Source of the DNA: Ancylobacter novellus DSM 506
GTDB taxonomy: Bacteria > Pseudomonadota > Alphaproteobacteria > Rhizobiales > Xanthobacteraceae
Assembly: GCF_000092925.1 (NCBI RefSeq)
Contig: NC_014217.1
Coordinates: forward strand, 4,464,001-4,528,000
Length of the DNA: 64,000 bases
Reading direction: 5' to 3'
The notes under the pieces were generated by a model that saw nothing but the letters and a program-made list of their open reading frames with translations, was not told the DNA's origin and did not search any database. The translations under genes and the position numbers were made by a program. Numbering within the stretch: the stretch's first letter is position 1; each line of letters begins with the position of its first letter. Positions 1 through 64,000 of this stretch are shown piece by piece.

Positions 1-2
1 GC

Positions 3-209
3 ACCTTCGAGATCATCTGCGGCATCCGCGACAGCGGCACCACCGTGCTGATGGTGGAACAGAACGCCTATTCCGCGCTGGAGATGTGCGACTACGCCTA
101 TCTCCTCGAGACCGGCTCCATGGCGCTGGAAGGCCCGGGCGAGCAGATGATCAGCAATCCGCATGTGCGTGAGGCCTATCTGGGCGGGGGCATGGCGCAT
201 AGCCTCTAG
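3..209 (+). CDS. livF: ABC transporter ATP-binding protein, LivF type (C-terminal fragment)
   Basis: The last 68 codons of an ATPase are visible; the rest lies left of the window. The tail has the form usual for LivF, the second ATPase of branched-chain amino acid-type (HAAT) importers: a VLMVEQN strand, then ALEMCDYAYLLETG and the terminal REAYLGG. Such ATPases work in the cytoplasm beneath LivH/LivM permeases. The gene is convergent with the catabolic island that follows, with a terminator for each strand between them. HAAT importers accept amino acids, amides and aromatic acids, so this one may feed the island, but that is inference. Confidence 0.85.
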   Translation, partial: TFEIICGIRDSGTTVLMVEQNAYSALEMCDYAYLLETGSMALEGPGEQMISNPHVREAYLGGGMAHSL

Positions 210-258
210 CTCCCTGCCGGCCGGCATAGCGCCGCGCCAGCCTCCTCTTCTCATCCGA

Positions 259-300
259 CAGGGCCGTCGCCGCAGACCCGGCGACGACCCTGTTTTTTTT
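259..300 (+). terminator. Rho-independent terminator after livF
   Basis: CAGGG-C-CGTCGCCG pairs with CGGCGACG-A-CCCTG across a short loop, and the stem runs straight into eight T residues. It lies 50 bases after the livF stop, on the correct strand. Confidence 0.8.
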
Positions 301-330
301 GCGCGCCGCGATGTCTTGTGAGCCCGGCAT

Positions 331-361
331 AAAAAAAGCCCCGGCAGGGGAATGCCGGGGC
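331..361 (-). terminator. Rho-independent terminator of the minus-strand catabolic operon
   Basis: Read on the minus strand, GCCCCGGCA and TGCCGGGGC form a perfect nine-base stem with a six-base loop, followed by seven T residues. It lies 30 bases past the stop of the M20 hydrolase gene and ends the operon that starts near 5993. Confidence 0.85.
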
Positions 362-390
362 GTCGAGTCGAGGGATGGGAAGATGCGGGA

Positions 391-1665
391 TCAGCCCTCG
401 GCGGCCTCGCACCAGTCGAGGATGCTGAGCGCCATGACCTTGATCGCGGTGACGTAGTCGTCGATCGAGACATACTCGTCATTGGCGTGCATCACGGCCG
501 TCGAGCCGGGACCGAAGATGACGGTCGGCGTATCGGCGTAGAGGTTCAGGAAGCGGGTGTCCGCCGCGCCCTGACGGCCGCTGATGACCGGGGCCTTGCC
601 GGTGATCTCCTTGTAGACGTCGCTCACCGTGGTCACGATGGCGTGGTCGCGCGGGATTTCGGACGCCTGCGCATCGTAGCCGACGAACCGAACCACCGGC
701 GGGTGGTCCTTCATCCACGGATCCTCGGCGGCGGCCTTCGCGATCTGATCGACCAGGCTCTGCTTGACGCCCTCATGGTCCTCGCCCGGCACCGTTCCGA
801 TGCTGCCCTTGAGCAGGCAGGTCGCCGGGAAGGCGCTCGGATAATTGCCGGCTTGGAAACTGCCGATCAGGCAGGGAAGGGAATCTATCGCGCTGGGGTA
901 AAGCGGGTGGGACACGGTGGCGACGCGGTGCGCCTCCAGCGCGTTGACCGCCTGCGTGATCTTGTAGCCGAGCTCGATGCCGCTCACGCCCAGATAGCGC
1001 TGCTGCACGCCGGCCGGCTTGCCCTGGATCTCGATCTCGAACCAGATGCGGCCGATGCAGGCCGGCTGGACGGCGAGGTCGCTGGTTTCGCCGGAAATGC
1101 CGGCATCCGCCTTGTAGCCGCGGATCACCGTGTCGAGCGTGCCGTGGCCGCTGACTTCCTCGTCGATGACGACGTTGATGTAGACGTCGCCCTTCAGCTT
1201 GACGCCGGCGGCCTGCAGGAACTGCACGGCGAGGATGTGGCTGGCGACGCCGCTCTTCATGTCGCAGGAGCCGCGCCCGTAGACGCGCCCGTCCTTGATC
1301 GCGGCCGACCACGGATTGTCACTCCACCCCTCTCCGTTGCCGACCGGGATGACGTCGGTGTGGCCGTTGAGGAGCAGCGACCGGCCGCCGCCCTGGCCCT
1401 TCCAGGTGGCGACGATGTTCGGACGGTTCTCATAGCCGCGGTCGACCGGCCGGTAGCCGGGGTGCTTCTTCAGCTCCTCCCAGTCGGTCTCCCACATGTC
1501 GACGTCGAGGCCGATGCCGGCCATGTACTTGGACAGATAGTCCTGGATGGCGGCCTCGTCCCCGGTGACGCTGGGGATGGAGACCATCTTCTGCAGGAAA
1601 GCGACCGCCTGGTCGCGATTGGCGTCGATGACCGACAGGATGTCCTGCCGCGAGACGGTGCTCAT
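391..1665 (-). CDS. M20 family metallo-amidohydrolase (ArgE/DapE/Ss-DAPDH type)
   Basis: This 424-residue protein belongs to the M20 di-zinc hydrolases, which cleave amide bonds of N-acyl or N-carbamoyl amino acids in the cytoplasm. Metal ligands are visible: His102 and Asp104 in NGHTD, Asp135 in SCDMKSG, and the Glu169-Glu170 pair in DEEVSGHG; GRQGAADTRF and MHANDEYV follow near the C-terminus. The start is backed by GGAGAC six bases upstream. It is the last gene of the operon that begins with the PLP enzyme and CoA-transferase, and a terminator follows. A succinyl-diaminopimelate or acetylornithine role is less likely than hydrolysis of a pathway amide, given the neighbours. The substrate is unknown. 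Confidence 0.85.
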   Translation of the reverse strand: MSTVSRQDILSVIDANRDQAVAFLQKMVSIPSVTGDEAAIQDYLSKYMAGIGLDVDMWETDWEELKKHPGYRPVDRGYENRPNIVATWKGQGGGRSLLLNGHTDVIPVGNGEGWSDNPWSAAIKDGRVYGRGSCDMKSGVASHILAVQFLQAAGVKLKGDVYINVVIDEEVSGHGTLDTVIRGYKADAGISGETSDLAVQPACIGRIWFEIEIQGKPAGVQQRYLGVSGIELGYKITQAVNALEAHRVATVSHPLYPSAIDSLPCLIGSFQAGNYPSAFPATCLLKGSIGTVPGEDHEGVKQSLVDQIAKAAAEDPWMKDHPPVVRFVGYDAQASEIPRDHAIVTTVSDVYKEITGKAPVISGRQGAADTRFLNLYADTPTVIFGPGSTAVMHANDEYVSIDDYVTAIKVMALSILDWCEAAEG

Positions 1666-1728
1666 GAATTGTCTCCGTGACCTGAAGGGAGAGCAGGGCG
1701 GCGGTGCCGCCCCGCGGCGCTGCGGACC

Positions 1729-2712
1729 TCAGCTGGCCTTGAGGCGCGGAATGATTTCGCGGGCGATCGTTTCGATCTGGTCCATCTGATACTTGTAGGG
1801 AACGAAGATGATCTTCTGGACGCCGGCGTCGAGATGCTCCTTCAGCTGGGCGACGCACTCGTCGACCGAGCCCATGATGGCGCTCTCGCGGGTGCAGTCG
1901 CTGTGCTCGGGGAAATCCCATTCCTTGTTGAGCCAGTCCATCATGTCCTCGCGGACCGCGTCCTTGGACGGGCCGACCATGATCGGCAGCTGCGAGGCGT
2001 TCATGACCTGGCTCGGATCCTTGCCGGCCTCCTTGGCGAAGCCGAGCACCTTGTCCCAGGACTTCTTGAAGTCTTCGGCGCGGTAGAAATAGGTCAGCCA
2101 GCCATCGCCGGTGGCGCCGGCGCGCTTGAGCGCCGCATCGGCATAACCGCCGATCAGGATGGGAAGATGCGGCTGCGCGGGCTTGGGATACATCACCGCC
2201 TTCGACAGCTTGTAGTTCAACTGCACGCCGGTGGCCTCGTCCTCGATCTTGTAGTCGCCGGTGACGAGTTCCTCGGTCCAGAGGCGGCGCATGATCTCGA
2301 GATTCTGGTCCATGATCTTGCCGCGCTTGCCGAAGGGCAGGCTCATGGCGTCGAATTCGCGCTTGTACCAGCCCGCGGCCATGCCCATGACGAGGCGGCC
2401 GTTCGACAGCTGGTCCATCGACGAAAGCTGCTTGGCAAGGGCGACCGGGTTGCGGAGCGGCAGCACCAGAATGCCGGTGCCCATGCGGATCTTGGTGGTG
2501 CGGGCGGCGATGCCGGTCAGCGTGGTGAGCGAGTCGATGATCGGGAAGTTCGGGTCGACGCCCAGCAGCATGTGATCCCAGACCCAAACGGAATCATAGC
2601 CGAGTTCCTCGACGCGAACGCCATAGTCAACCAGAGCGCGGGCATCGGGCATGCTGGGGTAGGCGACGAAGTTCCGCGCCGCGATGCCGAACGTCTTGGA
2701 CAGCATAGTCAT
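1729..2712 (-). CDS. LLM-class (luciferase-like) flavin/F420-dependent oxidoreductase
   Basis: The 327-residue protein has the bacterial luciferase-like TIM-barrel pattern: GYDSVWVWDHML near residue 40, then KIRMGTGILVLPLRNPVALAK, and SNGRLVMGMAAGWYKREFDA around residue 110. LLM enzymes use either FMNH2 with oxygen or cofactor F420. Because a full set of F420 biosynthesis genes and an F420:NADP oxidoreductase lie 3-9 kb away in the same island, F420 is the favoured cofactor here; this is inference. It sits between the CoA-transferase beta subunit and the M20 hydrolase and is probably a redox step of the same pathway. Confidence 0.85.
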   Translation of the reverse strand: MTMLSKTFGIAARNFVAYPSMPDARALVDYGVRVEELGYDSVWVWDHMLLGVDPNFPIIDSLTTLTGIAARTTKIRMGTGILVLPLRNPVALAKQLSSMDQLSNGRLVMGMAAGWYKREFDAMSLPFGKRGKIMDQNLEIMRRLWTEELVTGDYKIEDEATGVQLNYKLSKAVMYPKPAQPHLPILIGGYADAALKRAGATGDGWLTYFYRAEDFKKSWDKVLGFAKEAGKDPSQVMNASQLPIMVGPSKDAVREDMMDWLNKEWDFPEHSDCTRESAIMGSVDECVAQLKEHLDAGVQKIIFVPYKYQMDQIETIAREIIPRLKAS

Positions 2713-2737
2713 TGAATTCCTCCCAGGAATATTTGGC

Positions 2738-3508
2738 TCATCCGATGAAGAGGCGTTCGGGATCGAGCACGCGCAGCGTGGCGAGCTCTTTCTCCGTCGG
2801 CGGCTCTGTGGTGCCGAGCTGGTCGTCGAAGGTCAGGTCGAAGCCGGTGTTGTCCTGCACCTCCTCACGGCTGACGCCGGGATTGAGGGCGAGCACCTTG
2901 ATGCGGCGGTCGGTGTCGTCGAAGCCGAAGACCGCGAGCTCGGTGATGACGCGGAACATGCCACCCATCGGCAGGCCGCTCTCGGCGCGCGAACGGCCGC
3001 CGCGGATGAAGCCGGGGCTGGTGATGAAGTCGACCTGCTCCACGAAGCGGCGCTTCTCGTGCTTCATCGCGACGATCATGTTGGTGAGGCTGGAGATGTC
3101 GTTGCCGCCGCCCGTGCCGGGAAGGCGCGTCTTCGGATGCGCGGGATCGCCGATGAAGGACGAGTTCAGGTTGCCGAACTGGTCGATCTGCGCGCCGCCC
3201 ATGAAGCCGACATCGACATAGCCGCGCTGGAGCAGCAGCAGGACATCGGCGCTGCCCAGCACCATGTTGGCGCGCTTGGTGCAGCGCTGGTCGTTGGTCG
3301 AGGGCGGGAGCTTACCCGGCTCCACGAAGGCACCGACGACGCCGCCCTCGAAGAGGATGGTGAGGCCGGGGCAGTCGAGGCGCTGGGCGAGGGTCGCCGC
3401 CAGCAGCGGGATGCCGACGCCGGCGAAGACGACCTGGCCGTCCGTGAGCTGGCGGGAGCTGAGGACCGCGAGTATTTCCGACGCGGTGTAGTTTCGAGTG
3501 TCAGTCAT
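2738..3508 (-). CDS. Class I CoA-transferase, beta subunit (glutaconate/3-oxoacid CoA-transferase type)
   Basis: This 256-residue subunit pairs with the gene just upstream; its ATG at 3508 overlaps the alpha-subunit stop by eight bases, which fixes this start rather than longer upstream options. Class I CoA-transferases move CoA between carboxylic acids through a glutamyl-CoA thioester. A candidate catalytic Glu54 is present in LFEGGVVGA, at the position used by the glutaconate CoA-transferase B subunit. The partner acid is unknown. In this operon it probably activates a ring-cleavage or deamination product for entry into central metabolism. Confidence 0.85.
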   Translation of the reverse strand: MTDTRNYTASEILAVLSSRQLTDGQVVFAGVGIPLLAATLAQRLDCPGLTILFEGGVVGAFVEPGKLPPSTNDQRCTKRANMVLGSADVLLLLQRGYVDVGFMGGAQIDQFGNLNSSFIGDPAHPKTRLPGTGGGNDISSLTNMIVAMKHEKRRFVEQVDFITSPGFIRGGRSRAESGLPMGGMFRVITELAVFGFDDTDRRIKVLALNPGVSREEVQDNTGFDLTFDDQLGTTEPPTEKELATLRVLDPERLFIG

Positions 3509-4463
3509 TGTAGATGCTCCTGCCGCGCCGGCTGGCTTCGAGAACTTCCTCCATGCCGATGAGCTCGAGGTATTTGTTCCACGACGCCGGCTCGTAGAAG
3601 TATTTCTCCAGATAATCCTGCATCGCGCCGACCGGGTCCTTGTTGACCTGGCGGACATAGGCGTCCATGTGCGCGAGCATCGGCTCGTAGACGCCGAAGC
3701 ATTCGTGCGGAGCGCTGCCATAGGGCACTTCCACCACCGCATCGACGCAGAAGAACGGGATCTTCGTCTGGTCCGGCGCCCGGCGGATCTGGTCGTTGGA
3801 GACGATGCGCTCGGTGGTGAGGATGACGCGGTTGGCGGCGAGGGCGAGGTCGATGTCCATGAACTGCAGGCCATCGATCTGCGCGTTGCCGTAGGCGTCG
3901 CAGCGCTGCACGTGGATCAGCGCCACCTCGGGATTGAGGGCGGGCACCAGAAGGAGCCTCTCGCCGGTGAAGGGGCAGTCGATCTCCTTGGCCTCGGGCC
4001 TTATGCGCTCGACGTCCGAGCCGAGCATCGAGCGGATCGGCAGGAACGGCACGCCCATGCCACCGGCGCGGTAGCGCATGCCCATCGCCATGTGGCTCCA
4101 CTCATCGTAGCGGGCCCCGCCGCTCTCGACGTTGTGGCGCATCACCTTGGACAGGCCCCACAGAATGCCCTGCGCGAACCAGCTGGTTTCGATGTGGTTG
4201 CTGACACCCGAGCCGAAGAGCAGATCACCGTCCGTCGAGATGATGCAGCGCGAGCAGGACAGCTCCTTGCGGCGGTCGCGGATGAGCTGCCAGATCAGCG
4301 CCATCGGCGTGCGCGACATGGTGGAGCCGCCGATGCCGACCGTGTCGCCGTCGCGTACGAATTTCGTCGCCTCTTCCAGCGACATGACCTTCTCGCGAAG
4401 GCTGCGGTCACGCTTCGACAGTTTCTCGCGTAGTTGGACGTAAGGCTCGACGCCGGTCGTCAT
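3501..4463 (-). CDS. Class I CoA-transferase, alpha subunit
   Basis: The 320-residue protein has the GctA/PcaI-like pattern VRDGDTVGIGGSTMSRTPMALIWQLIRDRRKEL near the N-terminus, and later ALIHVQRCDAYGN, a family signature around residue 190. It forms a heteromer with the overlapping beta subunit. The larger size compared with AtoD/PcaI (about 220-230 residues) fits the glutaconate CoA-transferase branch. The PLP enzyme gene ends 40 bases upstream, so the three are co-transcribed. Confidence 0.87.
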   Translation of the reverse strand: MTTGVEPYVQLREKLSKRDRSLREKVMSLEEATKFVRDGDTVGIGGSTMSRTPMALIWQLIRDRRKELSCSRCIISTDGDLLFGSGVSNHIETSWFAQGILWGLSKVMRHNVESGGARYDEWSHMAMGMRYRAGGMGVPFLPIRSMLGSDVERIRPEAKEIDCPFTGERLLLVPALNPEVALIHVQRCDAYGNAQIDGLQFMDIDLALAANRVILTTERIVSNDQIRRAPDQTKIPFFCVDAVVEVPYGSAPHECFGVYEPMLAHMDAYVRQVNKDPVGAMQDYLEKYFYEPASWNKYLELIGMEEVLEASRRGRSIYND

Positions 4464-4502
4464 GTGCAGATCTCTCCTCCGGACGTGTTTTTGCGCGCCG
4501 GC

Positions 4503-5993
<1,491 letters not shown>

Positions 5994-6016
5994 TCTCTCG
6001 CAACCTGGGATCTGAC

Positions 6017-6056
6017 TAGATGTCTATCATACTAATGTTAGTATGATAGACATCTA
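6017..6056. promoter_or_regulatory. Long palindromic operator upstream of the PLP-enzyme operon (site 1)
   Basis: TAGATGTCTATCATACTAA and its exact reverse complement flank a two-base TG centre, giving 19-base arms without mismatch. The 12-base core CTATCATACTAA recurs at 11752 and, with two changes, at 16301. It lies between the fbiC stop and the PLP-enzyme start. Reuse in front of other genes of the island favours a repressor or activator site over a simple terminator, and there is no T-tract. Confidence 0.8.
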
Positions 6057-6095
6057 TCGTGGGCAGGAAGGGCTGTCAAAGCCCGTCGCGCGGTT

Positions 6096-8540
6096 TCAGC
6101 AGGCGGAATGGCTTTCCTTGAGCGACAGTCCGGCGGGCTGCGGCCCGCAACCGGCGGCGGCGCGCGCCGCGGCGCTGGCGAAGGCCCGCGCGTGCAGCGG
6201 CGCGGGGGCATCCCGATAGAGCGTGTCGCGCTGGCGCGGGACGCGTCCGGCCGAGCGGATCGTCGCCTCCATCATCTGCGGCGTCATCTCCTGGCCGTGG
6301 CTGGCGCCGGCGGAGCGGGAGATGGTCTCGTCCATCAGCGTCCCGCCGAGGTCGTTCACCCCGGCCGACAGGCAATGCCTTATGCCTTCCGGACCCAGCT
6401 TCACCCAGGAGACCTGGATGTTGGTGATGTGCGGGTGGAGCACCAGCCGCGAGACGGCGTGCATCAGCAGCGTCTCCCGGAAGGTGGGGCCGCGACGGGC
6501 CCGACCCTTGAGGTAGATGGGCGCTTCCATATGCACGAAAGGCAGGGGCACGAACTCGGTGAAGCCGCCGGTCTCGATCTGCAGGTCGCGGATGCGCATC
6601 AGGTGGCGGGCCCAGTGCTCGTAGCGGTCGATATGGCCGAACATGATCGTCGCCGTGGACCGGAAGCCGAGCCCGTGCGCGGTGCGCATCACGTCGAGCC
6701 ATTGCTCGGTGTTGATCTTGTCGGCACAGAGCTCCGCGCGCACCTCGTCGTCGAGGATTTCCGCCGCCGTGCCGGGCAGGGTGCCAAGGCCAGCCTGCTT
6801 GAGGCGGCCGAGGAACTCGGCGACGTCGATGCCGAGCGTATGTGCGCCCTGGTGGATCTCGAGCGGTGAGAAGGCGTGCATGTGCATGCCCGGAACCGCC
6901 GTCTTCACGGCGGCGCAGAGCTCCAGATATTTCTGCCCGGTATAGGAAGGGTGGATGCCGCCCTGCATGCAGACTTCGGAGGCGCCGCGCTCCCAGGCCT
7001 CGCGCACGCGCCCGGTGACCTCCTCCATGGAAAGATCGTAGGGCCGCCCGCGCAGGTTCTCGCTGAGCTTTCCCTTCGAGAAGGCGCAGAACTGGCACTT
7101 GAAGTAGCAGATGTTCGTATAGTTGATGTTGCGGGTGACGACGTAGCTGACCACGTCGCCATTCACCCGCCGGCGCAGATCGTCCGCTGCGCGGCAGATC
7201 GCCGTGACGTCATAGCCGCGCGCCCGGAATAGGGTCACGATGTCTTCTTCGCGTGCCGGCTCGCCATGGGCCAGCCGGTCCAGCACGGCCCGTACCGCCG
7301 CGCCGGGCTCCGCCACGAAGGAAGGCGCGAGACGCCGCGTCTCGCTCTCCGGCGGGCGGCCGAGGTCGCCGGGCGACCATTCGTCGGTGCGCGGCCATCC
7401 CTCCGCGTCGATCCGGTCGAGCAGCGCGGGGCGAAGGCGCTCATCGACCCAGCGCTTCGCACGCGATGCGTATTCCGGATAGATGGCGAGGCGTTCGGTC
7501 AGCACCTTGCCGGCGGCGCGTGTGGCGGCGTCCAGCACCCGCAGATGCGGCCACGGCGCCTCGGGATTGACGTGGTCGGGCGTCACCGGCGACACGCCGC
7601 CCCAGTCGTTGATGCCGGCGGCGACGAGCCGGTTGAGCGCGCCCGGGCTGAGATTGGGCGGCGCCTGAATGTTCATCCCGGGATCGAACAGCAGGCGCGC
7701 GACGGCGATGGTCCACAGATGCTCGTCGAGCGACGGCGCCTCGACATCGGCCATCCGCGTTCCCGGCTTGGGCCGGAAGTTCTGGATGATGATTTCCTGG
7801 ATATGGCCGTGCGCGTCGTTGAGATCGCGCAGCGCGAGCAGCGAGGCGACCCGCTCGGCGCGGGTCTCGCCGATGCCGATGAGGATGCCGGTGGTGAAGG
7901 GCACGCGCCGCTCGCCGGCGAGGCGCATGGTCTCCAGCCGGGCGGCCGGGATCTTGTCCGGGGAGCCGAAATGCGGACCACCCTTCGCGCAGAGCCGCTC
8001 GGACACGCTTTCCAGCATGATGCCCTGCGAGATCGACACCTTGCGCAGCATGGCGATGTCCTCGGCCGTGAGCAGGCCGGGATTCACATGCGGGAGCAGG
8101 CCGGTCTCGGCGAACACGGCCTCGGCCATCTCGGCGAGATAGGAGAGCGTCGTCGGGTGCCCCAGCCGGTCGAGTTCCTCGCGCGCCACGCGGTAGCGCA
8201 GCTCCGGCTTGTCACCGAGGGTGAACAGGGCCTCCTTGCAGCCGGCCTGCTTGCCGGCGCGGGCGATGGCGAGGACCTCTTCGCGCGTGAGGAACGCCTT
8301 CACATTCTTCTTCGGCGTGTGGGCGAAGGTGCAGTAGTGGCAGACGTCGCGGCAGAGCTGGGTCAGCGGAATGAAGACCTTGCGCGAATAGGACACCGTG
8401 CGGCCGTGAAAGGCATCGCGGCGCCGGCTGGCGAGGTCCATGAGGCCGGACAGATCGGCCATCTCGACCATGGCATAGGCTTCTTCCGGGGTGAGGCGCG
8501 AGCCCTCGGCGAGCCGCTCCAGAACAGCATGGCGGGTCAT
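6096..8540 (-). CDS. fbiC: 7,8-didemethyl-8-hydroxy-5-deazariboflavin (FO) synthase, fused CofG-CofH
   Basis: This 814-residue bifunctional radical SAM enzyme makes FO, the chromophore of F420, from tyrosine and a pyrimidine intermediate of riboflavin synthesis. Two radical-SAM cysteine triads are visible: Cys63/67/70 (CRDVCHYC) in the CofG half, followed by TFAHTPKK, and Cys478/482/485 (CYFKCQFC) in the CofH half after NINYTNI. The length fits fused FbiC proteins rather than separate archaeal subunits. It is the last gene of a five-gene F420 operon, four bases after cofC. The gene appears intact in both halves. Confidence 0.96.
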   Translation of the reverse strand: MTRHAVLERLAEGSRLTPEEAYAMVEMADLSGLMDLASRRRDAFHGRTVSYSRKVFIPLTQLCRDVCHYCTFAHTPKKNVKAFLTREEVLAIARAGKQAGCKEALFTLGDKPELRYRVAREELDRLGHPTTLSYLAEMAEAVFAETGLLPHVNPGLLTAEDIAMLRKVSISQGIMLESVSERLCAKGGPHFGSPDKIPAARLETMRLAGERRVPFTTGILIGIGETRAERVASLLALRDLNDAHGHIQEIIIQNFRPKPGTRMADVEAPSLDEHLWTIAVARLLFDPGMNIQAPPNLSPGALNRLVAAGINDWGGVSPVTPDHVNPEAPWPHLRVLDAATRAAGKVLTERLAIYPEYASRAKRWVDERLRPALLDRIDAEGWPRTDEWSPGDLGRPPESETRRLAPSFVAEPGAAVRAVLDRLAHGEPAREEDIVTLFRARGYDVTAICRAADDLRRRVNGDVVSYVVTRNINYTNICYFKCQFCAFSKGKLSENLRGRPYDLSMEEVTGRVREAWERGASEVCMQGGIHPSYTGQKYLELCAAVKTAVPGMHMHAFSPLEIHQGAHTLGIDVAEFLGRLKQAGLGTLPGTAAEILDDEVRAELCADKINTEQWLDVMRTAHGLGFRSTATIMFGHIDRYEHWARHLMRIRDLQIETGGFTEFVPLPFVHMEAPIYLKGRARRGPTFRETLLMHAVSRLVLHPHITNIQVSWVKLGPEGIRHCLSAGVNDLGGTLMDETISRSAGASHGQEMTPQMMEATIRSAGRVPRQRDTLYRDAPAPLHARAFASAAARAAAGCGPQPAGLSLKESHSAC

Positions 8541-8544
8541 GTCG

Positions 8545-9243
8545 TCAAAGGCTCCTCGGTAGGCAGGCTCCTGCCGGAGCAGGGCGCCGGCGCGGGGCGG
8601 ATATCCGGTCGAGCGCGGCGCAGGTGCGGACGGCGCGGGATGGCGGCCTGACGAGATCGGCCGGCGTGTCGACGTCGTGGCCGAGCCCCTTCAGGTGCAT
8701 GAGGGCGGGCGCGATGCCCCGAGCCCGGGCGGCGGCGAGATGGCGGGCGAAGCTTCCCGTCCCGAAGGCCGGGGCGATCGAAAGCGGCAGCGTGCCGGCC
8801 AGAAGATTGGTGCCGCCGTCGCGCGTGGCCGGCACCAGCACTAGCGGCGTCCGGTGCAGCGTGTCGACGACCTCGCGGATTTCCAGCGAGGTCAGGAACG
8901 GCACGTCGCCGGGCACGACGAGAACGCCCGGCCGCCCCTGTTCCTGCAGGAACTCCAGTCCCTGCCGGACGGCGGTGTTCGTCCCCTGTTCGAGCGGGTC
9001 GTCGCGGACGATCGCCCCGTAGCGCTGTGCCAGCGCGGCGGCCTCCGCGTCGGGGGTGACGACGAGGACGCCGGCGAGCGTCGTCGCGCGGGAGAGCACG
9101 GCAAGGACGTCGTGGAGCATCGCGCGCGCCAGCTCGGCGCGCTCGGCGGGAGTAAGGGCCGTCGCGAGCCGCTGCTTGGCCTGGCTGAGGCGCTTTACCG
9201 GTACGAGGGCCCAGGGGCGGCTGTCCTCGACGCTTCCCCTCAT
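8545..9243 (-). CDS. cofC: 2-phospho-L-lactate (or 3-phosphoglycerate/PEP) guanylyltransferase
   Basis: The 232-residue protein activates a phospho-acid with GTP for transfer to FO. The N-terminus has the CofC nucleotide-binding pattern ALVPVKRLSQAKQRLA near residue 12, then LVVPGDVPFLT around residue 115 and GHDVDTPADL near the C-terminus. Its ATG overlaps the cofD stop by four bases, which settles the start. CofC substrate choice (phospholactate, PEP or 3-phosphoglycerate) sets the F420 variant and cannot be read safely here. Confidence 0.92.
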   Translation of the reverse strand: MRGSVEDSRPWALVPVKRLSQAKQRLATALTPAERAELARAMLHDVLAVLSRATTLAGVLVVTPDAEAAALAQRYGAIVRDDPLEQGTNTAVRQGLEFLQEQGRPGVLVVPGDVPFLTSLEIREVVDTLHRTPLVLVPATRDGGTNLLAGTLPLSIAPAFGTGSFARHLAAARARGIAPALMHLKGLGHDVDTPADLVRPPSRAVRTCAALDRISAPRRRPAPAGACLPRSL

Positions 9244-10214
9244 GGCGCGACCTTCCGCGCCTCGCCCGCGAGCCGCGCGCAGAGTTCCAGCGCGGCACGG
9301 GCGACCCGCTCGCTGTCTTCCGCCGTCTTCATCAAGGTCGGCGTCTGCAGGACGGGCAGGGAGATTGCGTCGCTTTCGGCATGGTCGGAGGAATCGATGA
9401 CGAGCCCGTCGATCAGGCCGCGATAATGCTGGGCGACGGTGAGCGAGCTCGGCGTGACGCCGAGTTCGCGCATGATCTTCGCCGTGGGGCCCTTCACCGC
9501 CGCGTTGGCGATGATCGGCGAGACGGCGACGACCGGCACGTCCGCCGCCTGAAGCGCCTTGAGGAAGGCCGGCATGGCCAGAATAGGGTCGATGCTGAGA
9601 TAGGGGTTGGACGGGCAGATGATGATGCCGCGCAGGTCCGGCGCCTGCAGCGCACGGGCGACGGCGTCGCTCAGGCGGGCGACGCGCGCGCCGGCATAAT
9701 GGAGGCCGTGCAGGACCGGCCGGCACTGGTGCTCGACGAAGTAGCGCTGGAAGGGCAGGCGCCCCTCGGAGGAATCGATCTCGGTCGAGACCGGATCGTC
9801 GCTCATGGGCAGGATGTGCGAGGCGACGCCAAGCTGGCGGGCGATATGCGCCGTCACCTCTGTGAGCGTCTCGCCCTGGCGCAGGAGGCGGGTGCGCTCG
9901 ACATGAAGCGCGAGGTCCCTGTCGCCGAGCTGGAACCAGCTTTCCCCGCCGAGCCCGGCCAGCGCCTGCATGAAGTTCCAGGTCTCGCCGGCCCGTCCCC
10001 ATCCCCGCTGCTCGTCGCTCAGCCCGGCGAGCTTGTAGAGCACGCTGTCGATGTCCGGGCAGATGCGCAGGCCGAGATGATCGAAATCGTCGCCCGTGTT
10101 CACCACGACCGAGAGCGCCGGACCCAGGAGGCGCGAAAGGCCGAGCGCCAGCTTGGCGCCGCCAACGCCACCGGAAAGCGCGACATAGGTTCCGGAATAT
10201 GGCGTGCCGCTCAT
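9240..10214 (-). CDS. cofD: 2-phospho-L-lactate transferase (CofD/FbiA)
   Basis: This 324-residue enzyme joins the activated phospho-acid to FO, giving F420-0 or its dehydro form. Family marks are the N-terminal LSGGVGGAKLALGLSRLL near residue 13, VVNTGDDFDHLGLRICPDIDS around residue 40, and ICPSNPYLSIDPIL around residue 200. It overlaps both neighbours (cofE and cofC) by four bases. This coupling implies co-translation within one F420 operon. Confidence 0.95.
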   Translation of the reverse strand: MSGTPYSGTYVALSGGVGGAKLALGLSRLLGPALSVVVNTGDDFDHLGLRICPDIDSVLYKLAGLSDEQRGWGRAGETWNFMQALAGLGGESWFQLGDRDLALHVERTRLLRQGETLTEVTAHIARQLGVASHILPMSDDPVSTEIDSSEGRLPFQRYFVEHQCRPVLHGLHYAGARVARLSDAVARALQAPDLRGIIICPSNPYLSIDPILAMPAFLKALQAADVPVVAVSPIIANAAVKGPTAKIMRELGVTPSSLTVAQHYRGLIDGLVIDSSDHAESDAISLPVLQTPTLMKTAEDSERVARAALELCARLAGEARKVAP

Positions 10215-10993
10215 CGGAACATGTCCCTCTCGCGGGGGCGGACGAGGTCGGCGGCGGGGCGAGACGGGCCGTGCCGTGGAAGGCCGCGGATGAGGACGGC
10301 GGGAATCCCTTCGTCCGCCTGCCCCATCAGGAGGGAGGCGGCGGCGGCGATCTCGTCCGCGACCGCGATCTCGGTGACCTGCATGCGCCGGCCGAACAGA
10401 TCGGTGGCGCCCACCCGGTCGACGAGCGAGGCGACGCCGGCCGCGCCGAGCGCGACGCCAACCACGCCATTACGCCACGGGCGGCCGAAGCTGTCATTGA
10501 TGACGACGCCGATCTCGACGCCAAAGGCGGCGTCGAGGCGCTGCTTGAGGGCGGCCGCCGAGGCGTCGGGATTCTCCGGCAGCAGCAATACACGCCGGGT
10601 GCCGTCGGGATGCTCGATATTGGATTCGTCGATGCCGGCATTGGCCATCACGAAGCCCAGCCTGTGCGCCACGACGACGACGCGCGGGCCTTCGCGGACC
10701 ACCTCGTCCGACTGGGACAGCACCGCTTCGACGTGGTGCGGATCCTTGCCGGTCCGGGCCGCGATCTCCCGCGCGCGCTGCGACGGCTCGAGGGCGGCGA
10801 GGTCGAGATAGCGGCCCTCGGCCTTGGAGACGATCTTCTGCGCGAGGACGAGGACATCCCCGTCGCTCAGTCCCACCCCGCAGTCCCTGAGCGCCGCCTC
10901 CATGAGCGCGGCCAGATCGTCTCCCGGCTCGACGAGCGGGATTCCCGGGATCGGGAAGCAGGAGACGGGTTGCATGGAGGCGGCGGAAGACAT
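10211..10993 (-). CDS. cofE: Coenzyme F420-0:L-glutamate ligase
   Basis: The 260-residue protein adds the gamma-linked glutamate tail to F420-0. It has the CofE start FPIPGIPLVEPGDDL, then GDVLVLAQKIVSKAEGR, GFVMANAGIDESN and VINDSFGRPWRNG. It is single-domain and lacks the nitroreductase-like C-terminal half found in actinobacterial FbiB. No strong ribosome-binding site precedes the chosen ATG; a start at the nearby internal Met before QPVSC is possible. The npdG stop lies 14 bases upstream. Confidence 0.92.
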   Translation of the reverse strand: MSSAASMQPVSCFPIPGIPLVEPGDDLAALMEAALRDCGVGLSDGDVLVLAQKIVSKAEGRYLDLAALEPSQRAREIAARTGKDPHHVEAVLSQSDEVVREGPRVVVVAHRLGFVMANAGIDESNIEHPDGTRRVLLLPENPDASAAALKQRLDAAFGVEIGVVINDSFGRPWRNGVVGVALGAAGVASLVDRVGATDLFGRRMQVTEIAVADEIAAAASLLMGQADEGIPAVLIRGLPRHGPSRPAADLVRPRERDMFR

Positions 10994-11007
10994 GGCGGCG
11001 CGAGGGA

Positions 11008-11658
11008 TCAGGAGAGATCGAGACCGGTGATCCGGATGCCGGCGCCCGGCACCTTGTAGCGGCGGTTGATGCCGATCAGCACCGAGGTGAGGGCCTCGGC
11101 GGCGGCCGAATTGGCGAGAACGCCACCGTCCACGCCGCGGGTGGCGACGGCGCCGGCGAGTTCGATGACCGCCTCGCGGGCCTCCTTGTCGTTGCCGAAG
11201 ACCAGCACGTCGCAATCGGCACGCCCGCCGGAATGCAGCTTGGCGGCGCCGACATTGTGGAAGGCGGAGACCACGCGGACCCCGTCACCGAGCAGGTTCT
11301 GGGCGATCTGTGCCGCCGAACCCTCGGCGGGAAGCTGAACGGTGGAGACCTTCGGCGGCACGAGCGGGACGGCGGCATCGACGAGGATCTTGCCCTGCAC
11401 CGCCTCGCGCACTTCCAGAAGCGTCGCCTCGTGGCTGGCGAAGGGAACGGCGAGCACGACGACATCCGCCTCACGGGCGGCGTCGGCATTGCCGGCCCCG
11501 CGCACCTTGCCTTCCATCTCGCCGGCGGCAGCCTCGGCCTTTTCCGCCGAGCGCGAGCCGATGATGACGGCATAGCCCGCGCGCGCCCACGCCTTGGCGA
11601 GGCCGGAGCCCAGATCGCCGGTGCCGCCCAGAATTCCGATTGTCGTATCGCTTGGCAT
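11008..11658 (-). CDS. npdG: F420-dependent NADP oxidoreductase (NADPH:F420 reductase)
   Basis: The 216-residue product moves hydride between NADPH and F420, so it recharges the cofactor. A Rossmann motif GILGGTGDLGSGL starts near residue 7, followed by the NADP-phosphate-binding GSRSAEKA, and VVSAFHNVGAAKLHSG later in the chain. A longer reading back to 11745 exists. The start at 11658 is preferred because it places the Rossmann strand at the N-terminus as usual and has a weak GGGAAG before it. It is the first gene of the F420 operon, downstream of the palindrome at 11752. Confidence 0.9.
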   Translation of the reverse strand: MPSDTTIGILGGTGDLGSGLAKAWARAGYAVIIGSRSAEKAEAAAGEMEGKVRGAGNADAAREADVVVLAVPFASHEATLLEVREAVQGKILVDAAVPLVPPKVSTVQLPAEGSAAQIAQNLLGDGVRVVSAFHNVGAAKLHSGGRADCDVLVFGNDKEAREAVIELAGAVATRGVDGGVLANSAAAEALTSVLIGINRRYKVPGAGIRITGLDLS

Positions 11659-11751
11659 TTCACTTCCCATGATGAAGCGCAGGCCGTGACGCGGCCTCTC
11701 GCGGCGGGCAGGGACGGGACGCAGATACTCGTCCCGTTCCGCCAAGTGAAT

Positions 11752-11777
11752 CTATCATACTAATGTTAGTATGATAG
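11752..11777. promoter_or_regulatory. Palindromic operator upstream of the F420 operon (site 2)
   Basis: CTATCATACTAA and TTAGTATGATAG form perfect 12-base arms around a TG centre, the same core as site 1. It lies 94 bases before the npdG start and 44 bases after the end of the molybdenum hydroxylase operon. Confidence 0.8.
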
Positions 11778-11820
11778 AGGAATTCTGCTGCATCCGATCA
11801 ATCCGGTGCGCCGGATTTCC

Positions 11821-13041
11821 CTATCGGCCGAAAATCCGGTTCCAGAAGGCTTTCAGGCGCTCGGCGATGACCGAGAAGACGAGCCCGCCCGCATTCAGCT
11901 CGGAAACCATGGCGGGCTCGGCGCCGCCGCCCGACCCGGTGTGGCCGAGGCTGGCCTCCAAGTTCTGCACGAAGGCGCCGATGAGCCGCCCGGCGATGTC
12001 CTGCACGAGGCCCGAGCGCCCGAACTGGGCGAGCATGCCGGTCAGCGTGTAGCCGATCGAGACCTCGACGCGGGTGGAGCGTCCCTCATCCTCCGGCTTG
12101 AGCACATAGGTGATCAGGCCGCGCGTGGCGGAATTGCTGCGCGTGTCGCGCCCCGCGCCGATGATCCGGCCGCTGCGGGTCGCGTCGTCGCGGCTGATGT
12201 CGGCGACGCCCTGGAAGTCGGCCGTGATGGGCCCGACCTTCACGCGGATCTGGCCCTCGACATGCTCGTCGCTCGGCGTGCCGACGAGCGAGGCGCCCGG
12301 CAGGCAGCGGGCGACCGCGGACACGTCGCCGAAGAAGTCCCACACCTTTTCCGGCGGGTGGGCGACGGTGAAGTCCTTGGTGAAGGTCGTCTGCGGGGTC
12401 CAGTCCGGCTCGATCGGCACGCCGCGCGCGGAAGCGGTCGGGCGCGCGCCGGCCGGCCGGGCATCGGCTCTGCGCGGCTGCGCAGCCGCACCGGCCTCGG
12501 GCGTGGTCGCACCGGCATGGCCCGAGCCGACCGGGCCGAGGCGGCTGCGGGCATCCGAGGCGCCGCGCTGGCCCGCTTCCCGCCGCTCGGCGAGGACCGA
12601 CAGCACCGCGCGCACGATGCCGACATAGCCGGTGCAGCGGCACAGATTGCCGCTCATGGCCACGCGCACCTCATGCTCGCTCGCCTCGGGCAGGCGCAGC
12701 ACGACGTCACGTGCGGACACCATCATGCCCGGCGTGCAGAAGCCGCACTGGAGGGCATGCTCGCGGCGAAAGGCGGCGCGCAGCTGCGTGGCGACCTCGT
12801 CGTCGTCGAGCCCTTCGATCGTGGTGACCTCGGCATCGGCGCAGGACACCGCATAGGTGATGCAGGAGCGGGCCGGCTCGCCGTCGATGATGAGCGTGCA
12901 GGCGCCGCACACGCCATGCTCGCAACCGATATGCGTGCCGGTCAGGTTGTGAGTCTCGCGCAGGAAATCGGCGAGATGGGTGCGCGGCTCGGCCTCGGCG
13001 GTGAGCGCGCGTCCGTTGACGTTGAGAGTGACGAGGGTCAT
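11821..13041 (-). CDS. Molybdenum hydroxylase [2Fe-2S] small subunit fused to a CoxG-like SRPBCC domain
   Basis: One continuous 406-residue frame joins two proteins that are normally separate. Residues 1 to about 160 are a CoxS/XdhC-like ferredoxin subunit with both clusters: CEHGVCGAC with a following Cys (plant-type) and CGFCTPGM...CRCTGY (alpha-helical). A Pro/Ala/Arg-rich linker of about 50 residues follows. From about 215 onward a CoxG-like domain begins (FTVAHPPEKVWDFFGDVSAVARCLPG, DFQGVADI, GYTLTGMLAQFGR) and ends in a basic, aromatic tail. The small subunit relays electrons from the molybdenum site. CoxG proteins serve cofactor maturation or membrane anchoring. The start overlaps the FAD-subunit stop by four bases. 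Confidence 0.92.
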   Translation of the reverse strand: MTLVTLNVNGRALTAEAEPRTHLADFLRETHNLTGTHIGCEHGVCGACTLIIDGEPARSCITYAVSCADAEVTTIEGLDDDEVATQLRAAFRREHALQCGFCTPGMMVSARDVVLRLPEASEHEVRVAMSGNLCRCTGYVGIVRAVLSVLAERREAGQRGASDARSRLGPVGSGHAGATTPEAGAAAQPRRADARPAGARPTASARGVPIEPDWTPQTTFTKDFTVAHPPEKVWDFFGDVSAVARCLPGASLVGTPSDEHVEGQIRVKVGPITADFQGVADISRDDATRSGRIIGAGRDTRSNSATRGLITYVLKPEDEGRSTRVEVSIGYTLTGMLAQFGRSGLVQDIAGRLIGAFVQNLEASLGHTGSGGGAEPAMVSELNAGGLVFSVIAERLKAFWNRIFGR

Positions 13042-13877
13042 GCCGCTTCTGCCTGCTGGACGGCGCGCCGCAATGCGACGACATGGGTACGCCGGTCTAA
13101 CGGATCGCTCATGCCGGCCGCCGTGATCGCGTCGGACACGGCATCGGCATCGAAGGTCGCGGTGGTGAAATCGTGCAGCGAGCCGCCGAAAAGCGGGCGG
13201 GCATCGTCGAGCACGATGGGCCGGGCCTCGGTGGCGCCGATCACGGCGCGGCACAGATCCCGGTCTGGATCGAAGAAGACCGCGCCGATCGCCTGCGCGA
13301 ATTCGCCGGTCTTGCGGCAGCTCTTGTAGTAGCCCCAGCGGGTGCGGGGACCGCAGCGCGGGATGCGGACGGCCTCGAGGATTTCGCCCGGTTGCAGGTC
13401 CGCCGACAGCGCGCCGAGAATGTAGTCCTGCACCCGCACCTCGCGCAGGCCCGAGGCGCCGCGCAGCGTCACGCCGGCCCCCACCGCCGATAGGATTGAT
13501 ATCCAGTCGGCGGAAGGGTCGGCATGGGTCAGGCTGCCGCCGACCGTGCCGCGATTGCGCACGGCCCGATAGGCGATGCCGCGGGCGACGCCGGGAAGGG
13601 CGCCGGCGGTGACGTCGGGAACCCGCCGGTCCTCGAAATCGGCATGGGTGACGCACGCCCCCACGATGATCTCGTCGGCGCGCTCGTCGACGCGGCGCAG
13701 CGCGTCGAGCGCCGAGATGTCCACCAGAAGGTCCGGCTGGACGAGGCGCATGTTGAGCATCGGCCCGAGCGACTGCCCGCCCGCCAGCAGCTTGATGGAC
13801 AGGCTGTCGTCCTGAAGAAGAGCGACGGCGGCGTCGAGGTCGGCCGGGCGCTCATAATCGAAGCGGACGGGCTTCAT
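13038..13877 (-). CDS. Molybdenum hydroxylase FAD-binding medium subunit
   Basis: The 279-residue protein is a CoxM/XdhB-type FAD subunit, passing electrons from the iron-sulfur clusters to the acceptor. FAD contacts are recognisable in LLAGGQSLGPMLNMRLVQPDLLVDI near residue 35 and in RNRGTVGGSLTHADPSAD around residue 105. Its ATG overlaps the large-subunit stop and its stop overlaps the small-subunit start, both as ATGA. The set is therefore a translationally coupled L-M-S(G) operon. Confidence 0.93.
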   Translation of the reverse strand: MKPVRFDYERPADLDAAVALLQDDSLSIKLLAGGQSLGPMLNMRLVQPDLLVDISALDALRRVDERADEIIVGACVTHADFEDRRVPDVTAGALPGVARGIAYRAVRNRGTVGGSLTHADPSADWISILSAVGAGVTLRGASGLREVRVQDYILGALSADLQPGEILEAVRIPRCGPRTRWGYYKSCRKTGEFAQAIGAVFFDPDRDLCRAVIGATEARPIVLDDARPLFGGSLHDFTTATFDADAVSDAITAAGMSDPLDRRTHVVALRRAVQQAEAA

Positions 13878-16216
13878 GATGCGCTCCCCGCATGGCCGGC
13901 CGTCGCAATGGCTTCCAAAATGCGCCGTGGCGTGATGGGCGCGCGCAGCATTTCGACGCCGAGCCCCCGCAGTGCGTCGTTGACGGCGTTGCCGATCGCG
14001 GCGGGCGGCGCGATGGCCCCGCCCTCGCCGATGCCCTTGACGCCGAATTCGGTGTAGGGCGCCAGCCATTCCATATGGTCGAGGCGCGGCTCCGGCACCT
14101 CGGTCGGGCCGGGCAGGAGATAGTCGGCGAAGGTCGAGGCGAGCGGCTGCCCGGCCGCGTCGAAGGGCATCTCCTCGTAGAGCGCCGTGCCGATGCCCTG
14201 CGCCAGCCCGCCATAGATCTGCCCGTCCACCACCATCGGGTTGATGAGCTTGCCGCCGTCCTCGACGATCACGTAGTCGAGGATCTCGACATCCCCCATT
14301 TCCGGATCGACCGCGACCACCACGGCGTGGGCCGCGTAGCTGAAGGTGCCGCTGTCGCGCACCGGCTTGTAGCCGATGGTGACTTCCAGTCCGCGCGGAT
14401 CGATGTCGGCCGGCAGATCCTGCGGGCGCCGGTACCAGGCATGGGCGATCTGGGCGAGGCTGATCGATCCGGTCGGGGACACTGCGTGCCCGTCGCGGAT
14501 GACGACGTCGGCCGGGTCTGCCTGCAGGAGGTGGGCGCCGATCCGCGCCGCGAGCGAGGCCAGTTCGCGCGAGGCGGTGGCGACGGCGCCGCCGGCCATC
14601 ACCGCGCAGCGCGACCCCCAGCTGCCGGTAGAGAAGGGGGTGTATTCGGTGTCGCCATGGACGAGACGGATGCGCGCCGTATCGATGCCGAGGATTTCGT
14701 GCGCGACCTGGGGCAGCGTCGTCTCCATGCTCTGCCCGTGCGAGTGCACGCCGACACGCAGTTCCAGCCCGCCATCGGGCGTCATCCGGGCGGTGGCCTG
14801 TTCATGGCCGGGCACCATGGGAATGCCCCAGCCGGCATAGACCGAGGTGCCGTGCGCGCCCTGCTCGCAATAGATCGAATGGCCTATGCCGATCAGCCGC
14901 CCGTCGGACTCGCCGGCGGCCTGACGGGCGCGGATCGCAGGGAGGTCGATGGCCGCCATGGCGCGGCGCAGCGCCTCGGGATAATCGCCGCTGTCGAAAT
15001 GCTTGCGGGTGATGTTGTCGAACGGCATCTGCTCGGGCCGCACCAGATTGCGCAGGCGCACCTCGTGCGGTTCGATCCCGGCCTCACGGGCGATGGCGTC
15101 GAGCACAAGTTCCAGCGCGAAGCACACGCCGGTCCGCGCCACGCCCCGATAGGGCAGGATCGGGCACTTGTTGGTGGCGACCGACCAGGTGCGGCAACGA
15201 TAATAGGGAAAATCATAGGGGCCGGGCAGGATGCTGGCGACCTGTGCGGCCTCCAGACAGGCCGAGAAGGGGTAGGAAGAATAGGCGCCGGAATCGACCG
15301 TCGCCTCGCAGTCGATGCCGAGCAGCCTGCCGTCGCGGTCGGCATAGCCGGTGATGAGGTAATGGTGCTCGCGGCAATTCGCGCCCGCGGTCAGGTGCTC
15401 ACGGCGGTCCTCGATCCAGCGCACGGGATGGCCGCAGCGCATGGCAAGCCAGCCCAGGCAGACATCCTCAGGCAGCAAAATACCCTTGTAGCCGAAGCCG
15501 CCCCCGACATCGGGCGAGACGATGCGGATCTTTTCCTGCTCCAGGCCGAGGCATTCGGCGAGGCCCTGCCGGACAATGTGCGGCATCTGGCTGCCGGTGT
15601 AGAGCACCAACTGCTCCATCCGGCTGTCCCAATAGGCCACGGTGCCGCGGCCTTCCATCGGCGCCATGCTCTGGCGCGAGGTCGTGATCTCGCGGGTGAC
15701 CTTGATCGGGGCGTCGAGGGCGGCCTCGATGTTCACCTCGACATGGGTCTCCAGGAAGACATTGTCGCCCCACTGCTCGTGCAGCAGCGCGGAGCCGGGC
15801 TTGCGCGCTTCCAGCATGTCGTGGACGGCGGGAAGCTCCTCGAGATCGAGATCGACCTCGGCCGCCATGTCCTCCGCCAGGGCGCGGGTGTCGGCGACGC
15901 ACATGGCGAGCAGCTCGCCCACCTGCCGGACCTTGTCGACCGCGAGCACGGGCTGGTCGGACGGCTTGAATCCGGGGAGGCCGGACACGGCGCGGATCGG
16001 CTTCACGCCCGCCAGCGACGCGGCGGTGAACACCGAGCCGGCGAGGTGCTCGGGCACATGGACGCCCCGGACCCGCGCATGTGCCAGCGGGCTGCGCACG
16101 AACGCCACGTCCTTCATGCCCGCCAGACGGATGTCGCCGACATATTGCCCGCGCCCGCGCAAAAAGCGGTCGTCCTCCTTGCGCAGGAGACGTGAACCCA
16201 CTCCCTGGTCCGTCAT
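13874..16216 (-). CDS. Molybdenum hydroxylase large subunit (xanthine dehydrogenase/aldehyde oxidase family, form II CoxL-like)
   Basis: This 780-residue subunit would bind molybdopterin cytosine dinucleotide. The start at MTDQGVGSRLLRKEDDRFLRG is chosen over an upstream in-frame ATG because GAGGG precedes it and because the length then fits the family. The catalytic-loop segment reads PYRGVARTG, close to the form II AYRGAGR pattern and unlike the CO dehydrogenase form I AYRCSFR. The conserved Glu is in GEGGAIAPPAAIGNAVNDAL near the C-terminus. Form II enzymes hydroxylate aromatic N-heterocycles, aldehydes and related compounds using water. The operator-like site at 16301 lies 84 bases upstream. 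Confidence 0.92.
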   Translation of the reverse strand: MTDQGVGSRLLRKEDDRFLRGRGQYVGDIRLAGMKDVAFVRSPLAHARVRGVHVPEHLAGSVFTAASLAGVKPIRAVSGLPGFKPSDQPVLAVDKVRQVGELLAMCVADTRALAEDMAAEVDLDLEELPAVHDMLEARKPGSALLHEQWGDNVFLETHVEVNIEAALDAPIKVTREITTSRQSMAPMEGRGTVAYWDSRMEQLVLYTGSQMPHIVRQGLAECLGLEQEKIRIVSPDVGGGFGYKGILLPEDVCLGWLAMRCGHPVRWIEDRREHLTAGANCREHHYLITGYADRDGRLLGIDCEATVDSGAYSSYPFSACLEAAQVASILPGPYDFPYYRCRTWSVATNKCPILPYRGVARTGVCFALELVLDAIAREAGIEPHEVRLRNLVRPEQMPFDNITRKHFDSGDYPEALRRAMAAIDLPAIRARQAAGESDGRLIGIGHSIYCEQGAHGTSVYAGWGIPMVPGHEQATARMTPDGGLELRVGVHSHGQSMETTLPQVAHEILGIDTARIRLVHGDTEYTPFSTGSWGSRCAVMAGGAVATASRELASLAARIGAHLLQADPADVVIRDGHAVSPTGSISLAQIAHAWYRRPQDLPADIDPRGLEVTIGYKPVRDSGTFSYAAHAVVVAVDPEMGDVEILDYVIVEDGGKLINPMVVDGQIYGGLAQGIGTALYEEMPFDAAGQPLASTFADYLLPGPTEVPEPRLDHMEWLAPYTEFGVKGIGEGGAIAPPAAIGNAVNDALRGLGVEMLRAPITPRRILEAIATAGHAGSAS

Positions 16217-16300
16217 TCCGCCCTCACGTACTGCATCACCCGGCTCTTCCGATCCAATCTCACGCGCAATAATAGAAGGATCAGCGAGTTGACGGCATAA

Positions 16301-16322
16301 CATACTAATTTTAGTAAGATAG
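16301..16322. promoter_or_regulatory. Imperfect palindromic operator in the hydroxylase/pxpA divergent promoter region (site 3)
   Basis: CATACTAATTTTAGTAAGATAG matches the site 1 and 2 core at 20 of 22 positions. It lies almost exactly midway between the divergent starts of the large hydroxylase subunit (84 bases) and pxpA (82 bases). A TTGACG at 16289 could be a -35 element for pxpA; its -10 is unclear. Confidence 0.65.
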
Positions 16323-16404
16323 CAACATAGAGTGCCGATCCTTCCTGTGAACCCCGATTCCGGCGCGTCGTCACCGGGGTCATGACGCGCCAAGGAGGCC
16401 GCCC

Positions 16405-17172
16405 GTGCAGATCAACATCAATGCGGATATCGGGGAAAGCTACGGCAAGTTCCATGTCGGTAACGATGCCGAGCTGATGCCGCTCATCGGCTCGGCCAAC
16501 ATCGCATGCGGCATGCATGCCGGCGATCCCACCATCATGGTAGCGACGCTGAAGAGCGCGCTGGCAAGCGGCGTTTCAGTGGGCGCGCATCCCGGCTTCA
16601 ACGACGTTTGGGGTTTCGGTCGACGTCAGATCCGCATGGATGCGACCGATCTTGAATACCTTGTGACCTATCAGATAGGCGCGCTTCAGGCGCTGGCGGG
16701 TATGGTCGGCGCCAAGGTGACTCATGTGAAGCCGCATGGAGCGCTCAACAACATGGCGCATGACGATGAAGCCTACGCCATGGCGGTTGGGCGGGGCATT
16801 CGGGCCGCCGACCCCAACCTGATCTACGTCGCCAATGTCGGCTCGGAAATGATGCGTGCCGGCGAGCGCCTCGGGCTGCGGGTAGCCAATGAGGCTTATG
16901 TCGATCGGGCCTACGACGACAACGGCAAGATGCTCTCGCGCGAGCGCGCGGACGCGGTCATCCGCGATCCGGCTCGCGCGGCCGAGCAGGTGCTCCGGAT
17001 CATCGAGGAAGGCGCTCTCATCAGCCTCTCAGGCCGGCGGATTCCGGCGAAGGTGCATTCGTTCTGCGTCCACGGCGACGAACAGACCGCGGTGCCCGTC
17101 ATGAAGCAGGTGCGAACTGCATTGGACGAGGCCGGCATCGAGGTGGTGCCGCTGCCCGTCCTGCTTGCGTAA
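16405..17172 (+). CDS. pxpA: LamB/YcsF family protein, 5-oxoprolinase subunit A-like
   Basis: The 255-residue product matches the PxpA family: N-terminal NINADIGESYG, SANIACGMHAGD, GVSVGAHPGFND, THVKPHGALNN and the late FCVHGDEQTAV. PxpA with PxpB and PxpC opens the lactam of 5-oxoproline with ATP. No pxpB or pxpC is in this window, so the protein may work on a pathway lactam or with partners elsewhere. The start is GTG with AAGGAGG seven bases upstream. It is transcribed away from the molybdenum hydroxylase operon, from a shared control region. Confidence 0.92.
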   Translation: MQININADIGESYGKFHVGNDAELMPLIGSANIACGMHAGDPTIMVATLKSALASGVSVGAHPGFNDVWGFGRRQIRMDATDLEYLVTYQIGALQALAGMVGAKVTHVKPHGALNNMAHDDEAYAMAVGRGIRAADPNLIYVANVGSEMMRAGERLGLRVANEAYVDRAYDDNGKMLSRERADAVIRDPARAAEQVLRIIEEGALISLSGRRIPAKVHSFCVHGDEQTAVPVMKQVRTALDEAGIEVVPLPVLLA

Positions 17173-17349
17173 CCACGGTTCGCCGGCGCTGGAGCCCCTT
17201 CGGGAGATGAAAAGCGTCATCCTCGACGCGGGCGTCCGCGCCTGCGTTCCGGCGGACCTGCAAACACGTACGCACACAGCCGCGATGTGCTGCACCGCTC
17301 GATAAGTACTGTTGACCTATTGTGCTGTCGCGGACGCCCAAGAAGCAAG

Positions 17350-17378
17350 CTGACAAGAGAAGTCGCTCGGCGTATACT
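17350..17378 (+). promoter_or_regulatory. Sigma70-like promoter for the DUF2189/oxidase genes
   Basis: CTGACA and TATACT are separated by exactly 17 bases, each one base off consensus. The pair lies 94 bases before the DUF2189 gene. The remainder of the 17173-17471 gap shows no gene. Confidence 0.55.
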
Positions 17379-17471
17379 GCTTTTTCAGTAGTCGCGGCAC
17401 GTCCGTGATCTGTATTTCTTGGGCGCGTCCAATCGCGACGGACATCTCCTCGGGCAGGTCGTTCGGGAGGA

Positions 17472-18338
17472 ATGGCGATGACGATCCGGAATCCTGTCGT
17501 ATGGAGCTTCGATCAGATCAGGCAGACCTTCGGCGCTGTCAAATCTGTGGAGCATGCTTTCCATCACCCGGCGGAAGAAGCGAGTCTGGTGGTCCCTCAG
17601 GTGCGGCGGATCACCGTCGCCGATCTCAAGGATGTGCTGAGACGGGGGTTTAGCGACTTCGGCGCTTATCGGACGGATGTGATCTTCATCTGCCTGATCT
17701 ACCCGCTCGCCGGCCTGTTGATCGGGGCCGCGACGCTCGGCAACGGCCTCCTGCCCTTGCTGTTCCCGCTGGTCTCCGGCTTCGCGCTGCTCGGTCCGTT
17801 CGCCGCCGCCGGGCTCTATGAGATGAGTCGGCGCCGCGAACAGGGCCAATCGGTCACCTGGACCGACGCCTTCAACGTGCTCACCTCCCCCTCGCTCGCC
17901 GCCATCATCGAGCTCGGCTTGCTGCTGGTCGGCATCTTCCTGGTCTGGCTGCTCGTGGCGATGGGGATCTACCAGATGACGCTGGGCCCCGACCTGCCGG
18001 AATCGGTGTCGGCCTTCGTCACCGCGGTCTTCACCACCGGGCCGGGCTGGGCGCTGATCGTGGTCGGCGTCGGGGTCGGTTTCCTGTTCGCGGTGGCGGT
18101 GCTCGCCATAAGCGCCGTGTCCTTCCCGCTGCTGCTCGATCATCGGGTCGGCGTGTCGGTCGCGGTGCGCACCTCGGTCCGCGCCTTCATGGTCAATCCG
18201 GTCCCCATGCTCACCTGGGGCTTCATCGTCGCCGGCGGGCTGGTGCTGGGTGCCATTCCGCTGCTGGTCGGCCTCGTCGTGGTCATGCCGGTGCTCGGTC
18301 ATGCCACGTGGCATCTCTATCGCAAGGTCGTCCAATAG
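17472..18338 (+). CDS. DUF2189 family integral membrane protein
   Basis: The 288-residue protein has a soluble N-terminal stretch of about 65 residues (VVPQVRRITVADLKDVLRRGFSDF) and then about six hydrophobic segments typical of DUF2189. The ATG is preceded by GGGAGG. Members are often found beside respiratory oxidase genes, and here the subunit II gene follows 50 bases later on the same strand, so a role in oxidase assembly or membrane context is possible. No catalytic motif is visible. Confidence 0.85.
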   Translation: MAMTIRNPVVWSFDQIRQTFGAVKSVEHAFHHPAEEASLVVPQVRRITVADLKDVLRRGFSDFGAYRTDVIFICLIYPLAGLLIGAATLGNGLLPLLFPLVSGFALLGPFAAAGLYEMSRRREQGQSVTWTDAFNVLTSPSLAAIIELGLLLVGIFLVWLLVAMGIYQMTLGPDLPESVSAFVTAVFTTGPGWALIVVGVGVGFLFAVAVLAISAVSFPLLLDHRVGVSVAVRTSVRAFMVNPVPMLTWGFIVAGGLVLGAIPLLVGLVVVMPVLGHATWHLYRKVVQ

Positions 18339-18389
18339 CAACGAGCAGTAACGGGATCGCGGATCGAACGACGGCCAAGGATATATGTG

Positions 18390-19223
18390 ATGCATGTCGT
18401 CCTGGTTCTAGTTCTGGTGGCCGTCGGATCCGTTCTGTTTCATTTCCTGAGCCCGTGGTGGTGGACGCCAATCGCGTCGAATTGGCAATATATCGACGAC
18501 ACCATCATCATCACCTTCTGGATCACCGGCGTCGTTTTCGTCGCCGTGCTGGTGTTCATGGCCTATTGCGTCTGGCGCTTCCGCCACCGCGAGGGCCATC
18601 GGGCCGCTTTCGAGCCGGAGAACCGCAGGCTCGAAACCGGCCTCACCGTCATCACCGGCCTCGGGGTCGCGGCGATGCTGGCGCCCGGCCTCTTCGTGTG
18701 GAGCCATTTCATCAACGTTCCGTCGGACGCCTCGGCGATCGAGGTCGTCGGCCAGCAATGGCAATGGAGCTTCCGGCTGCCGGGCCAGGACGGCAAGCTC
18801 GGCAGGACCAGCGTCGACCGCATTGCCGACGACAACCCGCTCGGCCTGGACAGGAGCGATCCCGACGGCCGGGACGATGTCGTGCTGCAGGGCGAGGATC
18901 TGCATCTGCCGATCGGCAAGCCGGTCAAGGTGGTGCTGCGCTCCACCGACGTGCTGCATGATTTCTACGTGCCGGAGTTCCGGGCCAAGATGGACATCTT
19001 GCCGGGCTCCAGCACCTATTTCTGGCTCACCCCGACACGCACCGGCACGTTCGACATCCTCTGCGCGGAGCTTTGCGGCACCGGCCATCCCTATATGCGC
19101 GGATCGGTCGTGGTCGAGGAGCAGCTTGCCTATGACGCCTGGCTGGATGGCCAGCAGAGGCGGATGATCGCGCAGCAGGACGGAACCAAAGGGCAGAAGG
19201 CTGAAGTGAAGGCGCAACAATAG
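18390..19223 (+). CDS. coxM: Cytochrome c oxidase subunit II (CuA-binding)
   Basis: Two N-terminal hydrophobic segments (about residues 3-25 and 40-62) precede a periplasmic cupredoxin domain. The CuA ligands are present: a His in VLHDFYVPEF (about 190) and Cys-Cys-His-Met in CAELCGTGHPYM (about 225-236). The protein therefore takes electrons from cytochrome c, not quinol. No heme c motif is present. A GTG one codon earlier is an alternative start; AAGGA lies eight bases before the ATG. The arrangement II-I-III-III resembles the alternative oxidase cluster coxMNOP of Bradyrhizobium. Confidence 0.93.
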   Translation: MHVVLVLVLVAVGSVLFHFLSPWWWTPIASNWQYIDDTIIITFWITGVVFVAVLVFMAYCVWRFRHREGHRAAFEPENRRLETGLTVITGLGVAAMLAPGLFVWSHFINVPSDASAIEVVGQQWQWSFRLPGQDGKLGRTSVDRIADDNPLGLDRSDPDGRDDVVLQGEDLHLPIGKPVKVVLRSTDVLHDFYVPEFRAKMDILPGSSTYFWLTPTRTGTFDILCAELCGTGHPYMRGSVVVEEQLAYDAWLDGQQRRMIAQQDGTKGQKAEVKAQQ

Positions 19224-19253
19224 GCAGGGCTACCTTGCCGAGGGAGGGTGCCG

Positions 19254-21026
19254 ATGGTCGATGTTCCGCTTGGCGCGGCTGGCGTACCGCGGGCCGAAGT
19301 CGAAGATGTCGAGCTCTACCATCCGAAGAGCTGGCTGACGCATTATGTGTTCAGCCAGGACGCGAAGATCATCGCCGTGCAATATTCCGTCACTGCGCTG
19401 TCGATCGGTCTGGTCGCGCTGATGCTGTCCTGGCTGATGCGATTGCAGCTGGCATTCCCCGGTGCGCTCTCCTTCATCGACGCCGATGCCTATTACCAGC
19501 TCATCACCATGCACGGCATGATGATGGTGGTCTATGTGCTGACCGCGCTGTTCCTCGGCGGCTTCGGCAATTACCTGATCCCCTTGATGCTCGGCGCGCG
19601 GGACATGGTGTTTCCCTATGCCAACATGCTGAGCTTCTGGTTCTATCTGCTCGCGGTCGTGGTGCTGTTCGCCAGCTTTGCGGTGCCGGGCGGGCCGACC
19701 GGGGCCGGCTGGACGCTCTATCCGCCTCAGGCGATCACCGCCGGTACGCCGGGCCTCGCCTGGGGCATCATCATGATGCTCGTCTCGCTGATGATCTTCA
19801 TCATCGGCTTCACCATGGGCGGCCTCAACTACGTGGTCACCGTGCTGCAGGGCCGCACCCGCGGCATGACGCTGATGCGCATGCCGCTCACCGTGTGGGG
19901 CATCTTCACCGCCAGCGTGATGGCGCTGCTCGCCTTTCCCGCCCTGTTCGTCGGGTGCGTGATGATGCTGTTCGACCGGCTGCTCGGCACCAGCTTCTTC
20001 ATGCCGGAGATCATCGAGCAGGGCGCGCGCCTGCCTTATGGCGGCGGCAGCCCGATCCTGTTCCAGCATCTGTTCTGGTTCTTCGGCCATCCCGAGGTCT
20101 ATATCGTCGCGCTGCCGGCGTTCGGCATCGTCTCCGATCTCATCAGCGTCCATGCCCGGCGCAACATCTTCGGCTACCGGATGATGGTATGGGCGATCGT
20201 GGCGATCGGCGCGCTCAGCTTCGTGGTGTGGGCGCACCACATGTATGTCAGCGGCATGAACCCCTATTTCGGGTTCTTCTTCGCGACCACCACCCTGATC
20301 ATCGCGATACCGACCGCGATCAAGGTCTATAATTGGGTATTGACGCTCTGGCGCGGCGACATCCACCTCACCGTGCCCATGCTGTTCGCGCTCGCCTTCA
20401 TCGTCACCTTCGTCAATGGCGGGCTGACGGGGCTGTTCCTCGGCAATGTGGTGGTGGACGTTCCGCTGTCCGATACCATGTTCGTCGTTGCCCATTTTCA
20501 CATGGTGATGGGCGTGGCACCGATCCTGGTGATCTTCGGCGCCATGTATCATTGGTATCCGAAGGCGACCGGGCGGCTGCTCAACGTGCCGCTCGGACAG
20601 TTCCATTTCTGGGTCACCTTCCTCGGCGCCTATCTGATCTTCTTCCCTATGCACTATCTCGGGTTGATGGGCGTGCCGCGGCGCTATTACGAGATGGGCG
20701 AGACCGCGATCTATCCGCAGTCGGCGCACGACCTGAACATCTTCATCACGGTGATGGCGCTGCTGGTCGGCGCGGCGCAGCTCGCCTTCGTGTTCAACCT
20801 GATCTGGAGCCTGCGCCATGGGCGCGAGGCCGGCGGCAATCCGTGGCGCGCCTGCTCTCTGGAATGGCAGACCCCGGTGACGCCGCCGCCGCACGGCAAT
20901 TTCGGCAAGGAACTGCCGATCGTCTATCGCTGGGCCTATGACTACAACGTTCCCGGCGCGCCGGAGGACTTCATCCCACAGAACCAGCCGCCGCTGGCCG
21001 GCGAGATGGCGAGCCGGACGCCATGA
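19254..21026 (+). CDS. coxN: Cytochrome c oxidase subunit I (heme-copper, A1 type)
   Basis: The 590-residue catalytic subunit has the low-spin heme His in LITMHGMMMV (about 87), the CuB His, D-pathway Glu and cross-linked Tyr in GHPEVYIVALP (about 279-283), the CuB His pair in WAHHMYVSG and the heme ligands in VAHFHMVMG. Asp in LGARDMVFP marks the D-channel entrance. Together these place it in the proton-pumping A1 class. ATG at 19254 has AGGGAGG six bases upstream and is preferred over GTG at 19248. The stop overlaps the next gene by four bases. Confidence 0.95.
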   Translation: MVDVPLGAAGVPRAEVEDVELYHPKSWLTHYVFSQDAKIIAVQYSVTALSIGLVALMLSWLMRLQLAFPGALSFIDADAYYQLITMHGMMMVVYVLTALFLGGFGNYLIPLMLGARDMVFPYANMLSFWFYLLAVVVLFASFAVPGGPTGAGWTLYPPQAITAGTPGLAWGIIMMLVSLMIFIIGFTMGGLNYVVTVLQGRTRGMTLMRMPLTVWGIFTASVMALLAFPALFVGCVMMLFDRLLGTSFFMPEIIEQGARLPYGGGSPILFQHLFWFFGHPEVYIVALPAFGIVSDLISVHARRNIFGYRMMVWAIVAIGALSFVVWAHHMYVSGMNPYFGFFFATTTLIIAIPTAIKVYNWVLTLWRGDIHLTVPMLFALAFIVTFVNGGLTGLFLGNVVVDVPLSDTMFVVAHFHMVMGVAPILVIFGAMYHWYPKATGRLLNVPLGQFHFWVTFLGAYLIFFPMHYLGLMGVPRRYYEMGETAIYPQSAHDLNIFITVMALLVGAAQLAFVFNLIWSLRHGREAGGNPWRACSLEWQTPVTPPPHGNFGKELPIVYRWAYDYNVPGAPEDFIPQNQPPLAGEMASRTP

Positions 21027-21748
21027 GCATCGTCCTCGCCTTTCTCGCCATCCTCATCGGCATCGCCGCCTGGTGGCTGTCGACGCAGCGGATCATGTCC
21101 AAGCCCTGGCTGGAGATCGGCGTCATCGACGAGCCGCCGAGCGCACACCCGCCGCCGACGGCGAAGATCGGGCTCGGCGTTTTCCTGGCGGTTGCCGGGG
21201 TACTGTTCGCGCTCTCCATCAGCGCCTATTCGATGCGGCTGCAGGCCGCCGACTGGTGGCCGCTGCCGGTGCCACGGCTGCTCTGGTTCAACACCGGCCT
21301 GCTCATCCTTGCCAGTGCCGCGCTGGAATGGACCAAGGTGCAATCCCGCCATGCGAACCTCGACGGCGTGCGCTTCGGGCTGATCGGTGCCGGCATCTTC
21401 ACGCTCGCCTTCGTCATCGGCCAGCTCGTGGTCTGGCGCGAACTGGTGGGGGAGGGCTATTTTCTCGCCTCCAATCCCGCCAATGCCTTCTTCTATCTGA
21501 TGACCGGACTGCACGGGCTGCATGTGCTGGGCGGGCTCGTCGCACTGTCGCGCGTCACCTTTCGCGCGTTCGGCGCCGATGAGGCCAGAGGCGATAAAAT
21601 CCCCGGCGAACGGGGCAGGCTGCCGCTCGGCGTCGAGCTGTGCGCCATCTACTGGCATTTCCTGCTCGTCGTGTGGCTGGTCCTGTTTGCGCTGATCGCC
21701 GGCTGGGCCGGCGATTTCTTCGAGATCTGTCGTCAGGTGTTGAGCTGA
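21023..21748 (+). CDS. coxO: Cytochrome c oxidase subunit III-like protein (first copy)
   Basis: The 241-residue membrane protein shows about six to seven hydrophobic segments and the subunit III patterns GLHGLHVLGGLVAL (about 160-175) and LCAIYWHFLLVVWLVLF near the C-terminus. Its ATGA start overlaps subunit I. Subunit III stabilises the catalytic core and supports proton uptake. It differs from the next gene in its long amphipathic loop after the first segment, so this is a divergent paralogue and not a recent duplicate. Confidence 0.85.
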   Translation: MSIVLAFLAILIGIAAWWLSTQRIMSKPWLEIGVIDEPPSAHPPPTAKIGLGVFLAVAGVLFALSISAYSMRLQAADWWPLPVPRLLWFNTGLLILASAALEWTKVQSRHANLDGVRFGLIGAGIFTLAFVIGQLVVWRELVGEGYFLASNPANAFFYLMTGLHGLHVLGGLVALSRVTFRAFGADEARGDKIPGERGRLPLGVELCAIYWHFLLVVWLVLFALIAGWAGDFFEICRQVLS

Positions 21749-21775
21749 AGATGTCCTGAGCCGAAGGAGCGGTCG

Positions 21776-22498
21776 ATGGTGCAGATATCGCTGAGGAACG
21801 AGGCGGACGAGGTCCGGCAATCCTCCGGCCTTGCCAGCATCGCCGCCGACCTCTCGTCCGACCAGCGGGCGTTCAAGAACGTCTCCTGGGGGAAGGCCAT
21901 GATGTGGATCTTCCTCCTGAGCGACACCTTCGTCTTCAGTTGCTTCCTGATCTCCTACATGACGGCGCGCATGTCGACGACGGTGCCCTGGCCCAATCCC
22001 AGCGAGGTGTTCGCGCTGGAGATCGGCGGCACGTCGTTCCCACTGCTGCTGATCGCCATCATGACCTTCGTGTTGATCAGCAGCAGCGGCACCATGGCGA
22101 TGGCGGTGAATTACGGCTACCGGCGCGACCGCGTCACCACCGCCATGCTCATGCTGGCGACGGCGGTGCTGGGCGCCGCCTTCGTCGGCATGCAGGCCTT
22201 CGAATGGACCAAGCTGATCCATGAAGGCGTCCGGCCATGGGAGAATCCGTGGGGCGCCGCGCAGTTCGGCTCCAGCTTCTTCATGATCACCGGTTTCCAC
22301 GGCACGCATGTCACCTTTGGCGTGATCTTCCTCATCGCCATTGCGCGCAAGGTGCTGCGCGGAGATTTCGATACGGGAAGGCGCGGCTTCTTCACCAGCC
22401 GGAAGGGGAGCTACGAATCCGTCGAGATCATGGGCCTCTACTGGCACTTCGTCGATCTGGTCTGGGTTTTCATCTTCGCCTTCTTCTATCTGTGGTGA
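21776..22498 (+). CDS. coxP: Cytochrome c oxidase subunit III (second copy)
   Basis: The 240-residue protein has classical subunit III marks: FLLSDTFVFSCFLISYMTAR near residue 50, MQAFEWTKLIHEG, MITGFHGTHVTFGVIFL and IMGLYWHFVDLVWVFIFAFFYLW at the C-terminus. AGGAG precedes the ATG. It follows the first subunit III gene by 27 bases. A II-I-III-III order is the hallmark of the alternative coxMNOP-type oxidase. Confidence 0.92.
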   Translation: MVQISLRNEADEVRQSSGLASIAADLSSDQRAFKNVSWGKAMMWIFLLSDTFVFSCFLISYMTARMSTTVPWPNPSEVFALEIGGTSFPLLLIAIMTFVLISSSGTMAMAVNYGYRRDRVTTAMLMLATAVLGAAFVGMQAFEWTKLIHEGVRPWENPWGAAQFGSSFFMITGFHGTHVTFGVIFLIAIARKVLRGDFDTGRRGFFTSRKGSYESVEIMGLYWHFVDLVWVFIFAFFYLW

Positions 22499-22503
22499 GC
22501 AAA

Positions 22504-22833
22504 ATGACCCATGTCGCAACCCATGACACCGCGCAGCACCCGATCCGGCTTTATTTCGTGGTATGGGGCTGGCTGTTCGTGCTCAGCACCTGCTCCTACC
22601 TGGTCGACTACTTCCACCTGCAGGGGCATCTCAGATATTCGCTGATCCTGTTGTTCATGATGCTCAAAGCGGGACTGATCGTCGCCGTCTTCATGCATAT
22701 GGCCTGGGAGCGGCTGACCCTGGTCTATGCCATCCTGCTGCCGGTCGGCGCGGTGCTGGTCTTCGTCGCCATCATGGTACTCGAGTCGGACTACACGCTG
22801 CTGACCCGCACCGTTAATCCCGGCCTGTTGTGA
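22504..22833 (+). CDS. Cytochrome c oxidase small subunit IV (prokaryotic COX4 family)
   Basis: The 109-residue protein has three hydrophobic helices: VVWGWLFVLSTCSYLVDYF, LRYSLILLFMMLKAGLIVAVFMHM and a C-terminal LLPVGAVLVFVAIMVLES. The Lys-containing middle helix with VFMHM is typical of the prokaryotic subunit IV family. It starts five bases after coxP and is the last gene of the oxidase operon. It is an accessory subunit without redox centres. Confidence 0.85.
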   Translation: MTHVATHDTAQHPIRLYFVVWGWLFVLSTCSYLVDYFHLQGHLRYSLILLFMMLKAGLIVAVFMHMAWERLTLVYAILLPVGAVLVFVAIMVLESDYTLLTRTVNPGLL

Positions 22834-22844
22834 GTGGGTGAGGA

Positions 22845-22990
22845 GATCAGGTCGTCTTCGAAACGGCGAGCGGCTATTGCGGCATCACCTGGAGCGATGC
22901 CGGCATCACCCGTTTCCAGCTGCTGAGGCGCAGCGCCGAGGCGACCGAACGCAATCTATCTGCTGGAGCGAGACACGACCTATGGCGCGC
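22845..22990 (+). pseudogene. Remnant of an Ogt-like methylated-DNA-protein cysteine methyltransferase N-terminus
   Basis: One frame reads FETASGYCGITWSDAGITRF, then QLLRRSAEATERNL, which is the N-terminal pattern I know from rhizobial O6-alkylguanine alkyltransferase homologues. Similarity stops within about 50 residues, before the catalytic PCHR region, and the sequence runs into the LysR gene. This looks like a truncated relic; assignment is from memory of the family. Confidence 0.45.
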
Positions 22991-23002
22991 TGACAGCGCG
23001 TG

Positions 23003-23899
23003 CTAGTGAGCCATCCGGGCGCGCAGGCGGGGTGCGGTCCAGTCGAGGAAGCTCCGCACCTTCCGTCCCAGGGGATCGGCTGGCGCATGAATGAGGCTTA
23101 CCGGCAGCGGCTCGGGCGCGAACTCCGTGAGCAACTCCTGCAACTCGCCCGAGCGCAGGTGCTCCGAGACCTGGTAGGACAGCACGCGGATGATGCCGAC
23201 ACCCGCCAGCGCCGCCTGAATGGCGGCATTCGTCGTATTGACCGCGAATTTGGGACGAGGCTCCACGGCGAAGGCCGGACTGTCCCTCCGGTAGCGCCAC
23301 TCCGGCGCCGTCGCAAATCCCTGGAAGCTGATCCCGTCATGCTCGGCGAGATCGTCCGGCTGGCGCGGGATGCCCCGGCGGGCGAGATAGGCGGGGCTTG
23401 CGCAGATCACCCGGCGCACGGCGCCCACGCGCGTCGCAATCAGCGCGCTGTCCTCCAGATGCCCGATCCGCAGCGCCACGTCGATATGCTCGTCGGCCAG
23501 CCTGACCTGTTGGTCGGCGAGCGTCAGGCGAAGATCGATTTCCGGGTGCTCCTTCAGGAACTCCAGCGCGATCGGCAGCACATGGCGCTCGCCGAAAGCG
23601 ATCGGCGCGGTCACATGAAGTCCGCCACGCAGGGCGCCATGATCGCCGGCGGCCTGCCGCTCCGCCGCATCCAGTTCCTCCAGTATGCGGCGTGATGCGG
23701 CGACGAAGGTGCGGCCCTCCTCCGTGAGCACAAGGCCTCGGCTGGTACGCTGGACGAGGCGCACGCCGAGGTGCTTCTCGAGTTCGCCGACCTTGCGGCT
23801 GACCGTGGCCAGCGGCGCACGGAGCCGGCGGGCGCCGGCTGAAAGGCTGCCCGCCTCGACCACCGTCAGCAGCACCGACATCGCCTCGAAACGATCCAT
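23003..23899 (-). CDS. LysR family transcriptional regulator
   Basis: The 298-residue protein opens with a winged helix-turn-helix (FEAMSVLLTVVEAGSLSAGARRLRAPLATVSRKVGELEKHLGVRLVQRTSRGL) and continues into a LysR substrate-binding domain. The motifs RVGAVRRVICASPAYLARRGIPRQPDDL belong to the DmlR/AaeR-like group. It is divergent from the metallo-beta-lactamase-fold gene at 24005, with a gap of 105 bases, so it probably regulates that gene. Confidence 0.93.
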   Translation of the reverse strand: MDRFEAMSVLLTVVEAGSLSAGARRLRAPLATVSRKVGELEKHLGVRLVQRTSRGLVLTEEGRTFVAASRRILEELDAAERQAAGDHGALRGGLHVTAPIAFGERHVLPIALEFLKEHPEIDLRLTLADQQVRLADEHIDVALRIGHLEDSALIATRVGAVRRVICASPAYLARRGIPRQPDDLAEHDGISFQGFATAPEWRYRRDSPAFAVEPRPKFAVNTTNAAIQAALAGVGIIRVLSYQVSEHLRSGELQELLTEFAPEPLPVSLIHAPADPLGRKVRSFLDWTAPRLRARMAH

Positions 23900-24004
23900 G
23901 GCATCCTTCCGAAATTCGGGAGGTCATCTCCCAGACCGGCAGGATACCCGTCTGTTTATGGATGGCATAGCTTCGTCACGCCAACACACCGGAAGGAGAG
24001 TGCC

Positions 24005-25006
24005 ATGCCTCAATTGTCCCGCCGTGCGTTTGCCGGTGCACTCCCCCTCGGCCTCGTCGGGGGAAGCCTTCTCGGAGGCGGCCTGATGGCCGGCGCTTCC
24101 GCGCCTGCGTTCGGCGCAACGCCGGAAGCCGCCGGAACGTCCCCGATGCCCGTCAGCGTGACGCCGCTGGCGCAGATTCGTATCGGCCGCTTCACCGTGA
24201 CGGCGCTGACGGACGGCTATGCCGACATGCCCTACGCCTTCTTCCCGGGGCGCAGCGCCGCGGAAGTCGAGCAGGCCGCGACCGCGCAGTTCACCGCCCG
24301 GCCGAGCGGCGTGCGGTTCCTGTTCAACCAGTATCTCGTCGAGGATGGCGAGCGCCGCATCCTGATCGACGCCGGTCCGGCGGGTTCGATCGGGAAGACC
24401 GGCGCGCTACCGGAAGCGTTGAATGCGCTCGGCCTGCGGCGGGACCAGATCGACGCGGTGATCGTGACGCATATGCATCAGGACCACATGGGCGGGCTGA
24501 TCGCCGGCGGTAAGAACAACTACCCGAAGGCGGAACTCTATATCGACCGCCGCGACGTGACCCACTGGACCGACCCGGCCAAGCGCAACGGGGCGCCCGA
24601 CTATCTGCAAACCAGCTTCCGCATGGCGGAGGAGGTCGTGCGCCTCTACCCGAAGCTGCAGGCGATCGACGGTGAGCGCGAGATCGTGCGGGGCGTCTCC
24701 ATCGTCGATCTCACCGGACACACGCCCGGCCATATCGGCGTGCGGATCGAGGATGGCGGACAGAGCCTCATCATGGTGTCCGACATGATCTTTCCGGTCG
24801 TGCATCCCGGCACGACCGATGTCTTCTTCCTGTTCGAGCAGGACCGCGCGGCGGCGCAGGCGATGCGGGATCGCTTCTTTCCCCGCGCCGCCTCGGAAGG
24901 CGCGCTGATCGCCGCGACGCACATGCCCTTCCCCGGGCTCGGCCGTATAGTCGCCGACCGGGGGCAGATGCGCTGGCAGGTGGCGGACTGGGCGTTTCAG
25001 GGTTGA
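24005..25006 (+). CDS. MBL-fold metallohydrolase with Tat-like signal peptide
   Basis: The 333-residue protein begins with a Tat-like leader (LSRRAFAGALPLGLVGGSLLGGG, probable cleavage after AFGA), so it is exported. The metallo-beta-lactamase fold shows the HMHQDH zinc motif at about 157-162, TGHTPGH around 240 and MVSDMIF with the bridging Asp. The family includes lactonases, quorum-quenching enzymes and other hydrolases. AAGGAGAG precedes the start. The substrate is unknown; the divergent LysR gene is its likely regulator. Confidence 0.87.
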   Translation: MPQLSRRAFAGALPLGLVGGSLLGGGLMAGASAPAFGATPEAAGTSPMPVSVTPLAQIRIGRFTVTALTDGYADMPYAFFPGRSAAEVEQAATAQFTARPSGVRFLFNQYLVEDGERRILIDAGPAGSIGKTGALPEALNALGLRRDQIDAVIVTHMHQDHMGGLIAGGKNNYPKAELYIDRRDVTHWTDPAKRNGAPDYLQTSFRMAEEVVRLYPKLQAIDGEREIVRGVSIVDLTGHTPGHIGVRIEDGGQSLIMVSDMIFPVVHPGTTDVFFLFEQDRAAAQAMRDRFFPRAASEGALIAATHMPFPGLGRIVADRGQMRWQVADWAFQG

Positions 25007-25054
25007 AATCGGCTGCGCCGGCCGCCGCGCCGGCGCCGCTGGGGTACGACCGAT

Positions 25055-25726
<672 letters not shown>

Positions 25727-25899
25727 AGCCGGCGGCGCGGATGCCGTGCGCAAGTGGCAACGGCGACCGCCGGAACATCGGCACTATTCCGGCCTGCGGT
25801 AGGCATCGTCTATGCCGTGCCAAACGGGCCGGCTGAGAGGCGCGATCGTGCGCGTCGTGCCTACCAGAAGTCCTGCAATGCCGTTGCACAAGCCCTGCC

Positions 25900-26225
25900 G
25901 CTGGCCAGCGCGCGCTGGCGGCCTGCATCGCTCATCCGATGGCGGTGGCCAAACCGGAGATCTCGATCCGCAACGTCATCGAGCCATTCCTGCAGAAGTC
26001 GGCGCTGGTGCTGCAGCCGCTGGTCGAGGTCGATTCCATCCGCATGCTGGTTGAGCTTGCCTTGCTCGGCGACCGTGTCTCGGTGATGACGCCGATCGGC
26101 GTGCAGAATGAGATCCACAGCGGCGCGCTGCTGTTCCGGCCGCTGGAGGATGTCGGCCTACCGACCAACCGCTTCGGCTTGATGCTCCGAGCCGGGGTAA
26201 GCCTGCACTTCGCGCCGGCGGTGAA
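25900..26225 (+). pseudogene. C-terminal remnant of a LysR-type regulator
   Basis: One frame gives PEISIRNVIEPFLQKSALVL, then QPLVEVDSIRMLVELALLGDRVSVMTPIG and LLFRPLEDVGLPTNRFGLMLRAG, the end of a LysR effector domain. No helix-turn-helix precedes it, and the frame runs on into unrelated sequence. The rest of the gap, 25727-25899 and 26226-26459, shows nothing I recognise. Confidence 0.55.
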
Positions 26226-26459
26226 CGTGAGCCGTGTGGCGCCACGTCGATGTGTACCAACATCACTGCACCGCACCGCCACGGTCGCCACACCATGTCC
26301 GTCGTCACGACCAATCGCGCCGCCGCCGGGCGGTGTCGCGTCTGTTTCAACCGATTTCTCGGGTTTTGATGTAGAGGTTTGCGATTTAGCCCCCTCTCAA
26401 AGTCGAAGTTCTGTATGTCCGGTATCGGCAGAAAGCAAAACTCGCGCAAAGCCGATACC

Positions 26460-27590
26460 TCAAGACCTGATCGACAGGAATCCGCCCAGCGCCTCGATGA
26501 ATGTCTGGCATGAAGTCAGCTCTTCCGCGCGGATGAACTCGTTCGGCTTGTGCGCGCGGGCGATGTCGCCGGGTCCGCATATGATCGAGGGGATGCCGGC
26601 GTTCTGGTAGAGCCCGGCTTCCGTTCCATAGCTCACCGCGGCCAGCGAGGGCGCTCCGGTGAGCCGTTCCACCAGCGCCGACAACGGCGCGTCGGGGGGA
26701 AGGGAGAGCGCCGGGTAGTCGCTCAGCGGCTCCCATGTCGCGTTGATGCCGTGCGCGGCGAGCGAGCGGACAACGGCGTGCACCGGCTCGAGCAGCGCGG
26801 TCGGCGCGATGCCGGGAATGGCGCGCGCCTCGATTTCCGCGACGCACAGATCGGGGATGATGTTGAGCGCCTGCCCGCCCTTCAGCGTGCCGACCTGCAT
26901 CGAGGAATAGGACGGCTCGAAGGTCGGATCATGCGGGCCCTGGGTCAGCGCCCCGGCCGTTTCCACGGCCTTGGAGAGCACATCCACCATGAGGTGGATC
27001 GCGTTGATTCCCTGATCGGGCCGCGACGAATGACCGGCACGGCCTTCGATGCTGATGCGCGCGGCGGCCTTGCCCTTGTGGGCGCGTACGCCGCGCATGT
27101 TGCTCGGCTCGCCGATGATCGCACCGAGGGGAGGCGCGCACAGCTCGGTCAGCCGGGAAATCAGATGGGGCACGCCGCGGCAGCCGGCTTCCTCGTCATA
27201 GGAGAACGCGATGTGGATCGGATGGTCGAGCCGCAGGGCCCGCAGCGCGGGCACGCTTGCGAGCACGGCCGCGAGGAAGCCCTTCATGTCGCTTGTGCCG
27301 CGCCCGTAAAGGTTTTCCCCCTCTGCGCGGAGCGTGAAGGGGTCCGAGCGCCATTCCGCTTCCTGCGCCGGAACGACGTCCATATGTCCGGAGAGGATAT
27401 AGCCGCGTCGGTCTTCCGGTCCCAGCGTCGCAAAGAGATTGGCGCGATCGCCTTCCGGGCCGGGCAGGACGTTGACCCTGACGAAATGGCTTTCCAGATA
27501 ACGCACGATCCAGTCCACGACGTCGCCATTCGGTGTGCCGACCACCGAGGGAAAGCTCACCAGGCGTTCGAGGATCTGGACGACGTTCAT
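26460..27590 (-). CDS. argE: Acetylornithine deacetylase (ArgE-type M20 hydrolase)
   Basis: The 376-residue di-zinc hydrolase has SGHMDVVPA (His/Asp ligands near 68-70), GRGTSDMKGFLA (bridging Asp near 100), SYDEEAGCRG (Glu pair near 130) and GRAGHSSRPDQGINA in the dimerisation domain. These fit ArgE, which deacylates N-acetylornithine and relatives. Its place at the end of an amino-acid uptake operon with a ureohydrolase suggests catabolic N-acyl amino acid hydrolysis rather than arginine biosynthesis. Confidence 0.87.
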   Translation of the reverse strand: MNVVQILERLVSFPSVVGTPNGDVVDWIVRYLESHFVRVNVLPGPEGDRANLFATLGPEDRRGYILSGHMDVVPAQEAEWRSDPFTLRAEGENLYGRGTSDMKGFLAAVLASVPALRALRLDHPIHIAFSYDEEAGCRGVPHLISRLTELCAPPLGAIIGEPSNMRGVRAHKGKAAARISIEGRAGHSSRPDQGINAIHLMVDVLSKAVETAGALTQGPHDPTFEPSYSSMQVGTLKGGQALNIIPDLCVAEIEARAIPGIAPTALLEPVHAVVRSLAAHGINATWEPLSDYPALSLPPDAPLSALVERLTGAPSLAAVSYGTEAGLYQNAGIPSIICGPGDIARAHKPNEFIRAEELTSCQTFIEALGGFLSIRS

Positions 27591-27707
27591 TCCGGGAGGC
27601 TCCGCATCGGATTGAAGGGGGCGGGCTGTCGGACCGAAGCCCAGACGCCGCGCGGGAGTGCTCCACGCGGCGCTCGGTCATGTTCGTCTAACGGATATCC
27701 GGCGGTT

Positions 27708-28661
27708 CTACTTGGGCTCGAAATAGTTGGCCCGCACCGCCGCGCCGACGAGATTGACGATCAGGCGACCCGCCGTGATGCAGGTGATCTGGTTCACGTC
27801 GGTGGCGGGGGTGATCTCCACCACGTCCATGCCAAGGACCCGGCCCTTCTTCACGAGTCCATGGATCAGGCTGCGGGTCTGCATGAAGGTCATGCCGCCC
27901 GCGCAGGGGGCCGCGACGCCCGGCGCGATGCCGGGCTCGAAGGCATCGAGATCGACCGTGAGGTAGTAGCGGCCGCCATCCGGGATCATGTCGAGCACAT
28001 GCTGAATGCCGCGCTCGTGGACGTCGTAGGCGGAGACTAGGTGAGCGCCATAGGCCTTCGCGGCATCGTACTCCTCCTGACGCCCGCTGCCGCTGGCGTG
28101 GAGACCGATCTGGAAGATCTCGCCAACATGGTCCATTTCGGACGCGCGGCGGATCGGGCTCGACAGCCCGTGGGTGACGCCGTTGATCTCTTCGCGCCAG
28201 TCGAGGTGCTGGTCGATCTGGATGAGGGTGATCGGCCCCTGGTCGTCGAGGGCCTTGATCACGGGGATCGGGATCGAGTGATCGCCGCCCAGAACGATCG
28301 GCATCGCGCCCGAGGCCACGATCTTGCGCACGACATCCTCGGCGCGCTTGAGGTGGTCCTTCAGTTCGCGCGGATCGGCATAGACATCGCCGCAGTCGAC
28401 CGCGCGAATCTGGCGGTTATCGTAGAGCGGGCCGCCAATGTCGAAGTCATAGCGCTCGATGGAGCGCAGGATCCGGTCGGTCGCCCGGCGCATGGCCAGC
28501 GCGCCGCGGCTCTGGTCGCTGGCGATCTCGCCGAAGGTGTAGGATTCGCCATAGGGGATGCCGAGATAGGCGATGTCCGCGCTGAGCGCATCGAGATCGG
28601 CGCAGGGTTCGGAATAGAGGAAGGTCGTGTGCTCGGGCTTGGCAGGGATCGTGAGGGGCAT
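27708..28661 (-). CDS. Agmatinase-like ureohydrolase (arginase superfamily)
   Basis: The 317-residue enzyme would hydrolyse a guanidino compound to urea and an amine. Manganese ligands are seen in GGDHS, in QIDQHLDWRE (Asp, His, Asp kept; the usual Ala is Gln) and in TVDLDAFEP, with Glu in VVEITP. AAGGA eight bases before 28661 favours this ATG over one at 28697. It is one gene after the amino-acid ABC ATPase, so its substrate is probably imported by that system. Guanidinobutyrase or guanidinopropionase are alternatives to agmatinase. Confidence 0.88.
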   Translation of the reverse strand: MPLTIPAKPEHTTFLYSEPCADLDALSADIAYLGIPYGESYTFGEIASDQSRGALAMRRATDRILRSIERYDFDIGGPLYDNRQIRAVDCGDVYADPRELKDHLKRAEDVVRKIVASGAMPIVLGGDHSIPIPVIKALDDQGPITLIQIDQHLDWREEINGVTHGLSSPIRRASEMDHVGEIFQIGLHASGSGRQEEYDAAKAYGAHLVSAYDVHERGIQHVLDMIPDGGRYYLTVDLDAFEPGIAPGVAAPCAGGMTFMQTRSLIHGLVKKGRVLGMDVVEITPATDVNQITCITAGRLIVNLVGAAVRANYFEPK

Positions 28662-28777
28662 ACGCGTTTTCCTTGTCGTCGGCGTCGAGTTCGCCATGGC
28701 CGATGTCGAGCGATGGTCCGGCTCTGGCGGGTACGGTGGGTGCTGCCCGGCCGTGAGGAGGGGATGTCCGGCTCTCG

Positions 28778-29590
28778 TCAGTGTCCGAGTATCTGGCTGA
28801 GGAAGAGCTTGGTGCGCTCGTGCTGCGGGTGGGAGAAGAACGCTTCCGGCTCGTTCATCTCGATGATCTGCCCGGCATCCATGAAGATCACCCGGTTTGC
28901 CACCTGACGGGCGAAGCCCATCTCATGGGTCACGCACAGCATGGTCATGCCCTCCTCGGCGAGGCTCACCATGGTCTCCAGCACCTCCTTGACCATCTCC
29001 GGGTCGAGGGCCGAGGTCGGCTCGTCGAACAGCATGATCTTCGGCTTCATGCACAGCGCGCGGGCGATGGCGACGCGCTGCTGCTGGCCGCCGGAGAGCT
29101 GGCCGGGGTACTTGTTGGCCTGCTCGGGGATCTTCACCTTGCGCAGGAAGTGCATGGCGAGCTCTTCCGCCTCCTTCTTGGGCGTCTTGCGTACCCAGAT
29201 CGGCGCCAAAGTGAGGTTCTCCAGCACGGTGAGGTGCGGGAACAAGTTGAAGTGCTGGAAGCACATGCCGACCTCGCGGCGGATCTCGTCGATGCGCTTG
29301 AGGTCGTTGGTCAATTCGATGCCGTCGACGATGATCGAGCCCTGCTGGTGCTCCTCCAGCCGGTTGATACAGCGGATCATGGTCGACTTGCCCGAGCCCG
29401 ACGGCCCGCAGATGACGATGCGCTCGCCGCGCAACACCCGCAGGTTGATGTCCTTCAGCACATGGAACTCGCCATACCATTTGTGCACGCCGGAAAGCTC
29501 GACGGCGACGCCGGACAGCGCGGATGAGGTGAGGGCGGCAGAGGTGAGGGCGGCCTGCGCGGGCGGAGCAGACGGGGCGAGGTTCGACAT
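28778..29590 (-). CDS. Polar amino acid ABC transporter, ATP-binding protein (GlnQ type)
   Basis: The 270-residue ATPase has Walker [10 protein letters not shown], the signature [15 protein letters not shown], Walker [17 protein letters not shown] and a switch His in [13 protein letters not shown]. About 30 low-complexity Ala/Ser residues precede the ABC domain, which is unusual for the family and makes the exact start uncertain. It energises the two permeases just upstream. Confidence 0.93.
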
Positions 29591-29664
29591 TATGAGCGTG
29601 AGCCTTCCATGCGGTTGGATCGGGCGTTCTGTCCGAGACAGGCGCGTTGCTGCGCCCGGCCGGG

Positions 29665-30309
29665 TCAGATCCGGATCCTCTTCTCGAGATGTCTGCCGCA
29701 CAGCGAGATCGAGAAGCAGATGACGAAGTAGATGAATGCCACGGCGCCGTAGGCCAGGAACGGCTCGAAGGTCGCGTTGGCGATGATCTGGCTCGCGCGG
29801 GTCAGTTCGACGAAACCGACGATGGAGGCGAGCGAGGTGTTCTTGACGATCTGCACCATGAGCCCGACCGTCGGCGGGACGGACAGACGCAGGGCCTGCG
29901 GCAGGATGATCAGGAGCATCTGCTGCCAGTGCGGGAGGCCGAGGCTGGAGGAGGCCTCCCACTGCCCTTTCGGCACCGCGAGGACACAGCCATACCAGGT
30001 CTCGGTGAGATAAGCGCTGCTATAGACCGAGAGGCAGAGGCTCGCGGCGAGCAGGGGCGTCGTCTGGATGCCCATCAGCGCCAGTCCGAAATAGACAAGG
30101 AAGAGCTGCATCAGCAACGGCGTTCCCTGAAACACCTGGACGTAGAGATGCACCGGCCTGCCGGCGACGCGCGGAAAGGCGAGGCGCAGGCTGAGCAGGA
30201 TCAGGCTGACGACGGCGCCGCCCGCGAAGGCGATGAGCGAGAGGTAGATCGTCCACGGAACCGCGGCGAGCAGGTTGCGGAAGACGTCCCAGGTCGAGAA
30301 CTCACTCAT
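29665..30309 (-). CDS. Polar amino acid ABC transporter permease (second)
   Basis: The 214-residue membrane protein has the HisMQ-type fold and the EAA-loop segment [33 protein letters not shown] at about 120-150, which contacts the ATPase. [17 protein letters not shown] is another family mark. The start overlaps the first permease gene by four bases. It forms a heterodimeric channel with that protein. Confidence 0.92.
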
Positions 30310-30986
30310 CGCTGACCCGCCGTGGCAAATTCGCCGAAGACGAAGCGGCGGCCGACCCAGGTCAGCAATTCCCGGAACAGGACGGCGAGCGCGAGATACA
30401 TGATCGTGACGACGATGTAGGCCTCGAAATTCCGGAAGGTCCGGCTGGCGATCATGTTGGCTTCGTAGGAAAGCTCGGCCACCGAGATCTGGCTGCACAG
30501 TGCCGAAGCCAGCAGCATGATCACGAGCTGGCTGGTCATCGCCGGCCAGACCCGCTGGAACGCCGGGGGAATGATGATGAGGAAGAAGGCCTGCGCCGGC
30601 TTCAGCCCGAGGCTGCTCGCCGCCTCGAATTGGCCGGCGGGCGTCGCCTCGATGCCGGCGCGGATGATCTCGCAGGCATAGGCCGTGAGATTGATGGTGA
30701 GGGCGACCAGCGCCGCCGTAAACGGGTCCATCCGCAGGCCAAGCGCGGGCAGCCCGAAGAAGATGAAGAAGATCTGGCCCAGGAACGGCGTGTTGCGGAA
30801 GAACTCGACATAAGCGCGGATGAACCAGCGAAGAGGCTTCGGCCCCTTCAGGCTCGCCCAGGCGCACAGAGTGCCGAGGATCACCCCTAGCAGGCACGAG
30901 ATGAGCGTGAGCAAGACGGTCATGCCCAGACCGTTGAGCAGGCTCGGCCAGCTATGGAGGACATCAATGAACGATGAAAGGCTCAT
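30306..30986 (-). CDS. Polar amino acid ABC transporter permease (first)
   Basis: The 226-residue protein has the HisMQ pattern FFRNTPFLGQIFFIFFGLP and the EAA loop GQFEAASSLGLKPAQAFFLIIIPPAFQRVWPA. It has about five hydrophobic segments. It follows the MmgE/PrpD gene by 28 bases and overlaps the second permease. Confidence 0.92.
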   Translation of the reverse strand: MSLSSFIDVLHSWPSLLNGLGMTVLLTLISCLLGVILGTLCAWASLKGPKPLRWFIRAYVEFFRNTPFLGQIFFIFFGLPALGLRMDPFTAALVALTINLTAYACEIIRAGIEATPAGQFEAASSLGLKPAQAFFLIIIPPAFQRVWPAMTSQLVIMLLASALCSQISVAELSYEANMIASRTFRNFEAYIVVTIMYLALAVLFRELLTWVGRRFVFGEFATAGQR

Positions 30987-31014
30987 TCAACAGGCTTCCG
31001 CGTCATTGGGCGTG

Positions 31015-32388
31015 TCAGAGGGCGGCGTTCAGGAGGTCACGAACCGGCACGTCCGCGTCGAGACCTTCAAGGGCCTGCAGAAGTCGCTGCGCCGCGGGCT
31101 CCCCGATCGCGGGCTCCGCGCAGCGCAGGAACTTCTCCCGCAGATGCGCGGGGGGCACGGGATTGAAGGCGGTTCCCAGCGCGTGGGACTGATAGCCGGA
31201 ATAACGGCGGCCATCCTTGAGGGAAATGACGACGGAGGCTCCCTCCGGGGCCGCCGCGCGCCGCTCCGCGTCCCACATGGGGCCGACCGCCATGCGCACG
31301 CGCGGCATCATCACCTGCATGGCGGGGCTCTCGAGAACGCCCATGTTCAGCTGCTCGAGCCCCGGTGCGCCGAAGCACAGGGTCGCGGCAATCGCGAACT
31401 CCATGGAGAACTGCGCCTCGCGCGTGGTGGCGGGCGAGCCATATTTCAGATTGGCCACGACGACGGGAGGAACGTCGCATAGGACTTCCTCGACATCGTC
31501 CGGCGAAAAACCCTCCCGCACCATGATCTCGACCACGACATCCACCGCCGCATGGGACGACAGGCAGATCGGAAACTTCTTGATGTCGATGCCGGGCGTC
31601 TCCAGACGCCATGAACGGCCGAGATCGGTGAAGGCCGAGATGTCGAACGGGCCATCGATATGGAGGGCGGCAAAGCCGTTCGGCGAAACGAAGGGCTCGT
31701 CCGCGCCGCTCGCGCCATTGGCCGCCAGAGTCGCCCATTTGACGCCGCTCTCACTGGCCTGACCGGCCAGCAGAGCTTTAGCGTCGTTCCCGAAACAGGT
31801 CTTGGCACCACCCGCGCTGGTGACGGCGAGCCCGATGCAGGACCGCATCTGCCGCGGGTCGAGCCTCAGAAGATGGCCGGCGGCAACGCCCGCGCCGATG
31901 GGACCGAGCAGGCCGGTGGTCCACCAACCCTTGTCGTAGAGTCCCTGGCCGGCGGCAGCGCCGACCGCATATTCGCATTCCGCGCCGGCAGTAATCGCGG
32001 TGATCAGCTGCGCGCCCGTCGCGCCGAAGTCCTGCGCCACGGCGACGGCGGCAGGCACAATGACGGCCGAGCCATGGACGAAGCCGGCATAGCAATTGTC
32101 GTCGAAATCGAGCGCGTGGGCAGCCGTCCCGTTGCAGAACGCTGCCGCGAGGGCCGACATCTTGTCCGTCGTTCCCCAGATTTCCGCGCGTCCAGGAGGA
32201 TGGTTGCGTGCCGCGAAGTGGCGGGCGGTGCCCGCCACCGGGGTCCGCGCGCCGGCGAGGGCGACCCCGATGGTATCGATCACGCATGACGTCACGATCT
32301 GGCGGATACGATCGGGAATGCCGGCGGCGGTCACGCCTGTGGCCCACTCCGACAGGAGCAGTGTGGGGGGCTGGGGAGCGAGACTCAT
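31015..32388 (-). CDS. MmgE/PrpD family protein
   Basis: The 457-residue protein matches the 2-methylcitrate dehydratase-like fold: NGTAAHALDFDDN near residue 90, AGAECEYAVGAAAGQGLYDKGWWTTGLLGPIGA around 145-180 and FPICLSSHAAVD around 280. The family contains dehydratases and decarboxylases such as methylcitrate dehydratase and cis-aconitate decarboxylase. Being inside an amino-acid importer operon, it probably dehydrates or isomerises the imported compound or its product. The substrate is unknown. Confidence 0.88.
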   Translation of the reverse strand: MSLAPQPPTLLLSEWATGVTAAGIPDRIRQIVTSCVIDTIGVALAGARTPVAGTARHFAARNHPPGRAEIWGTTDKMSALAAAFCNGTAAHALDFDDNCYAGFVHGSAVIVPAAVAVAQDFGATGAQLITAITAGAECEYAVGAAAGQGLYDKGWWTTGLLGPIGAGVAAGHLLRLDPRQMRSCIGLAVTSAGGAKTCFGNDAKALLAGQASESGVKWATLAANGASGADEPFVSPNGFAALHIDGPFDISAFTDLGRSWRLETPGIDIKKFPICLSSHAAVDVVVEIMVREGFSPDDVEEVLCDVPPVVVANLKYGSPATTREAQFSMEFAIAATLCFGAPGLEQLNMGVLESPAMQVMMPRVRMAVGPMWDAERRAAAPEGASVVISLKDGRRYSGYQSHALGTAFNPVPPAHLREKFLRCAEPAIGEPAAQRLLQALEGLDADVPVRDLLNAAL

Positions 32389-32427
32389 TGCGGACCGCCT
32401 ATACCGGGTATCAGCAGTGACGGTTCG

Positions 32428-33210
32428 TCACTCGGGAAGCTCGCCGGCGGGGGCGCCGAGCCACTTCACGGACAGCTTGTCGATCTCGCCCTTGGCCTTG
32501 GCCTCGCGGATGATCTCGTTGACCTTGTCCAGAAGCCGCGTCTCGCCTTTCACGACGCCCACATAGCAGGGGGAGTTCGCGAGCACGATCTTCAGTTCGA
32601 GGTCGAGATCCGGATTGCGGCGCTTGATGGCGGCGGCGACGGGGGTGCCCGACGCGAACATCTCGACCTGACCGGACATGAACGCCGCGATGGTGCTGTT
32701 GTTGTCCTCGAAGCGCTGAACGACCGCCTTCGGCGCGAGGTCCGCGAGTTCCTTGTCCTGCATGGAGCCGCGCGTTACCGAAATCTTCTTGCCCGAGAGG
32801 TCGGCATATTCCTTCACCGGTGGCTCTTTCTTGCCGAATATGGCATCGAAGAAGGGCGAGTAGGCGATGCTGAAATCGATGACCTTCGCGCGTTCCTCGG
32901 TCTTGCCGAGCGAGGAGATGGTGAGGTCGGTCTTGCCCGACTGGAGGAAGGCGACGCGGTTCGGCGCGGTGACCGGCACCAGCTCCACCTTCACGCCCAG
33001 CTTTTCGCCGATCAGGTTGGCGACATCGATGTCCATGCCGCGCGGCTGCATGTCGGCGCCGACGGAGCCGAACGGGGGATAGTCGGTCGGGACGGCGACG
33101 CGAATGGTCTTGCGGGCGATGATGTCGTCCAGCGCGTCGGCGACGGCCGGAACAGCGCCAAGCGTTGCCATCAGTCCAATGGCGGCGGCGAACAGAATAC
33201 GTGTGGTCAT
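32428..33210 (-). CDS. Polar amino acid ABC transporter substrate-binding protein
   Basis: The 260-residue protein has a Sec signal peptide (residues 1 to about 24, ending AVADA) and a type II periplasmic binding fold with the family marks IRVAVPTDYPPFGSVGADMQPRGMDIDVANLIGEKLGVKVELV and VAFLQSGKTDLTISSL. AAAGG precedes the ATG. It would capture a polar amino acid or guanidino acid in the periplasm for the importer encoded just downstream. Confidence 0.93.
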   Translation of the reverse strand: MTTRILFAAAIGLMATLGAVPAVADALDDIIARKTIRVAVPTDYPPFGSVGADMQPRGMDIDVANLIGEKLGVKVELVPVTAPNRVAFLQSGKTDLTISSLGKTEERAKVIDFSIAYSPFFDAIFGKKEPPVKEYADLSGKKISVTRGSMQDKELADLAPKAVVQRFEDNNSTIAAFMSGQVEMFASGTPVAAAIKRRNPDLDLELKIVLANSPCYVGVVKGETRLLDKVNEIIREAKAKGEIDKLSVKWLGAPAGELPE

Positions 33211-33310
33211 TGCCTACACCTTTATAGCTGGAAGGTTGATGTTGTCGGGGTGGTTCCGTGGGTGCACCGCGGAACCGTCTTGGCAGGCTGGATCAGAGTG
33301 TTCGGGACAC

Positions 33311-33724
33311 TCAGTCCGGGATGACCGCCGTCGCGTCCACCTCGACGAGATACTCCGTGCGGGCGAACGCAGTGACGACGATGCCGGTCGAGACCGGGAA
33401 GACGCCCTTCAGCCAGCGGCCGACCACGCGGTATACATCCTCGCGGTAGCGGGGGTCGGAGATGTAGATCGTCAGCTTGGTGATGTGATCGAGCTGGCTG
33501 CCACACTCCTTCAGCAGCATGTCGATGTTCTTCATCGCCTGCTCGGTCTGGCCAGCGACGTCGCCGACGCTTACGCATTCGGACGTGTCGAGATTCTGGC
33601 CGATCTGGCCGCGCAGGTACACGGTCGTTCCACGCGCAATGACGGCCTGGCAGAGGTCGTTGTCGATGTTCTGCTCGGGATAGGTGTCCTTGGTATTGAA
33701 CTTACGAATTCTGGTGTGGGCCAT
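33311..33724 (-). CDS. RidA/YjgF family protein
   Basis: The 137-residue protein is of RidA size. It has YLRGQIGQNLDTSECVSVGDVAGQTEQAMKNIDMLLKECGS, and the Arg in SDPRYREDVYRVVGRWL is near the usual imine-deaminase position. RidA proteins hydrolyse reactive enamines or imines formed by PLP enzymes and oxidases. AGGA seven bases before 33724 fixes the start; a longer reading to 33760 crosses a palindrome. It is the first gene of the importer operon. Confidence 0.88.
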   Translation of the reverse strand: MAHTRIRKFNTKDTYPEQNIDNDLCQAVIARGTTVYLRGQIGQNLDTSECVSVGDVAGQTEQAMKNIDMLLKECGSQLDHITKLTIYISDPRYREDVYRVVGRWLKGVFPVSTGIVVTAFARTEYLVEVDATAVIPD

Positions 33725-33741
33725 CGCTGCGTCCTGTTTAT

Positions 33742-33755
33742 GCTTGTATGCAAGC
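33742..33755. promoter_or_regulatory. Palindromic operator candidate upstream of the RidA operon
   Basis: GCTTG-TATG-CAAGC is a perfect 14-base palindrome 18 bases before the RidA start. A second inverted repeat, GGCTCCGC-GA-GCGGAGCC, lies at 33765-33782. Both are in the 172-base divergent gap to the LysR gene. Confidence 0.4.
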
Positions 33756-33896
33756 TTCATGAGTGGCTCCGCGAGCGGAGCCGATCAGAAGATCTGCACG
33801 GATATTCTTATGAGCTTCCTGACAGTAGGGGCCTCGTCACACCCCGAAAAGCGATTTTTTTGCGACCACTGTTTCATTTTCTGATAGGTATCGCGC

Positions 33897-34781
33897 ATGC
33901 TGAAGCTTGATTTCGACGAGCGGGATCTGCGCTCCCTGCGAGTGTTTTGCGCGGTGGCGCAGGCCGGCGGTTTCGCGGCGGCCGAGAAGAGGCTCGCAAT
34001 GTCAAAGCCGTCGATCAGCCGCCACGTCCGCGAGGTCGAGGCGCGCCTCGGCGTCAAGCTGTGCGAAAGAGGGCGCAGAGGGTTCCGCCTGACGCAGGAG
34101 GGCGAGGTCGCGCTCGACCTGGCATCGGCGGCCTTTCAGGCGCTCGGGCGTATCCGCCCCGAGATCGATGCCGTCCATGGCATCTTGTCGGGGCGGCTCG
34201 CGATCGGGATCGGCGAGCACACGCTGACCCATCCCGACTGCAAGCTGCCCGAAGCCCTCGCCGCCATGCGGAGCCTCGCTCCGGGGGTAGAGCCGCAGAT
34301 TTTCGTGATGACGTTCACTGAATTGGCGCAGTCATTGAATGACGGTCGGGTGGATCTGGTTATCCGCGGCAAATATACCGACGATCGCGACTTCTTCCAT
34401 CTGCCGCTGTATCGCGAGGTGCACAGGATCTACGTCGCGCAATCCGTGGAGGCCTCGAAAACGCGCTGGCTGCCATTGGTCTATCGTCCGCATCCCTATG
34501 TGGAGAAAGCCATTCAGTCCGGACGGTACAACCTTGGCCCGGAGGCCGCGGGCCTCGATGCGGTCGCCGCCATGGTGGCGACGGGCTTCTATCAGGGGAT
34601 GCTGCCGACCCACTACGGCGACCTCATAAAGAACCGTTTCAATCTGATGATCGAGGAAAATGGGCCGATCTTCCAGCACGAGGGTTGCGCGATATTCTCG
34701 ACCGCGCGACCTATCAGTCAGCGCATAAAAGTATTCCTGAATGTGTTGAGGCGTGTTCATTCCTACACGCCCGGCGTCTAG
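33897..34781 (+). CDS. LysR family transcriptional regulator
   Basis: The 294-residue protein starts with a helix-turn-helix domain (LRSLRVFCAVAQAGGFAAAEKRLAMSKPSISRHVREVEARLGVKLCERGRRGFRLTQEG) followed by an effector domain with GRLAIGIGEHTL. It is divergent from the RidA-importer operon and is its probable regulator. T-N11-A sites in the shared gap could not be chosen with confidence. Confidence 0.93.
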   Translation: MLKLDFDERDLRSLRVFCAVAQAGGFAAAEKRLAMSKPSISRHVREVEARLGVKLCERGRRGFRLTQEGEVALDLASAAFQALGRIRPEIDAVHGILSGRLAIGIGEHTLTHPDCKLPEALAAMRSLAPGVEPQIFVMTFTELAQSLNDGRVDLVIRGKYTDDRDFFHLPLYREVHRIYVAQSVEASKTRWLPLVYRPHPYVEKAIQSGRYNLGPEAAGLDAVAAMVATGFYQGMLPTHYGDLIKNRFNLMIEENGPIFQHEGCAIFSTARPISQRIKVFLNVLRRVHSYTPGV

Positions 34782-35096
34782 CGGATCCGACTGATGTGAC
34801 GATGCTTGCAGGGGTGCTGGAGACGTTTTTCCAGCTGGGAGAGAAAACTCACTTAAGCGTGCCGTTCAAAGACGGAAACTGGCGCCTTGGAGAAGGCCGC
34901 GATCCGGAGAAGTGCCGGACTTTCCGGCGGTTATCGCGGCGTATCTGGAGCCAAAATGTTAATTATATCAATTATTTAACTGGCTGGCGGAGCGCGTAGT
35001 CGCGTGCGAACCTGTCTCAGCGTGTTTCGCCTGTTTTACGAGTCGAAACTGGCCTTCTAACCGAAGACCGGCGCTCATGCGGACTGTTTTCGCTGC
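34782..35096. other. Intergenic stretch without recognisable gene
   Basis: This stretch holds no open frame I recognise. It includes an AT-rich patch near 34955-34982, unlike the surrounding high-GC coding sequence, and leads into an IS-type remnant. It is probably part of an insertion scar. Confidence 0.5.
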
Positions 35097-35192
35097 CACT
35101 ATATCGAGCGCTTCTACAACGGTCGCCGCAGGCACTCGACACTGGGCTATCTCAGCCCAGTCGAGTTCGAGGAGCGAGCCAAATTAGCTTAA
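35097..35192 (+). pseudogene. C-terminal end of an IS3-type transposase (OrfB)
   Basis: The frame reads HYIERFYNGRRRHSTLGYLS, then PVEFEERAKLA and a stop. This is the characteristic end of the IS3-family integrase core, whose preceding DDE domain is absent. Seven bases past the stop, GTGTCCACAGAACCGGCAG resembles an IS3-group terminal repeat. Only the right end of the element survives. The following 35193-35389 shows no gene. Confidence 0.8.
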
Positions 35193-35389
35193 CCTCGTGT
35201 CCACAGAACCGGCAGAAGGCCAGTGAGGGTGAAGACGGCGGCGCTCGATGCCGACAAGCGCCAAGCAGGTTCGGCCAGATCGTGTCGACCCGTGCCCCGC
35301 GATAGATCGCCGCCTGTGGCAGTATGCATCGACCGGCATCCGCCAATTCATGACATTAGCCTGCCCCGCTTGAGTGGTCCGGCTCCAAT

Positions 35390-35698
35390 CTAATGCATGG
35401 TCGGTTTTGCGGCCATGTTCGAGGGCGGCAAGATAGCTGCCGGCGCCGGCGGCTTGTAACCGGGTGAAGAGTGCCGGTCCGTGCCCCTGACGGCGCCGAA
35501 GGACTGGAACCAGAAGGCATGCGCCAGCCGGCGCAGCAGCTCGTCGCGGCTATAATGGCGGATAATGGCTTCGCTGATGACCGCGCCGAGCTCCGTCATG
35601 CGCTCCGCCAGCCATGGCGGCACCCGGCCCGTATGCAAAAGCAGCCCGGCGCTTCCGGCGCAGCGTGGCATAATTCCCTCGACCGTTCGATGCGCCAT
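35390..35698 (-). pseudogene. Truncated DUF763 protein, N-terminal part
   Basis: From the Met at 35671 the frame reads AGSAGLLLHTGRVPPWLAERM and continues through the segments HYSRDELLRRLAHAFWFQSFGAV and RGTDRHSS. This matches the DUF763 N-terminus, where FWFQSFGAV-GMDWHSSG is expected. After about 80 residues similarity stops, leaving a short unrelated tail, while intact members are several hundred residues long. It abuts the IS3 remnant, so deletion by the element is likely. Confidence 0.65.
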
Positions 35699-35793
35699 TA
35701 TAGCCGGAAGCGACGACGGCGGGCGGAAATGACCAGGAGGGACGTCTCCGGACTCCGTCGCCGCGCGGATTATCCTAGCCTGCCGCGGAGCAA

Positions 35794-36408
35794 TCACATT
35801 CCGGCCTGGCCGCTCAAATAGATCAAATGCCGAGCAATGGCGGTCTCCAGGCAATCGCTGGCGGTTCCATCCTGCCAGGATTGCACGAAGAACCTGCCGG
35901 TCTTCCCGGTGCCGATAATGGGCGTGTGCCAGACGCCCCGGTGGTAGATCACCCCAGAACCTCGTGGGAAAAGAAAGGCGCGCAACGAGCCTAGCTCCGG
36001 GTCGCCATTTCCGTCCGGCAAGCACACCGCAAGGACGAAATCCGCGCCGCTCATCTCGATGATCGCTTGCTGCGAGTAGGGATGCCGCTCCAAGAGATCG
36101 ATGGAAAGAGGCAGCGCCTGCGGCTGTGTCTCGAAGACGGATGCGATCAGCCGGCTGCTGGACCGCTGGTCCCGATCGAACGATGTTACGTCGTGCCGCA
36201 AGGCGGTGCCGGCATTCACCCGCAAAGGGTGCAGCGTGGCGGGCTGCACCAGCGCCCCATAGGGGCGAAAAAGCTCCTCGTTGACGAGTTGGAGTTCTAG
36301 CGCCAAGTCTCGCTCTGGCACACGCGCGTCACTGCCTGCGCGTGCGCCGTCTGCCGCGCCGGCAGGATCGACCGCGCCGACCTCGTCACGCTTCGAAAGC
36401 TCACTCAC
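35794..36408 (-). CDS. allA: Ureidoglycolate lyase (AllA family)
   Basis: The 204-residue protein has the AllA marks FRPYGALVQP near residue 47, LLERHPYSQQAIIEM around 105, LRAFLFPRGSGVIYHRGVWHTPII around 140 and RFFVQSWQDG. AllA cleaves ureidoglycolate to glyoxylate and urea, the last step of allantoin degradation. About 30 N-terminal residues precede the usual start, so a GTG about 30 codons in is possible. It is divergent from the GntR gene, with a GGTCAGACC site between them. Confidence 0.82.
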   Translation of the reverse strand: MSELSKRDEVGAVDPAGAADGARAGSDARVPERDLALELQLVNEELFRPYGALVQPATLHPLRVNAGTALRHDVTSFDRDQRSSSRLIASVFETQPQALPLSIDLLERHPYSQQAIIEMSGADFVLAVCLPDGNGDPELGSLRAFLFPRGSGVIYHRGVWHTPIIGTGKTGRFFVQSWQDGTASDCLETAIARHLIYLSGQAGM

Positions 36409-36491
36409 GTATATTTCAACCTGATGCCGCCGCTATCCATACAGCAAGGTTCGAGACCGGCCCATCGATGCTGGAAGTGACGAAAATTTGG

Positions 36492-36505
36492 ACTGGTCAG
36501 ACCGG
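36492..36505. promoter_or_regulatory. FadR-like GntR operator candidate
   Basis: ACTGGTCAGACCGG carries the GGTC-N-GACC core typical of FadR-subfamily sites. It lies in the gap between the divergent allA and GntR genes. Confidence 0.55.
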
Positions 36506-36547
36506 GACGTGGATGCAATTCTTTCATGATCGCTAGACAGTAATGAT

Positions 36548-37309
36548 ATGCGTAGAACGGTGCAAGTGAACTCCCGCGAAATTGGTCAGACCGCAATCTC
36601 GCCGAAGCGCAAGCGCGAACCCATGCCTTCCGCCGCGCAGGTCGTGGTCGCCACGCTGACGAAGATGATCGAGGAGAAAAGGCTGGCGCCGAACCAGCCG
36701 CTGGCTCCGCAGCGCGAACTGGCGCAGGAACTCGACGTCAGCCGCGCAACGCTGCGCGAGGCGCTCTCGATACTCGCGACGATTGGGTTGATCTCCATCG
36801 AACCCGGCCGCGGCACCTTCGTGCGTGCCGCGAGCGACGCGGCCGAGGCGACCGCGACGCCCTCCTGGCGCTTCGCCGCGCGCTACTCGCCGGCGGAGGT
36901 CTACCAGTTCCGCTATATCGCCGAGAGCCATGCCGCGCAGCTCGCGGCCATGAACCATACCGATGCCGAGATCGAGGAGCTGGAGGAAAACCTTCAGTCG
37001 TTCCGCAAGGCGGCCCATGCGCTCGACTTCGCCGCCTTCGCCGAGATCGACTTCGAATTCCACAAGCTCATCATGCGCTTCTCGCGCAACCGGCTGCTGG
37101 CCGACATGCACCATAGCTTCGCACGCATATTGCTGGAGAGCTCGCGCCTGCCGGTGAAGCGCGACAAGTTGTGGGATCCGGTCATGGAGCACGAGCGCGT
37201 CGTCGAGGCGCTCAAGATGGGTGATCCGGAGGGCGCCGGCTATTACATGCGCCGGCACCTCAGCCGCACCGCGGACCGCGCCGGCATCGCCATCACCGAG
37301 TTCGTCTGA
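36548..37309 (+). CDS. GntR family transcriptional regulator, FadR/FCD subfamily
   Basis: The 253-residue protein has an N-terminal winged helix ([40 protein letters not shown]) and an FCD ligand domain with a metal-binding-type Asp/His pattern ([11 protein letters not shown]). No clear ribosome-binding site marks the start. A Met at 36623 is a plausible alternative, and it would leave the GGTCAGACC site at 36584 outside the coding region. Sites of the same type stand near allA and the binding-protein gene at 48786, so this is the probable regulator of the whole module. Confidence 0.9.
36582..36594. promoter_or_regulatory. FadR-like operator candidate at the GntR gene start
   Basis: TTGGTCAGACCGC repeats the core found at 36492. 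If the GntR gene starts at 36623, this is an autoregulatory site 29 bases upstream; if it starts at 36548, the site is inside the coding region. Confidence 0.5.
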
Positions 37310-37356
37310 ACCTCCAGCGCGACGGACGCCGTCGGCTTTCTCGGAAAGGATTGCGC

Positions 37357-38256
37357 ATGGCCAAGGAAATCTTCGTTTCTTACGGAATCGACGTCGATGC
37401 GGTGGCCGGCTGGCTCGGCTCCTATGGCGGCGAGGACAGCCCCTGCGACATCTCCCGCGGCGCCTTCGCCGGCCGTGTCGGCAGTGCCCGGCTGCTGCGG
37501 CTCTTCGAGAAATGGGGGATCAAGACCACCTGGTTCATCCCCGGCCACTCCATCGAGAGCTTCTGGGACGAGATGAAGGCGGTGGCCGACGCCGGCCACG
37601 AGATCGGCATGCACGGCTACAGCCACGAGAATCCGATCGCCATGACGCCGGAGCAGGAGGAGGCGATCTTCGACAAATGCGTCGAGCTGATCACCAAGCT
37701 CTCCGGCAAGCCGCCGCGCGGCTATGTGGCGCCGTGGTGGGAGTTCGGCTCCAAGACCAACGAGCTCTTGAAGCAGAAGGGCGTGAAATACGATCACTCC
37801 CTCATGCACAACGACCATCATCCCTATTACGTGACGGTCGGCGACAGCTGGACCAAGATCGATTATTCGCAGCACCCCTCGACCTGGATGAAGCCCTATG
37901 CCCAGGGCGAGGAGACCGATCTCATCGAGATCCCCGCCTCCTGGCATCTCGACGACCTGCCGCCGATGATGTTCATCAAGGCCGCGCCGAACAGCCACGG
38001 CTTCGTCTCGCCGCGCGACATCGAGGACACCTGGCGCGACCAGTTCGACTGGGTCTACGAGAACTACAACTACGCCGTCTTCCCGATCACCATCCATCCC
38101 GACGTGTCGGGCCGCCCGCACGTGCTGAAGATGCACGAGCGCCTGTTCGACTACATGAAGGGCCATTCCGGCGTTAAGTTCGTCACGATGGAGGAAATTG
38201 CGGATGACTTCGCCCGCCGCTATCCGCGCAGCGGCAGCGCGCGGCCGGCACCCTGA
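37357..38256 (+). CDS. Polysaccharide deacetylase-family (CE4) protein, probable cyclic imide hydrolase
   Basis: The 299-residue protein has the CE4/NodB fold: [23 protein letters not shown] at the N-terminus, [11 protein letters not shown], and [14 protein letters not shown] with the His pair near 85-89. No signal peptide is present, so a cell-wall role is unlikely. The sequence resembles what I recall of the imidase (cyclic imide hydrolase) group related to HpPgdA. A hydantoinase and allA close by support ring-amide hydrolysis. ATG at 37357 with AAGGA upstream is preferred over TTG at 37351. Confidence 0.72.
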
Positions 38257-38265
38257 GCCACGCCG

Positions 38266-38568
38266 ATGTGCGGGCTCTGCGGCGCCTTCGGCGGCAGCGA
38301 CCACTGGACGGCGGGCACCGGCGCGGAGACGGCCGGCGCCACGCCGACCGCGGAGCGGCGTGCCCGCGCCGCGACTGCCAATGAAGTGCTGGCGTTCTAC
38401 GGCCTTTCGCTCGGCGAATGGGCGGGGCGCTTCACCCTGCGCTCGCGCACCGGCCGCATGGCGGTGGTCGAGCATTTCGGCGCGATATGGCCGGAGGCCG
38501 AGCGCCTTGCCGGGCAGCCCTGCGACCCGCTCGACGAGGCGCTGATCACGCGGCTGGAGGCCACATAG
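38266..38568 (+). CDS. Small conserved hypothetical protein starting MCGLCG
   Basis: The 100-residue protein is not assigned to a named family by me. It begins Met-Cys-Gly-Leu-Cys-Gly, a CxxC motif at residues 2-5 that could bind metal. Later it has ANEVLAFYGLSLGEWAGRFTLRSRTGRMAVVEHFG and PCDPLDEAL. It sits nine bases after the imidase-like gene and two bases before the CobW GTPase, so it is almost certainly translated with them. A metal-delivery adaptor for CobW is a possible role, by context only. Confidence 0.7.
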   Translation: MCGLCGAFGGSDHWTAGTGAETAGATPTAERRARAATANEVLAFYGLSLGEWAGRFTLRSRTGRMAVVEHFGAIWPEAERLAGQPCDPLDEALITRLEAT

Positions 38569-38570
38569 CG

Positions 38571-39617
38571 ATGAACGGCGGCGACAAGCTGTCCGTGCAC
38601 GTGCTGACCGGCTTCCTCGGCGCCGGCAAGACCTCGCTGCTGCGGCGCCTGCTGGCGCTGCCGGCGCTCGGAGACACCGCGGTGGTGATCAACGAGTTCG
38701 GCGAGGTCGGCCTCGACCACCTGCTGTTGGAGGCGGTGGACGAGGACATCGTGCTGCTGAAGAGCGGCTGCGTGTGCTGCACCGTGCGCGGCGACCTCAA
38801 GAATGCGCTCGTCACGCTGATGGAGCGCCGCCGCAGCGGCGAGATTCCGGCCTTCGCGCGCATCGTGGTGGAGACCACCGGCATCGCCGACCCGGCGCCC
38901 ATCGTCGCCACGCTCACCGCCGACCCGATGCTGCGCCACCATTTCCGCGTGGGCAACATCGTCACCGTGGTCGACGTGCCGAACGGGCTATCGAACATCG
39001 ACGCCTACCCGGAATCGCTGCGGCAGGTGGCGGCGGCCGACCGGCTGGTGGTGAGCAAGGCCGACCTCGCGGACACGGAGGAAATCGCAGCGCTGGAAGC
39101 GGGCCTGCGCGCCGTCAATCCGACCGCCACCCTTGTCGCGCTGGACGAGCACGCGGTGCCTGACCCGGAACGGCTGCTCGCCGATCTCCATGACGAGACG
39201 GCCCGCCCCGCCGAGGTGGCGCGGTGGCTGGACGCGGTGGCGAGCACGCGCTGGCGCTTCCATGCGCATGGCACGCACGACGTGAATGCCCATCGCGACA
39301 TCCGCGCCTTCGTGCTGCGCAACGCGCAGCCGCTGGCATGGCCGCGCTTCGCGCTGTGGCTTTCCATGCTGCTGAACCGCCACGGGGCCGCGATCTTGCG
39401 GCTGAAGGGCCTGCTGGCGCTGGAAGGCGTCGAGGGCCCGGTGGTGATCCAGGGCGTGCAGCATATCGTCCACGCCCCGCTGCACCTGAAGGCGTGGCCG
39501 CGCGGCGTCCCGCTCACCGAGATCGTGGTGATCGCGCGCGGGCTCGATCCCACGCTGGTGCAGCGCTCCTTCGAGGCGTTCAATCGCCTGAGGCCGGCCG
39601 GCGACGCCGCGGCCTAA
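38571..39617 (+). CDS. CobW/COG0523 family GTP-binding metallochaperone
   Basis: The 348-residue GTPase has the P-loop GFLGAGKTSLLRR near residue 14, the CxCC metal motif GCVCCTVRGDL near residue 66, ETTGIADPAPI and the base-specificity motif SKAD. The CobW C-terminal domain follows. COG0523 proteins hand zinc or other metals to client enzymes using GTP. The likely clients here are the metal-dependent hydantoinase and the imidase-like protein. Its stop overlaps the convergent SDR gene by four bases. Confidence 0.9.
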   Translation: MNGGDKLSVHVLTGFLGAGKTSLLRRLLALPALGDTAVVINEFGEVGLDHLLLEAVDEDIVLLKSGCVCCTVRGDLKNALVTLMERRRSGEIPAFARIVVETTGIADPAPIVATLTADPMLRHHFRVGNIVTVVDVPNGLSNIDAYPESLRQVAAADRLVVSKADLADTEEIAALEAGLRAVNPTATLVALDEHAVPDPERLLADLHDETARPAEVARWLDAVASTRWRFHAHGTHDVNAHRDIRAFVLRNAQPLAWPRFALWLSMLLNRHGAAILRLKGLLALEGVEGPVVIQGVQHIVHAPLHLKAWPRGVPLTEIVVIARGLDPTLVQRSFEAFNRLRPAGDAAA

Positions 39618-40375
39618 TAGCGGCCCACCAGCAGCCCGCCATCGACGGTGACGACCTGCCCGGTCATGTAGCGCGCCGCCTCCGAGGCGAGGAAGAGGAT
39701 GACGTCGGCGATGTCCTCGGGCTCGCCGACGCGCCCGAGCGGGATGAAGGATGCCGCCGCTTCCAGCCCCTCCGGCCCGAGCGAATGCTCCTTCGAGAGC
39801 GCCTGCGCGGTGCGGATATAGCCGGGCGCGACGCCGTTCACGGTGATGCCGTTGCGCGCGAGTTCCACCGCCAGGCCGCGCACCAGTCCGACCACGCCAG
39901 CCTTGGCGGCGGAATAATGCACATGCTCGTCCCAGCCATAGGCGACGCCCATGATCGAGGACAGCGCGACGATACGGCCGGACCGGCGAGCCCGCATGCG
40001 AGGGGCGGCCGCCCGCACGAGCCGCATGATGCCCTTGAGGTCAACGTCGAAGGTGCGATCCCATTCCTCATCCGACATCTGCGCCAATGACAGCTTCTTG
40101 GCGATGCCGGCATTGGCGACGAGCACGTCGATGCGCCCGTGCCGCGCCTCGACATCGGCCACCAGCACATCGGTCGCCGCCGAGGAGGTGACGTCGAGTG
40201 CGGCGAATTCGGCCCGGCCGCCCTCGGCGAGAATGCGGCGGGCGACGTCGCGGCCCTCCTCCTCCAGCACGTCCGTCACCACGACATAATAGCCGGCGCG
40301 GGCGAAGGCGAGGGCGGTGGCACGTCCGATGCCGATGCCGGCCCCGGTGATGATGAGGACGGGCCTCTCCTCCAT
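39614..40375 (-). CDS. Short-chain dehydrogenase/reductase (SDR)
   Basis: The 253-residue classical SDR has TGAGIGIGRATA for NAD(P) binding, NAGIAK, and the catalytic Tyr-Lys in YSAAKAGVVG preceded by a Ser in SSIMGVA. The C-terminal MTGQVVTVDGG is typical of the FabG-like group. It is the last gene of the module's minus-strand run, three bases after the hydantoinase. The substrate is unknown. Confidence 0.9.
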   Translation of the reverse strand: MEERPVLIITGAGIGIGRATALAFARAGYYVVVTDVLEEEGRDVARRILAEGGRAEFAALDVTSSAATDVLVADVEARHGRIDVLVANAGIAKKLSLAQMSDEEWDRTFDVDLKGIMRLVRAAAPRMRARRSGRIVALSSIMGVAYGWDEHVHYSAAKAGVVGLVRGLAVELARNGITVNGVAPGYIRTAQALSKEHSLGPEGLEAAASFIPLGRVGEPEDIADVILFLASEAARYMTGQVVTVDGGLLVGRY

Positions 40376-40378
40376 CGC

Positions 40379-41806
40379 TCACGCTCCTCCGGCCGGCACC
40401 GCATAGGGCGAGAGCGCGCGTTTGAGGAAGCCGCCGTCGCCCAGCGCGCCCAGTATCTTGCCTTCTTCCGCGACCACCTTTCCGCGCAGCAGCGTCATGA
40501 CGGGCCAGCCGGTCACCGCGAGCCCCTCATAGGGCGTGTAGTCGGCGCCGTGGTGCATCAGCTCCTGCCGAATGGTTTCCTTGCGATTAGGGTCCCACAG
40601 CACGATGTCGGCGTCGAAGCCGGGGGCGATGGAGCCCTTCTTCGGATAGAGGCCGTACATCTTCGCGTGGTTGGTCGAGGTGAGTGCGACGAACTCGTTG
40701 AGCGAGATACGCCCCTCGACGACACCTTTCGAGAACAGGATCTGCAGCCGGGTCTCGACGCCCGGGATGCCGTTCGGCACCCAGCGGAAGGAAGTGCGTG
40801 CCTTGGGGTTCAGCTTGCCCATCTCGCCCTCGTAAAAGAACGGGCAGTGGTCGGAGGAGAAGGTCTGGAACACGCCGGTGCGGATGCCTTCCCAGATCGC
40901 CTCCCAGCTCGCGGCGTCGCGCGGCGGCGGCGAGCAGACATATTTGCCGCCGCTCGCGTCCATGTTGAGGCCCTTGAGGTCGTCGGCGGTGAGCGCGACA
41001 TATTGCGGGCAGGTCTCGCCATAGACCTTGAGCCCGCGCTGCTGCGCCCAGCGTATCTGCTCCATCGGCTCGCGGCCCGAGACGTGCACCACCATGATCG
41101 GCACGTCGGTGAGCTCGGCATGGCTGATGGCGCGGTGCGTCGCCTCGCGCTCGACCGACTGGGGGCGCGAGATGGCGTGGTAGTAGGGCGCGGTCTTGCC
41201 GGCACGCTCCAGCCTCTCGGTCATGAAGCGGATGGCGTCGTAGCCCTCGCAATGCACCATGACGAGGGCGCCGCAGCCACGGGCGCAGTCGAACACTTCG
41301 AGCAGTTGCCGGTCGTTCAGGACCAGATCGTCATAGGTCATGAACACCTTGAACGAGGTGTAGCCGTCGGCCACCAGTGCGGGAAGCTCCTGGCCGAGTA
41401 CGCTCGCGCTCGGGTCGCTGACGATGAGGTGGAAGCCGTAGTCGCAATAGGACTGGCCATCCGCCTCCTTGTGGTAATCCATGACGCTGGCGCGAAGGCT
41501 GGCGCCGCGCGGCTGCAGGGCGAAGGGCAGCACCGTGGTGGTGCCGCCGGCGATGGCCGAGCGGGTGCCGCTTTCGAAGCCGTCCGCCATGGCCGGACCA
41601 CCGAAGGCCGGCTGAGCCATATGGACATGGCTGTCGATGCCGCCGGGCATGACGAGCAGCCCCGAGGCATCGATGGCCTTGGCGGCATTGGTTAGGCTCT
41701 CGGCTACCGCGACGATGCGGCCCGCGCGGATGCCGACATCCGCCTTCATGGTGTCGGAAGCGGTGACGACGGTGCCACCGCGGATGACGAGATCGTAGTC
41801 GCTCAT
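40379..41806 (-). CDS. D-hydantoinase/dihydropyrimidinase family cyclic amidohydrolase
   Basis: The 475-residue amidohydrolase has metal ligands in GGIDSHVHM near residue 57, a carboxylated-Lys segment FKVFMTYDD near 150, His in VMVHCEGYD and VVHVSGREP, and Asp in FSSDHCPF near 315. These fit the hydantoinase/dihydropyrimidinase group, which opens five- and six-membered cyclic ureides and imides. With allA and the imidase-like gene it suggests catabolism of an imported cyclic amide. Confidence 0.9.
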   Translation of the reverse strand: MSDYDLVIRGGTVVTASDTMKADVGIRAGRIVAVAESLTNAAKAIDASGLLVMPGGIDSHVHMAQPAFGGPAMADGFESGTRSAIAGGTTTVLPFALQPRGASLRASVMDYHKEADGQSYCDYGFHLIVSDPSASVLGQELPALVADGYTSFKVFMTYDDLVLNDRQLLEVFDCARGCGALVMVHCEGYDAIRFMTERLERAGKTAPYYHAISRPQSVEREATHRAISHAELTDVPIMVVHVSGREPMEQIRWAQQRGLKVYGETCPQYVALTADDLKGLNMDASGGKYVCSPPPRDAASWEAIWEGIRTGVFQTFSSDHCPFFYEGEMGKLNPKARTSFRWVPNGIPGVETRLQILFSKGVVEGRISLNEFVALTSTNHAKMYGLYPKKGSIAPGFDADIVLWDPNRKETIRQELMHHGADYTPYEGLAVTGWPVMTLLRGKVVAEEGKILGALGDGGFLKRALSPYAVPAGGA

Positions 41807-41816
41807 CGATCTGTCC

Positions 41817-42572
41817 TCACATCATGATGTCGCCGCCATTGGGCGACAATGTCTGGCCGACGTAGAAGGCGCCGGCATCCGATGCCAGCAGCAGGATGGT
41901 CGGCGCGATCTCCGATACCTCGCCGAACCGGCCGAGCGGGATCTCCCTGAGCTTCATCGCCCGCCATTCCTCGGTAAGCCCGTTCAGCAGCACCGTCTCG
42001 GTGGCGCCGGGAGCTATGGCGTTCACCGTCACCCCGTGCGGCGCGCCCTCATAGGACAGCGCGCGGGTGAAGCCGGCGATGCCCGCCTTGGCCGCCACGT
42101 AATGCGCGAGGTTTGGCGCCCCGCGATAGGCGAGCTGCGAGGAGCAGTTGATCACCCGGCCCCAGCCCTTTTCCAGCATCGGCCCGAAGAAGTGGCGGGT
42201 GACGAGGAAGGTGCCGCGCAGATGCACGCCGATCATGCGGTCCCAATCAGCGACGGAGAGGTCGACAAAGGGCTTGTCGCCGCCGATGCCGGCCATGTTC
42301 ACGAGGATGTCGACATGGCCGAGCGTGCGCTTGGCCCAATCGGCCATCTCGTCTACCGCCGCCTCGTCGGCGACGTCGCATTCCTTGCCGTGCACCTCGT
42401 GCCCCGCCGTCGCCAGCCGAGCCTCCAGCGCCGCGGCATTGGCGCCGTCGCCATAATGGCAGAAGGCGACGCGGGCGCCGTAGCGCGCGAAAAGCTCCAC
42501 CACCTCGCCGCCTATGCCGCGGCTGCCGCCGGTGACGAGCGCGGTGCGGCCCTCGAGCGAGAATTCCTTCAT
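41817..42572 (-). CDS. Short-chain dehydrogenase/reductase (SDR)
   Basis: The 251-residue SDR has TGGSRGIGGEVVELFARYG, NMAGIGGDKP, and catalytic Tyr-Lys in YVAAKAGIAG. The C-terminus ends YVGQTLSPNGGDIM. The start is fixed by a four-base overlap with the epimerase stop. It is distinct from the SDR at 39614, so two different oxidation or reduction steps are encoded. Confidence 0.9.
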   Translation of the reverse strand: MKEFSLEGRTALVTGGSRGIGGEVVELFARYGARVAFCHYGDGANAAALEARLATAGHEVHGKECDVADEAAVDEMADWAKRTLGHVDILVNMAGIGGDKPFVDLSVADWDRMIGVHLRGTFLVTRHFFGPMLEKGWGRVINCSSQLAYRGAPNLAHYVAAKAGIAGFTRALSYEGAPHGVTVNAIAPGATETVLLNGLTEEWRAMKLREIPLGRFGEVSEIAPTILLLASDAGAFYVGQTLSPNGGDIMM

Positions 42573-43498
42573 GACGGGCTCCGGTCCAGGGCGTTGCGGG
42601 CGGCGATCCACTCGGCATAGGAGCGGATGCCGGTCTCGAGGTCGTAGGCGGGCGCATAGGAGAAGTCGCGCTTGGCCGCCGAGATGTCGAAGCGCCGGTG
42701 CACCTCGTCGACCGGGTCAGGTCCGGGCGCGAGCGCGATGTCGGCCTGTGGCAGCACCCGCTTCACGGCGTCGCCGACCTCGCCTAGGGTGAGATAGGTG
42801 TCGCCGGTGACGGTGTAGACGCGGCGCGGCGTGTCCCCGGCGTCGAGCGCTAGCAGCAGCGCACCCACCGCGTCCTCGACATGGATGAACTGGCGGTGGA
42901 AGTCGGCGCCGAAGGGCATGCGGGTCGGACGGCCGGCCAGCGCATCCTCGATCATGGTGCGGATCACGCAGTCGGTGGTGCGGCCCGGCCCGTAGACCCA
43001 GGACAGCCTTATCGCCAGCGCATCGACGCCGAACTGGCGCCAATAGGTCCACAGCAGCGCCTCGCTCGCCGCCTTGCTGCCGCCATAGACCGAGGTCGGG
43101 CGCAGCGGCACGTCCTCCGGCACCGGCCCTTCCGGCGTGTCGCCATAGGCACTGGTCGACGAACAGAACACCAGCCGCCGCGCCTTGTGGATGCGAGCCA
43201 GCTCCAGCATGTTGGCGGTGCCGACGACGTTCACCTGCACCATCGAATAGGGATTGTCGCGCGCCACCATCGGCCCCGAATGGGCGCCGCAATGGACGAT
43301 GGCCTCGACCGGATGCTCGGCCGCGATGGCGTGCAGGCGGTGGATGTCGGTGAGGTCGCAGGCGACGAGCGGCAGACCCTCGCGGGTGCGCTCGACCAGA
43401 TCGATGGCGACGACCTTGCGGCCCTGCGCCTCCAGCCGGCGCCGCACGGCATTGCCGACCAGACCGGCGCCGCCGGTGACGAGGATGCACTTTTCCAT
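42569..43498 (-). CDS. NAD-dependent epimerase/dehydratase (extended SDR)
   Basis: The 309-residue protein has the TGGAGLVGNAV Rossmann loop, a YGGSKAASEAL catalytic Tyr-Lys, and the extended-SDR segment AIRLSWVYGPGRTT. Members act on nucleotide sugars or uronate-like compounds. It directly follows the ABC ATPase gene (one base gap) and overlaps the next SDR. An epimerase inside an importer/hydantoinase operon is unusual and may act on a sugar acid or on an amide side chain. Confidence 0.87.
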   Translation of the reverse strand: MEKCILVTGGAGLVGNAVRRRLEAQGRKVVAIDLVERTREGLPLVACDLTDIHRLHAIAAEHPVEAIVHCGAHSGPMVARDNPYSMVQVNVVGTANMLELARIHKARRLVFCSSTSAYGDTPEGPVPEDVPLRPTSVYGGSKAASEALLWTYWRQFGVDALAIRLSWVYGPGRTTDCVIRTMIEDALAGRPTRMPFGADFHRQFIHVEDAVGALLLALDAGDTPRRVYTVTGDTYLTLGEVGDAVKRVLPQADIALAPGPDPVDEVHRRFDISAAKRDFSYAPAYDLETGIRSYAEWIAARNALDRSPS

Positions 43499-45163
43499 TC
43501 AGGCGGTTCCTGCGAGGCGGAGGGTCTCGGCGCGCTCGCGCTGGGCGGCGCCCTGCTCGATCGGCAGCTCGGCCGCGAGCAGCATGCGGGTGTAGTCCTG
43601 CGCCGGGCGGGCGAAGATGGCTTCGGTCTCGCCATATTCGACGATCTTGCCGTGGCGCATCACCGCGACATTGTGGGCGAGCGAGCGCACCGAGTTGAGG
43701 TCGTGGGTGATGAACAGGGCCGACATGCCGATCTCCGCCTGGAGGTCGCGCACGAGGTCGATGATCTGCGCCCGCACGCGGATGTCGAGCGCCGTGGTCG
43801 GCTCGTCGAACACCACGAAATCCGGGCCGGTGGCCAGCGCCCGGGCGATGCCGACCCGCTTCTGCTCGCCGGCGGTGAGCTCGTGCGGATAGGAGTCGGC
43901 CAGTCTTGCCGGAAGATGCACGAGGTCGAGCAGCTCCCGCGCCCGCCGCGCGCGGGCCCCGCGGTCCAGCGCCGGGTCGAGTTGCAGGGGCTCGCCGATC
44001 AGCGCGCGCACAGGCCAGCGTGGATTGAGCGCTACATAGGGTTCCTGGAATACCATCTGGATGCGCCGGCGCAGCGGCCGGAACTGGTGGGCCGGCATGT
44101 TGGTGATGTCGGTGCCGTCAAAGGCGATGCCGCCGCTGTCGCTCTCCAGCAGCCGCACGAGGCACTGGCCGACCGTGGTCTTGCCCGAGCCGCTCTCGCC
44201 GACCAGCGCCAGCGTCTCGCCCTTGCGCACGCTGAACGACACGTCGTCGATGGCGCGGACCACCTCGGTGGTGCCGGATATGGGGAAGGTCTTGACCAGC
44301 CGGCCGATCTCCAGAAGGCACGGCGCATGCTCGCCCGTCTCGTCCGCCGCCTCGCCCGTCCGCGGGGTAGGGCGGACCTTGGCGGCGTCGAGCAGGGTGC
44401 GACTGTAGCCGTCCTTCGGCGCCTCGAGGAAATGGCCGACCTCGTCGAGCTCGACGATGCGCCCATCCTTCATGATGGCGACGCGGTCGCAGTAATGCGC
44501 GATGATGCCGAGATCGTGGGTGATGAGCACCACGCCGGCGCCGAGGTCGCGGCAGCGCTTCACCAGAAGGTCGAGCACCTGCACCTGGATGGTGGCGTCG
44601 AGGCCGAGTGTGGCGTCGTCGGCCAGCACCACCTCCGGATTGGCAACCATCGCCATGGCGATGACGACGCGCTGCGCCATGCCGCCGGAAAGCTGATGCG
44701 GATAGGCCCGCGCACGGCGCTCCGGATTGACGATGCCGACCTGCGCCAGCAGGTCCACCGCCGCCGCCCATGCTTCCTTTCGGCTGCACGGCTTATGGGC
44801 CCGCAGCACGCGGGCAATCTGGGCGCCGACCGTCTCCACGGGATCGAGCAGCGCCTTGGCGTTGGTGCCGATCAGCGCGATGCGCCCGCCGCGCATCTGG
44901 CGGCGCTCGGCCGCGTCCATATCGAGGATGGACGCGCCGTCGAGCCGCAGGTCGCCGCCGACGATGCGCCCGCCCTCCGGCAGCAGGTCGATCAGGGCGC
45001 GGGCCAGCACCGACTTGCCCGCGCCGGTCTCGCCGACGATGCCGAGCACCTCGTCGCGGCGCAGCTCGAAGGAGACATCGGACAGGACCTTCGCCGTGCC
45101 CTCGCCGAAGTCGACAGTGAGGTCCTCGACGCTGAGCAGCGGCATTCCACCGGGCGCGCGCAT
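43499..45163 (-). CDS. Dipeptide/oligopeptide-type ABC transporter, fused ATP-binding protein (DppD-DppF)
   Basis: One 554-residue chain holds two ABC domains. The first has GETGAGKSVLARAL and LSGGMAQRVVIAMAM; the second, from about residue 275, has GESGSGKTTVGQCL and LTAGEQKRVGIARAL, where the signature is degenerate. Fused DppDF ATPases are common in alphaproteobacterial PepT importers. The start overlaps the permease stop as ATGA. Confidence 0.92.
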   Translation of the reverse strand: MRAPGGMPLLSVEDLTVDFGEGTAKVLSDVSFELRRDEVLGIVGETGAGKSVLARALIDLLPEGGRIVGGDLRLDGASILDMDAAERRQMRGGRIALIGTNAKALLDPVETVGAQIARVLRAHKPCSRKEAWAAAVDLLAQVGIVNPERRARAYPHQLSGGMAQRVVIAMAMVANPEVVLADDATLGLDATIQVQVLDLLVKRCRDLGAGVVLITHDLGIIAHYCDRVAIMKDGRIVELDEVGHFLEAPKDGYSRTLLDAAKVRPTPRTGEAADETGEHAPCLLEIGRLVKTFPISGTTEVVRAIDDVSFSVRKGETLALVGESGSGKTTVGQCLVRLLESDSGGIAFDGTDITNMPAHQFRPLRRRIQMVFQEPYVALNPRWPVRALIGEPLQLDPALDRGARARRARELLDLVHLPARLADSYPHELTAGEQKRVGIARALATGPDFVVFDEPTTALDIRVRAQIIDLVRDLQAEIGMSALFITHDLNSVRSLAHNVAVMRHGKIVEYGETEAIFARPAQDYTRMLLAAELPIEQGAAQRERAETLRLAGTA

Positions 45164-45999
45164 CAGCGGTCCCTCGTCGTCGGGTCGGACAGGTCCTTCG
45201 CCATGTCGCCGATCAGCGCGAAGCTGAGCACGGCGATGACGATGGCCATGCCGGGGAACAGCGCCACCCACCACACGCCGAGGATCATCTGCTGCGCGCC
45301 GGTCGAGACCATCAGCCCCCATTCCGGCGTCGGCATGCGCACGCCGGCGCCGACGAAGGACAGGCCGGCGGTCAGCAGGATGGCGAGGCCGACGCTGATC
45401 GATATCTGCACGATGGCCGGCGTCAACGCATTGGGGAGGATATGGCGGAACATGATGGAGAAATCGGTCGCGCCGCTGCACCGCGCGGCGCCGACGAAGG
45501 GCCGTTCGCGCAGCGAGAGCACCTCGGCGCGGATGACGCGCGCGAACATCGGGATGAACAGCACGGCGAGCACGATGGCGACGTTCCAGATTTCCTGCCC
45601 CATGACGGATACAAGCGCCATGCCGAGCACGAAGACGGGGAAGGACTGGATGAAGTCGAACAGCCGCATCACCAGCGAGGACAGCCAGCCGCGGTAGAAG
45701 CCGATGAACAGGCCGATCGGCACGCCGACGATGAAGGCGAAGGCGACCGCGACGATGGAGATGAGCAGGTTGATGCGGGTGGCGTAGATGACGCGCGCAT
45801 AGATATCCATGCCCGACACATCCGTCCCGAACCAGTGCTCGGCCGAGGGCGGCTGGAGCGAGGAGAGCGGGTCGGCCTCCACCGGCGAATAGGAGGTCAG
45901 CCAGGGCGCGAAGATGATGGCGATGATCTGCACGAGAAGCAGCGCGAGCCCGACCACAGCGGCGGGGTGGCGACGCAGATAGCGGAGGAAATGCGCCAT
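45163..45999 (-). CDS. Dipeptide-type ABC transporter permease (DppC)
   Basis: The 278-residue protein has the DppC N-terminal segment, then HWFGTDVSGMDIYARVIYATRINLLISI, and the EAA loop GAARCSGATDFSIMFRHILPNALTP near 185-210. It has about six hydrophobic segments. It overlaps genes on both sides by three to four bases. Confidence 0.93.
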   Translation of the reverse strand: MAHFLRYLRRHPAAVVGLALLLVQIIAIIFAPWLTSYSPVEADPLSSLQPPSAEHWFGTDVSGMDIYARVIYATRINLLISIVAVAFAFIVGVPIGLFIGFYRGWLSSLVMRLFDFIQSFPVFVLGMALVSVMGQEIWNVAIVLAVLFIPMFARVIRAEVLSLRERPFVGAARCSGATDFSIMFRHILPNALTPAIVQISISVGLAILLTAGLSFVGAGVRMPTPEWGLMVSTGAQQMILGVWWVALFPGMAIVIAVLSFALIGDMAKDLSDPTTRDR

Positions 46000-47054
46000 C
46001 AGACCCTGATCCTCGGATCGGCGAGTTCGTAGAGGATGTCGACGATGGTGTAGACGGTGAGGATGAAGGCGGCGGCGACCAGCACGAAGCCCTGCAGGGC
46101 CGGATAGTCGCTGTTCACCACCGACTGCACCGCATATTGCCCAAGCCCGCCCCAGGCGAAGATGGTCTCCACCAGCACCGCCGCCCCGAGCAGGAAGCCG
46201 ACGAGAAAGCCGACCAGCGTGATGATCGGCGGCAGCGAATTGCGCAGCGCCGCGCGCCGGATGACGCGCTCCGGCAGGCCGGACGCACGGGCGTGGCGGA
46301 TGAAGTCGCTGCGGTAGACGTCGGAGAACACCGTCTTGGTCATCTTCATCAGCGCCCCGGCATTGACAATGGCGAGCGTCGCCACCGGCAGCACCAGCCG
46401 CCCCGCCGAGGAGAAGAAGGCGGCGGGATCGCCGGCGATGATGCTGTCGATTGTGTAGAAGCCGGTCACCGTCGGCGGCGGCGAGACGAAGGTGTCGATG
46501 CGTCCGAAGGGGGCAGGTGCCCAGCCGAGGGTGTAGAAGAAGAAGTAGATCAGCAGCAGGCCGATCCAGAAATCGGGAATGGCGCCGGCCGCCAGCCCGT
46601 AGACGCGACTGCCGATATCGACCGCGCCGCCCTCCCGGACCACCGAGATGACCGCCAGAGTGACGCCGACGAGGATGGTGAGGATCATGGCGTAGCCGAT
46701 GAGCTCCAGCGTCGCCGGCGCACGCTCCATGAGGTCGGTGACGACGGGATTGGAGGTAAAGATCGAGACGCCGAGATCGCCATGCGCCGCGTTCCAGACA
46801 TAGCGCAGGAACTGGTCCCATACCGGAAGGTCGAGACCGAGACGTTCGCGGAAGGCGGCGATCGTCTCCGGCGTTGCCATGTTGCCGAGCAGCAGCAAAG
46901 CGGGGTCGCCGGGAAGCAGGCGCACGAGGAGGAACGTCACCATCATCACCCCGAACATCTGCGGCACCAGCATGGCGAGCCGGGCCGCGACGATGCGCAG
47001 GGGGCGGGGGATGGGGTTCCAGAAGCGTGAGAGGCCGGCGCGGGCTGCGTTCAT
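45999..47054 (-). CDS. Dipeptide-type ABC transporter permease (DppB)
   Basis: The 351-residue protein has the DppB start VPQMFGVMMVTFLLVRLLPGDPA, GLDLPVWDQFLRYVWNAAHGDLGVS, and the EAA loop HARASGLPERVIRRAALRNSLPPIIT. It is slightly longer than usual (about 310-340) because of an N-terminal extension of about 30 residues. It follows the binding-protein gene by 67 bases. Confidence 0.93.
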   Translation of the reverse strand: MNAARAGLSRFWNPIPRPLRIVAARLAMLVPQMFGVMMVTFLLVRLLPGDPALLLLGNMATPETIAAFRERLGLDLPVWDQFLRYVWNAAHGDLGVSIFTSNPVVTDLMERAPATLELIGYAMILTILVGVTLAVISVVREGGAVDIGSRVYGLAAGAIPDFWIGLLLIYFFFYTLGWAPAPFGRIDTFVSPPPTVTGFYTIDSIIAGDPAAFFSSAGRLVLPVATLAIVNAGALMKMTKTVFSDVYRSDFIRHARASGLPERVIRRAALRNSLPPIITLVGFLVGFLLGAAVLVETIFAWGGLGQYAVQSVVNSDYPALQGFVLVAAAFILTVYTIVDILYELADPRIRV

Positions 47055-47121
47055 CTCGGCTCGTCGGTTCTCGGGAAGCGATGCGCTCCGGCGCGGACGC
47101 CGGAGCGCGCGGGTGCCGGGG

Positions 47122-48786
47122 TCAGTCCTTGTACATGTCGTAGAAGGCGTTGCCGTTCGGCGTGTACCAGGAGTAGCCCTTGACGTTGGAACGGGTGGCG
47201 AGCTGGTAGCCGGGGTTCATCAGGAACACCCAGGGCGCAGATTCCATGGTGAGCTGCTGCACGCGCTTCATGTCGGCGACGCGCTGGGCCTCGTCCGTGC
47301 TGGTCAGCCCGGCATTGATCTTCTGGTCGACTTCCTCGCTCTTGAACTTCGAGTAGTTGATGGCGGAGGCGCTGTTGAGCCAGAGATTGGCGACGTAAGC
47401 CGCGTCCGGCACGATCGCCATGTCGCGGAAGAAGTACATCGGCACTTCGCCCTTGGTGTAGCGCTCGACCAGCGTGGAGGCCGGCATCTTCAGGAGTTCG
47501 ACCTCGACGCCCGCCTTGGCGAAGGCCGACTTAAGGATGACCGCGATCTCCTCTTCGATCTGGTCGCCCGTGCGATAGGCGAGCTGCGTCTTGAAGCCCT
47601 CGGGCATGCCCGCCTCGGCCAGCAGCGCCTTGGCTTTGGCCGGGTCGTTCTTGAAGAAGAAATACTCGTCGGTGAAAGCGGGGTAGATCTCGGAGATCGG
47701 GCTCTTGGTGAAGCGCGCCGTGTTGAAATAGACGCTCTTGAGGATTTCCTCGCGCGGCACGAGATAGTTCATTGCCTGGCGCACCTTCACATTGTCGAAG
47801 GGCGGCTTGGCGTTGTTCAACTCCACGCGGTGAATGTAGTTGCCGAACACCTTGTGGACGGTGACGCCCGGCATCTTTTCCAGCAGCGCCAGCTCGCGCG
47901 GCAGCAGATATTCCGCAACGTCGACCGATCCTGCCTGCAGGGCGGCGACCCGGTTCGCGGAAGTGGGCATCTCGCGCAGGATCACCTTGGTGAGCTTGGC
48001 CGGGCCGCGCCAGTAATTGGTGTTCGCCTCATAGACCACTTCCTGGCCTGGCGCGTATTTGGTGATCTGGTAGGGACCGAAGGAGGCGGTATTGGTCGAG
48101 AGCCAGCGCCCCGCCCAGGGGTCGTCGGATGTGAGGTGCTTCTTCACCTCCGTCGCATCGAGGATGCCGAGATCGCTATTGATCCAGATGCGGTCGAGCA
48201 GCGGTGACGGATTGGGGATCGTCACCTTCACGGTGTAGTCGTCGATCTTGGTGAAGGCAGCCTTCGGATCCTGGATCTTGAAGATCTGCGTCATGTACCA
48301 GTGGAAGTTAGACTTCATGTTCCAGCCGCGCTCGAACGACCACATCACCGTGTCGGCGTTGAGCTCGTTGCCGCGGTAGGACTTCACGCCCTTGCGGAGC
48401 TTGAAGGTGATCGAGGTCTTGTCGGGCGAGAGCTCGTAGCTCTCCGCCAGCGCGCCGGTGATGGTGGTGAAGTCCTCATAGAGCACGCCGTCGTCGCCCT
48501 TCTTCTGAGCGTAGGCGAGCAGGCGCTCATTGACGTTGCGGCGGACTTCATGGCCGGCCTCGGTCGGCGGGTATTCCTGGTCGAGGGATTCCGGCGTGCG
48601 CGGTGCAGCGACCACGAGGGTGGTCTTGGCGCCCTGCGCATGAGCTGTAGGCGCAAAGCTCCCAACGAGGCTCACACCCAGTAGCGCCGCTGCAAAGCCA
48701 GCTGCCGTGCGCCGCGCGGCAGCCGGGGAAAATGGAAGGCTCGCTCGCGCGACAGTGGGGATTCCGGCCGTCGGATTACGAAGCAT
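47122..48786 (-). CDS. ABC transporter substrate-binding protein, family 5 (dipeptide type)
   Basis: The 554-residue periplasmic protein has a long signal peptide ending near AHA-QGA (about residue 51), then SBP_bac_5 marks: ITFKLRKGVKSYRGNELNADTVMWSFER, FGPYQITKYAPGQEVVYEANTNYWRGPA and VRQAMNYLVPREEILKSVYF. It captures the module's substrate. AGGA precedes the start, and a GGTCTGACC site lies 40 bases upstream, tying it to the GntR regulator at 36548. Confidence 0.93.
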   Translation of the reverse strand: MLRNPTAGIPTVARASLPFSPAAARRTAAGFAAALLGVSLVGSFAPTAHAQGAKTTLVVAAPRTPESLDQEYPPTEAGHEVRRNVNERLLAYAQKKGDDGVLYEDFTTITGALAESYELSPDKTSITFKLRKGVKSYRGNELNADTVMWSFERGWNMKSNFHWYMTQIFKIQDPKAAFTKIDDYTVKVTIPNPSPLLDRIWINSDLGILDATEVKKHLTSDDPWAGRWLSTNTASFGPYQITKYAPGQEVVYEANTNYWRGPAKLTKVILREMPTSANRVAALQAGSVDVAEYLLPRELALLEKMPGVTVHKVFGNYIHRVELNNAKPPFDNVKVRQAMNYLVPREEILKSVYFNTARFTKSPISEIYPAFTDEYFFFKNDPAKAKALLAEAGMPEGFKTQLAYRTGDQIEEEIAVILKSAFAKAGVEVELLKMPASTLVERYTKGEVPMYFFRDMAIVPDAAYVANLWLNSASAINYSKFKSEEVDQKINAGLTSTDEAQRVADMKRVQQLTMESAPWVFLMNPGYQLATRSNVKGYSWYTPNGNAFYDMYKD

Positions 48787-48823
48787 GGGTGAGTCCTACC
48801 TAAACGGAGTTCGGAGATCGAAA

Positions 48824-48836
48824 TTGGTCTGACCTC
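48824..48836. promoter_or_regulatory. FadR-like operator candidate upstream of the dipeptide-type importer
   Basis: TTGGTCTGACCTC contains GGTC-T-GACC, the same core as the sites at 36492 and 36582. It lies 38 bases before the binding-protein start. Confidence 0.55.
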
Positions 48837-49077
48837 TTGCTACGTTACGCTCGTTCATGAACCGCGCAATCCTAAATTTTGATCGAGCCAAAGCTTAACA
48901 AATGAGCACCAATAGGCGCTAGTTCTGCATCTCCTAAAATATTGAAATATATTGATTATTAGTGAAACTTAGCGCCCCCGCAGCCGCATTTTCGGGGCGC
49001 CGTTCTCGTCGGAGGGCGATTTTTTGCATGGCAGCGGTCACGACGTAAGCTGCAGCGCGCCTAGTCCAACGGCTCTT

Positions 49078-49090
49078 AGTGGTCAGACCT
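49078..49090. promoter_or_regulatory. FadR-like operator candidate in the 48787-49338 gap
   Basis: AGTGGTCAGACCT carries the GGTCAGACC core. It lies about 290 bases from the binding-protein start, in a gap without a recognisable gene. The gap also holds CCCGCAGC-C-GCTGCGGG at 49202-49218, a hairpin without T-tract. Confidence 0.45.
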
Positions 49091-49338
49091 ATGTTCGGAG
49101 TTGTCTACTCTGAGGTGCGATCCTTGGCGGGCCGCCCTGTCATCTATCCGCATTGGCGACCTGAGCACGCGTAGACTGTACCACCCTTCATCGACGTCGC
49201 TCCCGCAGCCGCTGCGGGAAGATCGGCTTATTCGCCAACCCGTCAGGCAAGCAGCCGGCCCATAAGAGTGCCGGCAGTCGCCGACGGTGCGCTTGAAGGC
49301 TTGGGAGCGGCGTTCGCCACGGGTCAAAATGTTCCAAA

Positions 49339-50085
49339 TCAGGCGGCGGCGTCGACGCCGCCGCCGGAAGCCAACATCGCCAGCACGTTGGTTCCAGTGT
49401 GCAGCACATGCGCGGCGAGCAGGCGCCCTGCGAGGTAGCCGTCGCGCGCTTCCAGCGCGGCAAGGATGTCACGGTGCTCCTGAATGGATTCCACCCAGCG
49501 CGAGTGCCGGCCCAGCGCGAAATAGCGGGCGCGCTCGGCGCGGGTGAACAGCCAGCGGTGCATCTCCACAAACGTGGCGTTGTGGGCGCCGGCAAGGATG
49601 GCGCTGTGAATGGCCTGATTGACCGCGAAATAGGCGGCTAGGTCGCCCTCGCCGTAGTGACGCTCCATGGTCTCCTGCATCTGCCGCAGGGATAAGAGCT
49701 CCGTCGCCGTCAGCCGGAGGGCGGCATATTCGGCGGCGATCCGCTCGACATTGCCCAATGCTTCGAACAGATCGGTGACGTGGCTCGCATCCATGGGCGC
49801 GACGCGGGCACTGCGGTTCGGGCGCAGTTCCACTAGTCCATGCGCGGCGAGCATCTTCACCGCCTCGCGCAGCGGCGTGCGGGAAATGCCGAGAGCCTCG
49901 CAAAGCTCGGCTTCTACTATCGGAGCGCCCCCCGGAAGCTTGCCGGCAACAATCATGCTGCGCAATTGACGAGCGGCGCGCTCATGCAGACCGGCGCGCG
50001 GAAGCCGTTCCGCGCCGGCGGCGTCCGCGGGGCGGAGCTTACGCGGGCGCCCTCTCTTTCTCGGGATGTCCGACTGTTCCGTCAC
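49339..50085 (-). CDS. GntR family transcriptional regulator, FCD subfamily
   Basis: The 248-residue protein has a GntR winged helix (GAPIVEAELCEALGISRTPLREAVKMLAAHGLVELRPNRSARV) and an FCD effector domain (FFAVNQAIHSAILAGAHN-type pattern). The N-terminus carries RKRGRPRK, an AT-hook-like basic segment that is unusual for the family. It is divergent from the NMT1-type importer and probably regulates it. Confidence 0.9.
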   Translation of the reverse strand: MTEQSDIPRKRGRPRKLRPADAAGAERLPRAGLHERAARQLRSMIVAGKLPGGAPIVEAELCEALGISRTPLREAVKMLAAHGLVELRPNRSARVAPMDASHVTDLFEALGNVERIAAEYAALRLTATELLSLRQMQETMERHYGEGDLAAYFAVNQAIHSAILAGAHNATFVEMHRWLFTRAERARYFALGRHSRWVESIQEHRDILAALEARDGYLAGRLLAAHVLHTGTNVLAMLASGGGVDAAA

Positions 50086-50180
50086 CGCTCAATCCTACCA
50101 TGCCCGCCGGCTGCGGGTCGTCGTTCAGGCGCTGCAATTATAATCACATTATGCCTGCATCGTAGCCTGTTAGAGTAAAT

Positions 50181-50195
50181 TGTATTCAACATACA
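50181..50195. promoter_or_regulatory. Inverted repeat, candidate operator of the GntR regulator
   Basis: TGTAT-TCAAC-ATACA is a perfect inverted repeat in an AT-rich patch, 96 bases upstream of the GntR start. FCD-type regulators often bind TGTATACA-like palindromes. The rest of the 50086-50665 gap shows no gene. Confidence 0.4.
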
Positions 50196-50665
50196 GAAAA
50201 ATCTTGCGCGGCCTTGGGAGCCGGCTTTTACTTCCCTCCCGCGAACCGCCGGAAGGCTCTGAAGGAGGTGCTCATTTCGGCGCCTCGGGATTCGTCTTGT
50301 CCTGTCGGGGCGATGTCGGAGGAGCCGCACCGGCGTTTACGGTCGTGCCGTCGGTCGCGTTGGGTGACGACACAGATCAAGTAGGTTGGTGGTCGTCGGC
50401 ATATTTTTTAGTCAAATGGCAGAATTCGAGACGTTTATTTGCGCTTCCTAGGTCGTATTTGCCGAGTATAGTTGCGGCTGTTTTCGCCGCACCCTTGGTG
50501 TAGCGCAGGGCGAAAATGCTCTTTCGGGTTGGCGTGCCCATCATCGTGATCCCGTCCGCGGATCCCGCTGTTGCGGCACCAGGCCGTGACGGCTGATCCG
50601 GCGGTTCGACAACGATCGGGCTGGCAGGATGGGGTCGTATCGGTTCTCAAGATCCGGAGGGGATC

Positions 50666-51724
50666 ATGTGTGATCGTGACGGCACCTTCTTTCGTAATTT
50701 CTCGCGGCGCAGTTTCCTGAAATCGTCCGTGGCCGGCGCCGCGGCGACCATCGCGCTGCCGGCGTCGCTCGCCGGCCTTCTGGCGACGAGCGCGGCACGC
50801 GCCGCCAACACGACCATCAAGGCGACGCACGGCTCCGGCTTCTGCAACATGGGTATCTTCCTCGCCAAGGAGCGGGAGCTGACCAAGGCGGACGGCGTCG
50901 ATCTGGAGTTCGTGGTCACCCCGTCCAACACCGAGATCACCACTATGTTCGGCGCGGGGCTCGTCGACATGTCGATGATCCCCTATTCGAACTTCCTTAC
51001 GCTCTACGATGCCGGCGCGCCGGTGAAGATCGTCGCCGGCGGTGGCGTCGAGGGCTGCATCATCGTCGCCAAGGAAGGAATCACCTCCGCGGCTGACCTG
51101 AAGGGCAAGACCTTCGGTACCTTCCAGGCCGATACGCTGGAAGTTCTTCCCTATGACTACCTGAAGAAGGCCGGCCTTTCCTTCAAGGACGTCGAGATCA
51201 AGTATCTCGACACCTCCCCGGAGCTGGCCCAGGCCTTCATGGCGGGCGCCATCGACGCGATCTGCCACATCGAGCCCTACGCCTCGCAATGTGTGCTCGG
51301 CCGCAAGGGGGCGACGGTCCTCTCCAACGGCACGGACGTCTACGGCAAGGGCTATTCGGACTGCGTGCTGGCCGTGCGCACGCCGCTGCTCGAGAGCAAT
51401 CCGGCGGCGGTGAAGGCCGTCATCAAGGCGCTGTTCGTCGCCCAGTCGCAGGCGGAGGCGGACAAGAGCGCCGCGCTGAAGGACACGGTGGGCAAGTACT
51501 ACAAGACCAGCATGGAGGCGGCCGTCGACGCTTCCAGCAAGCAGCCGATCGTCGTCGACCAGCGCAGCCAGACCCAGTTCATCATCGACCGCGGCAAGTC
51601 GATGGTGGAACTCGGTTACGTCAAGAAGATGCCTGACGAGAAGGCGTTCGACTGGAGCCTCATGGAGGCGGTCATCGCCGCCGACAAGCCGCTCTACGAC
51701 AGCCTCAAGCTGAAGTCGGCCTGA
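50666..51724 (+). CDS. ABC transporter substrate-binding protein, NMT1/SsuA type
   Basis: The 352-residue protein has a Tat-type leader (SRRSFLKSSVAGAAATIALPASLAGLL, cleavage near ARA-ANT) and a type II binding fold with GSGFCNMGIFLAKERELTKADGVDLEFV, DMSMIPYSNFLTLYDAGAPVKIV and FMAGAIDAICHIEPYAS. This group imports nitrate, sulfonates, pyrimidines and thiamine precursors. The genes downstream encode a nitrilase and a deaminase-like amidohydrolase, favouring a nitrogen heterocycle or amide. Confidence 0.9.
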   Translation: MCDRDGTFFRNFSRRSFLKSSVAGAAATIALPASLAGLLATSAARAANTTIKATHGSGFCNMGIFLAKERELTKADGVDLEFVVTPSNTEITTMFGAGLVDMSMIPYSNFLTLYDAGAPVKIVAGGGVEGCIIVAKEGITSAADLKGKTFGTFQADTLEVLPYDYLKKAGLSFKDVEIKYLDTSPELAQAFMAGAIDAICHIEPYASQCVLGRKGATVLSNGTDVYGKGYSDCVLAVRTPLLESNPAAVKAVIKALFVAQSQAEADKSAALKDTVGKYYKTSMEAAVDASSKQPIVVDQRSQTQFIIDRGKSMVELGYVKKMPDEKAFDWSLMEAVIAADKPLYDSLKLKSA

Positions 51725-51736
51725 GCCCCGCTCGCA

Positions 51737-51763
51737 CCCGGCCGGTGCCCGTGCCCGGCCGGG
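51737..51763 (+). repeat. Intercistronic hairpin after the binding-protein gene
   Basis: CCCGGCCGG and CCGGCCGGG form a perfect nine-base stem with a nine-base loop between the binding-protein and permease genes. No T-tract follows. Such hairpins often protect the binding-protein mRNA and raise its level over the permease. Confidence 0.6.
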
Positions 51764-51797
51764 AGCCCTTTGCCCGACGCAACTCAGGAAGGACGTC

Positions 51798-52715
51798 ATG
51801 ACGATGAGCGCAGATGCCGGACGTTCCGGTCTGGGCGATGCCGGGCCCGCGCGGCCGGCACCGTCCGCCCCGCTGCTCCTGTCTCCGGCCTGGCGCCGTC
51901 GCCTTTCGGCCGTTGGCTGGGGGCTGGTGTCGGTCGGCCTGTTCGCCGGCCTGTGGGAAGCGCTGTGGTTCTTCGGCATGCTGAACCCGCTCCTGCTGCC
52001 GCCGCCGCATCTCTTCCTCGCCGACATTCCTGGCACGCTGCAGTTTTTCGATCGCTCCAACCGCATCGGCTCGGTGGCGACGGGCGGCGGCGTCGGCGCG
52101 CTGCTCGCCACCATGGGCTGGACGCTGATGCGCGTGGTGGTCGGTCTCGCGCTCGGCTTCGCCTGTGGCGTCGCGGTCGGCGCGGCGATCCACTACGTGA
52201 AGCTCCTGCGCAACCTGCTGCTGCCGACCATCCTGCTGCTGGCGCCGATCTCGCCGGTGGCCTGGCTGCCGGTGGCGATCTTCGTCTTCGGCATCGGCGA
52301 CGTGCCGGCGATCTTCCTCGTCTTCATCACGGTGTTCTTCGCCATCGTGCTCTCGACCGGCGCGCAGATCGAAAGCGTGCCGAAGAACTACATCCATGTC
52401 GCCCGCATCATGGGCGCGAGCCAGCGCCAGACCTTCTGGAAGGTCATCCTGCCCGCCATTCTGCCGAGCCTGTTCATGACGTTGCGGCTAAACCTGTTCG
52501 CCGCCTGGATGGTGGTCCTGATCGCCGAGACGGTTGGTGTCGGTACGGGCCTTGGCCAGATCACCTCCATGGCGCGCTCGACCTTCAACGCCAAGCTGGT
52601 CTTCTTCACCATGGCGATCATCGGCCTGCTCGGCTTCCTCTCGGACTTCGCGCTGCGCCAGGTCCAGCACAAGATGCTGTGGTGGATCGCGCCGAACCAG
52701 GGAGGCGCACGATGA
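51798..52715 (+). CDS. ABC transporter permease, SsuC/TauC type
   Basis: The 305-residue protein has about 35 polar N-terminal residues and then about six hydrophobic segments. The EAA loop reads HVARIMGASQRQTFWKVILPAILPSLFMTLRLNL near 195-230, and AWMVVLIAETVGVGTGLGQ is typical of the SsuC group. AAGGA precedes the start. It overlaps the ATPase gene by four bases. Confidence 0.92.
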   Translation: MTMSADAGRSGLGDAGPARPAPSAPLLLSPAWRRRLSAVGWGLVSVGLFAGLWEALWFFGMLNPLLLPPPHLFLADIPGTLQFFDRSNRIGSVATGGGVGALLATMGWTLMRVVVGLALGFACGVAVGAAIHYVKLLRNLLLPTILLLAPISPVAWLPVAIFVFGIGDVPAIFLVFITVFFAIVLSTGAQIESVPKNYIHVARIMGASQRQTFWKVILPAILPSLFMTLRLNLFAAWMVVLIAETVGVGTGLGQITSMARSTFNAKLVFFTMAIIGLLGFLSDFALRQVQHKMLWWIAPNQGGAR

Positions 52716-53500
52716 CCCGCCCCGCCGTTTCGATCCAGTCGGTCTCCAAGCGCTGGACGCCGGAAGGCCGCGCGCCCGTGCAAGCCCTGAGCGACCTCAC
52801 CTTCGACGTCGCGCCGGGCGAGTTCATCGTCCTGCTCGGCCCTTCGGGCTGCGGCAAGTCCACCCTGCTCTACATGATCGCGGGGCTGGAAGAGGTCTCC
52901 GGCGGGCGCATCGCCTGCGACGGTGAGCCCGTTACCGAGCCTTCCGCTGAACGGGGCCTCATCTTTCAGGAAGCCTCGCTCTTTCCGTGGCTGACCATCG
53001 CCGACAACGTCGCCTTCGGGCTTTCCGTCCAGCACGTCCAGCCGGTTCGCCGGCGGGAGATCGCGGTGGAGATGCTCAAGCGCGTCGGTCTGGGCGACAT
53101 GCTCGACAAGAAGCCTGACGAGCTTTCTGGCGGCATGCGCCAGCGCGCCGCCTGCGCCCGGGCGCTCGCCATGCGGCCGAAGGTGCTGATGATGGACGAG
53201 CCCTTCGCGGCGCTCGACGTGCAGACGCGGGCGCGCATGCAGGACTTCCTGCTGCAGATATGGCGCGACAGCGGGGCCTCGATCCTGCTCGTCACCCATT
53301 CGATCGACGAGGCGATCTCGCTGGCGGACCGCGTGGTGGTGTTCACCGCCCGTCCCGGCCGGGTGAAGACCATCGTGCCGATCGACTTGCCACGCCCGCG
53401 GGAGAGTCGCGATCCGCGCTACCACGCCTATCGCGACATGTTCGCCGAGCTGCTTGCGGACGAGGTGGACCGCGCCTTCGCTGAACAGGAAGCGGTATAG
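52712..53500 (+). CDS. ABC transporter ATP-binding protein, SsuB/TauB type
   Basis: The 262-residue ATPase has Walker A GPSGCGKSTLLYMIAG, a Q-loop IFQEASLFPWLT, signature ELSGGMRQRAACARAL, Walker B VLMMDEPFAALD and switch His in LVTHSIDEAI. PWLT after the Q-loop is typical of nitrate/sulfonate/taurine importers. The start overlaps the permease as ATGA, with GGAGG upstream. Confidence 0.94.
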   Translation: MTRPAVSIQSVSKRWTPEGRAPVQALSDLTFDVAPGEFIVLLGPSGCGKSTLLYMIAGLEEVSGGRIACDGEPVTEPSAERGLIFQEASLFPWLTIADNVAFGLSVQHVQPVRRREIAVEMLKRVGLGDMLDKKPDELSGGMRQRAACARALAMRPKVLMMDEPFAALDVQTRARMQDFLLQIWRDSGASILLVTHSIDEAISLADRVVVFTARPGRVKTIVPIDLPRPRESRDPRYHAYRDMFAELLADEVDRAFAEQEAV

Positions 53501-53506
53501 TCTGCC

Positions 53507-54370
53507 ATGAACCGCGTGCTCACCGTCGCCGCCGTGCCCATCGGGCCGGCTGGCCGCGATCCTGCGCCGCAATGGCGGGAGGCGGAGGCCGGCATCGCCG
53601 CCGCCGCCCGCGCCGGCGCGATGCTTGCCGTTCTGCCCGAGCTGTTCGCCCATCCCTATGTAGCCGGCGAAGAACCGGAGGCATGGGCCGATCTGGCGGA
53701 AGCGGAGGACGGGCCCACCGTATCGCGGATGCGCCATGTCGCGACGACCCACGGCATCGCCGTGCTGTTCGGGCTGTCGCTTTGTCGTGACGATGGGCAG
53801 CCCTGCAACGCGGCGCTGCTCGCCCATGGGGACGGGCGGATCGAGCGGGCCGCCGCCAAGATCCACCTGCCGCCCGCGGGCATGGGCGAGCCTTTCGGCG
53901 AGGCGGATCACTTCGCGCCCGGCCCGGCGGAGATCGGCTCGGTAGCGATCGGGGCGCTGCGGGTGGCGGCACTCGTCTGCTATGACCGCCGCTTCCCGGA
54001 ATGCTGGCGTGCCGCGGCCGCCTCGGGCGCCGATCTGGTGGCGGTTCTCGTGGGTGGACCGGCTCCGGGCGACCCGGAGGGGCTTTTCGCCGCGGAGCTT
54101 CGGGCGAGTGCCCGCGCCAACGCCGTCTATGCGCTGGCGGCGTCGCGCTACGGCACCGAGACGGTCTCCGGCCGCCCGGTGAACCATGACGGCGAGACCC
54201 TCGCCTTCGGCCCGGACGGGGATTTCATCGCCGGACTGCCGCAAGGCGACACCCGGCCCCTCCTTCTTTCCCTCGACCCGGAGCGCATCGCCCGCGCCCG
54301 GCAGACCAATGCCACGGCACGGCGCCTGCGCCTGCCCTTACAGTCCAAGGAAGCATCATGGCTGAACTGA
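53507..54370 (+). CDS. Carbon-nitrogen hydrolase (nitrilase superfamily)
   Basis: The 287-residue enzyme has the catalytic triad: Glu in LPELFAHPY (about 43), Lys in AAKIHLPP (about 117) and Cys in LVCYDRRFPE (about 155). The family hydrolyses amides, carbamoyl groups or nitriles. It starts seven bases after the ATPase stop and overlaps the amidohydrolase by 13 bases, so it is part of the importer operon. An N-carbamoyl or amide product of the next enzyme is a plausible substrate. Confidence 0.87.
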   Translation: MNRVLTVAAVPIGPAGRDPAPQWREAEAGIAAAARAGAMLAVLPELFAHPYVAGEEPEAWADLAEAEDGPTVSRMRHVATTHGIAVLFGLSLCRDDGQPCNAALLAHGDGRIERAAAKIHLPPAGMGEPFGEADHFAPGPAEIGSVAIGALRVAALVCYDRRFPECWRAAAASGADLVAVLVGGPAPGDPEGLFAAELRASARANAVYALAASRYGTETVSGRPVNHDGETLAFGPDGDFIAGLPQGDTRPLLLSLDPERIARARQTNATARRLRLPLQSKEASWLN

Positions 54371-55899
54371 TCGTCCAGGCCCGCTGGGTCGTCACCGGCA
54401 TCAAGGATCGCTTTACGCCGATCGTCATCGAGGATGGAGCGGTGCTGTCGCGTGACGGTGTGATCGTCGCGACGGGCGCTCTGGAGGAGATGCAGAAGCT
54501 CGCCCCGACAGCCGAGATCCGCAAGTACCCCGACCACGCCATGCTGCCGGGCTTCGTCAACAGCCATCACCATGTCGGCATGACGCCCCTACAGCTCGGC
54601 TCGCCCGACCATGCGCTGGAGCTGTGGTTCGCCAGCCGCCTGCCGGCGCGTCGGCTCGACCTGACGCTCGACACGCTCTACTCGGCCTTCGAGATGATCG
54701 CTTCCGGCATCACCACGGTGCAGCACATCCATGGCTGGATGCCGGGCGGCTATGAGGCGATCCACGGCGCGGCGAGCAAGGTGCTGGGTGCCTATCGCGC
54801 GCTCGGCATGCGCGCCTCCTACTGTTACGCAGTGCGCGAGCAGAACCGCCTCGTCTACGAGGCCGACGAGGATTTCTGCGCCCGGCTGCCGGCGGAGCTC
54901 GGCGAGAAGCTCGCCCGGCACTTGAAGGCGCAGGCCATGCGCTTCGACGATTTCCTCAAGCTGTTCGACCAGCTCACGGCCGAGAACGCCGGCCAGAGCC
55001 TCACCCGCATCCAGCTCGCCCCGGCGAACCTGCACTGGTGCACGGATGAGGGGCTTCAAGCGCTCGACGCCAAGGCGAAGGCGGCCGGCGTGCCGATGCA
55101 CATGCATCTGCTGGAGACGATCTATCAGAAGGAATATGCCCGCCGCCGCACCGGCAAGACGGCGCTGCGCCATCTCTACGATCTCGGGGTGCTCGGCCCG
55201 CACATGACGCTCGGCCACGGCGTGTGGCTGAACGAGGAGGATATCGACATCGTCGCCGAGACCGGCACCTGCATCTGCCACAATTGCTCCTCCAACTTCC
55301 GCCTGCGCTCGGGCCTCGCCCCGCTCAACAGGTGGGAGGCGAAGGGCATCAATGTCGGCATGGGGCTCGATGAGGCGGGCATCAACGACGACCGCGACAT
55401 GCTCTCCGAGCTGCGCCTCGCGCTGCGCGTCCATCGCGTGCCGGGCATGGACGACGCGGACGTGCCGACCTGCCCGCAGGTGGTGAAGATGGCGACCGAA
55501 GCGGGCGCCATGACCACGGCCTTCGGCGCCTCCATCGGCCGGCTCGACGAAGGGCGCTTCTTCGACGCGGCGCTGATCAACTGGACCAAGGCGACCTATC
55601 CCTTCCAGGATCCCGACATCCCGATGCTCGACGCGCTGGTGCAGCGCGCCAAGACCGGGGCGGTCGACGCGGTCGTCATCAATGGCGAAGTCGTCTATGA
55701 GGAGGGGCGCTTCACCAAGGTGGATCGCGACGCGGTGCTGGCGGAGATCGCCGATACGCTCGCCACGCCGCGCAGCGCCGAGGAGGTCGCACGTCGCGAA
55801 CTCGGCCTTGCCGTGTTCCCCCATGTGAAGAAGTTCTACGAGGACTATCTGCCCGACGCACAGGTGAGCCCATTTTACGCTAATTCTTCGAGAAGCTGA
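54358..55899 (+). CDS. Amidohydrolase of the TRZ/ATZ/guanine deaminase type
   Basis: The 513-residue metal-dependent hydrolase has NSHHHVGM (zinc His pair near 71-73), MHMHLLET (about 246), LGHGVWLNEED (about 280) and a conserved Asp in GLDEAGINDD (about 342). This pattern is that of cytosine/guanine/8-oxoguanine deaminase-like proteins and hydroxyatrazine hydrolases. It is longer than the usual 440-470 residues, with an extra C-terminal segment. It probably deaminates or dechlorinates a ring compound imported by the preceding ABC system. Confidence 0.87.
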   Translation: MAELIVQARWVVTGIKDRFTPIVIEDGAVLSRDGVIVATGALEEMQKLAPTAEIRKYPDHAMLPGFVNSHHHVGMTPLQLGSPDHALELWFASRLPARRLDLTLDTLYSAFEMIASGITTVQHIHGWMPGGYEAIHGAASKVLGAYRALGMRASYCYAVREQNRLVYEADEDFCARLPAELGEKLARHLKAQAMRFDDFLKLFDQLTAENAGQSLTRIQLAPANLHWCTDEGLQALDAKAKAAGVPMHMHLLETIYQKEYARRRTGKTALRHLYDLGVLGPHMTLGHGVWLNEEDIDIVAETGTCICHNCSSNFRLRSGLAPLNRWEAKGINVGMGLDEAGINDDRDMLSELRLALRVHRVPGMDDADVPTCPQVVKMATEAGAMTTAFGASIGRLDEGRFFDAALINWTKATYPFQDPDIPMLDALVQRAKTGAVDAVVINGEVVYEEGRFTKVDRDAVLAEIADTLATPRSAEEVARRELGLAVFPHVKKFYEDYLPDAQVSPFYANSSRS

Positions 55900-56047
55900 C
55901 ACAATAGCGGCTCGTCGACACGCCAGGCCCGCGCCGCGCATGGCAAGGGCGAACTGAGCGACGCCGCCTATGGATTCTCTCAGGTAGGAGACCGCCCGCA
56001 CCATCTGCTGGCAGGAAGAGATCGGCCACGCCGGTCCATAAGCGACG

Positions 56048-56328
56048 TTCTGGTCCGACATCGCCCTGCCGATGATCCTCATCGGGCTGGGCAATGGAGC
56101 GGGCCTTGAACCGCTCACGGTCGCCGGCGTTTCGCGTGTAGCCGAATGCGATCACGGCGCCGCCTCGGCCTTGTCAATGTCGCGCACCAGCTCGGCGGCT
56201 CGCTCGGCCTCGGCATTCTCATCGTCGTCTATGCCGGCGTCGGCAGCCAGGAGGTCTCGGAGGTCGCCCTGCTAAGCCATCGCATCGCAGCGGCGACGAC
56301 GGCATCCTTTTTAATCTATGCGCCCTAA
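56048..56328 (+). pseudogene. Frameshifted C-terminal remnant of an MFS efflux transporter (DHA2 type)
   Basis: One frame reads FWSDIALPMILIGLGNGAGL then EPLTVAGV; after a shift another gives LGLVNVAHQLGGSLGLGILI then VVYAGVGS, ending with HRIAAATTASFLIYAP. Both pieces belong to the same 14-segment drug-efflux family, in the right order. The N-terminal part is missing; 55900-56047 is unassigned. Confidence 0.65.
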
Positions 56329-56942
56329 CTCCAGATAACTGAGTTTTTCAGCGTCACTCCGTCAGCGACGACCCCAGCGCGCCATACTCTTCATCATCGC
56401 GCCGAACGTCCGGAGGGCGGCCTTCATGGGCGCCAATGCGACGATGCGCTGTTCTGCCTCCTCGGTAGCTCGATGCACGGTGCGGACGGTCCCGCCTGAC
56501 CGAGCCGCCACGCCCGGTAATGGGTCAGCCCTACCAGTGGGAGGGCGACGGCTGCGGGAAGAGCCCGCATTACCAATGAAGAAATGGCCAACGGCGCATA
56601 GATGTAGTCGAGCTTCCAGATCTGGACGAAATCGCAGGCCTCGATCTCCATGAAATTTTAGACGATCTGTTGAGGTGCCGAGGGCGGCCGATCGCACATT
56701 TATGAGCAGCTTCAGCACGTCTTTTGCTAGCCTCCCTGTGCGAAAGAAGCTCAATCGCCGCGCAGCGCCGCTTGCTCACGTGCTGCCGGTACTCCGACGA
56801 AGCCCCCTGGGCTTCGCCAAAAAGCATCCCCGCCTAAGGCACAGCATTCGGAAAATCCGAATGGAGCTTATGATTTTTCGCCATTGTCGAAGGGCGACCA
56901 ATCGTAAGAGCATCCCGCAAACGCAAAAAAGGAGTGCGGAGG
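56329..56942. other. Gap without a recognisable gene
   Basis: Frames on both strands are short and look like nothing I know. On the minus strand, 56424-56651 encodes a hydrophobic stretch (YIYAPLAISSLVMRALPAAV) that could be a decayed membrane protein. AAGGAG at 56930 serves the aldehyde dehydrogenase gene. Confidence 0.4.
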
Positions 56943-58391
56943 ATGCCGATGGGGCGCGACGAGATTTTCATCGATGGCCGCTGGGTGAAACCGGCCTCGG
57001 GCGCCACGCTCGAGGTGGTCAATCCCAGCACCGGCGAGATCATCGGCCGCATCGCGCGCGGGGGAACGGCTGACATCGACCGCGCCGTGACGGCCGCGCG
57101 CAATGCCTTCGAAGGCACATGGGGCGCCATGGCCGCAGTGGAGCGCGGCCGGCTTCTCAGTCGGCTCGGCCTGCTTATTCTCGACCGGCTCGAGGAACTC
57201 GCGGAGATCGAGGCGGCCGACACCGGCAAGCCGATGAAGCTTGCGCGCAACGACATCCGCGTGACCGCCCGCTACTTCGAATATTATGGCGGGGCGGCGG
57301 ACAAGATCCACGGCGACACCATCCCGTTCCTCTCCGGCTATCAGGTGATCGTGCTGCGCGAACCGCGCGGTGTCACCGGCCACATCATCCCCTGGAACTA
57401 TCCGGCCTCCATGTTCGGCCGCACGCTCGGGGCCTCGCTCGCAGCGGGCAACGCCGCCATCCTGAAGCCGGCCGAGGAAGCCTCGCTCTCATGCCTGCGC
57501 TTCACCGAACTCGCCGAGGAAATCGGCTTTCCGGCAGGCGTCATCAATGTCGTCACCGGACTGGGGGAGGAGGCGGGCGCCGCCCTGTCGAGCCATGCGG
57601 GGCTTGATCTTCTCTCCTTCACCGGCTCGCCGGAAGTCGGCACGCTGGTGCAGACCGCCGCGGCGAGAAACCATGTGCCCTGCGTCCTTGAGCTCGGAGG
57701 CAAGTCGCCGCAGATCGTGTTCGCCGACGCCGACCAGGACAAGGCGTGCGAGGTCATCATCGGCGCGATCGTGCAGAACGCCGGTCAGACCTGCTCGGCG
57801 GGCTCGCGGGTGCTCATCGAGCGCTCGATCTACGAGCCGTTCATGCGCAAGCTTGCCGACCGCATGGCCTTGATGAAGGTCGGATATCCCGAGCAGGACC
57901 TGGACAGCGGGCCTGTCATCAACGCCGTGCAGCGCGACCGCGTGATGAGCTTCCTGGAGCGTGCGGCCCGCGACAAGGTCGAGGTGGTCGCGCAGGGCAA
58001 GATCCATCCCGACGCCAGCAAGGCCGGCTATTTCGTGCCCCCGACGCTGTTCGGCCTCGTGCCGCGCGAGCATGAACTGGCGCGCGAGGAGGTCTTCGGC
58101 CCGGTGCTCGCGGCACTGCCGTTCGACGATGAGGACGACGTGCTCCGTCTCGCCAACGGCACCGATTACGGCCTCATCGCCGGCGTGTGGACGCGCGATG
58201 GCGGCCGCCAGATGCGCATGGCCAAGGGTATCCGCGCCGGCCAGATCTACATCAACGGCTACGGGGCGGGCGGCGGCATCGAATTGCCGTTCGGCGGCTT
58301 CCGCAAGAGCGGCCATGGCCGCGAGAAAGGTTTCGAAGCGTTGAAGGAGTACACCGTCGCCAAGACGGTGGTCATTGACCACAACACCTGA
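56943..58391 (+). CDS. NAD(P)-dependent aldehyde dehydrogenase
   Basis: The 482-residue enzyme has the family marks IPWNYPASMFGRTLGASLAAGNAAILKPAEEAS, the general base Glu in LELGGKSP (about 250) and the catalytic Cys in NAGQTCSAGSR (about 284), plus EEVFGPVLAALPF. AAGGAG eight bases upstream supports the ATG at 56943; a GTG at 56934 is an alternative. It starts the TRAP-importer cluster and probably oxidises the aldehyde made by the alcohol dehydrogenase encoded downstream. Confidence 0.93.
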   Translation: MPMGRDEIFIDGRWVKPASGATLEVVNPSTGEIIGRIARGGTADIDRAVTAARNAFEGTWGAMAAVERGRLLSRLGLLILDRLEELAEIEAADTGKPMKLARNDIRVTARYFEYYGGAADKIHGDTIPFLSGYQVIVLREPRGVTGHIIPWNYPASMFGRTLGASLAAGNAAILKPAEEASLSCLRFTELAEEIGFPAGVINVVTGLGEEAGAALSSHAGLDLLSFTGSPEVGTLVQTAAARNHVPCVLELGGKSPQIVFADADQDKACEVIIGAIVQNAGQTCSAGSRVLIERSIYEPFMRKLADRMALMKVGYPEQDLDSGPVINAVQRDRVMSFLERAARDKVEVVAQGKIHPDASKAGYFVPPTLFGLVPREHELAREEVFGPVLAALPFDDEDDVLRLANGTDYGLIAGVWTRDGGRQMRMAKGIRAGQIYINGYGAGGGIELPFGGFRKSGHGREKGFEALKEYTVAKTVVIDHNT

Positions 58392-58448
58392 AAATCGACT
58401 GTCGTTTCCCAAAAACAAAACGAAGACGGCAGTTACTGGGAGGAAATC

Positions 58449-59453
58449 ATGAAGAAATTTATCATCGCCGCTCTCGCGGCCGTCTCGCTCGTTGCCATCG
58501 CGCAGCCGGCAGCGGCACAGAAGGCGCGCCTCGGCCATGTGTTCGCGCAGGGCAACGCCGCCGACGAAGCCAGTCAGATCTTCGCCAAGCTCGTGAAGGA
58601 GCGGACCAATGGCGAGATCGACATCACCGTGTTTCCCAACAGCCAGATCGGCGGCGACGAGGCGCTCGGCCGCGACCTCAGCCGCGGAGCGGTGGAGTTC
58701 GCCTTTCTGAATGTCGGCTCGCTGACCGGGCTCGATCCGCTGCTGGACATCCACTATCTGCCCTACATCGCCACCAACAATGAAGAAGTCGACAAGATCT
58801 TCTACAATCCGGATGGCATTCTCCAGCGCACGCTCGGCGAGACGCTGGCCAAGCACAATATGGTGGCGCTGGCCTATTTCGAGCTCGACTTTCGCGCCGT
58901 CACGAACTCCAAGCATCCGGTGACGAATGCCAACGACCTGAAGGATCTGAAGGTCCGCGTGCCGGGCTCCGCCTCCATCCGCAGCTTCTTCGAGGCGGCG
59001 GGCTCGCAGGCCGTCACCATGCCGATGCCGAACCTGTTCGTCGCCCTCCAGCAGGGAACGGTGGACGGCCAGGACAACGGCGCCAGCATTACCTACAACT
59101 CGCGCCTTTTCGAAGCGCAGAAATACATGACGCTGACGAACCACGTCTACGCGATGGGGGCCATCACCGTCAGCAAGCGCTTCTGGGACCGGCTGAGCGA
59201 GGACCAGCGCAAGATCGTCAAGCAGGCCGCCGAGGAAGCGGCGAGCCAGGGCGTCGCTCTCAACCGTGCTGCCAACGCCGCCTTCCTCGAGAAGATCAAG
59301 GCCGGTGGCGTGCAGGTGCTGGTACCTACGCCGGAAGCGATGGCCGAGTTCGCACGCATCGGCCAGATCGGCTGGCAGAAGCTCGAGCCGGTCTATGGCG
59401 CGGAACGCATCGCTGCGCTCAAGAAGGAAATCGCCGCGGCCCGGGGCGAGTGA
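58449..59453 (+). CDS. dctP: TRAP transporter substrate-binding protein
   Basis: The 334-residue periplasmic protein has a Sec signal peptide (MKKFIIAALAAVSLVAIAQPAAA) and DctP marks: GDEALGRDLSRGAVEFAFLNVGSL, the carboxylate-binding Arg in LKVRVPGSASIRSFFEAAGSQAVTMP, and VALQQGTVDGQDNGASI. TRAP systems usually import organic acids with sodium. GGAGGAAA precedes the start. Confidence 0.93.
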   Translation: MKKFIIAALAAVSLVAIAQPAAAQKARLGHVFAQGNAADEASQIFAKLVKERTNGEIDITVFPNSQIGGDEALGRDLSRGAVEFAFLNVGSLTGLDPLLDIHYLPYIATNNEEVDKIFYNPDGILQRTLGETLAKHNMVALAYFELDFRAVTNSKHPVTNANDLKDLKVRVPGSASIRSFFEAAGSQAVTMPMPNLFVALQQGTVDGQDNGASITYNSRLFEAQKYMTLTNHVYAMGAITVSKRFWDRLSEDQRKIVKQAAEEAASQGVALNRAANAAFLEKIKAGGVQVLVPTPEAMAEFARIGQIGWQKLEPVYGAERIAALKKEIAAARGE

Positions 59454-59460
59454 GGCGGCG

Positions 59461-60045
59461 ATGGCCTATGACGAGACCACCCCGATGACCGGCCATGATC
59501 CGGGGGCCGGCCCGGCGACATATCGAAGTGCCGGTTCCCTGCTCGGCGCGCTCATGCGCGTCGAGCTGGTCCTGGCGCGGATGGAGAACGCGGTCGTGAT
59601 CACGGCGATGGTGGTTGCCATCGCGGCGGTGGCGATGTCGGTCGCCATCCGGTTCTTCAACCTGCCGATCCCCGACACGGGCGAGTGGGCGATGGTCGCG
59701 ATGTCGCCGCTCACCTTCATCGGGGGAGCTCTGTGCAGCCATCTGCACCGGCACCTGACGGCGGACATCGTCGAGATGCTTCCGCCCGGTCGGCTCCGCC
59801 GCACCCTCGACGCGGTGGCGGCGGTGCTTTGCCTCGTCTTCGGTCTGTTCCTCATCGCGCTCGCCTGGGATCTGTTCGACTATGCCCGCTCCTCGGGCGA
59901 GCGTCTGATCGACCTCGGCACCCCCGTCGCCATTCCCGCCGGCTTCGTGCTGGCCGGGGCGATGTTGATGACCTTCCACGCGACCCTCGACATCTGGCGC
60001 GCGTTGGAAGGCCGCGACCCGGGAGGGTACAATCCATGGCGCTGA
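59461..60045 (+). CDS. dctQ: TRAP transporter small membrane subunit
   Basis: The 194-residue protein has a polar N-terminus of about 40 residues and four hydrophobic segments, with TGEWAMVAMSPLTFIGGALCSHLHRHLTADIV in the middle, as in DctQ. It starts seven bases after dctP and overlaps dctM by ten bases. It forms the membrane complex with DctM. Confidence 0.9.
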   Translation: MAYDETTPMTGHDPGAGPATYRSAGSLLGALMRVELVLARMENAVVITAMVVAIAAVAMSVAIRFFNLPIPDTGEWAMVAMSPLTFIGGALCSHLHRHLTADIVEMLPPGRLRRTLDAVAAVLCLVFGLFLIALAWDLFDYARSSGERLIDLGTPVAIPAGFVLAGAMLMTFHATLDIWRALEGRDPGGYNPWR

Positions 60046-61319
60046 CCTTCGGCCTGATGGCCCTCCTCCTCGTCCTCGGCGCGCCGCTCGCCGTCACCTT
60101 CGGCCTCGTCATCTTCCTGCAGATGGGCGCCTATGGGCTCTCCATCGCCGGGCTGAGCAACATTCCCTACGAGGAAATCTCGAGCTACCCGCTCGTGGCC
60201 ATCCCGCTGTTCATGCTGACCGGCGAATTGATGAACCGCAGCGGCATGGCCGCCGAGCTGATCGCGCTGGCCGAACTCATGCTGCGCCGCGTGCGGGCGG
60301 CGTTCGGCTACATCACCATCGCTGCCTCGGCGATGATGGGGGCGATCACCGGCTCGTCGGTCGCCACGGTGGCGGCGATCGGCGGCATCGTCAGCCCGGC
60401 CATGATCAAGCGTGGCTATCCGAAGGGCTACGTCGCCTCGCTCACCTCCTCCGCCGGCCTGCTCGGCGTGCTGGTGCCACCGTCGATCCCGCTCATCCTC
60501 TACGGCGCCACGGTCGGCGTCTCGATCTCGCAGCTCTTCATCGCCACGCTGGTTCCGGCGGCGCTGATGGCGGTGCTGTTCCTCGTCGTGCACAACGCGC
60601 TGTCGCGCCGGCTGCTGGAGAACGGGGCCGAGGCGCGGCCGGATGGCGGCGACGTGCTCGCCAAGGATAAGCCGAAGCGACTTGTCCTGCTGGACGCTTC
60701 ATCGGCTCTGGCGCTTCCGGTCGTCATTCTCGGTGGCATCTACGGGGGCATCATGACCCCGACCGAGGCTGCGGCGATCGGCTGCCTCTACGCGGTCGGC
60801 GTCTCGCTGCTGCGAAGGTTGCTCACCGCGCAGGATTTCGCGCGGGCGTTCCGCTCGGCGGCGATCACCGGCTCGGGCATCCTCATCGTCATCGCTATGA
60901 CCGGCGTCTTCAACCGCGCCATGGTGCTCAACCAGGTGCCGCAGGACATCGCGCTGTGGGTGGCGACCCATATCGAGAGCCCGTTCGCCTTCCTGCTGAT
61001 GGTCAACATCGTCCTGCTGCTGGTCGGCACCTTCATGGAGACCAATGCCTCGATCCTTCTGATGGGGCCGCTGCTGGCGCCGGCGGCAGAGAAGTTCGGC
61101 ATCGACCCGGTGCATTTCGGCATCGTCACCGCGACCAATCTGGAAATCGGCCTGCTGACCCCGCCCATGGCGGCCAATCTCTACGTCGCGGCGCGGGCAG
61201 CCAATGCCCGGCTCGCCGACATGCTCCCCTACCTCGGATGGTTCTTCGGCGCGGCGCTGCTTGGTCAGGCGATCATCACCTTCGTGCCGTTCGTGACCCT
61301 CTGGTTCCGTTACCTCTAA
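60036..61319 (+). CDS. dctM: TRAP transporter large membrane subunit
   Basis: The 427-residue protein has about 12 hydrophobic segments and DctM motifs: SSYPLVAIPLFMLTGELMNRSG, SAMMGAITGSSVATVAAIGGIVSPAMIKRGYPKGYVASLTSSAGLLGVLVPPSIPLILYG and GIMTPTEAAAIGCLYA. It catalyses substrate translocation. The start overlaps dctQ. Confidence 0.95.
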   Translation: MALTFGLMALLLVLGAPLAVTFGLVIFLQMGAYGLSIAGLSNIPYEEISSYPLVAIPLFMLTGELMNRSGMAAELIALAELMLRRVRAAFGYITIAASAMMGAITGSSVATVAAIGGIVSPAMIKRGYPKGYVASLTSSAGLLGVLVPPSIPLILYGATVGVSISQLFIATLVPAALMAVLFLVVHNALSRRLLENGAEARPDGGDVLAKDKPKRLVLLDASSALALPVVILGGIYGGIMTPTEAAAIGCLYAVGVSLLRRLLTAQDFARAFRSAAITGSGILIVIAMTGVFNRAMVLNQVPQDIALWVATHIESPFAFLLMVNIVLLLVGTFMETNASILLMGPLLAPAAEKFGIDPVHFGIVTATNLEIGLLTPPMAANLYVAARAANARLADMLPYLGWFFGAALLGQAIITFVPFVTLWFRYL

Positions 61320-61333
61320 ACGTGTGTGACCCA

Positions 61334-62461
61334 ATGCTGATGAAGGGCGAAACCAAGCTTCCCGACTTCTCGCGCGCGGCGGTGGTCCGCCAGTTCGGCC
61401 AGCCGGTGAAGATTGAATGCGTGCCGGTTCCGTCAGGCCCCGAACCCGGCGCCCTGATCGTAAAGACCACCGCCTGCTCGATCTGCGGTACCGACGTGCA
61501 TCTGTCGCGGGGCAACCTGTCCCTGGCCGTCGACCTGCCGGTGATCCTCGGCCATGAGATGGTGGGGCGTGTCGTCGCCATCGGCGAGGGCGCCGAGCGC
61601 GACAGCGTCGGGCAGAAACTCGCCATTGGCGACCGCATCCTGTGGACGCACACCGCCTGCGGCCACTGCTTCTACTGCACCATCGCCCGGCAGCCGACGC
61701 TGTGCGAGAACCGCCGCGCCTATATGTACGAGAACATCGAGAAGCCGCCTTATCTTCTCGGCGGCTTCTCGGAATACGGCTACGTGCTGCCGGAATCGGG
61801 CCGCGTGCGTGTGCCGGACAACCTCGACGACGGCGTCGCCAGCCTGTGCAGCTGCGCCTTCCGCTCGGTGATGAACGCCTTCGACAATCTCGGCGGTATC
61901 GAGCCCTCCGAGCATGTGGCGATCCAGGGTGCGGGGCCGCTCGGCGTGCTGGCGGCGGCTGTCGCCCGCGTCAACGGCGCGTGCACGGTCAGCGTCATCG
62001 GCGCGCCGGAGACCCGGCTTGCGCTCGCCCGTGACTTCGGGGCGACGCACACCTTCACGATCGAGGGCACGACCCATGACGAGCGCCTCGCGGCATTGCG
62101 CGAGGTCACGGACGGACGCGGCCCCGATATCGTGATGGAGTTCACCGGCCATCCGAATGCCTTCGGCGAGGGCCTCGACCTGGTGCGCAAGGGCGGACGC
62201 TACCTCACGGTCGGCCAACTCGGCAGCGGCACCACCACCTTCAGCCCTTCCACGATCGTGAAGAAGAACATCCGCGTCATCGGCTCGTTCTCCGGCGACG
62301 TGAAATCCTATTGGAAGGCGCTGCAGTTCGCCTCCGCGCATATCGATCGCATCCCCTTCGGCAAGATGATCACCGGCCGCTACAGCCTCGACGAGGTCAA
62401 CACGGCACTCGAGCGCATGCACGCGTTGCAGGAGATCAAGCCGCTCATCGTGATGGATTGA
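61334..62461 (+). CDS. Zinc-dependent alcohol dehydrogenase (MDR family)
   Basis: The 375-residue enzyme has the catalytic zinc residues in CSICGTDVH and GHEMVGRV, and a structural-zinc cluster CGHCFYCTIARQPTLC. A Rossmann motif GAGPLGVLAAAVARV follows near 200. It belongs to the medium-chain dehydrogenases. It lies 14 bases after dctM and probably oxidises the imported hydroxy compound to an aldehyde or ketone for the aldehyde dehydrogenase at 56943. Confidence 0.92.
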   Translation: MLMKGETKLPDFSRAAVVRQFGQPVKIECVPVPSGPEPGALIVKTTACSICGTDVHLSRGNLSLAVDLPVILGHEMVGRVVAIGEGAERDSVGQKLAIGDRILWTHTACGHCFYCTIARQPTLCENRRAYMYENIEKPPYLLGGFSEYGYVLPESGRVRVPDNLDDGVASLCSCAFRSVMNAFDNLGGIEPSEHVAIQGAGPLGVLAAAVARVNGACTVSVIGAPETRLALARDFGATHTFTIEGTTHDERLAALREVTDGRGPDIVMEFTGHPNAFGEGLDLVRKGGRYLTVGQLGSGTTTFSPSTIVKKNIRVIGSFSGDVKSYWKALQFASAHIDRIPFGKMITGRYSLDEVNTALERMHALQEIKPLIVMD

Positions 62462-62475
62462 GGAGGAGGTCGGTC

Positions 62476-63678
62476 ATGCCCCGAACCATTCCTTTCGCGC
62501 CCGACGGGCGCGGCCCGCTCGACGGCGTGCGCGTGGTCGACCTGTCCCGCCTCGTCGCGGGCAACATGACGACGCATGTGCTGGCCGACTACGGCGCCGA
62601 CGTCATCAAGATCGAGCGTCCCGGCAAGGGCGACGACCTCAGGAACTGGCGCGTCGAGGGCGTCGAGGTGTTCTGGAAGGTCTATGCCCGCAACAAGCGG
62701 AGCGTCGCGCTCGACATCCACGCCGCCGACGGGCGCGAGATGCTGCTGCGTCTCGTCGATACGGCGCAGGTGCTCGTCGAGAACTTCGTACCGGGCACGC
62801 TGGAGCGCTGGGGGCTCGGGCCGGACCAACTGCTCGCCCGCAACCCCAAGATTGTGATCCTGCGCGTCTCGGGCTGGGGGCAGACGGGCCCCTGGCGGCT
62901 GCGTCCGGGCTTCGGCACGCTGGTCGAGGCGATGTCGGGCTGGGCCTTCATGAACGGGCATGCCGACAAGCCGCCGACGCTGCCTCCGCTCGCCATGGCA
63001 GACATGGTGGCCGGCCTCTACGGCACGGCGGCGATCCTCGCAGCGCTGCGGGCGGTCGAATTGGGCGATGCGCCGGGGCAGGTGCTCGACCTGTCGCTGT
63101 TCGAGCCCATCCATTCGCTGATCGGCGCCGAAGCGGCGCAGATCCGCCTCACCGGGGAGCCGACGCCCCGCGCCGGCAACCAGTCGTCGCACACCGCGCC
63201 GCGCAATGTGTACGAATGCGCGGATGGCGCCTATGTGGCCTTGTCCGGCTCGATGCAGTCCATGGCCGAACGCATCTTCGACACGATCGGCCGACCTGAG
63301 CTCAAGACCGACCCGCGCTTCGTCGATAATGCGGCGCGTGTCGCCCATCGTGACGAGCTGGACGCGATCATCGCCGCTTTCATCGCTGGCCGCGACCAGG
63401 CCGAAAACCTTCTCCTGTTCGAAGCCGCCGGGGTGACCGTTGGGCCGGTCTGCTCGGTGGCCGACCTCATGGACCACCCCTTCGTGGAGGGTCGCGAGGC
63501 AATCGTCGAGATCCCGGACCGCGATCTCGGCTCCGTGCCGATGCACAACATCATTCCGCGCTTCTCCGCCACGCCCGCCCCGTTCCGCCGCGCCGCTCCC
63601 GAAATCGGCGAGCACACGGAGGAGCTCCGGCGGGAGCTCGGGATGGCGACAACCCCGCAGCCGGCAGAGGTTTCCTGA
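62476..63678 (+). CDS. CaiB/BaiF family (class III) CoA-transferase
   Basis: The 400-residue protein has GPLDGVRVVDLSRLVAGNMTTHVLADYGADVIKIERPGKGDDLR at the N-terminus and the catalytic Asp in PPLAMADMVAGLYG (about 175). Class III enzymes form acyl-CoA from carboxylates such as formyl, succinyl or itaconate-type acids. AGGAGG precedes the start, and the stop overlaps the next gene by one base. Confidence 0.93.
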   Translation: MPRTIPFAPDGRGPLDGVRVVDLSRLVAGNMTTHVLADYGADVIKIERPGKGDDLRNWRVEGVEVFWKVYARNKRSVALDIHAADGREMLLRLVDTAQVLVENFVPGTLERWGLGPDQLLARNPKIVILRVSGWGQTGPWRLRPGFGTLVEAMSGWAFMNGHADKPPTLPPLAMADMVAGLYGTAAILAALRAVELGDAPGQVLDLSLFEPIHSLIGAEAAQIRLTGEPTPRAGNQSSHTAPRNVYECADGAYVALSGSMQSMAERIFDTIGRPELKTDPRFVDNAARVAHRDELDAIIAAFIAGRDQAENLLLFEAAGVTVGPVCSVADLMDHPFVEGREAIVEIPDRDLGSVPMHNIIPRFSATPAPFRRAAPEIGEHTEELRRELGMATTPQPAEVS

Positions 63679-64000
63679 TGACGAATTCTCCATCGGCATG
63701 GCGTTCCATGCTGTTTGTTCCCGTCCTCAATGAACGCTTCCTCGCCCGTGCGGCGGAACGCGATGCGGACTGCATCCAACTCGACTTGGAGGATGCCATT
63801 CCTCCGGGCCAAAAGGAGGAGGCCCGCCGCGCCGTGGCGTCGGCGGCCGCGCGTCTCGCCGGGCAGGGGGTGGATGTGGTGGTGCGCATCAACCGGCCAT
63901 GGCGGCAGGCGACGGCCGACATCGAGGCCTCGATCTGCCCGCATGTCTGCTGTCTCACCCTGCCGAAAGTCCCCGATGCCTCCCATGTGCGCGCCATCGC
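63678..64000 (+). CDS. HpcH/HpaI-CitE family lyase (N-terminal fragment, cut by window end)
   Basis: The first 107 codons are present. RSMLFVPVLNERFLARAAERDADCIQLDLEDAIPPGQKEEAR is the CitE-type start, with metal and CoA-site residues in LDLEDA. Family members cleave citramalyl-CoA, malyl-CoA or HMG-CoA-like esters. Directly after a class III CoA-transferase, it probably cleaves the CoA ester made by that enzyme. Confidence 0.9.
   Translation, partial: MTNSPSAWRSMLFVPVLNERFLARAAERDADCIQLDLEDAIPPGQKEEARRAVASAAARLAGQGVDVVVRINRPWRQATADIEASICPHVCCLTLPKVPDASHVRAI

Follow-up and report, generated by a model that had tools for sequence, protein, structure and literature searches.

Related systems and layout of the island

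In Actinobacteria, reductases of the FDOR and LLM families use F420H2 to reduce conjugated rings. Use of F420H2 is what these enzymes would share with the locus described here, as far as the available text of a review covers them (PMC8498797), whereas the island joins synthesis and recycling of the cofactor, a putative F420-class enzyme and a proposed catabolic path in one unit, and this in Proteobacteria. The reductive uric acid pathway (E. coli ygeX-ygeY-xdhD-ygfK) combines a molybdenum enzyme, a ring reductase, an M20 hydrolase (YgeY) and a diaminopropionate ammonia-lyase (DAL; YgeX) and ends in pyruvate, which makes it a precedent for the logic proposed here; however, in the available text of its description it differs by SsnA, HyuA and a carbamoyl-removing step, and it includes no CoA-transferase (PMC12507026). 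With the 5-oxoprolinase PxpABC, the island shares PxpA, but the genes adjacent to pxpA in our window encode xL and a DUF2189 protein and not PxpB or PxpC, and the ring opened by the island's PxpA probably differs from 5-oxoproline. Glutaconate CoA-transferase (1poi) is distantly similar to the island's CoA-transferase.

In S. meliloti GR4, KH35c and KH46, a 26-kb region of the symbiotic plasmid pSymA, for which conjugation is predicted, was tied by a GWAS to nodule occupancy and competitiveness, with no pathway named in the available text. The tables of that report list FbiC, CofD, CofE, CofC, LLM, GctA, GctB, a COG1529 hydroxylase, DAL, ArgE/DapE, PntA, PntB, LivF and GntR, as in the island, and its text names a 'caffeine dehydrogenase' and says of F420's role in competition that it 'deserves further attention' (PMC8407117). 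By gene families and size, a 26.5-kb GR4 locus (L086, 7251-33723) is taken to be this region. The pSymA island differs from ours in that no PLP enzyme or pxpA is found in the stretch, while a dihydroorotase is added.

The window analysed here comprises 64,000 nt of Ancylobacter novellus DSM 506 (NC_014217.1, 4,464,001-4,528,000), and island genes are given in window coordinates. Thirteen co-directional genes on the minus strand (391-16216), separated by intergenic distances of -8 to 150 bp, are followed by the divergent pxpA:

1-206, plus strand: livF, 3' end only; this gene closes the convergent pnt-DAL-liv block left of the window (L003 17469-18206 = G000 4463469-4464206)
391-1665, minus strand: M20 metallohydrolase, ArgE/DapE family (TIGR01910, 270.9 bits, cut-off 217.6)
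1729-2712, minus strand: LLM, putative F420-class luciferase-like oxidoreductase (TIGR03619, 185.7 bits, cut-off 166.9)
2738-3508, minus strand: ctB, CoA-transferase subunit B (1poi_B, E=1.6e-47)
3501-4463, minus strand: ctA, CoA-transferase subunit A, glutaconate type (PF01144; 1poi_A, E=8.2e-39)
4503-5993, minus strand: cysK-like fold-type II PLP enzyme, 496 aa (PF00291)
6096-8540, minus strand: fbiC (CofGH), FO synthase (NF006687, 1185.6 bits, cut-off 1018)
8545-9243, minus strand: cofC, guanylyltransferase (TIGR03552, 154.1 bits, cut-off 105)
9240-10214, minus strand: cofD, 2-phospho-L-lactate transferase (TIGR01819, 292 bits, cut-off 257.45)
10211-10993, minus strand: cofE, F420-0:L-glutamate ligase, stand-alone (TIGR01916, 291.1 bits, cut-off 180.65)
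11008-11670, minus strand: npdG (Fno), NADPH-dependent F420 reductase (TIGR01915, 197.5 bits, cut-off 149.8)
11821-13041, minus strand: xS, 2Fe-2S subunit fused to a CoxG-like domain (PF00111, PF01799, PF06240)
13038-13877, minus strand: xM, hydroxylase FAD subunit (PF00941), 4-bp overlap with xL
13874-16216, minus strand: xL, Mo-hydroxylase large (molybdopterin) subunit, XDH/CODH superfamily (PF02738, PF20256, PF01315)
16405-17172, plus strand: pxpA, LamB/YcsF-family 5-oxoprolinase subunit A (PF03746, E=5.9e-90; NF003814, 325.4 bits, cut-off 226)

By profile matches to the window proteins, all gene families named in the original prediction are present, but the hydroxylase, F420 and CoA-transferase genes, which it had placed in separate operons, form one directon instead. 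The island extends about 11 kb past the left edge of the window (own genome G000 4453082-4464206, locus L003) with genes for GntR, the transhydrogenase PntAA/AB/B, a CBS protein, DAL and a Liv-type transporter. The whole unit, which is patchily distributed, measures about 26-28 kb. The window additionally holds many amide and amidine hydrolases and, about 24 kb from the island, a dihydropyrimidinase.

F420 genes and conservation of the unit

FbiC, CofC, CofD and CofE all exceed their NCBIfam cut-offs and constitute a complete F420 producer set; NpdG exceeds its cut-off as well. No FbiB-type C-terminal dehydro-F420 reductase domain is fused to CofE, whose ORF stops after the ligase domain (260 aa), a point against our main reading; the predicted completeness of the F420 genes holds by cut-offs, with this one qualification. 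For the CofCs of Paracoccus and Oligotropha, 2-PL is given as the preferred substrate in the available text of PMC8764529.

The ctB-LLM core and its neighbours recur in 54 distinct loci, carried by many soil and root bacteria; conserved clustering in other genomes had been named beforehand as a check, and the clustering claim survives it. In 52 of 53 tested loci ctB-LLM is accompanied by fbiC, including cases where fbiC lies elsewhere in the genome, while the genome of L040 gave no fbiC match, which speaks against our main reading. Within the order sample (397 genomes), fbiC occurs in 15 of 16 ctB-positive genomes, own genome included, compared with 24 of 397 overall (hypergeometric 4e-20, kinship not corrected for), so that clustering is far above chance. 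The exception, G625 (L129), has no LLM gene in the stretch either and carries an enoyl-CoA hydratase beside ctB. Where ctAB-LLM loci are without a neighbouring fbiC, the gene was found elsewhere in 10 of 11 genomes (3 as fragments), compared with 7 of 23 genomes carrying the PLP gene alone (33 such loci; Fisher p 0.002). Stretches with fbiC and the PLP gene but no ctAB-LLM (8 such loci) had ctB elsewhere, at 85-87% identity, in all six genomes tested. The order sample and this genome-wide linkage of fbiC and ctB bear out the prediction of one conserved unit in which F420 genes are tied to LLM, CoA-transferase and Mo-hydroxylase.

The same counts bear on the notion that the F420 genes hitch-hike, with an LLM enzyme that uses FMN and neighbours that are assorted nitrogen-scavenging genes. 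In the class sample (385 genomes) fbiC accompanies ctB in 5 of 5 genomes, yet it occurs in 57/385 against 5/385 for ctB, and many Alphaproteobacteria thus have F420 genes without the island; the window's wealth of amide and amidine hydrolases, together with an LLM fold that fits an FMN luciferase nearly as well, points the same way. However, the company that fbiC keeps with ctB-LLM even at distant sites, as opposed to its frequency with the PLP gene alone, renders this explanation highly improbable.

A reduced island in L128 and Sinorhizobium comprises F420 genes, ctAB, LLM, M20, hydroxylase, DAL and GntR, with neither the PLP enzyme nor pxpA in the stretches of about 40 kb. The absence of cofE and cofC from the L128 stretch does not favour our reading, though the genome has a second fbiC. 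Over the 54 loci, pnt genes are found in 17 and npdG in 40, while 22 had no hydroxylase gene at the thresholds used, which weighs against our reading, at least 5 of these showing a piece of xL at the edge.

Catalytic components

Among solved chains, xL scores best with quinoline 2-oxidoreductase (1t3q_B, 475.7 bits), followed by CoxL (439), and it stays under the cut-offs of the CODH models (541.7/950 and 456/991.15 bits). Its E731 is kept in 23 of 24 orthologues, with one gap. The two chains of 1poi are the best PDB matches of ctA and ctB, and E54 of ctB, present in 52/52 orthologues, aligns with a glutamate of 1poi_B which we take to be the catalytic one. Against the 3-oxoacid CoA-transferase model the score stays below cut-off (TIGR02429, 37.5 bits, cut-off 128.5). 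If the island encoded a modified reductive uric acid pathway, the Mo enzyme, M20 and DAL would have counterparts, as would an F420 LLM, proposed for the Chloroflexota version in the available text of PMC12507026. That reading is nonetheless very unlikely: scans of the island genes in the window and of recurrent neighbours turned up neither SsnA nor HyuA, the hydroxylase scores highest to quinoline oxidoreductase and CODH chains, and the CoA-transferase has no role in that pathway.

By the TIGR03619 cut-off, which its sequence exceeds, LLM would be an F420-class oxidoreductase; by fold it matches the dehydrogenase FGD (5lxe) best and an FMN luciferase nearly as well, and users of F420 and of FMN are not told apart at this level, which weighs against our reading. 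Both FGD and Adf are dehydrogenases, and NpdG and PntAB are reversible, both being able to operate in either direction. F420H2 could instead be the product of LLM, in an oxidative pathway passing electrons via NpdG and PntAB to NADP+ and NAD+. We consider such F420-dependent oxidation rather unlikely, since ordinary alcohol or aldehyde oxidation does not need the low-potential F420, a reduced ring suits cyclic-amide hydrolases, and section 23 of a review reads the presence of Fno as a sign that NADPH reduces F420 (PMC8498797).

In the M20 enzyme H102, D135, E169, E170 and H393, presumably the metal/base positions, are kept in 28/28 orthologues, while scores against the specific models PRK06915 and PRK06837 are below cut-off. 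At the thresholds used, 25 of the 54 loci carry M20 only, 15 PxpA only, 2 both (the window's locus and that of Labrys, L064/L126/L141) and 12 neither; PxpB (PF02682) occurs in 9 and PxpC (PF02626) in 4 other loci. From this mostly exclusive distribution, PxpA and M20 may be alternatives for one step and not consecutive as assumed earlier, although the alternation comprises no more than 3 switches on the tree, too few for statistics; this, the two loci with both genes and the 12 with neither weigh against our reading.

K112 of the cysK-like PLP enzyme is kept in 50/50 orthologues, and its gene is also found at many loci without F420 genes. DAL exceeds NF006058 (500.6 bits, cut-off 276) and falls below TIGR03528 (342.5 vs 532.25 bits); in the alignment with YgeX of E. 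coli it keeps K77, D120 and D189, as do 6/6 orthologues, and these residues presumably serve as they do in YgeX. Of the predicted PLP lyase/deaminase step the deamination logic stands. The Sinorhizobium and L128 islands carry DAL, and the cysK-like gene was not found in their stretches; DAL, outside the window, is likely the terminal enzyme.

Enzymes of the cysK family act on beta-substituted alanines, and legumes produce amino acids of the beta-heterocyclyl-alanine type. Such a compound might be imported and its C-beta-N bond cut first by DAL or the cysK-like enzyme, giving pyruvate, ammonia and a free heterocycle for degradation by Mo-hydroxylase, CoA-transferase, LLM and hydrolase. Among solved structures, binders of branched-chain amino acids match the Liv binding protein, and all 42 loci of at least 19 kb have either the PLP enzyme or DAL, a count with some circularity, as the PLP gene was the route by which many loci were identified. 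However, DAL fits the DAL equivalog with both aspartates kept, and the ring products would need a fate, while the island showed no recurring group of enzymes suited to a skeleton of four or more carbons; we grant this order of events a small chance.

Proposed route and nodule competitiveness

The island appears to make F420 for the breakdown of a nitrogen-ring compound to a small amino acid. The computations establish the gene set, the conservation of catalytic residues and of the unit, and the link to F420, whereas step order, reaction direction, regulation and substrate are those we infer for one catabolic unit that would bring its own cofactor. The Liv-type ABC transporter would take up an N-heteroaromatic carboxylate or its precursor, the Mo-hydroxylase would introduce an oxo group at the ring carbon adjoining nitrogen, and the CoA-transferase would activate the carboxylate. 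With F420H2 as hydride donor, LLM would then reduce the conjugated double bond of the activated ring, NpdG regenerating F420H2 from NADPH supplied by PntAB. The reduced cyclic amide or urea would be opened by M20, or in other lineages by PxpABC. What is left would be a C3 amino acid carrying a leaving group at its beta carbon, either 2,3-diaminopropionate or serine, and its conversion to pyruvate and ammonia would fall to DAL or to the cysK-like enzyme, the latter alone or together with serine dehydratase. We give this route about even odds (roughly 0.5). The predicted logic of hydroxylation, activation, reduction, hydrolysis and deamination is retained, except that CoA activation, previously put last, more likely precedes ring reduction because of the gene order ctA-ctB-LLM.

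As substrate, an azole-4-carboxylate fits best, e.g. imidazole-4-carboxylate via 2-oxoimidazolidine-4-carboxylate. No natural source of this compound was found in the literature, in which its catabolism is absent from titles and abstract starts among the matches listed, and the azole model does not explain the acyl-CoA carboxylase of two betaproteobacterial loci. A fuller scenario, unlikely as a whole, would be an aerobic pathway complete in itself: an azole carboxylate, imidazole-4-carboxylate for instance, would be hydroxylated, converted to its CoA thioester, dearomatised by F420H2 in an F420-based analogue of the benzoyl-CoA strategy, and degraded via 2,3-diaminopropionate to pyruvate. This pathway would explain why F420 is made by these rhizobia and their relatives, and its pSymA copy would let S. 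meliloti feed on a host compound and raise nodule competitiveness.

In the available parts of the literature no pathway with this gene combination was found described, in agreement with the original prediction, although the locus itself had already been flagged as a GWAS match in S. meliloti (PMC8407117); the pathway reading would offer an explanation for a match that had none. In section 23 of a 2021 review, the F420-dependent enzymes of newly found non-actinobacterial F420-producing bacteria are described as unstudied at that time, and trace F420 of two Alphaproteobacteria is called 'minor or niche-specific' (PMC8498797). The island would give F420 a job in Alphaproteobacteria and turn the question into a defined genetic test, since cofactor synthesis, recycling and one putative F420-class enzyme in about 26-28 kb can be deleted or moved together. 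At least one such enzyme has been solved since that review, the F420-dependent enzyme of Thermomicrobium (Chloroflexi; 9hav).

Gene order and extent of the island

The original prediction had described one continuous gene set, and 13 minus-strand genes indeed run unbroken through this part of the window, which was examined together with locus L003 to its left:

G000:C1:4464001-4528000: the window, in a genome consisting of a single 4.77-Mb contig
16216 to 391, minus: 13-gene run of xL, xM and xS (Mo-hydroxylase large, FAD and 2Fe-2S+CoxG subunits), npdG (NADPH:F420 reductase), cofE, cofD, cofC, fbiC, a cysK-like fold-type II PLP enzyme, ctA and ctB (glutaconate-type CoA-transferase subunits), LLM (F420-class luciferase-like oxidoreductase) and M20 (ArgE/DapE-family metallohydrolase)
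16405-17172, divergent from the 13-gene run: pxpA (5-oxoprolinase subunit A)
left of the window, L003, minus: GntR protein with UTRA domain
after GntR in L003, plus: PntAA, PntAB, PntB, CBS-domain protein, DAL (diaminopropionate ammonia-lyase), livK, livH, livG, livF

From xL to M20, the intergenic distances are -4, -4, 150, 14, -4, -4, 4, 102, 39, -8, 25 and 63 bp. livM was uncalled in L003, where a gap is present at its place, and the 3' end of livF lies at window position 206, facing M20; counting the part left of the window, the whole unit comprises ~28 kb. The F420 genes that had been claimed all scored over the curated cut-offs of profile models, likewise LLM, while a fold comparison of LLM did not separate F420 from FMN enzymes. 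A CO dehydrogenase reading of the hydroxylase was disfavoured, as it did not reach the model cut-offs, and so was a reading of ctAB as an IpdAB-like ring-opening hydrolase, with glutaconate CoA-transferase as best matches and the glutamate kept. A homologue search with the PLP enzyme (at least 8000 candidates) gave generic names among the matches listed.

Residues to which we assign catalytic roles by assumption are retained among island orthologues: E54 of ctB in 52/52, lysine K112 of the PLP enzyme in 50/50, H102, D135, E169, E170 and H393 of M20 in 28/28, and E731 of xL in 23/24, with one gap. K75, D123 and D192 of DAL, kept in 6/6, align to K77, D120 and D189 of the E. coli enzyme, and a literature search on DAL residues returned nothing informative.

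The closest named relative at this locus, among 80 loci kept of 434 confirmed, is a Xanthobacteraceae MAG (PLP enzyme 98% identity). Both ctB and fbiC are absent from G459, the only congeneric genome in the order sample, so the island is variable and was probably acquired; it is probably mobile.

Conservation and linkage to F420

Loci were collected by scanning genome contigs for the PLP enzyme and further by ctB search and LLM search on plasmids, with ctB and LLM scored as present at an identity of at least 60%; gene calls on fetched loci were GC3-based and may merge or miss genes. Both genes occur together in 59 loci, 54 of which are distinct after removal of five duplicates. These belong to Alphaproteobacteria, apart from four Betaproteobacteria (L042, L043, L046, L063) and one Acidobacteriota MAG (L040). 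Within the stretch, fbiC and npdG were each found in 40, a hydroxylase subunit in 32 and pntAA in 17 of the 54 loci. Fourteen lack an intact local fbiC: nine have the gene elsewhere in the assembly (two as fragments), two lie in genomes G200 and G229, which were fbiC-positive in the class-sample search, L084 carries it in pieces adjoining ctA with a whole copy in its sister L086, a search of the L040 genome gave no match, and L019, with fbiC fragments in the stretch, was left out of the tested set. Locally or elsewhere in the genome, fbiC thus accompanies ctB-LLM in 52 of 53 tested loci, and the co-occurrence across genomes proposed as a check is borne out. In L084 (CP130046.1, AK57 plasmid), fbiC, xL and livK are among the genes split that are whole in L086 (NC_019848.2, GR4), possibly reflecting sequencing indels.

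As a control, PLP-gene loci with neither ctAB-LLM nor fbiC in the stretch were considered (23 of 33 covered), and fbiC was present in 7/23 of these genomes and a ctB relative, at 51% identity, in 1/23; of two extra such loci queried for ctB, L041 was positive and L033 negative. In the reverse direction, where a stretch showed fbiC together with the PLP gene and lacked ctAB, the genome carried ctB at 85-87% elsewhere in 6/6 cases (L008, L017, L029, L030, L031, L035), with L015 and L026, where fbiC adjoins the PLP gene on short contigs, left out. Evenly drawn samples gave ctB in 5, fbiC in 57 and both in 5 of 385 genomes of the class, and ctB in 16, fbiC in 24 and both in 15 of 397 genomes of the order. 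The exception, G625, has an enoyl-CoA hydratase adjoining ctB and no LLM gene in the stretch, so its ctB probably belongs to another pathway. From these counts, F420 genes accompany the ctB-LLM module, though F420 has further uses in the class. That F420 serves this island alone is unsupported for the class (fbiC 57/385 vs ctB 5/385), and the 13 PF00296 genes of the A. novellus genome itself were counted against it. Three of these, the genome's strongest LLM matches, cluster far from the island at G000:C1:884993-906251 and are possible other F420 users.

The island is real, conserved, patchily distributed, F420-linked and, by gene content, catabolic. According to PMC8498797, no F420-dependent enzyme of F420-producing bacteria outside actinobacteria had been studied at that date, and Oligotropha and Paracoccus are stated to contain trace F420 of unknown role; 2-phospholactate is given as the best substrate for CofC of both in PMC8764529. 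Among open-licence full texts, only PMC8407117 joined F420, transhydrogenase and glutaconate CoA-transferase. There, a 26-kb pSymA region of S. meliloti is associated with nodule occupancy and, among the strains studied, present only in GR4, KH35c and KH46; its authors remark that an F420 role in competition deserves further attention. The gene list of this region matches that of the island, and the GR4 locus measured here spans 26.5 kb vs the 26-kb reported.

Island variants and a candidate pathway

The core consists of the hydroxylase, the F420 genes and ctA-ctB-LLM, around which the hydrolase varies: 25 of the 54 loci have only M20, 15 only pxpA, 2 (the window and Labrys) both and 12 neither. 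The Labrys locus L064 covers less of a genome that is also represented by L126/L141, where pxpA is present too. A Fisher value of 4.6e-5 for M20 versus PxpA, computed on 26/15/1/12 before the Labrys recount, ignores kinship and is too strong; since the labels need 3 changes on the ctB+LLM tree (built without six short or duplicate loci and without L032 and L130), alternation of the two hydrolases is no more than suggestive. Among the called loci, 9 showed PxpB genes and 4 PxpC genes. All 42 loci of at least 19 kb have the PLP enzyme or DAL, but many loci were found through the PLP gene itself; L-serine dehydratase occurs in 12/54, always alongside the PLP enzyme. L128 and three Sinorhizobium loci (from 3 of 12 plasmid records examined) have DAL, with the PLP enzyme absent from the stretch. 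The shortest version, L128, comprises npdG, cofD, fbiC, ctA, ctB, LLM, M20, xL, xM, xS, GntR and DAL; cofE and cofC were not found in its stretch, and fbiC occurs a second time in its genome. The betaproteobacterial L043 and L063 carry, between LLM and pnt, genes for a biotin-dependent acyl-CoA carboxylase (L043 14315-17954; L063 14370-17852) and neither M20 nor pxpA.

With so few functions in the reduced versions, the candidate scheme would narrow to hydroxylation of a ring, transfer of CoA, a two-electron step with F420, a single hydrolysis and a single elimination by a PLP enzyme. Support for a pathway of this kind is fair. A urate pathway is considered unlikely, as neither SsnA nor HyuA was seen among the island genes of the window or the recurrent neighbours scanned; the reductive urate pathway has a Chloroflexota version with a putative F420 LLM, according to PMC12507026. 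Conversion of pyrrole-2-carboxylate via 5-oxoproline to glutamate was disfavoured, since it would give DAL and serine dehydratase nothing to do.

DAL would yield pyruvate from 2,3-diaminopropionate, in which case hydrolysis must free this compound in a single step. Opening of a cyclic urea, for example 2-oxoimidazolidine-4-carboxylate, would achieve this with release of CO2, and PxpA, whose substrates are five-membered cyclic amides bearing an adjacent carboxylate, may point to the same ring type in islands lacking M20. 2-Imidazolidone-4-carboxylate is a classical 5-oxoproline analogue. CoA activation of the carboxylate would improve a conjugated ring double bond as hydride acceptor, and its placement ahead of the F420 step fits the gene order ctA-ctB-LLM. 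We consider, at a probability of about 0.17, lowered from 0.18 because of the overly strong Fisher value, that an azole-4-carboxylate (e.g. imidazole-4-carboxylate) might be hydroxylated, CoA-activated, F420H2-reduced, opened to 2,3-diaminopropionate and cleaved to pyruvate. Open-licence papers gave no match for imidazolidone with 5-oxoprolinase and, among the matches listed, no account of imidazole-4-carboxylate catabolism, only synthetic chemistry for dearomatisation and no description of the pathway.

Neighbouring genes and other PLP-enzyme loci

In 3/3 Sinorhizobium loci examined, a dihydroorotase gene lies ahead of the island (L086 7251-8345, where it scores 405.2 vs a cut-off of 292.95 bits with TIGR00856), and two proteins resembling UbiD-family decarboxylases by eye (2-1177 and 15816-17435) flank the betaproteobacterial PLP-ctAB-LLM set of L046. 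In the window itself, the following genes lie beyond the island:

17472-18338: DUF2189 membrane protein, adjoining the oxidase operon
18387-22498, plus: cytochrome c oxidase-like operon, subunits II and I, with a tandem pair of differing COX3-type genes (21023-21748 and 21776-22498)
26460-33210, minus: acetylornithine-deacetylase-type M20, arginase-family enzyme, MmgE/PrpD protein, amino-acid ABC transporter parts
40379-48786, minus: dihydropyrimidinase (TIGR02033 533.1 vs 393.25 bits), close to ABC transporter genes that include one for a family 5 binding protein
50666-55899, plus: NMT1-type binding protein, carbon-nitrogen hydrolase, and a TRZ/ATZ-like amidohydrolase under the cut-off of every NCBIfam model listed

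A different conserved gene set surrounds the PLP enzyme in L047, L048, L049 and L069 (match around 10001): TRAP transporter, ALDH, SDR, ThDP enzyme, an EutA/arylmalonate-decarboxylase relative and a distant Mo-hydroxylase, with DAL in three of the four; F420 genes were not found in these stretches. The PLP gene is accompanied by a C-N hydrolase remotely similar to N-carbamoylputrescine amidase in L055, L067 and L078 and by carbamate kinase in L056, L074 and L075 (one member scanned in each case), and these companions hint that ureido compounds may be the substrates there.
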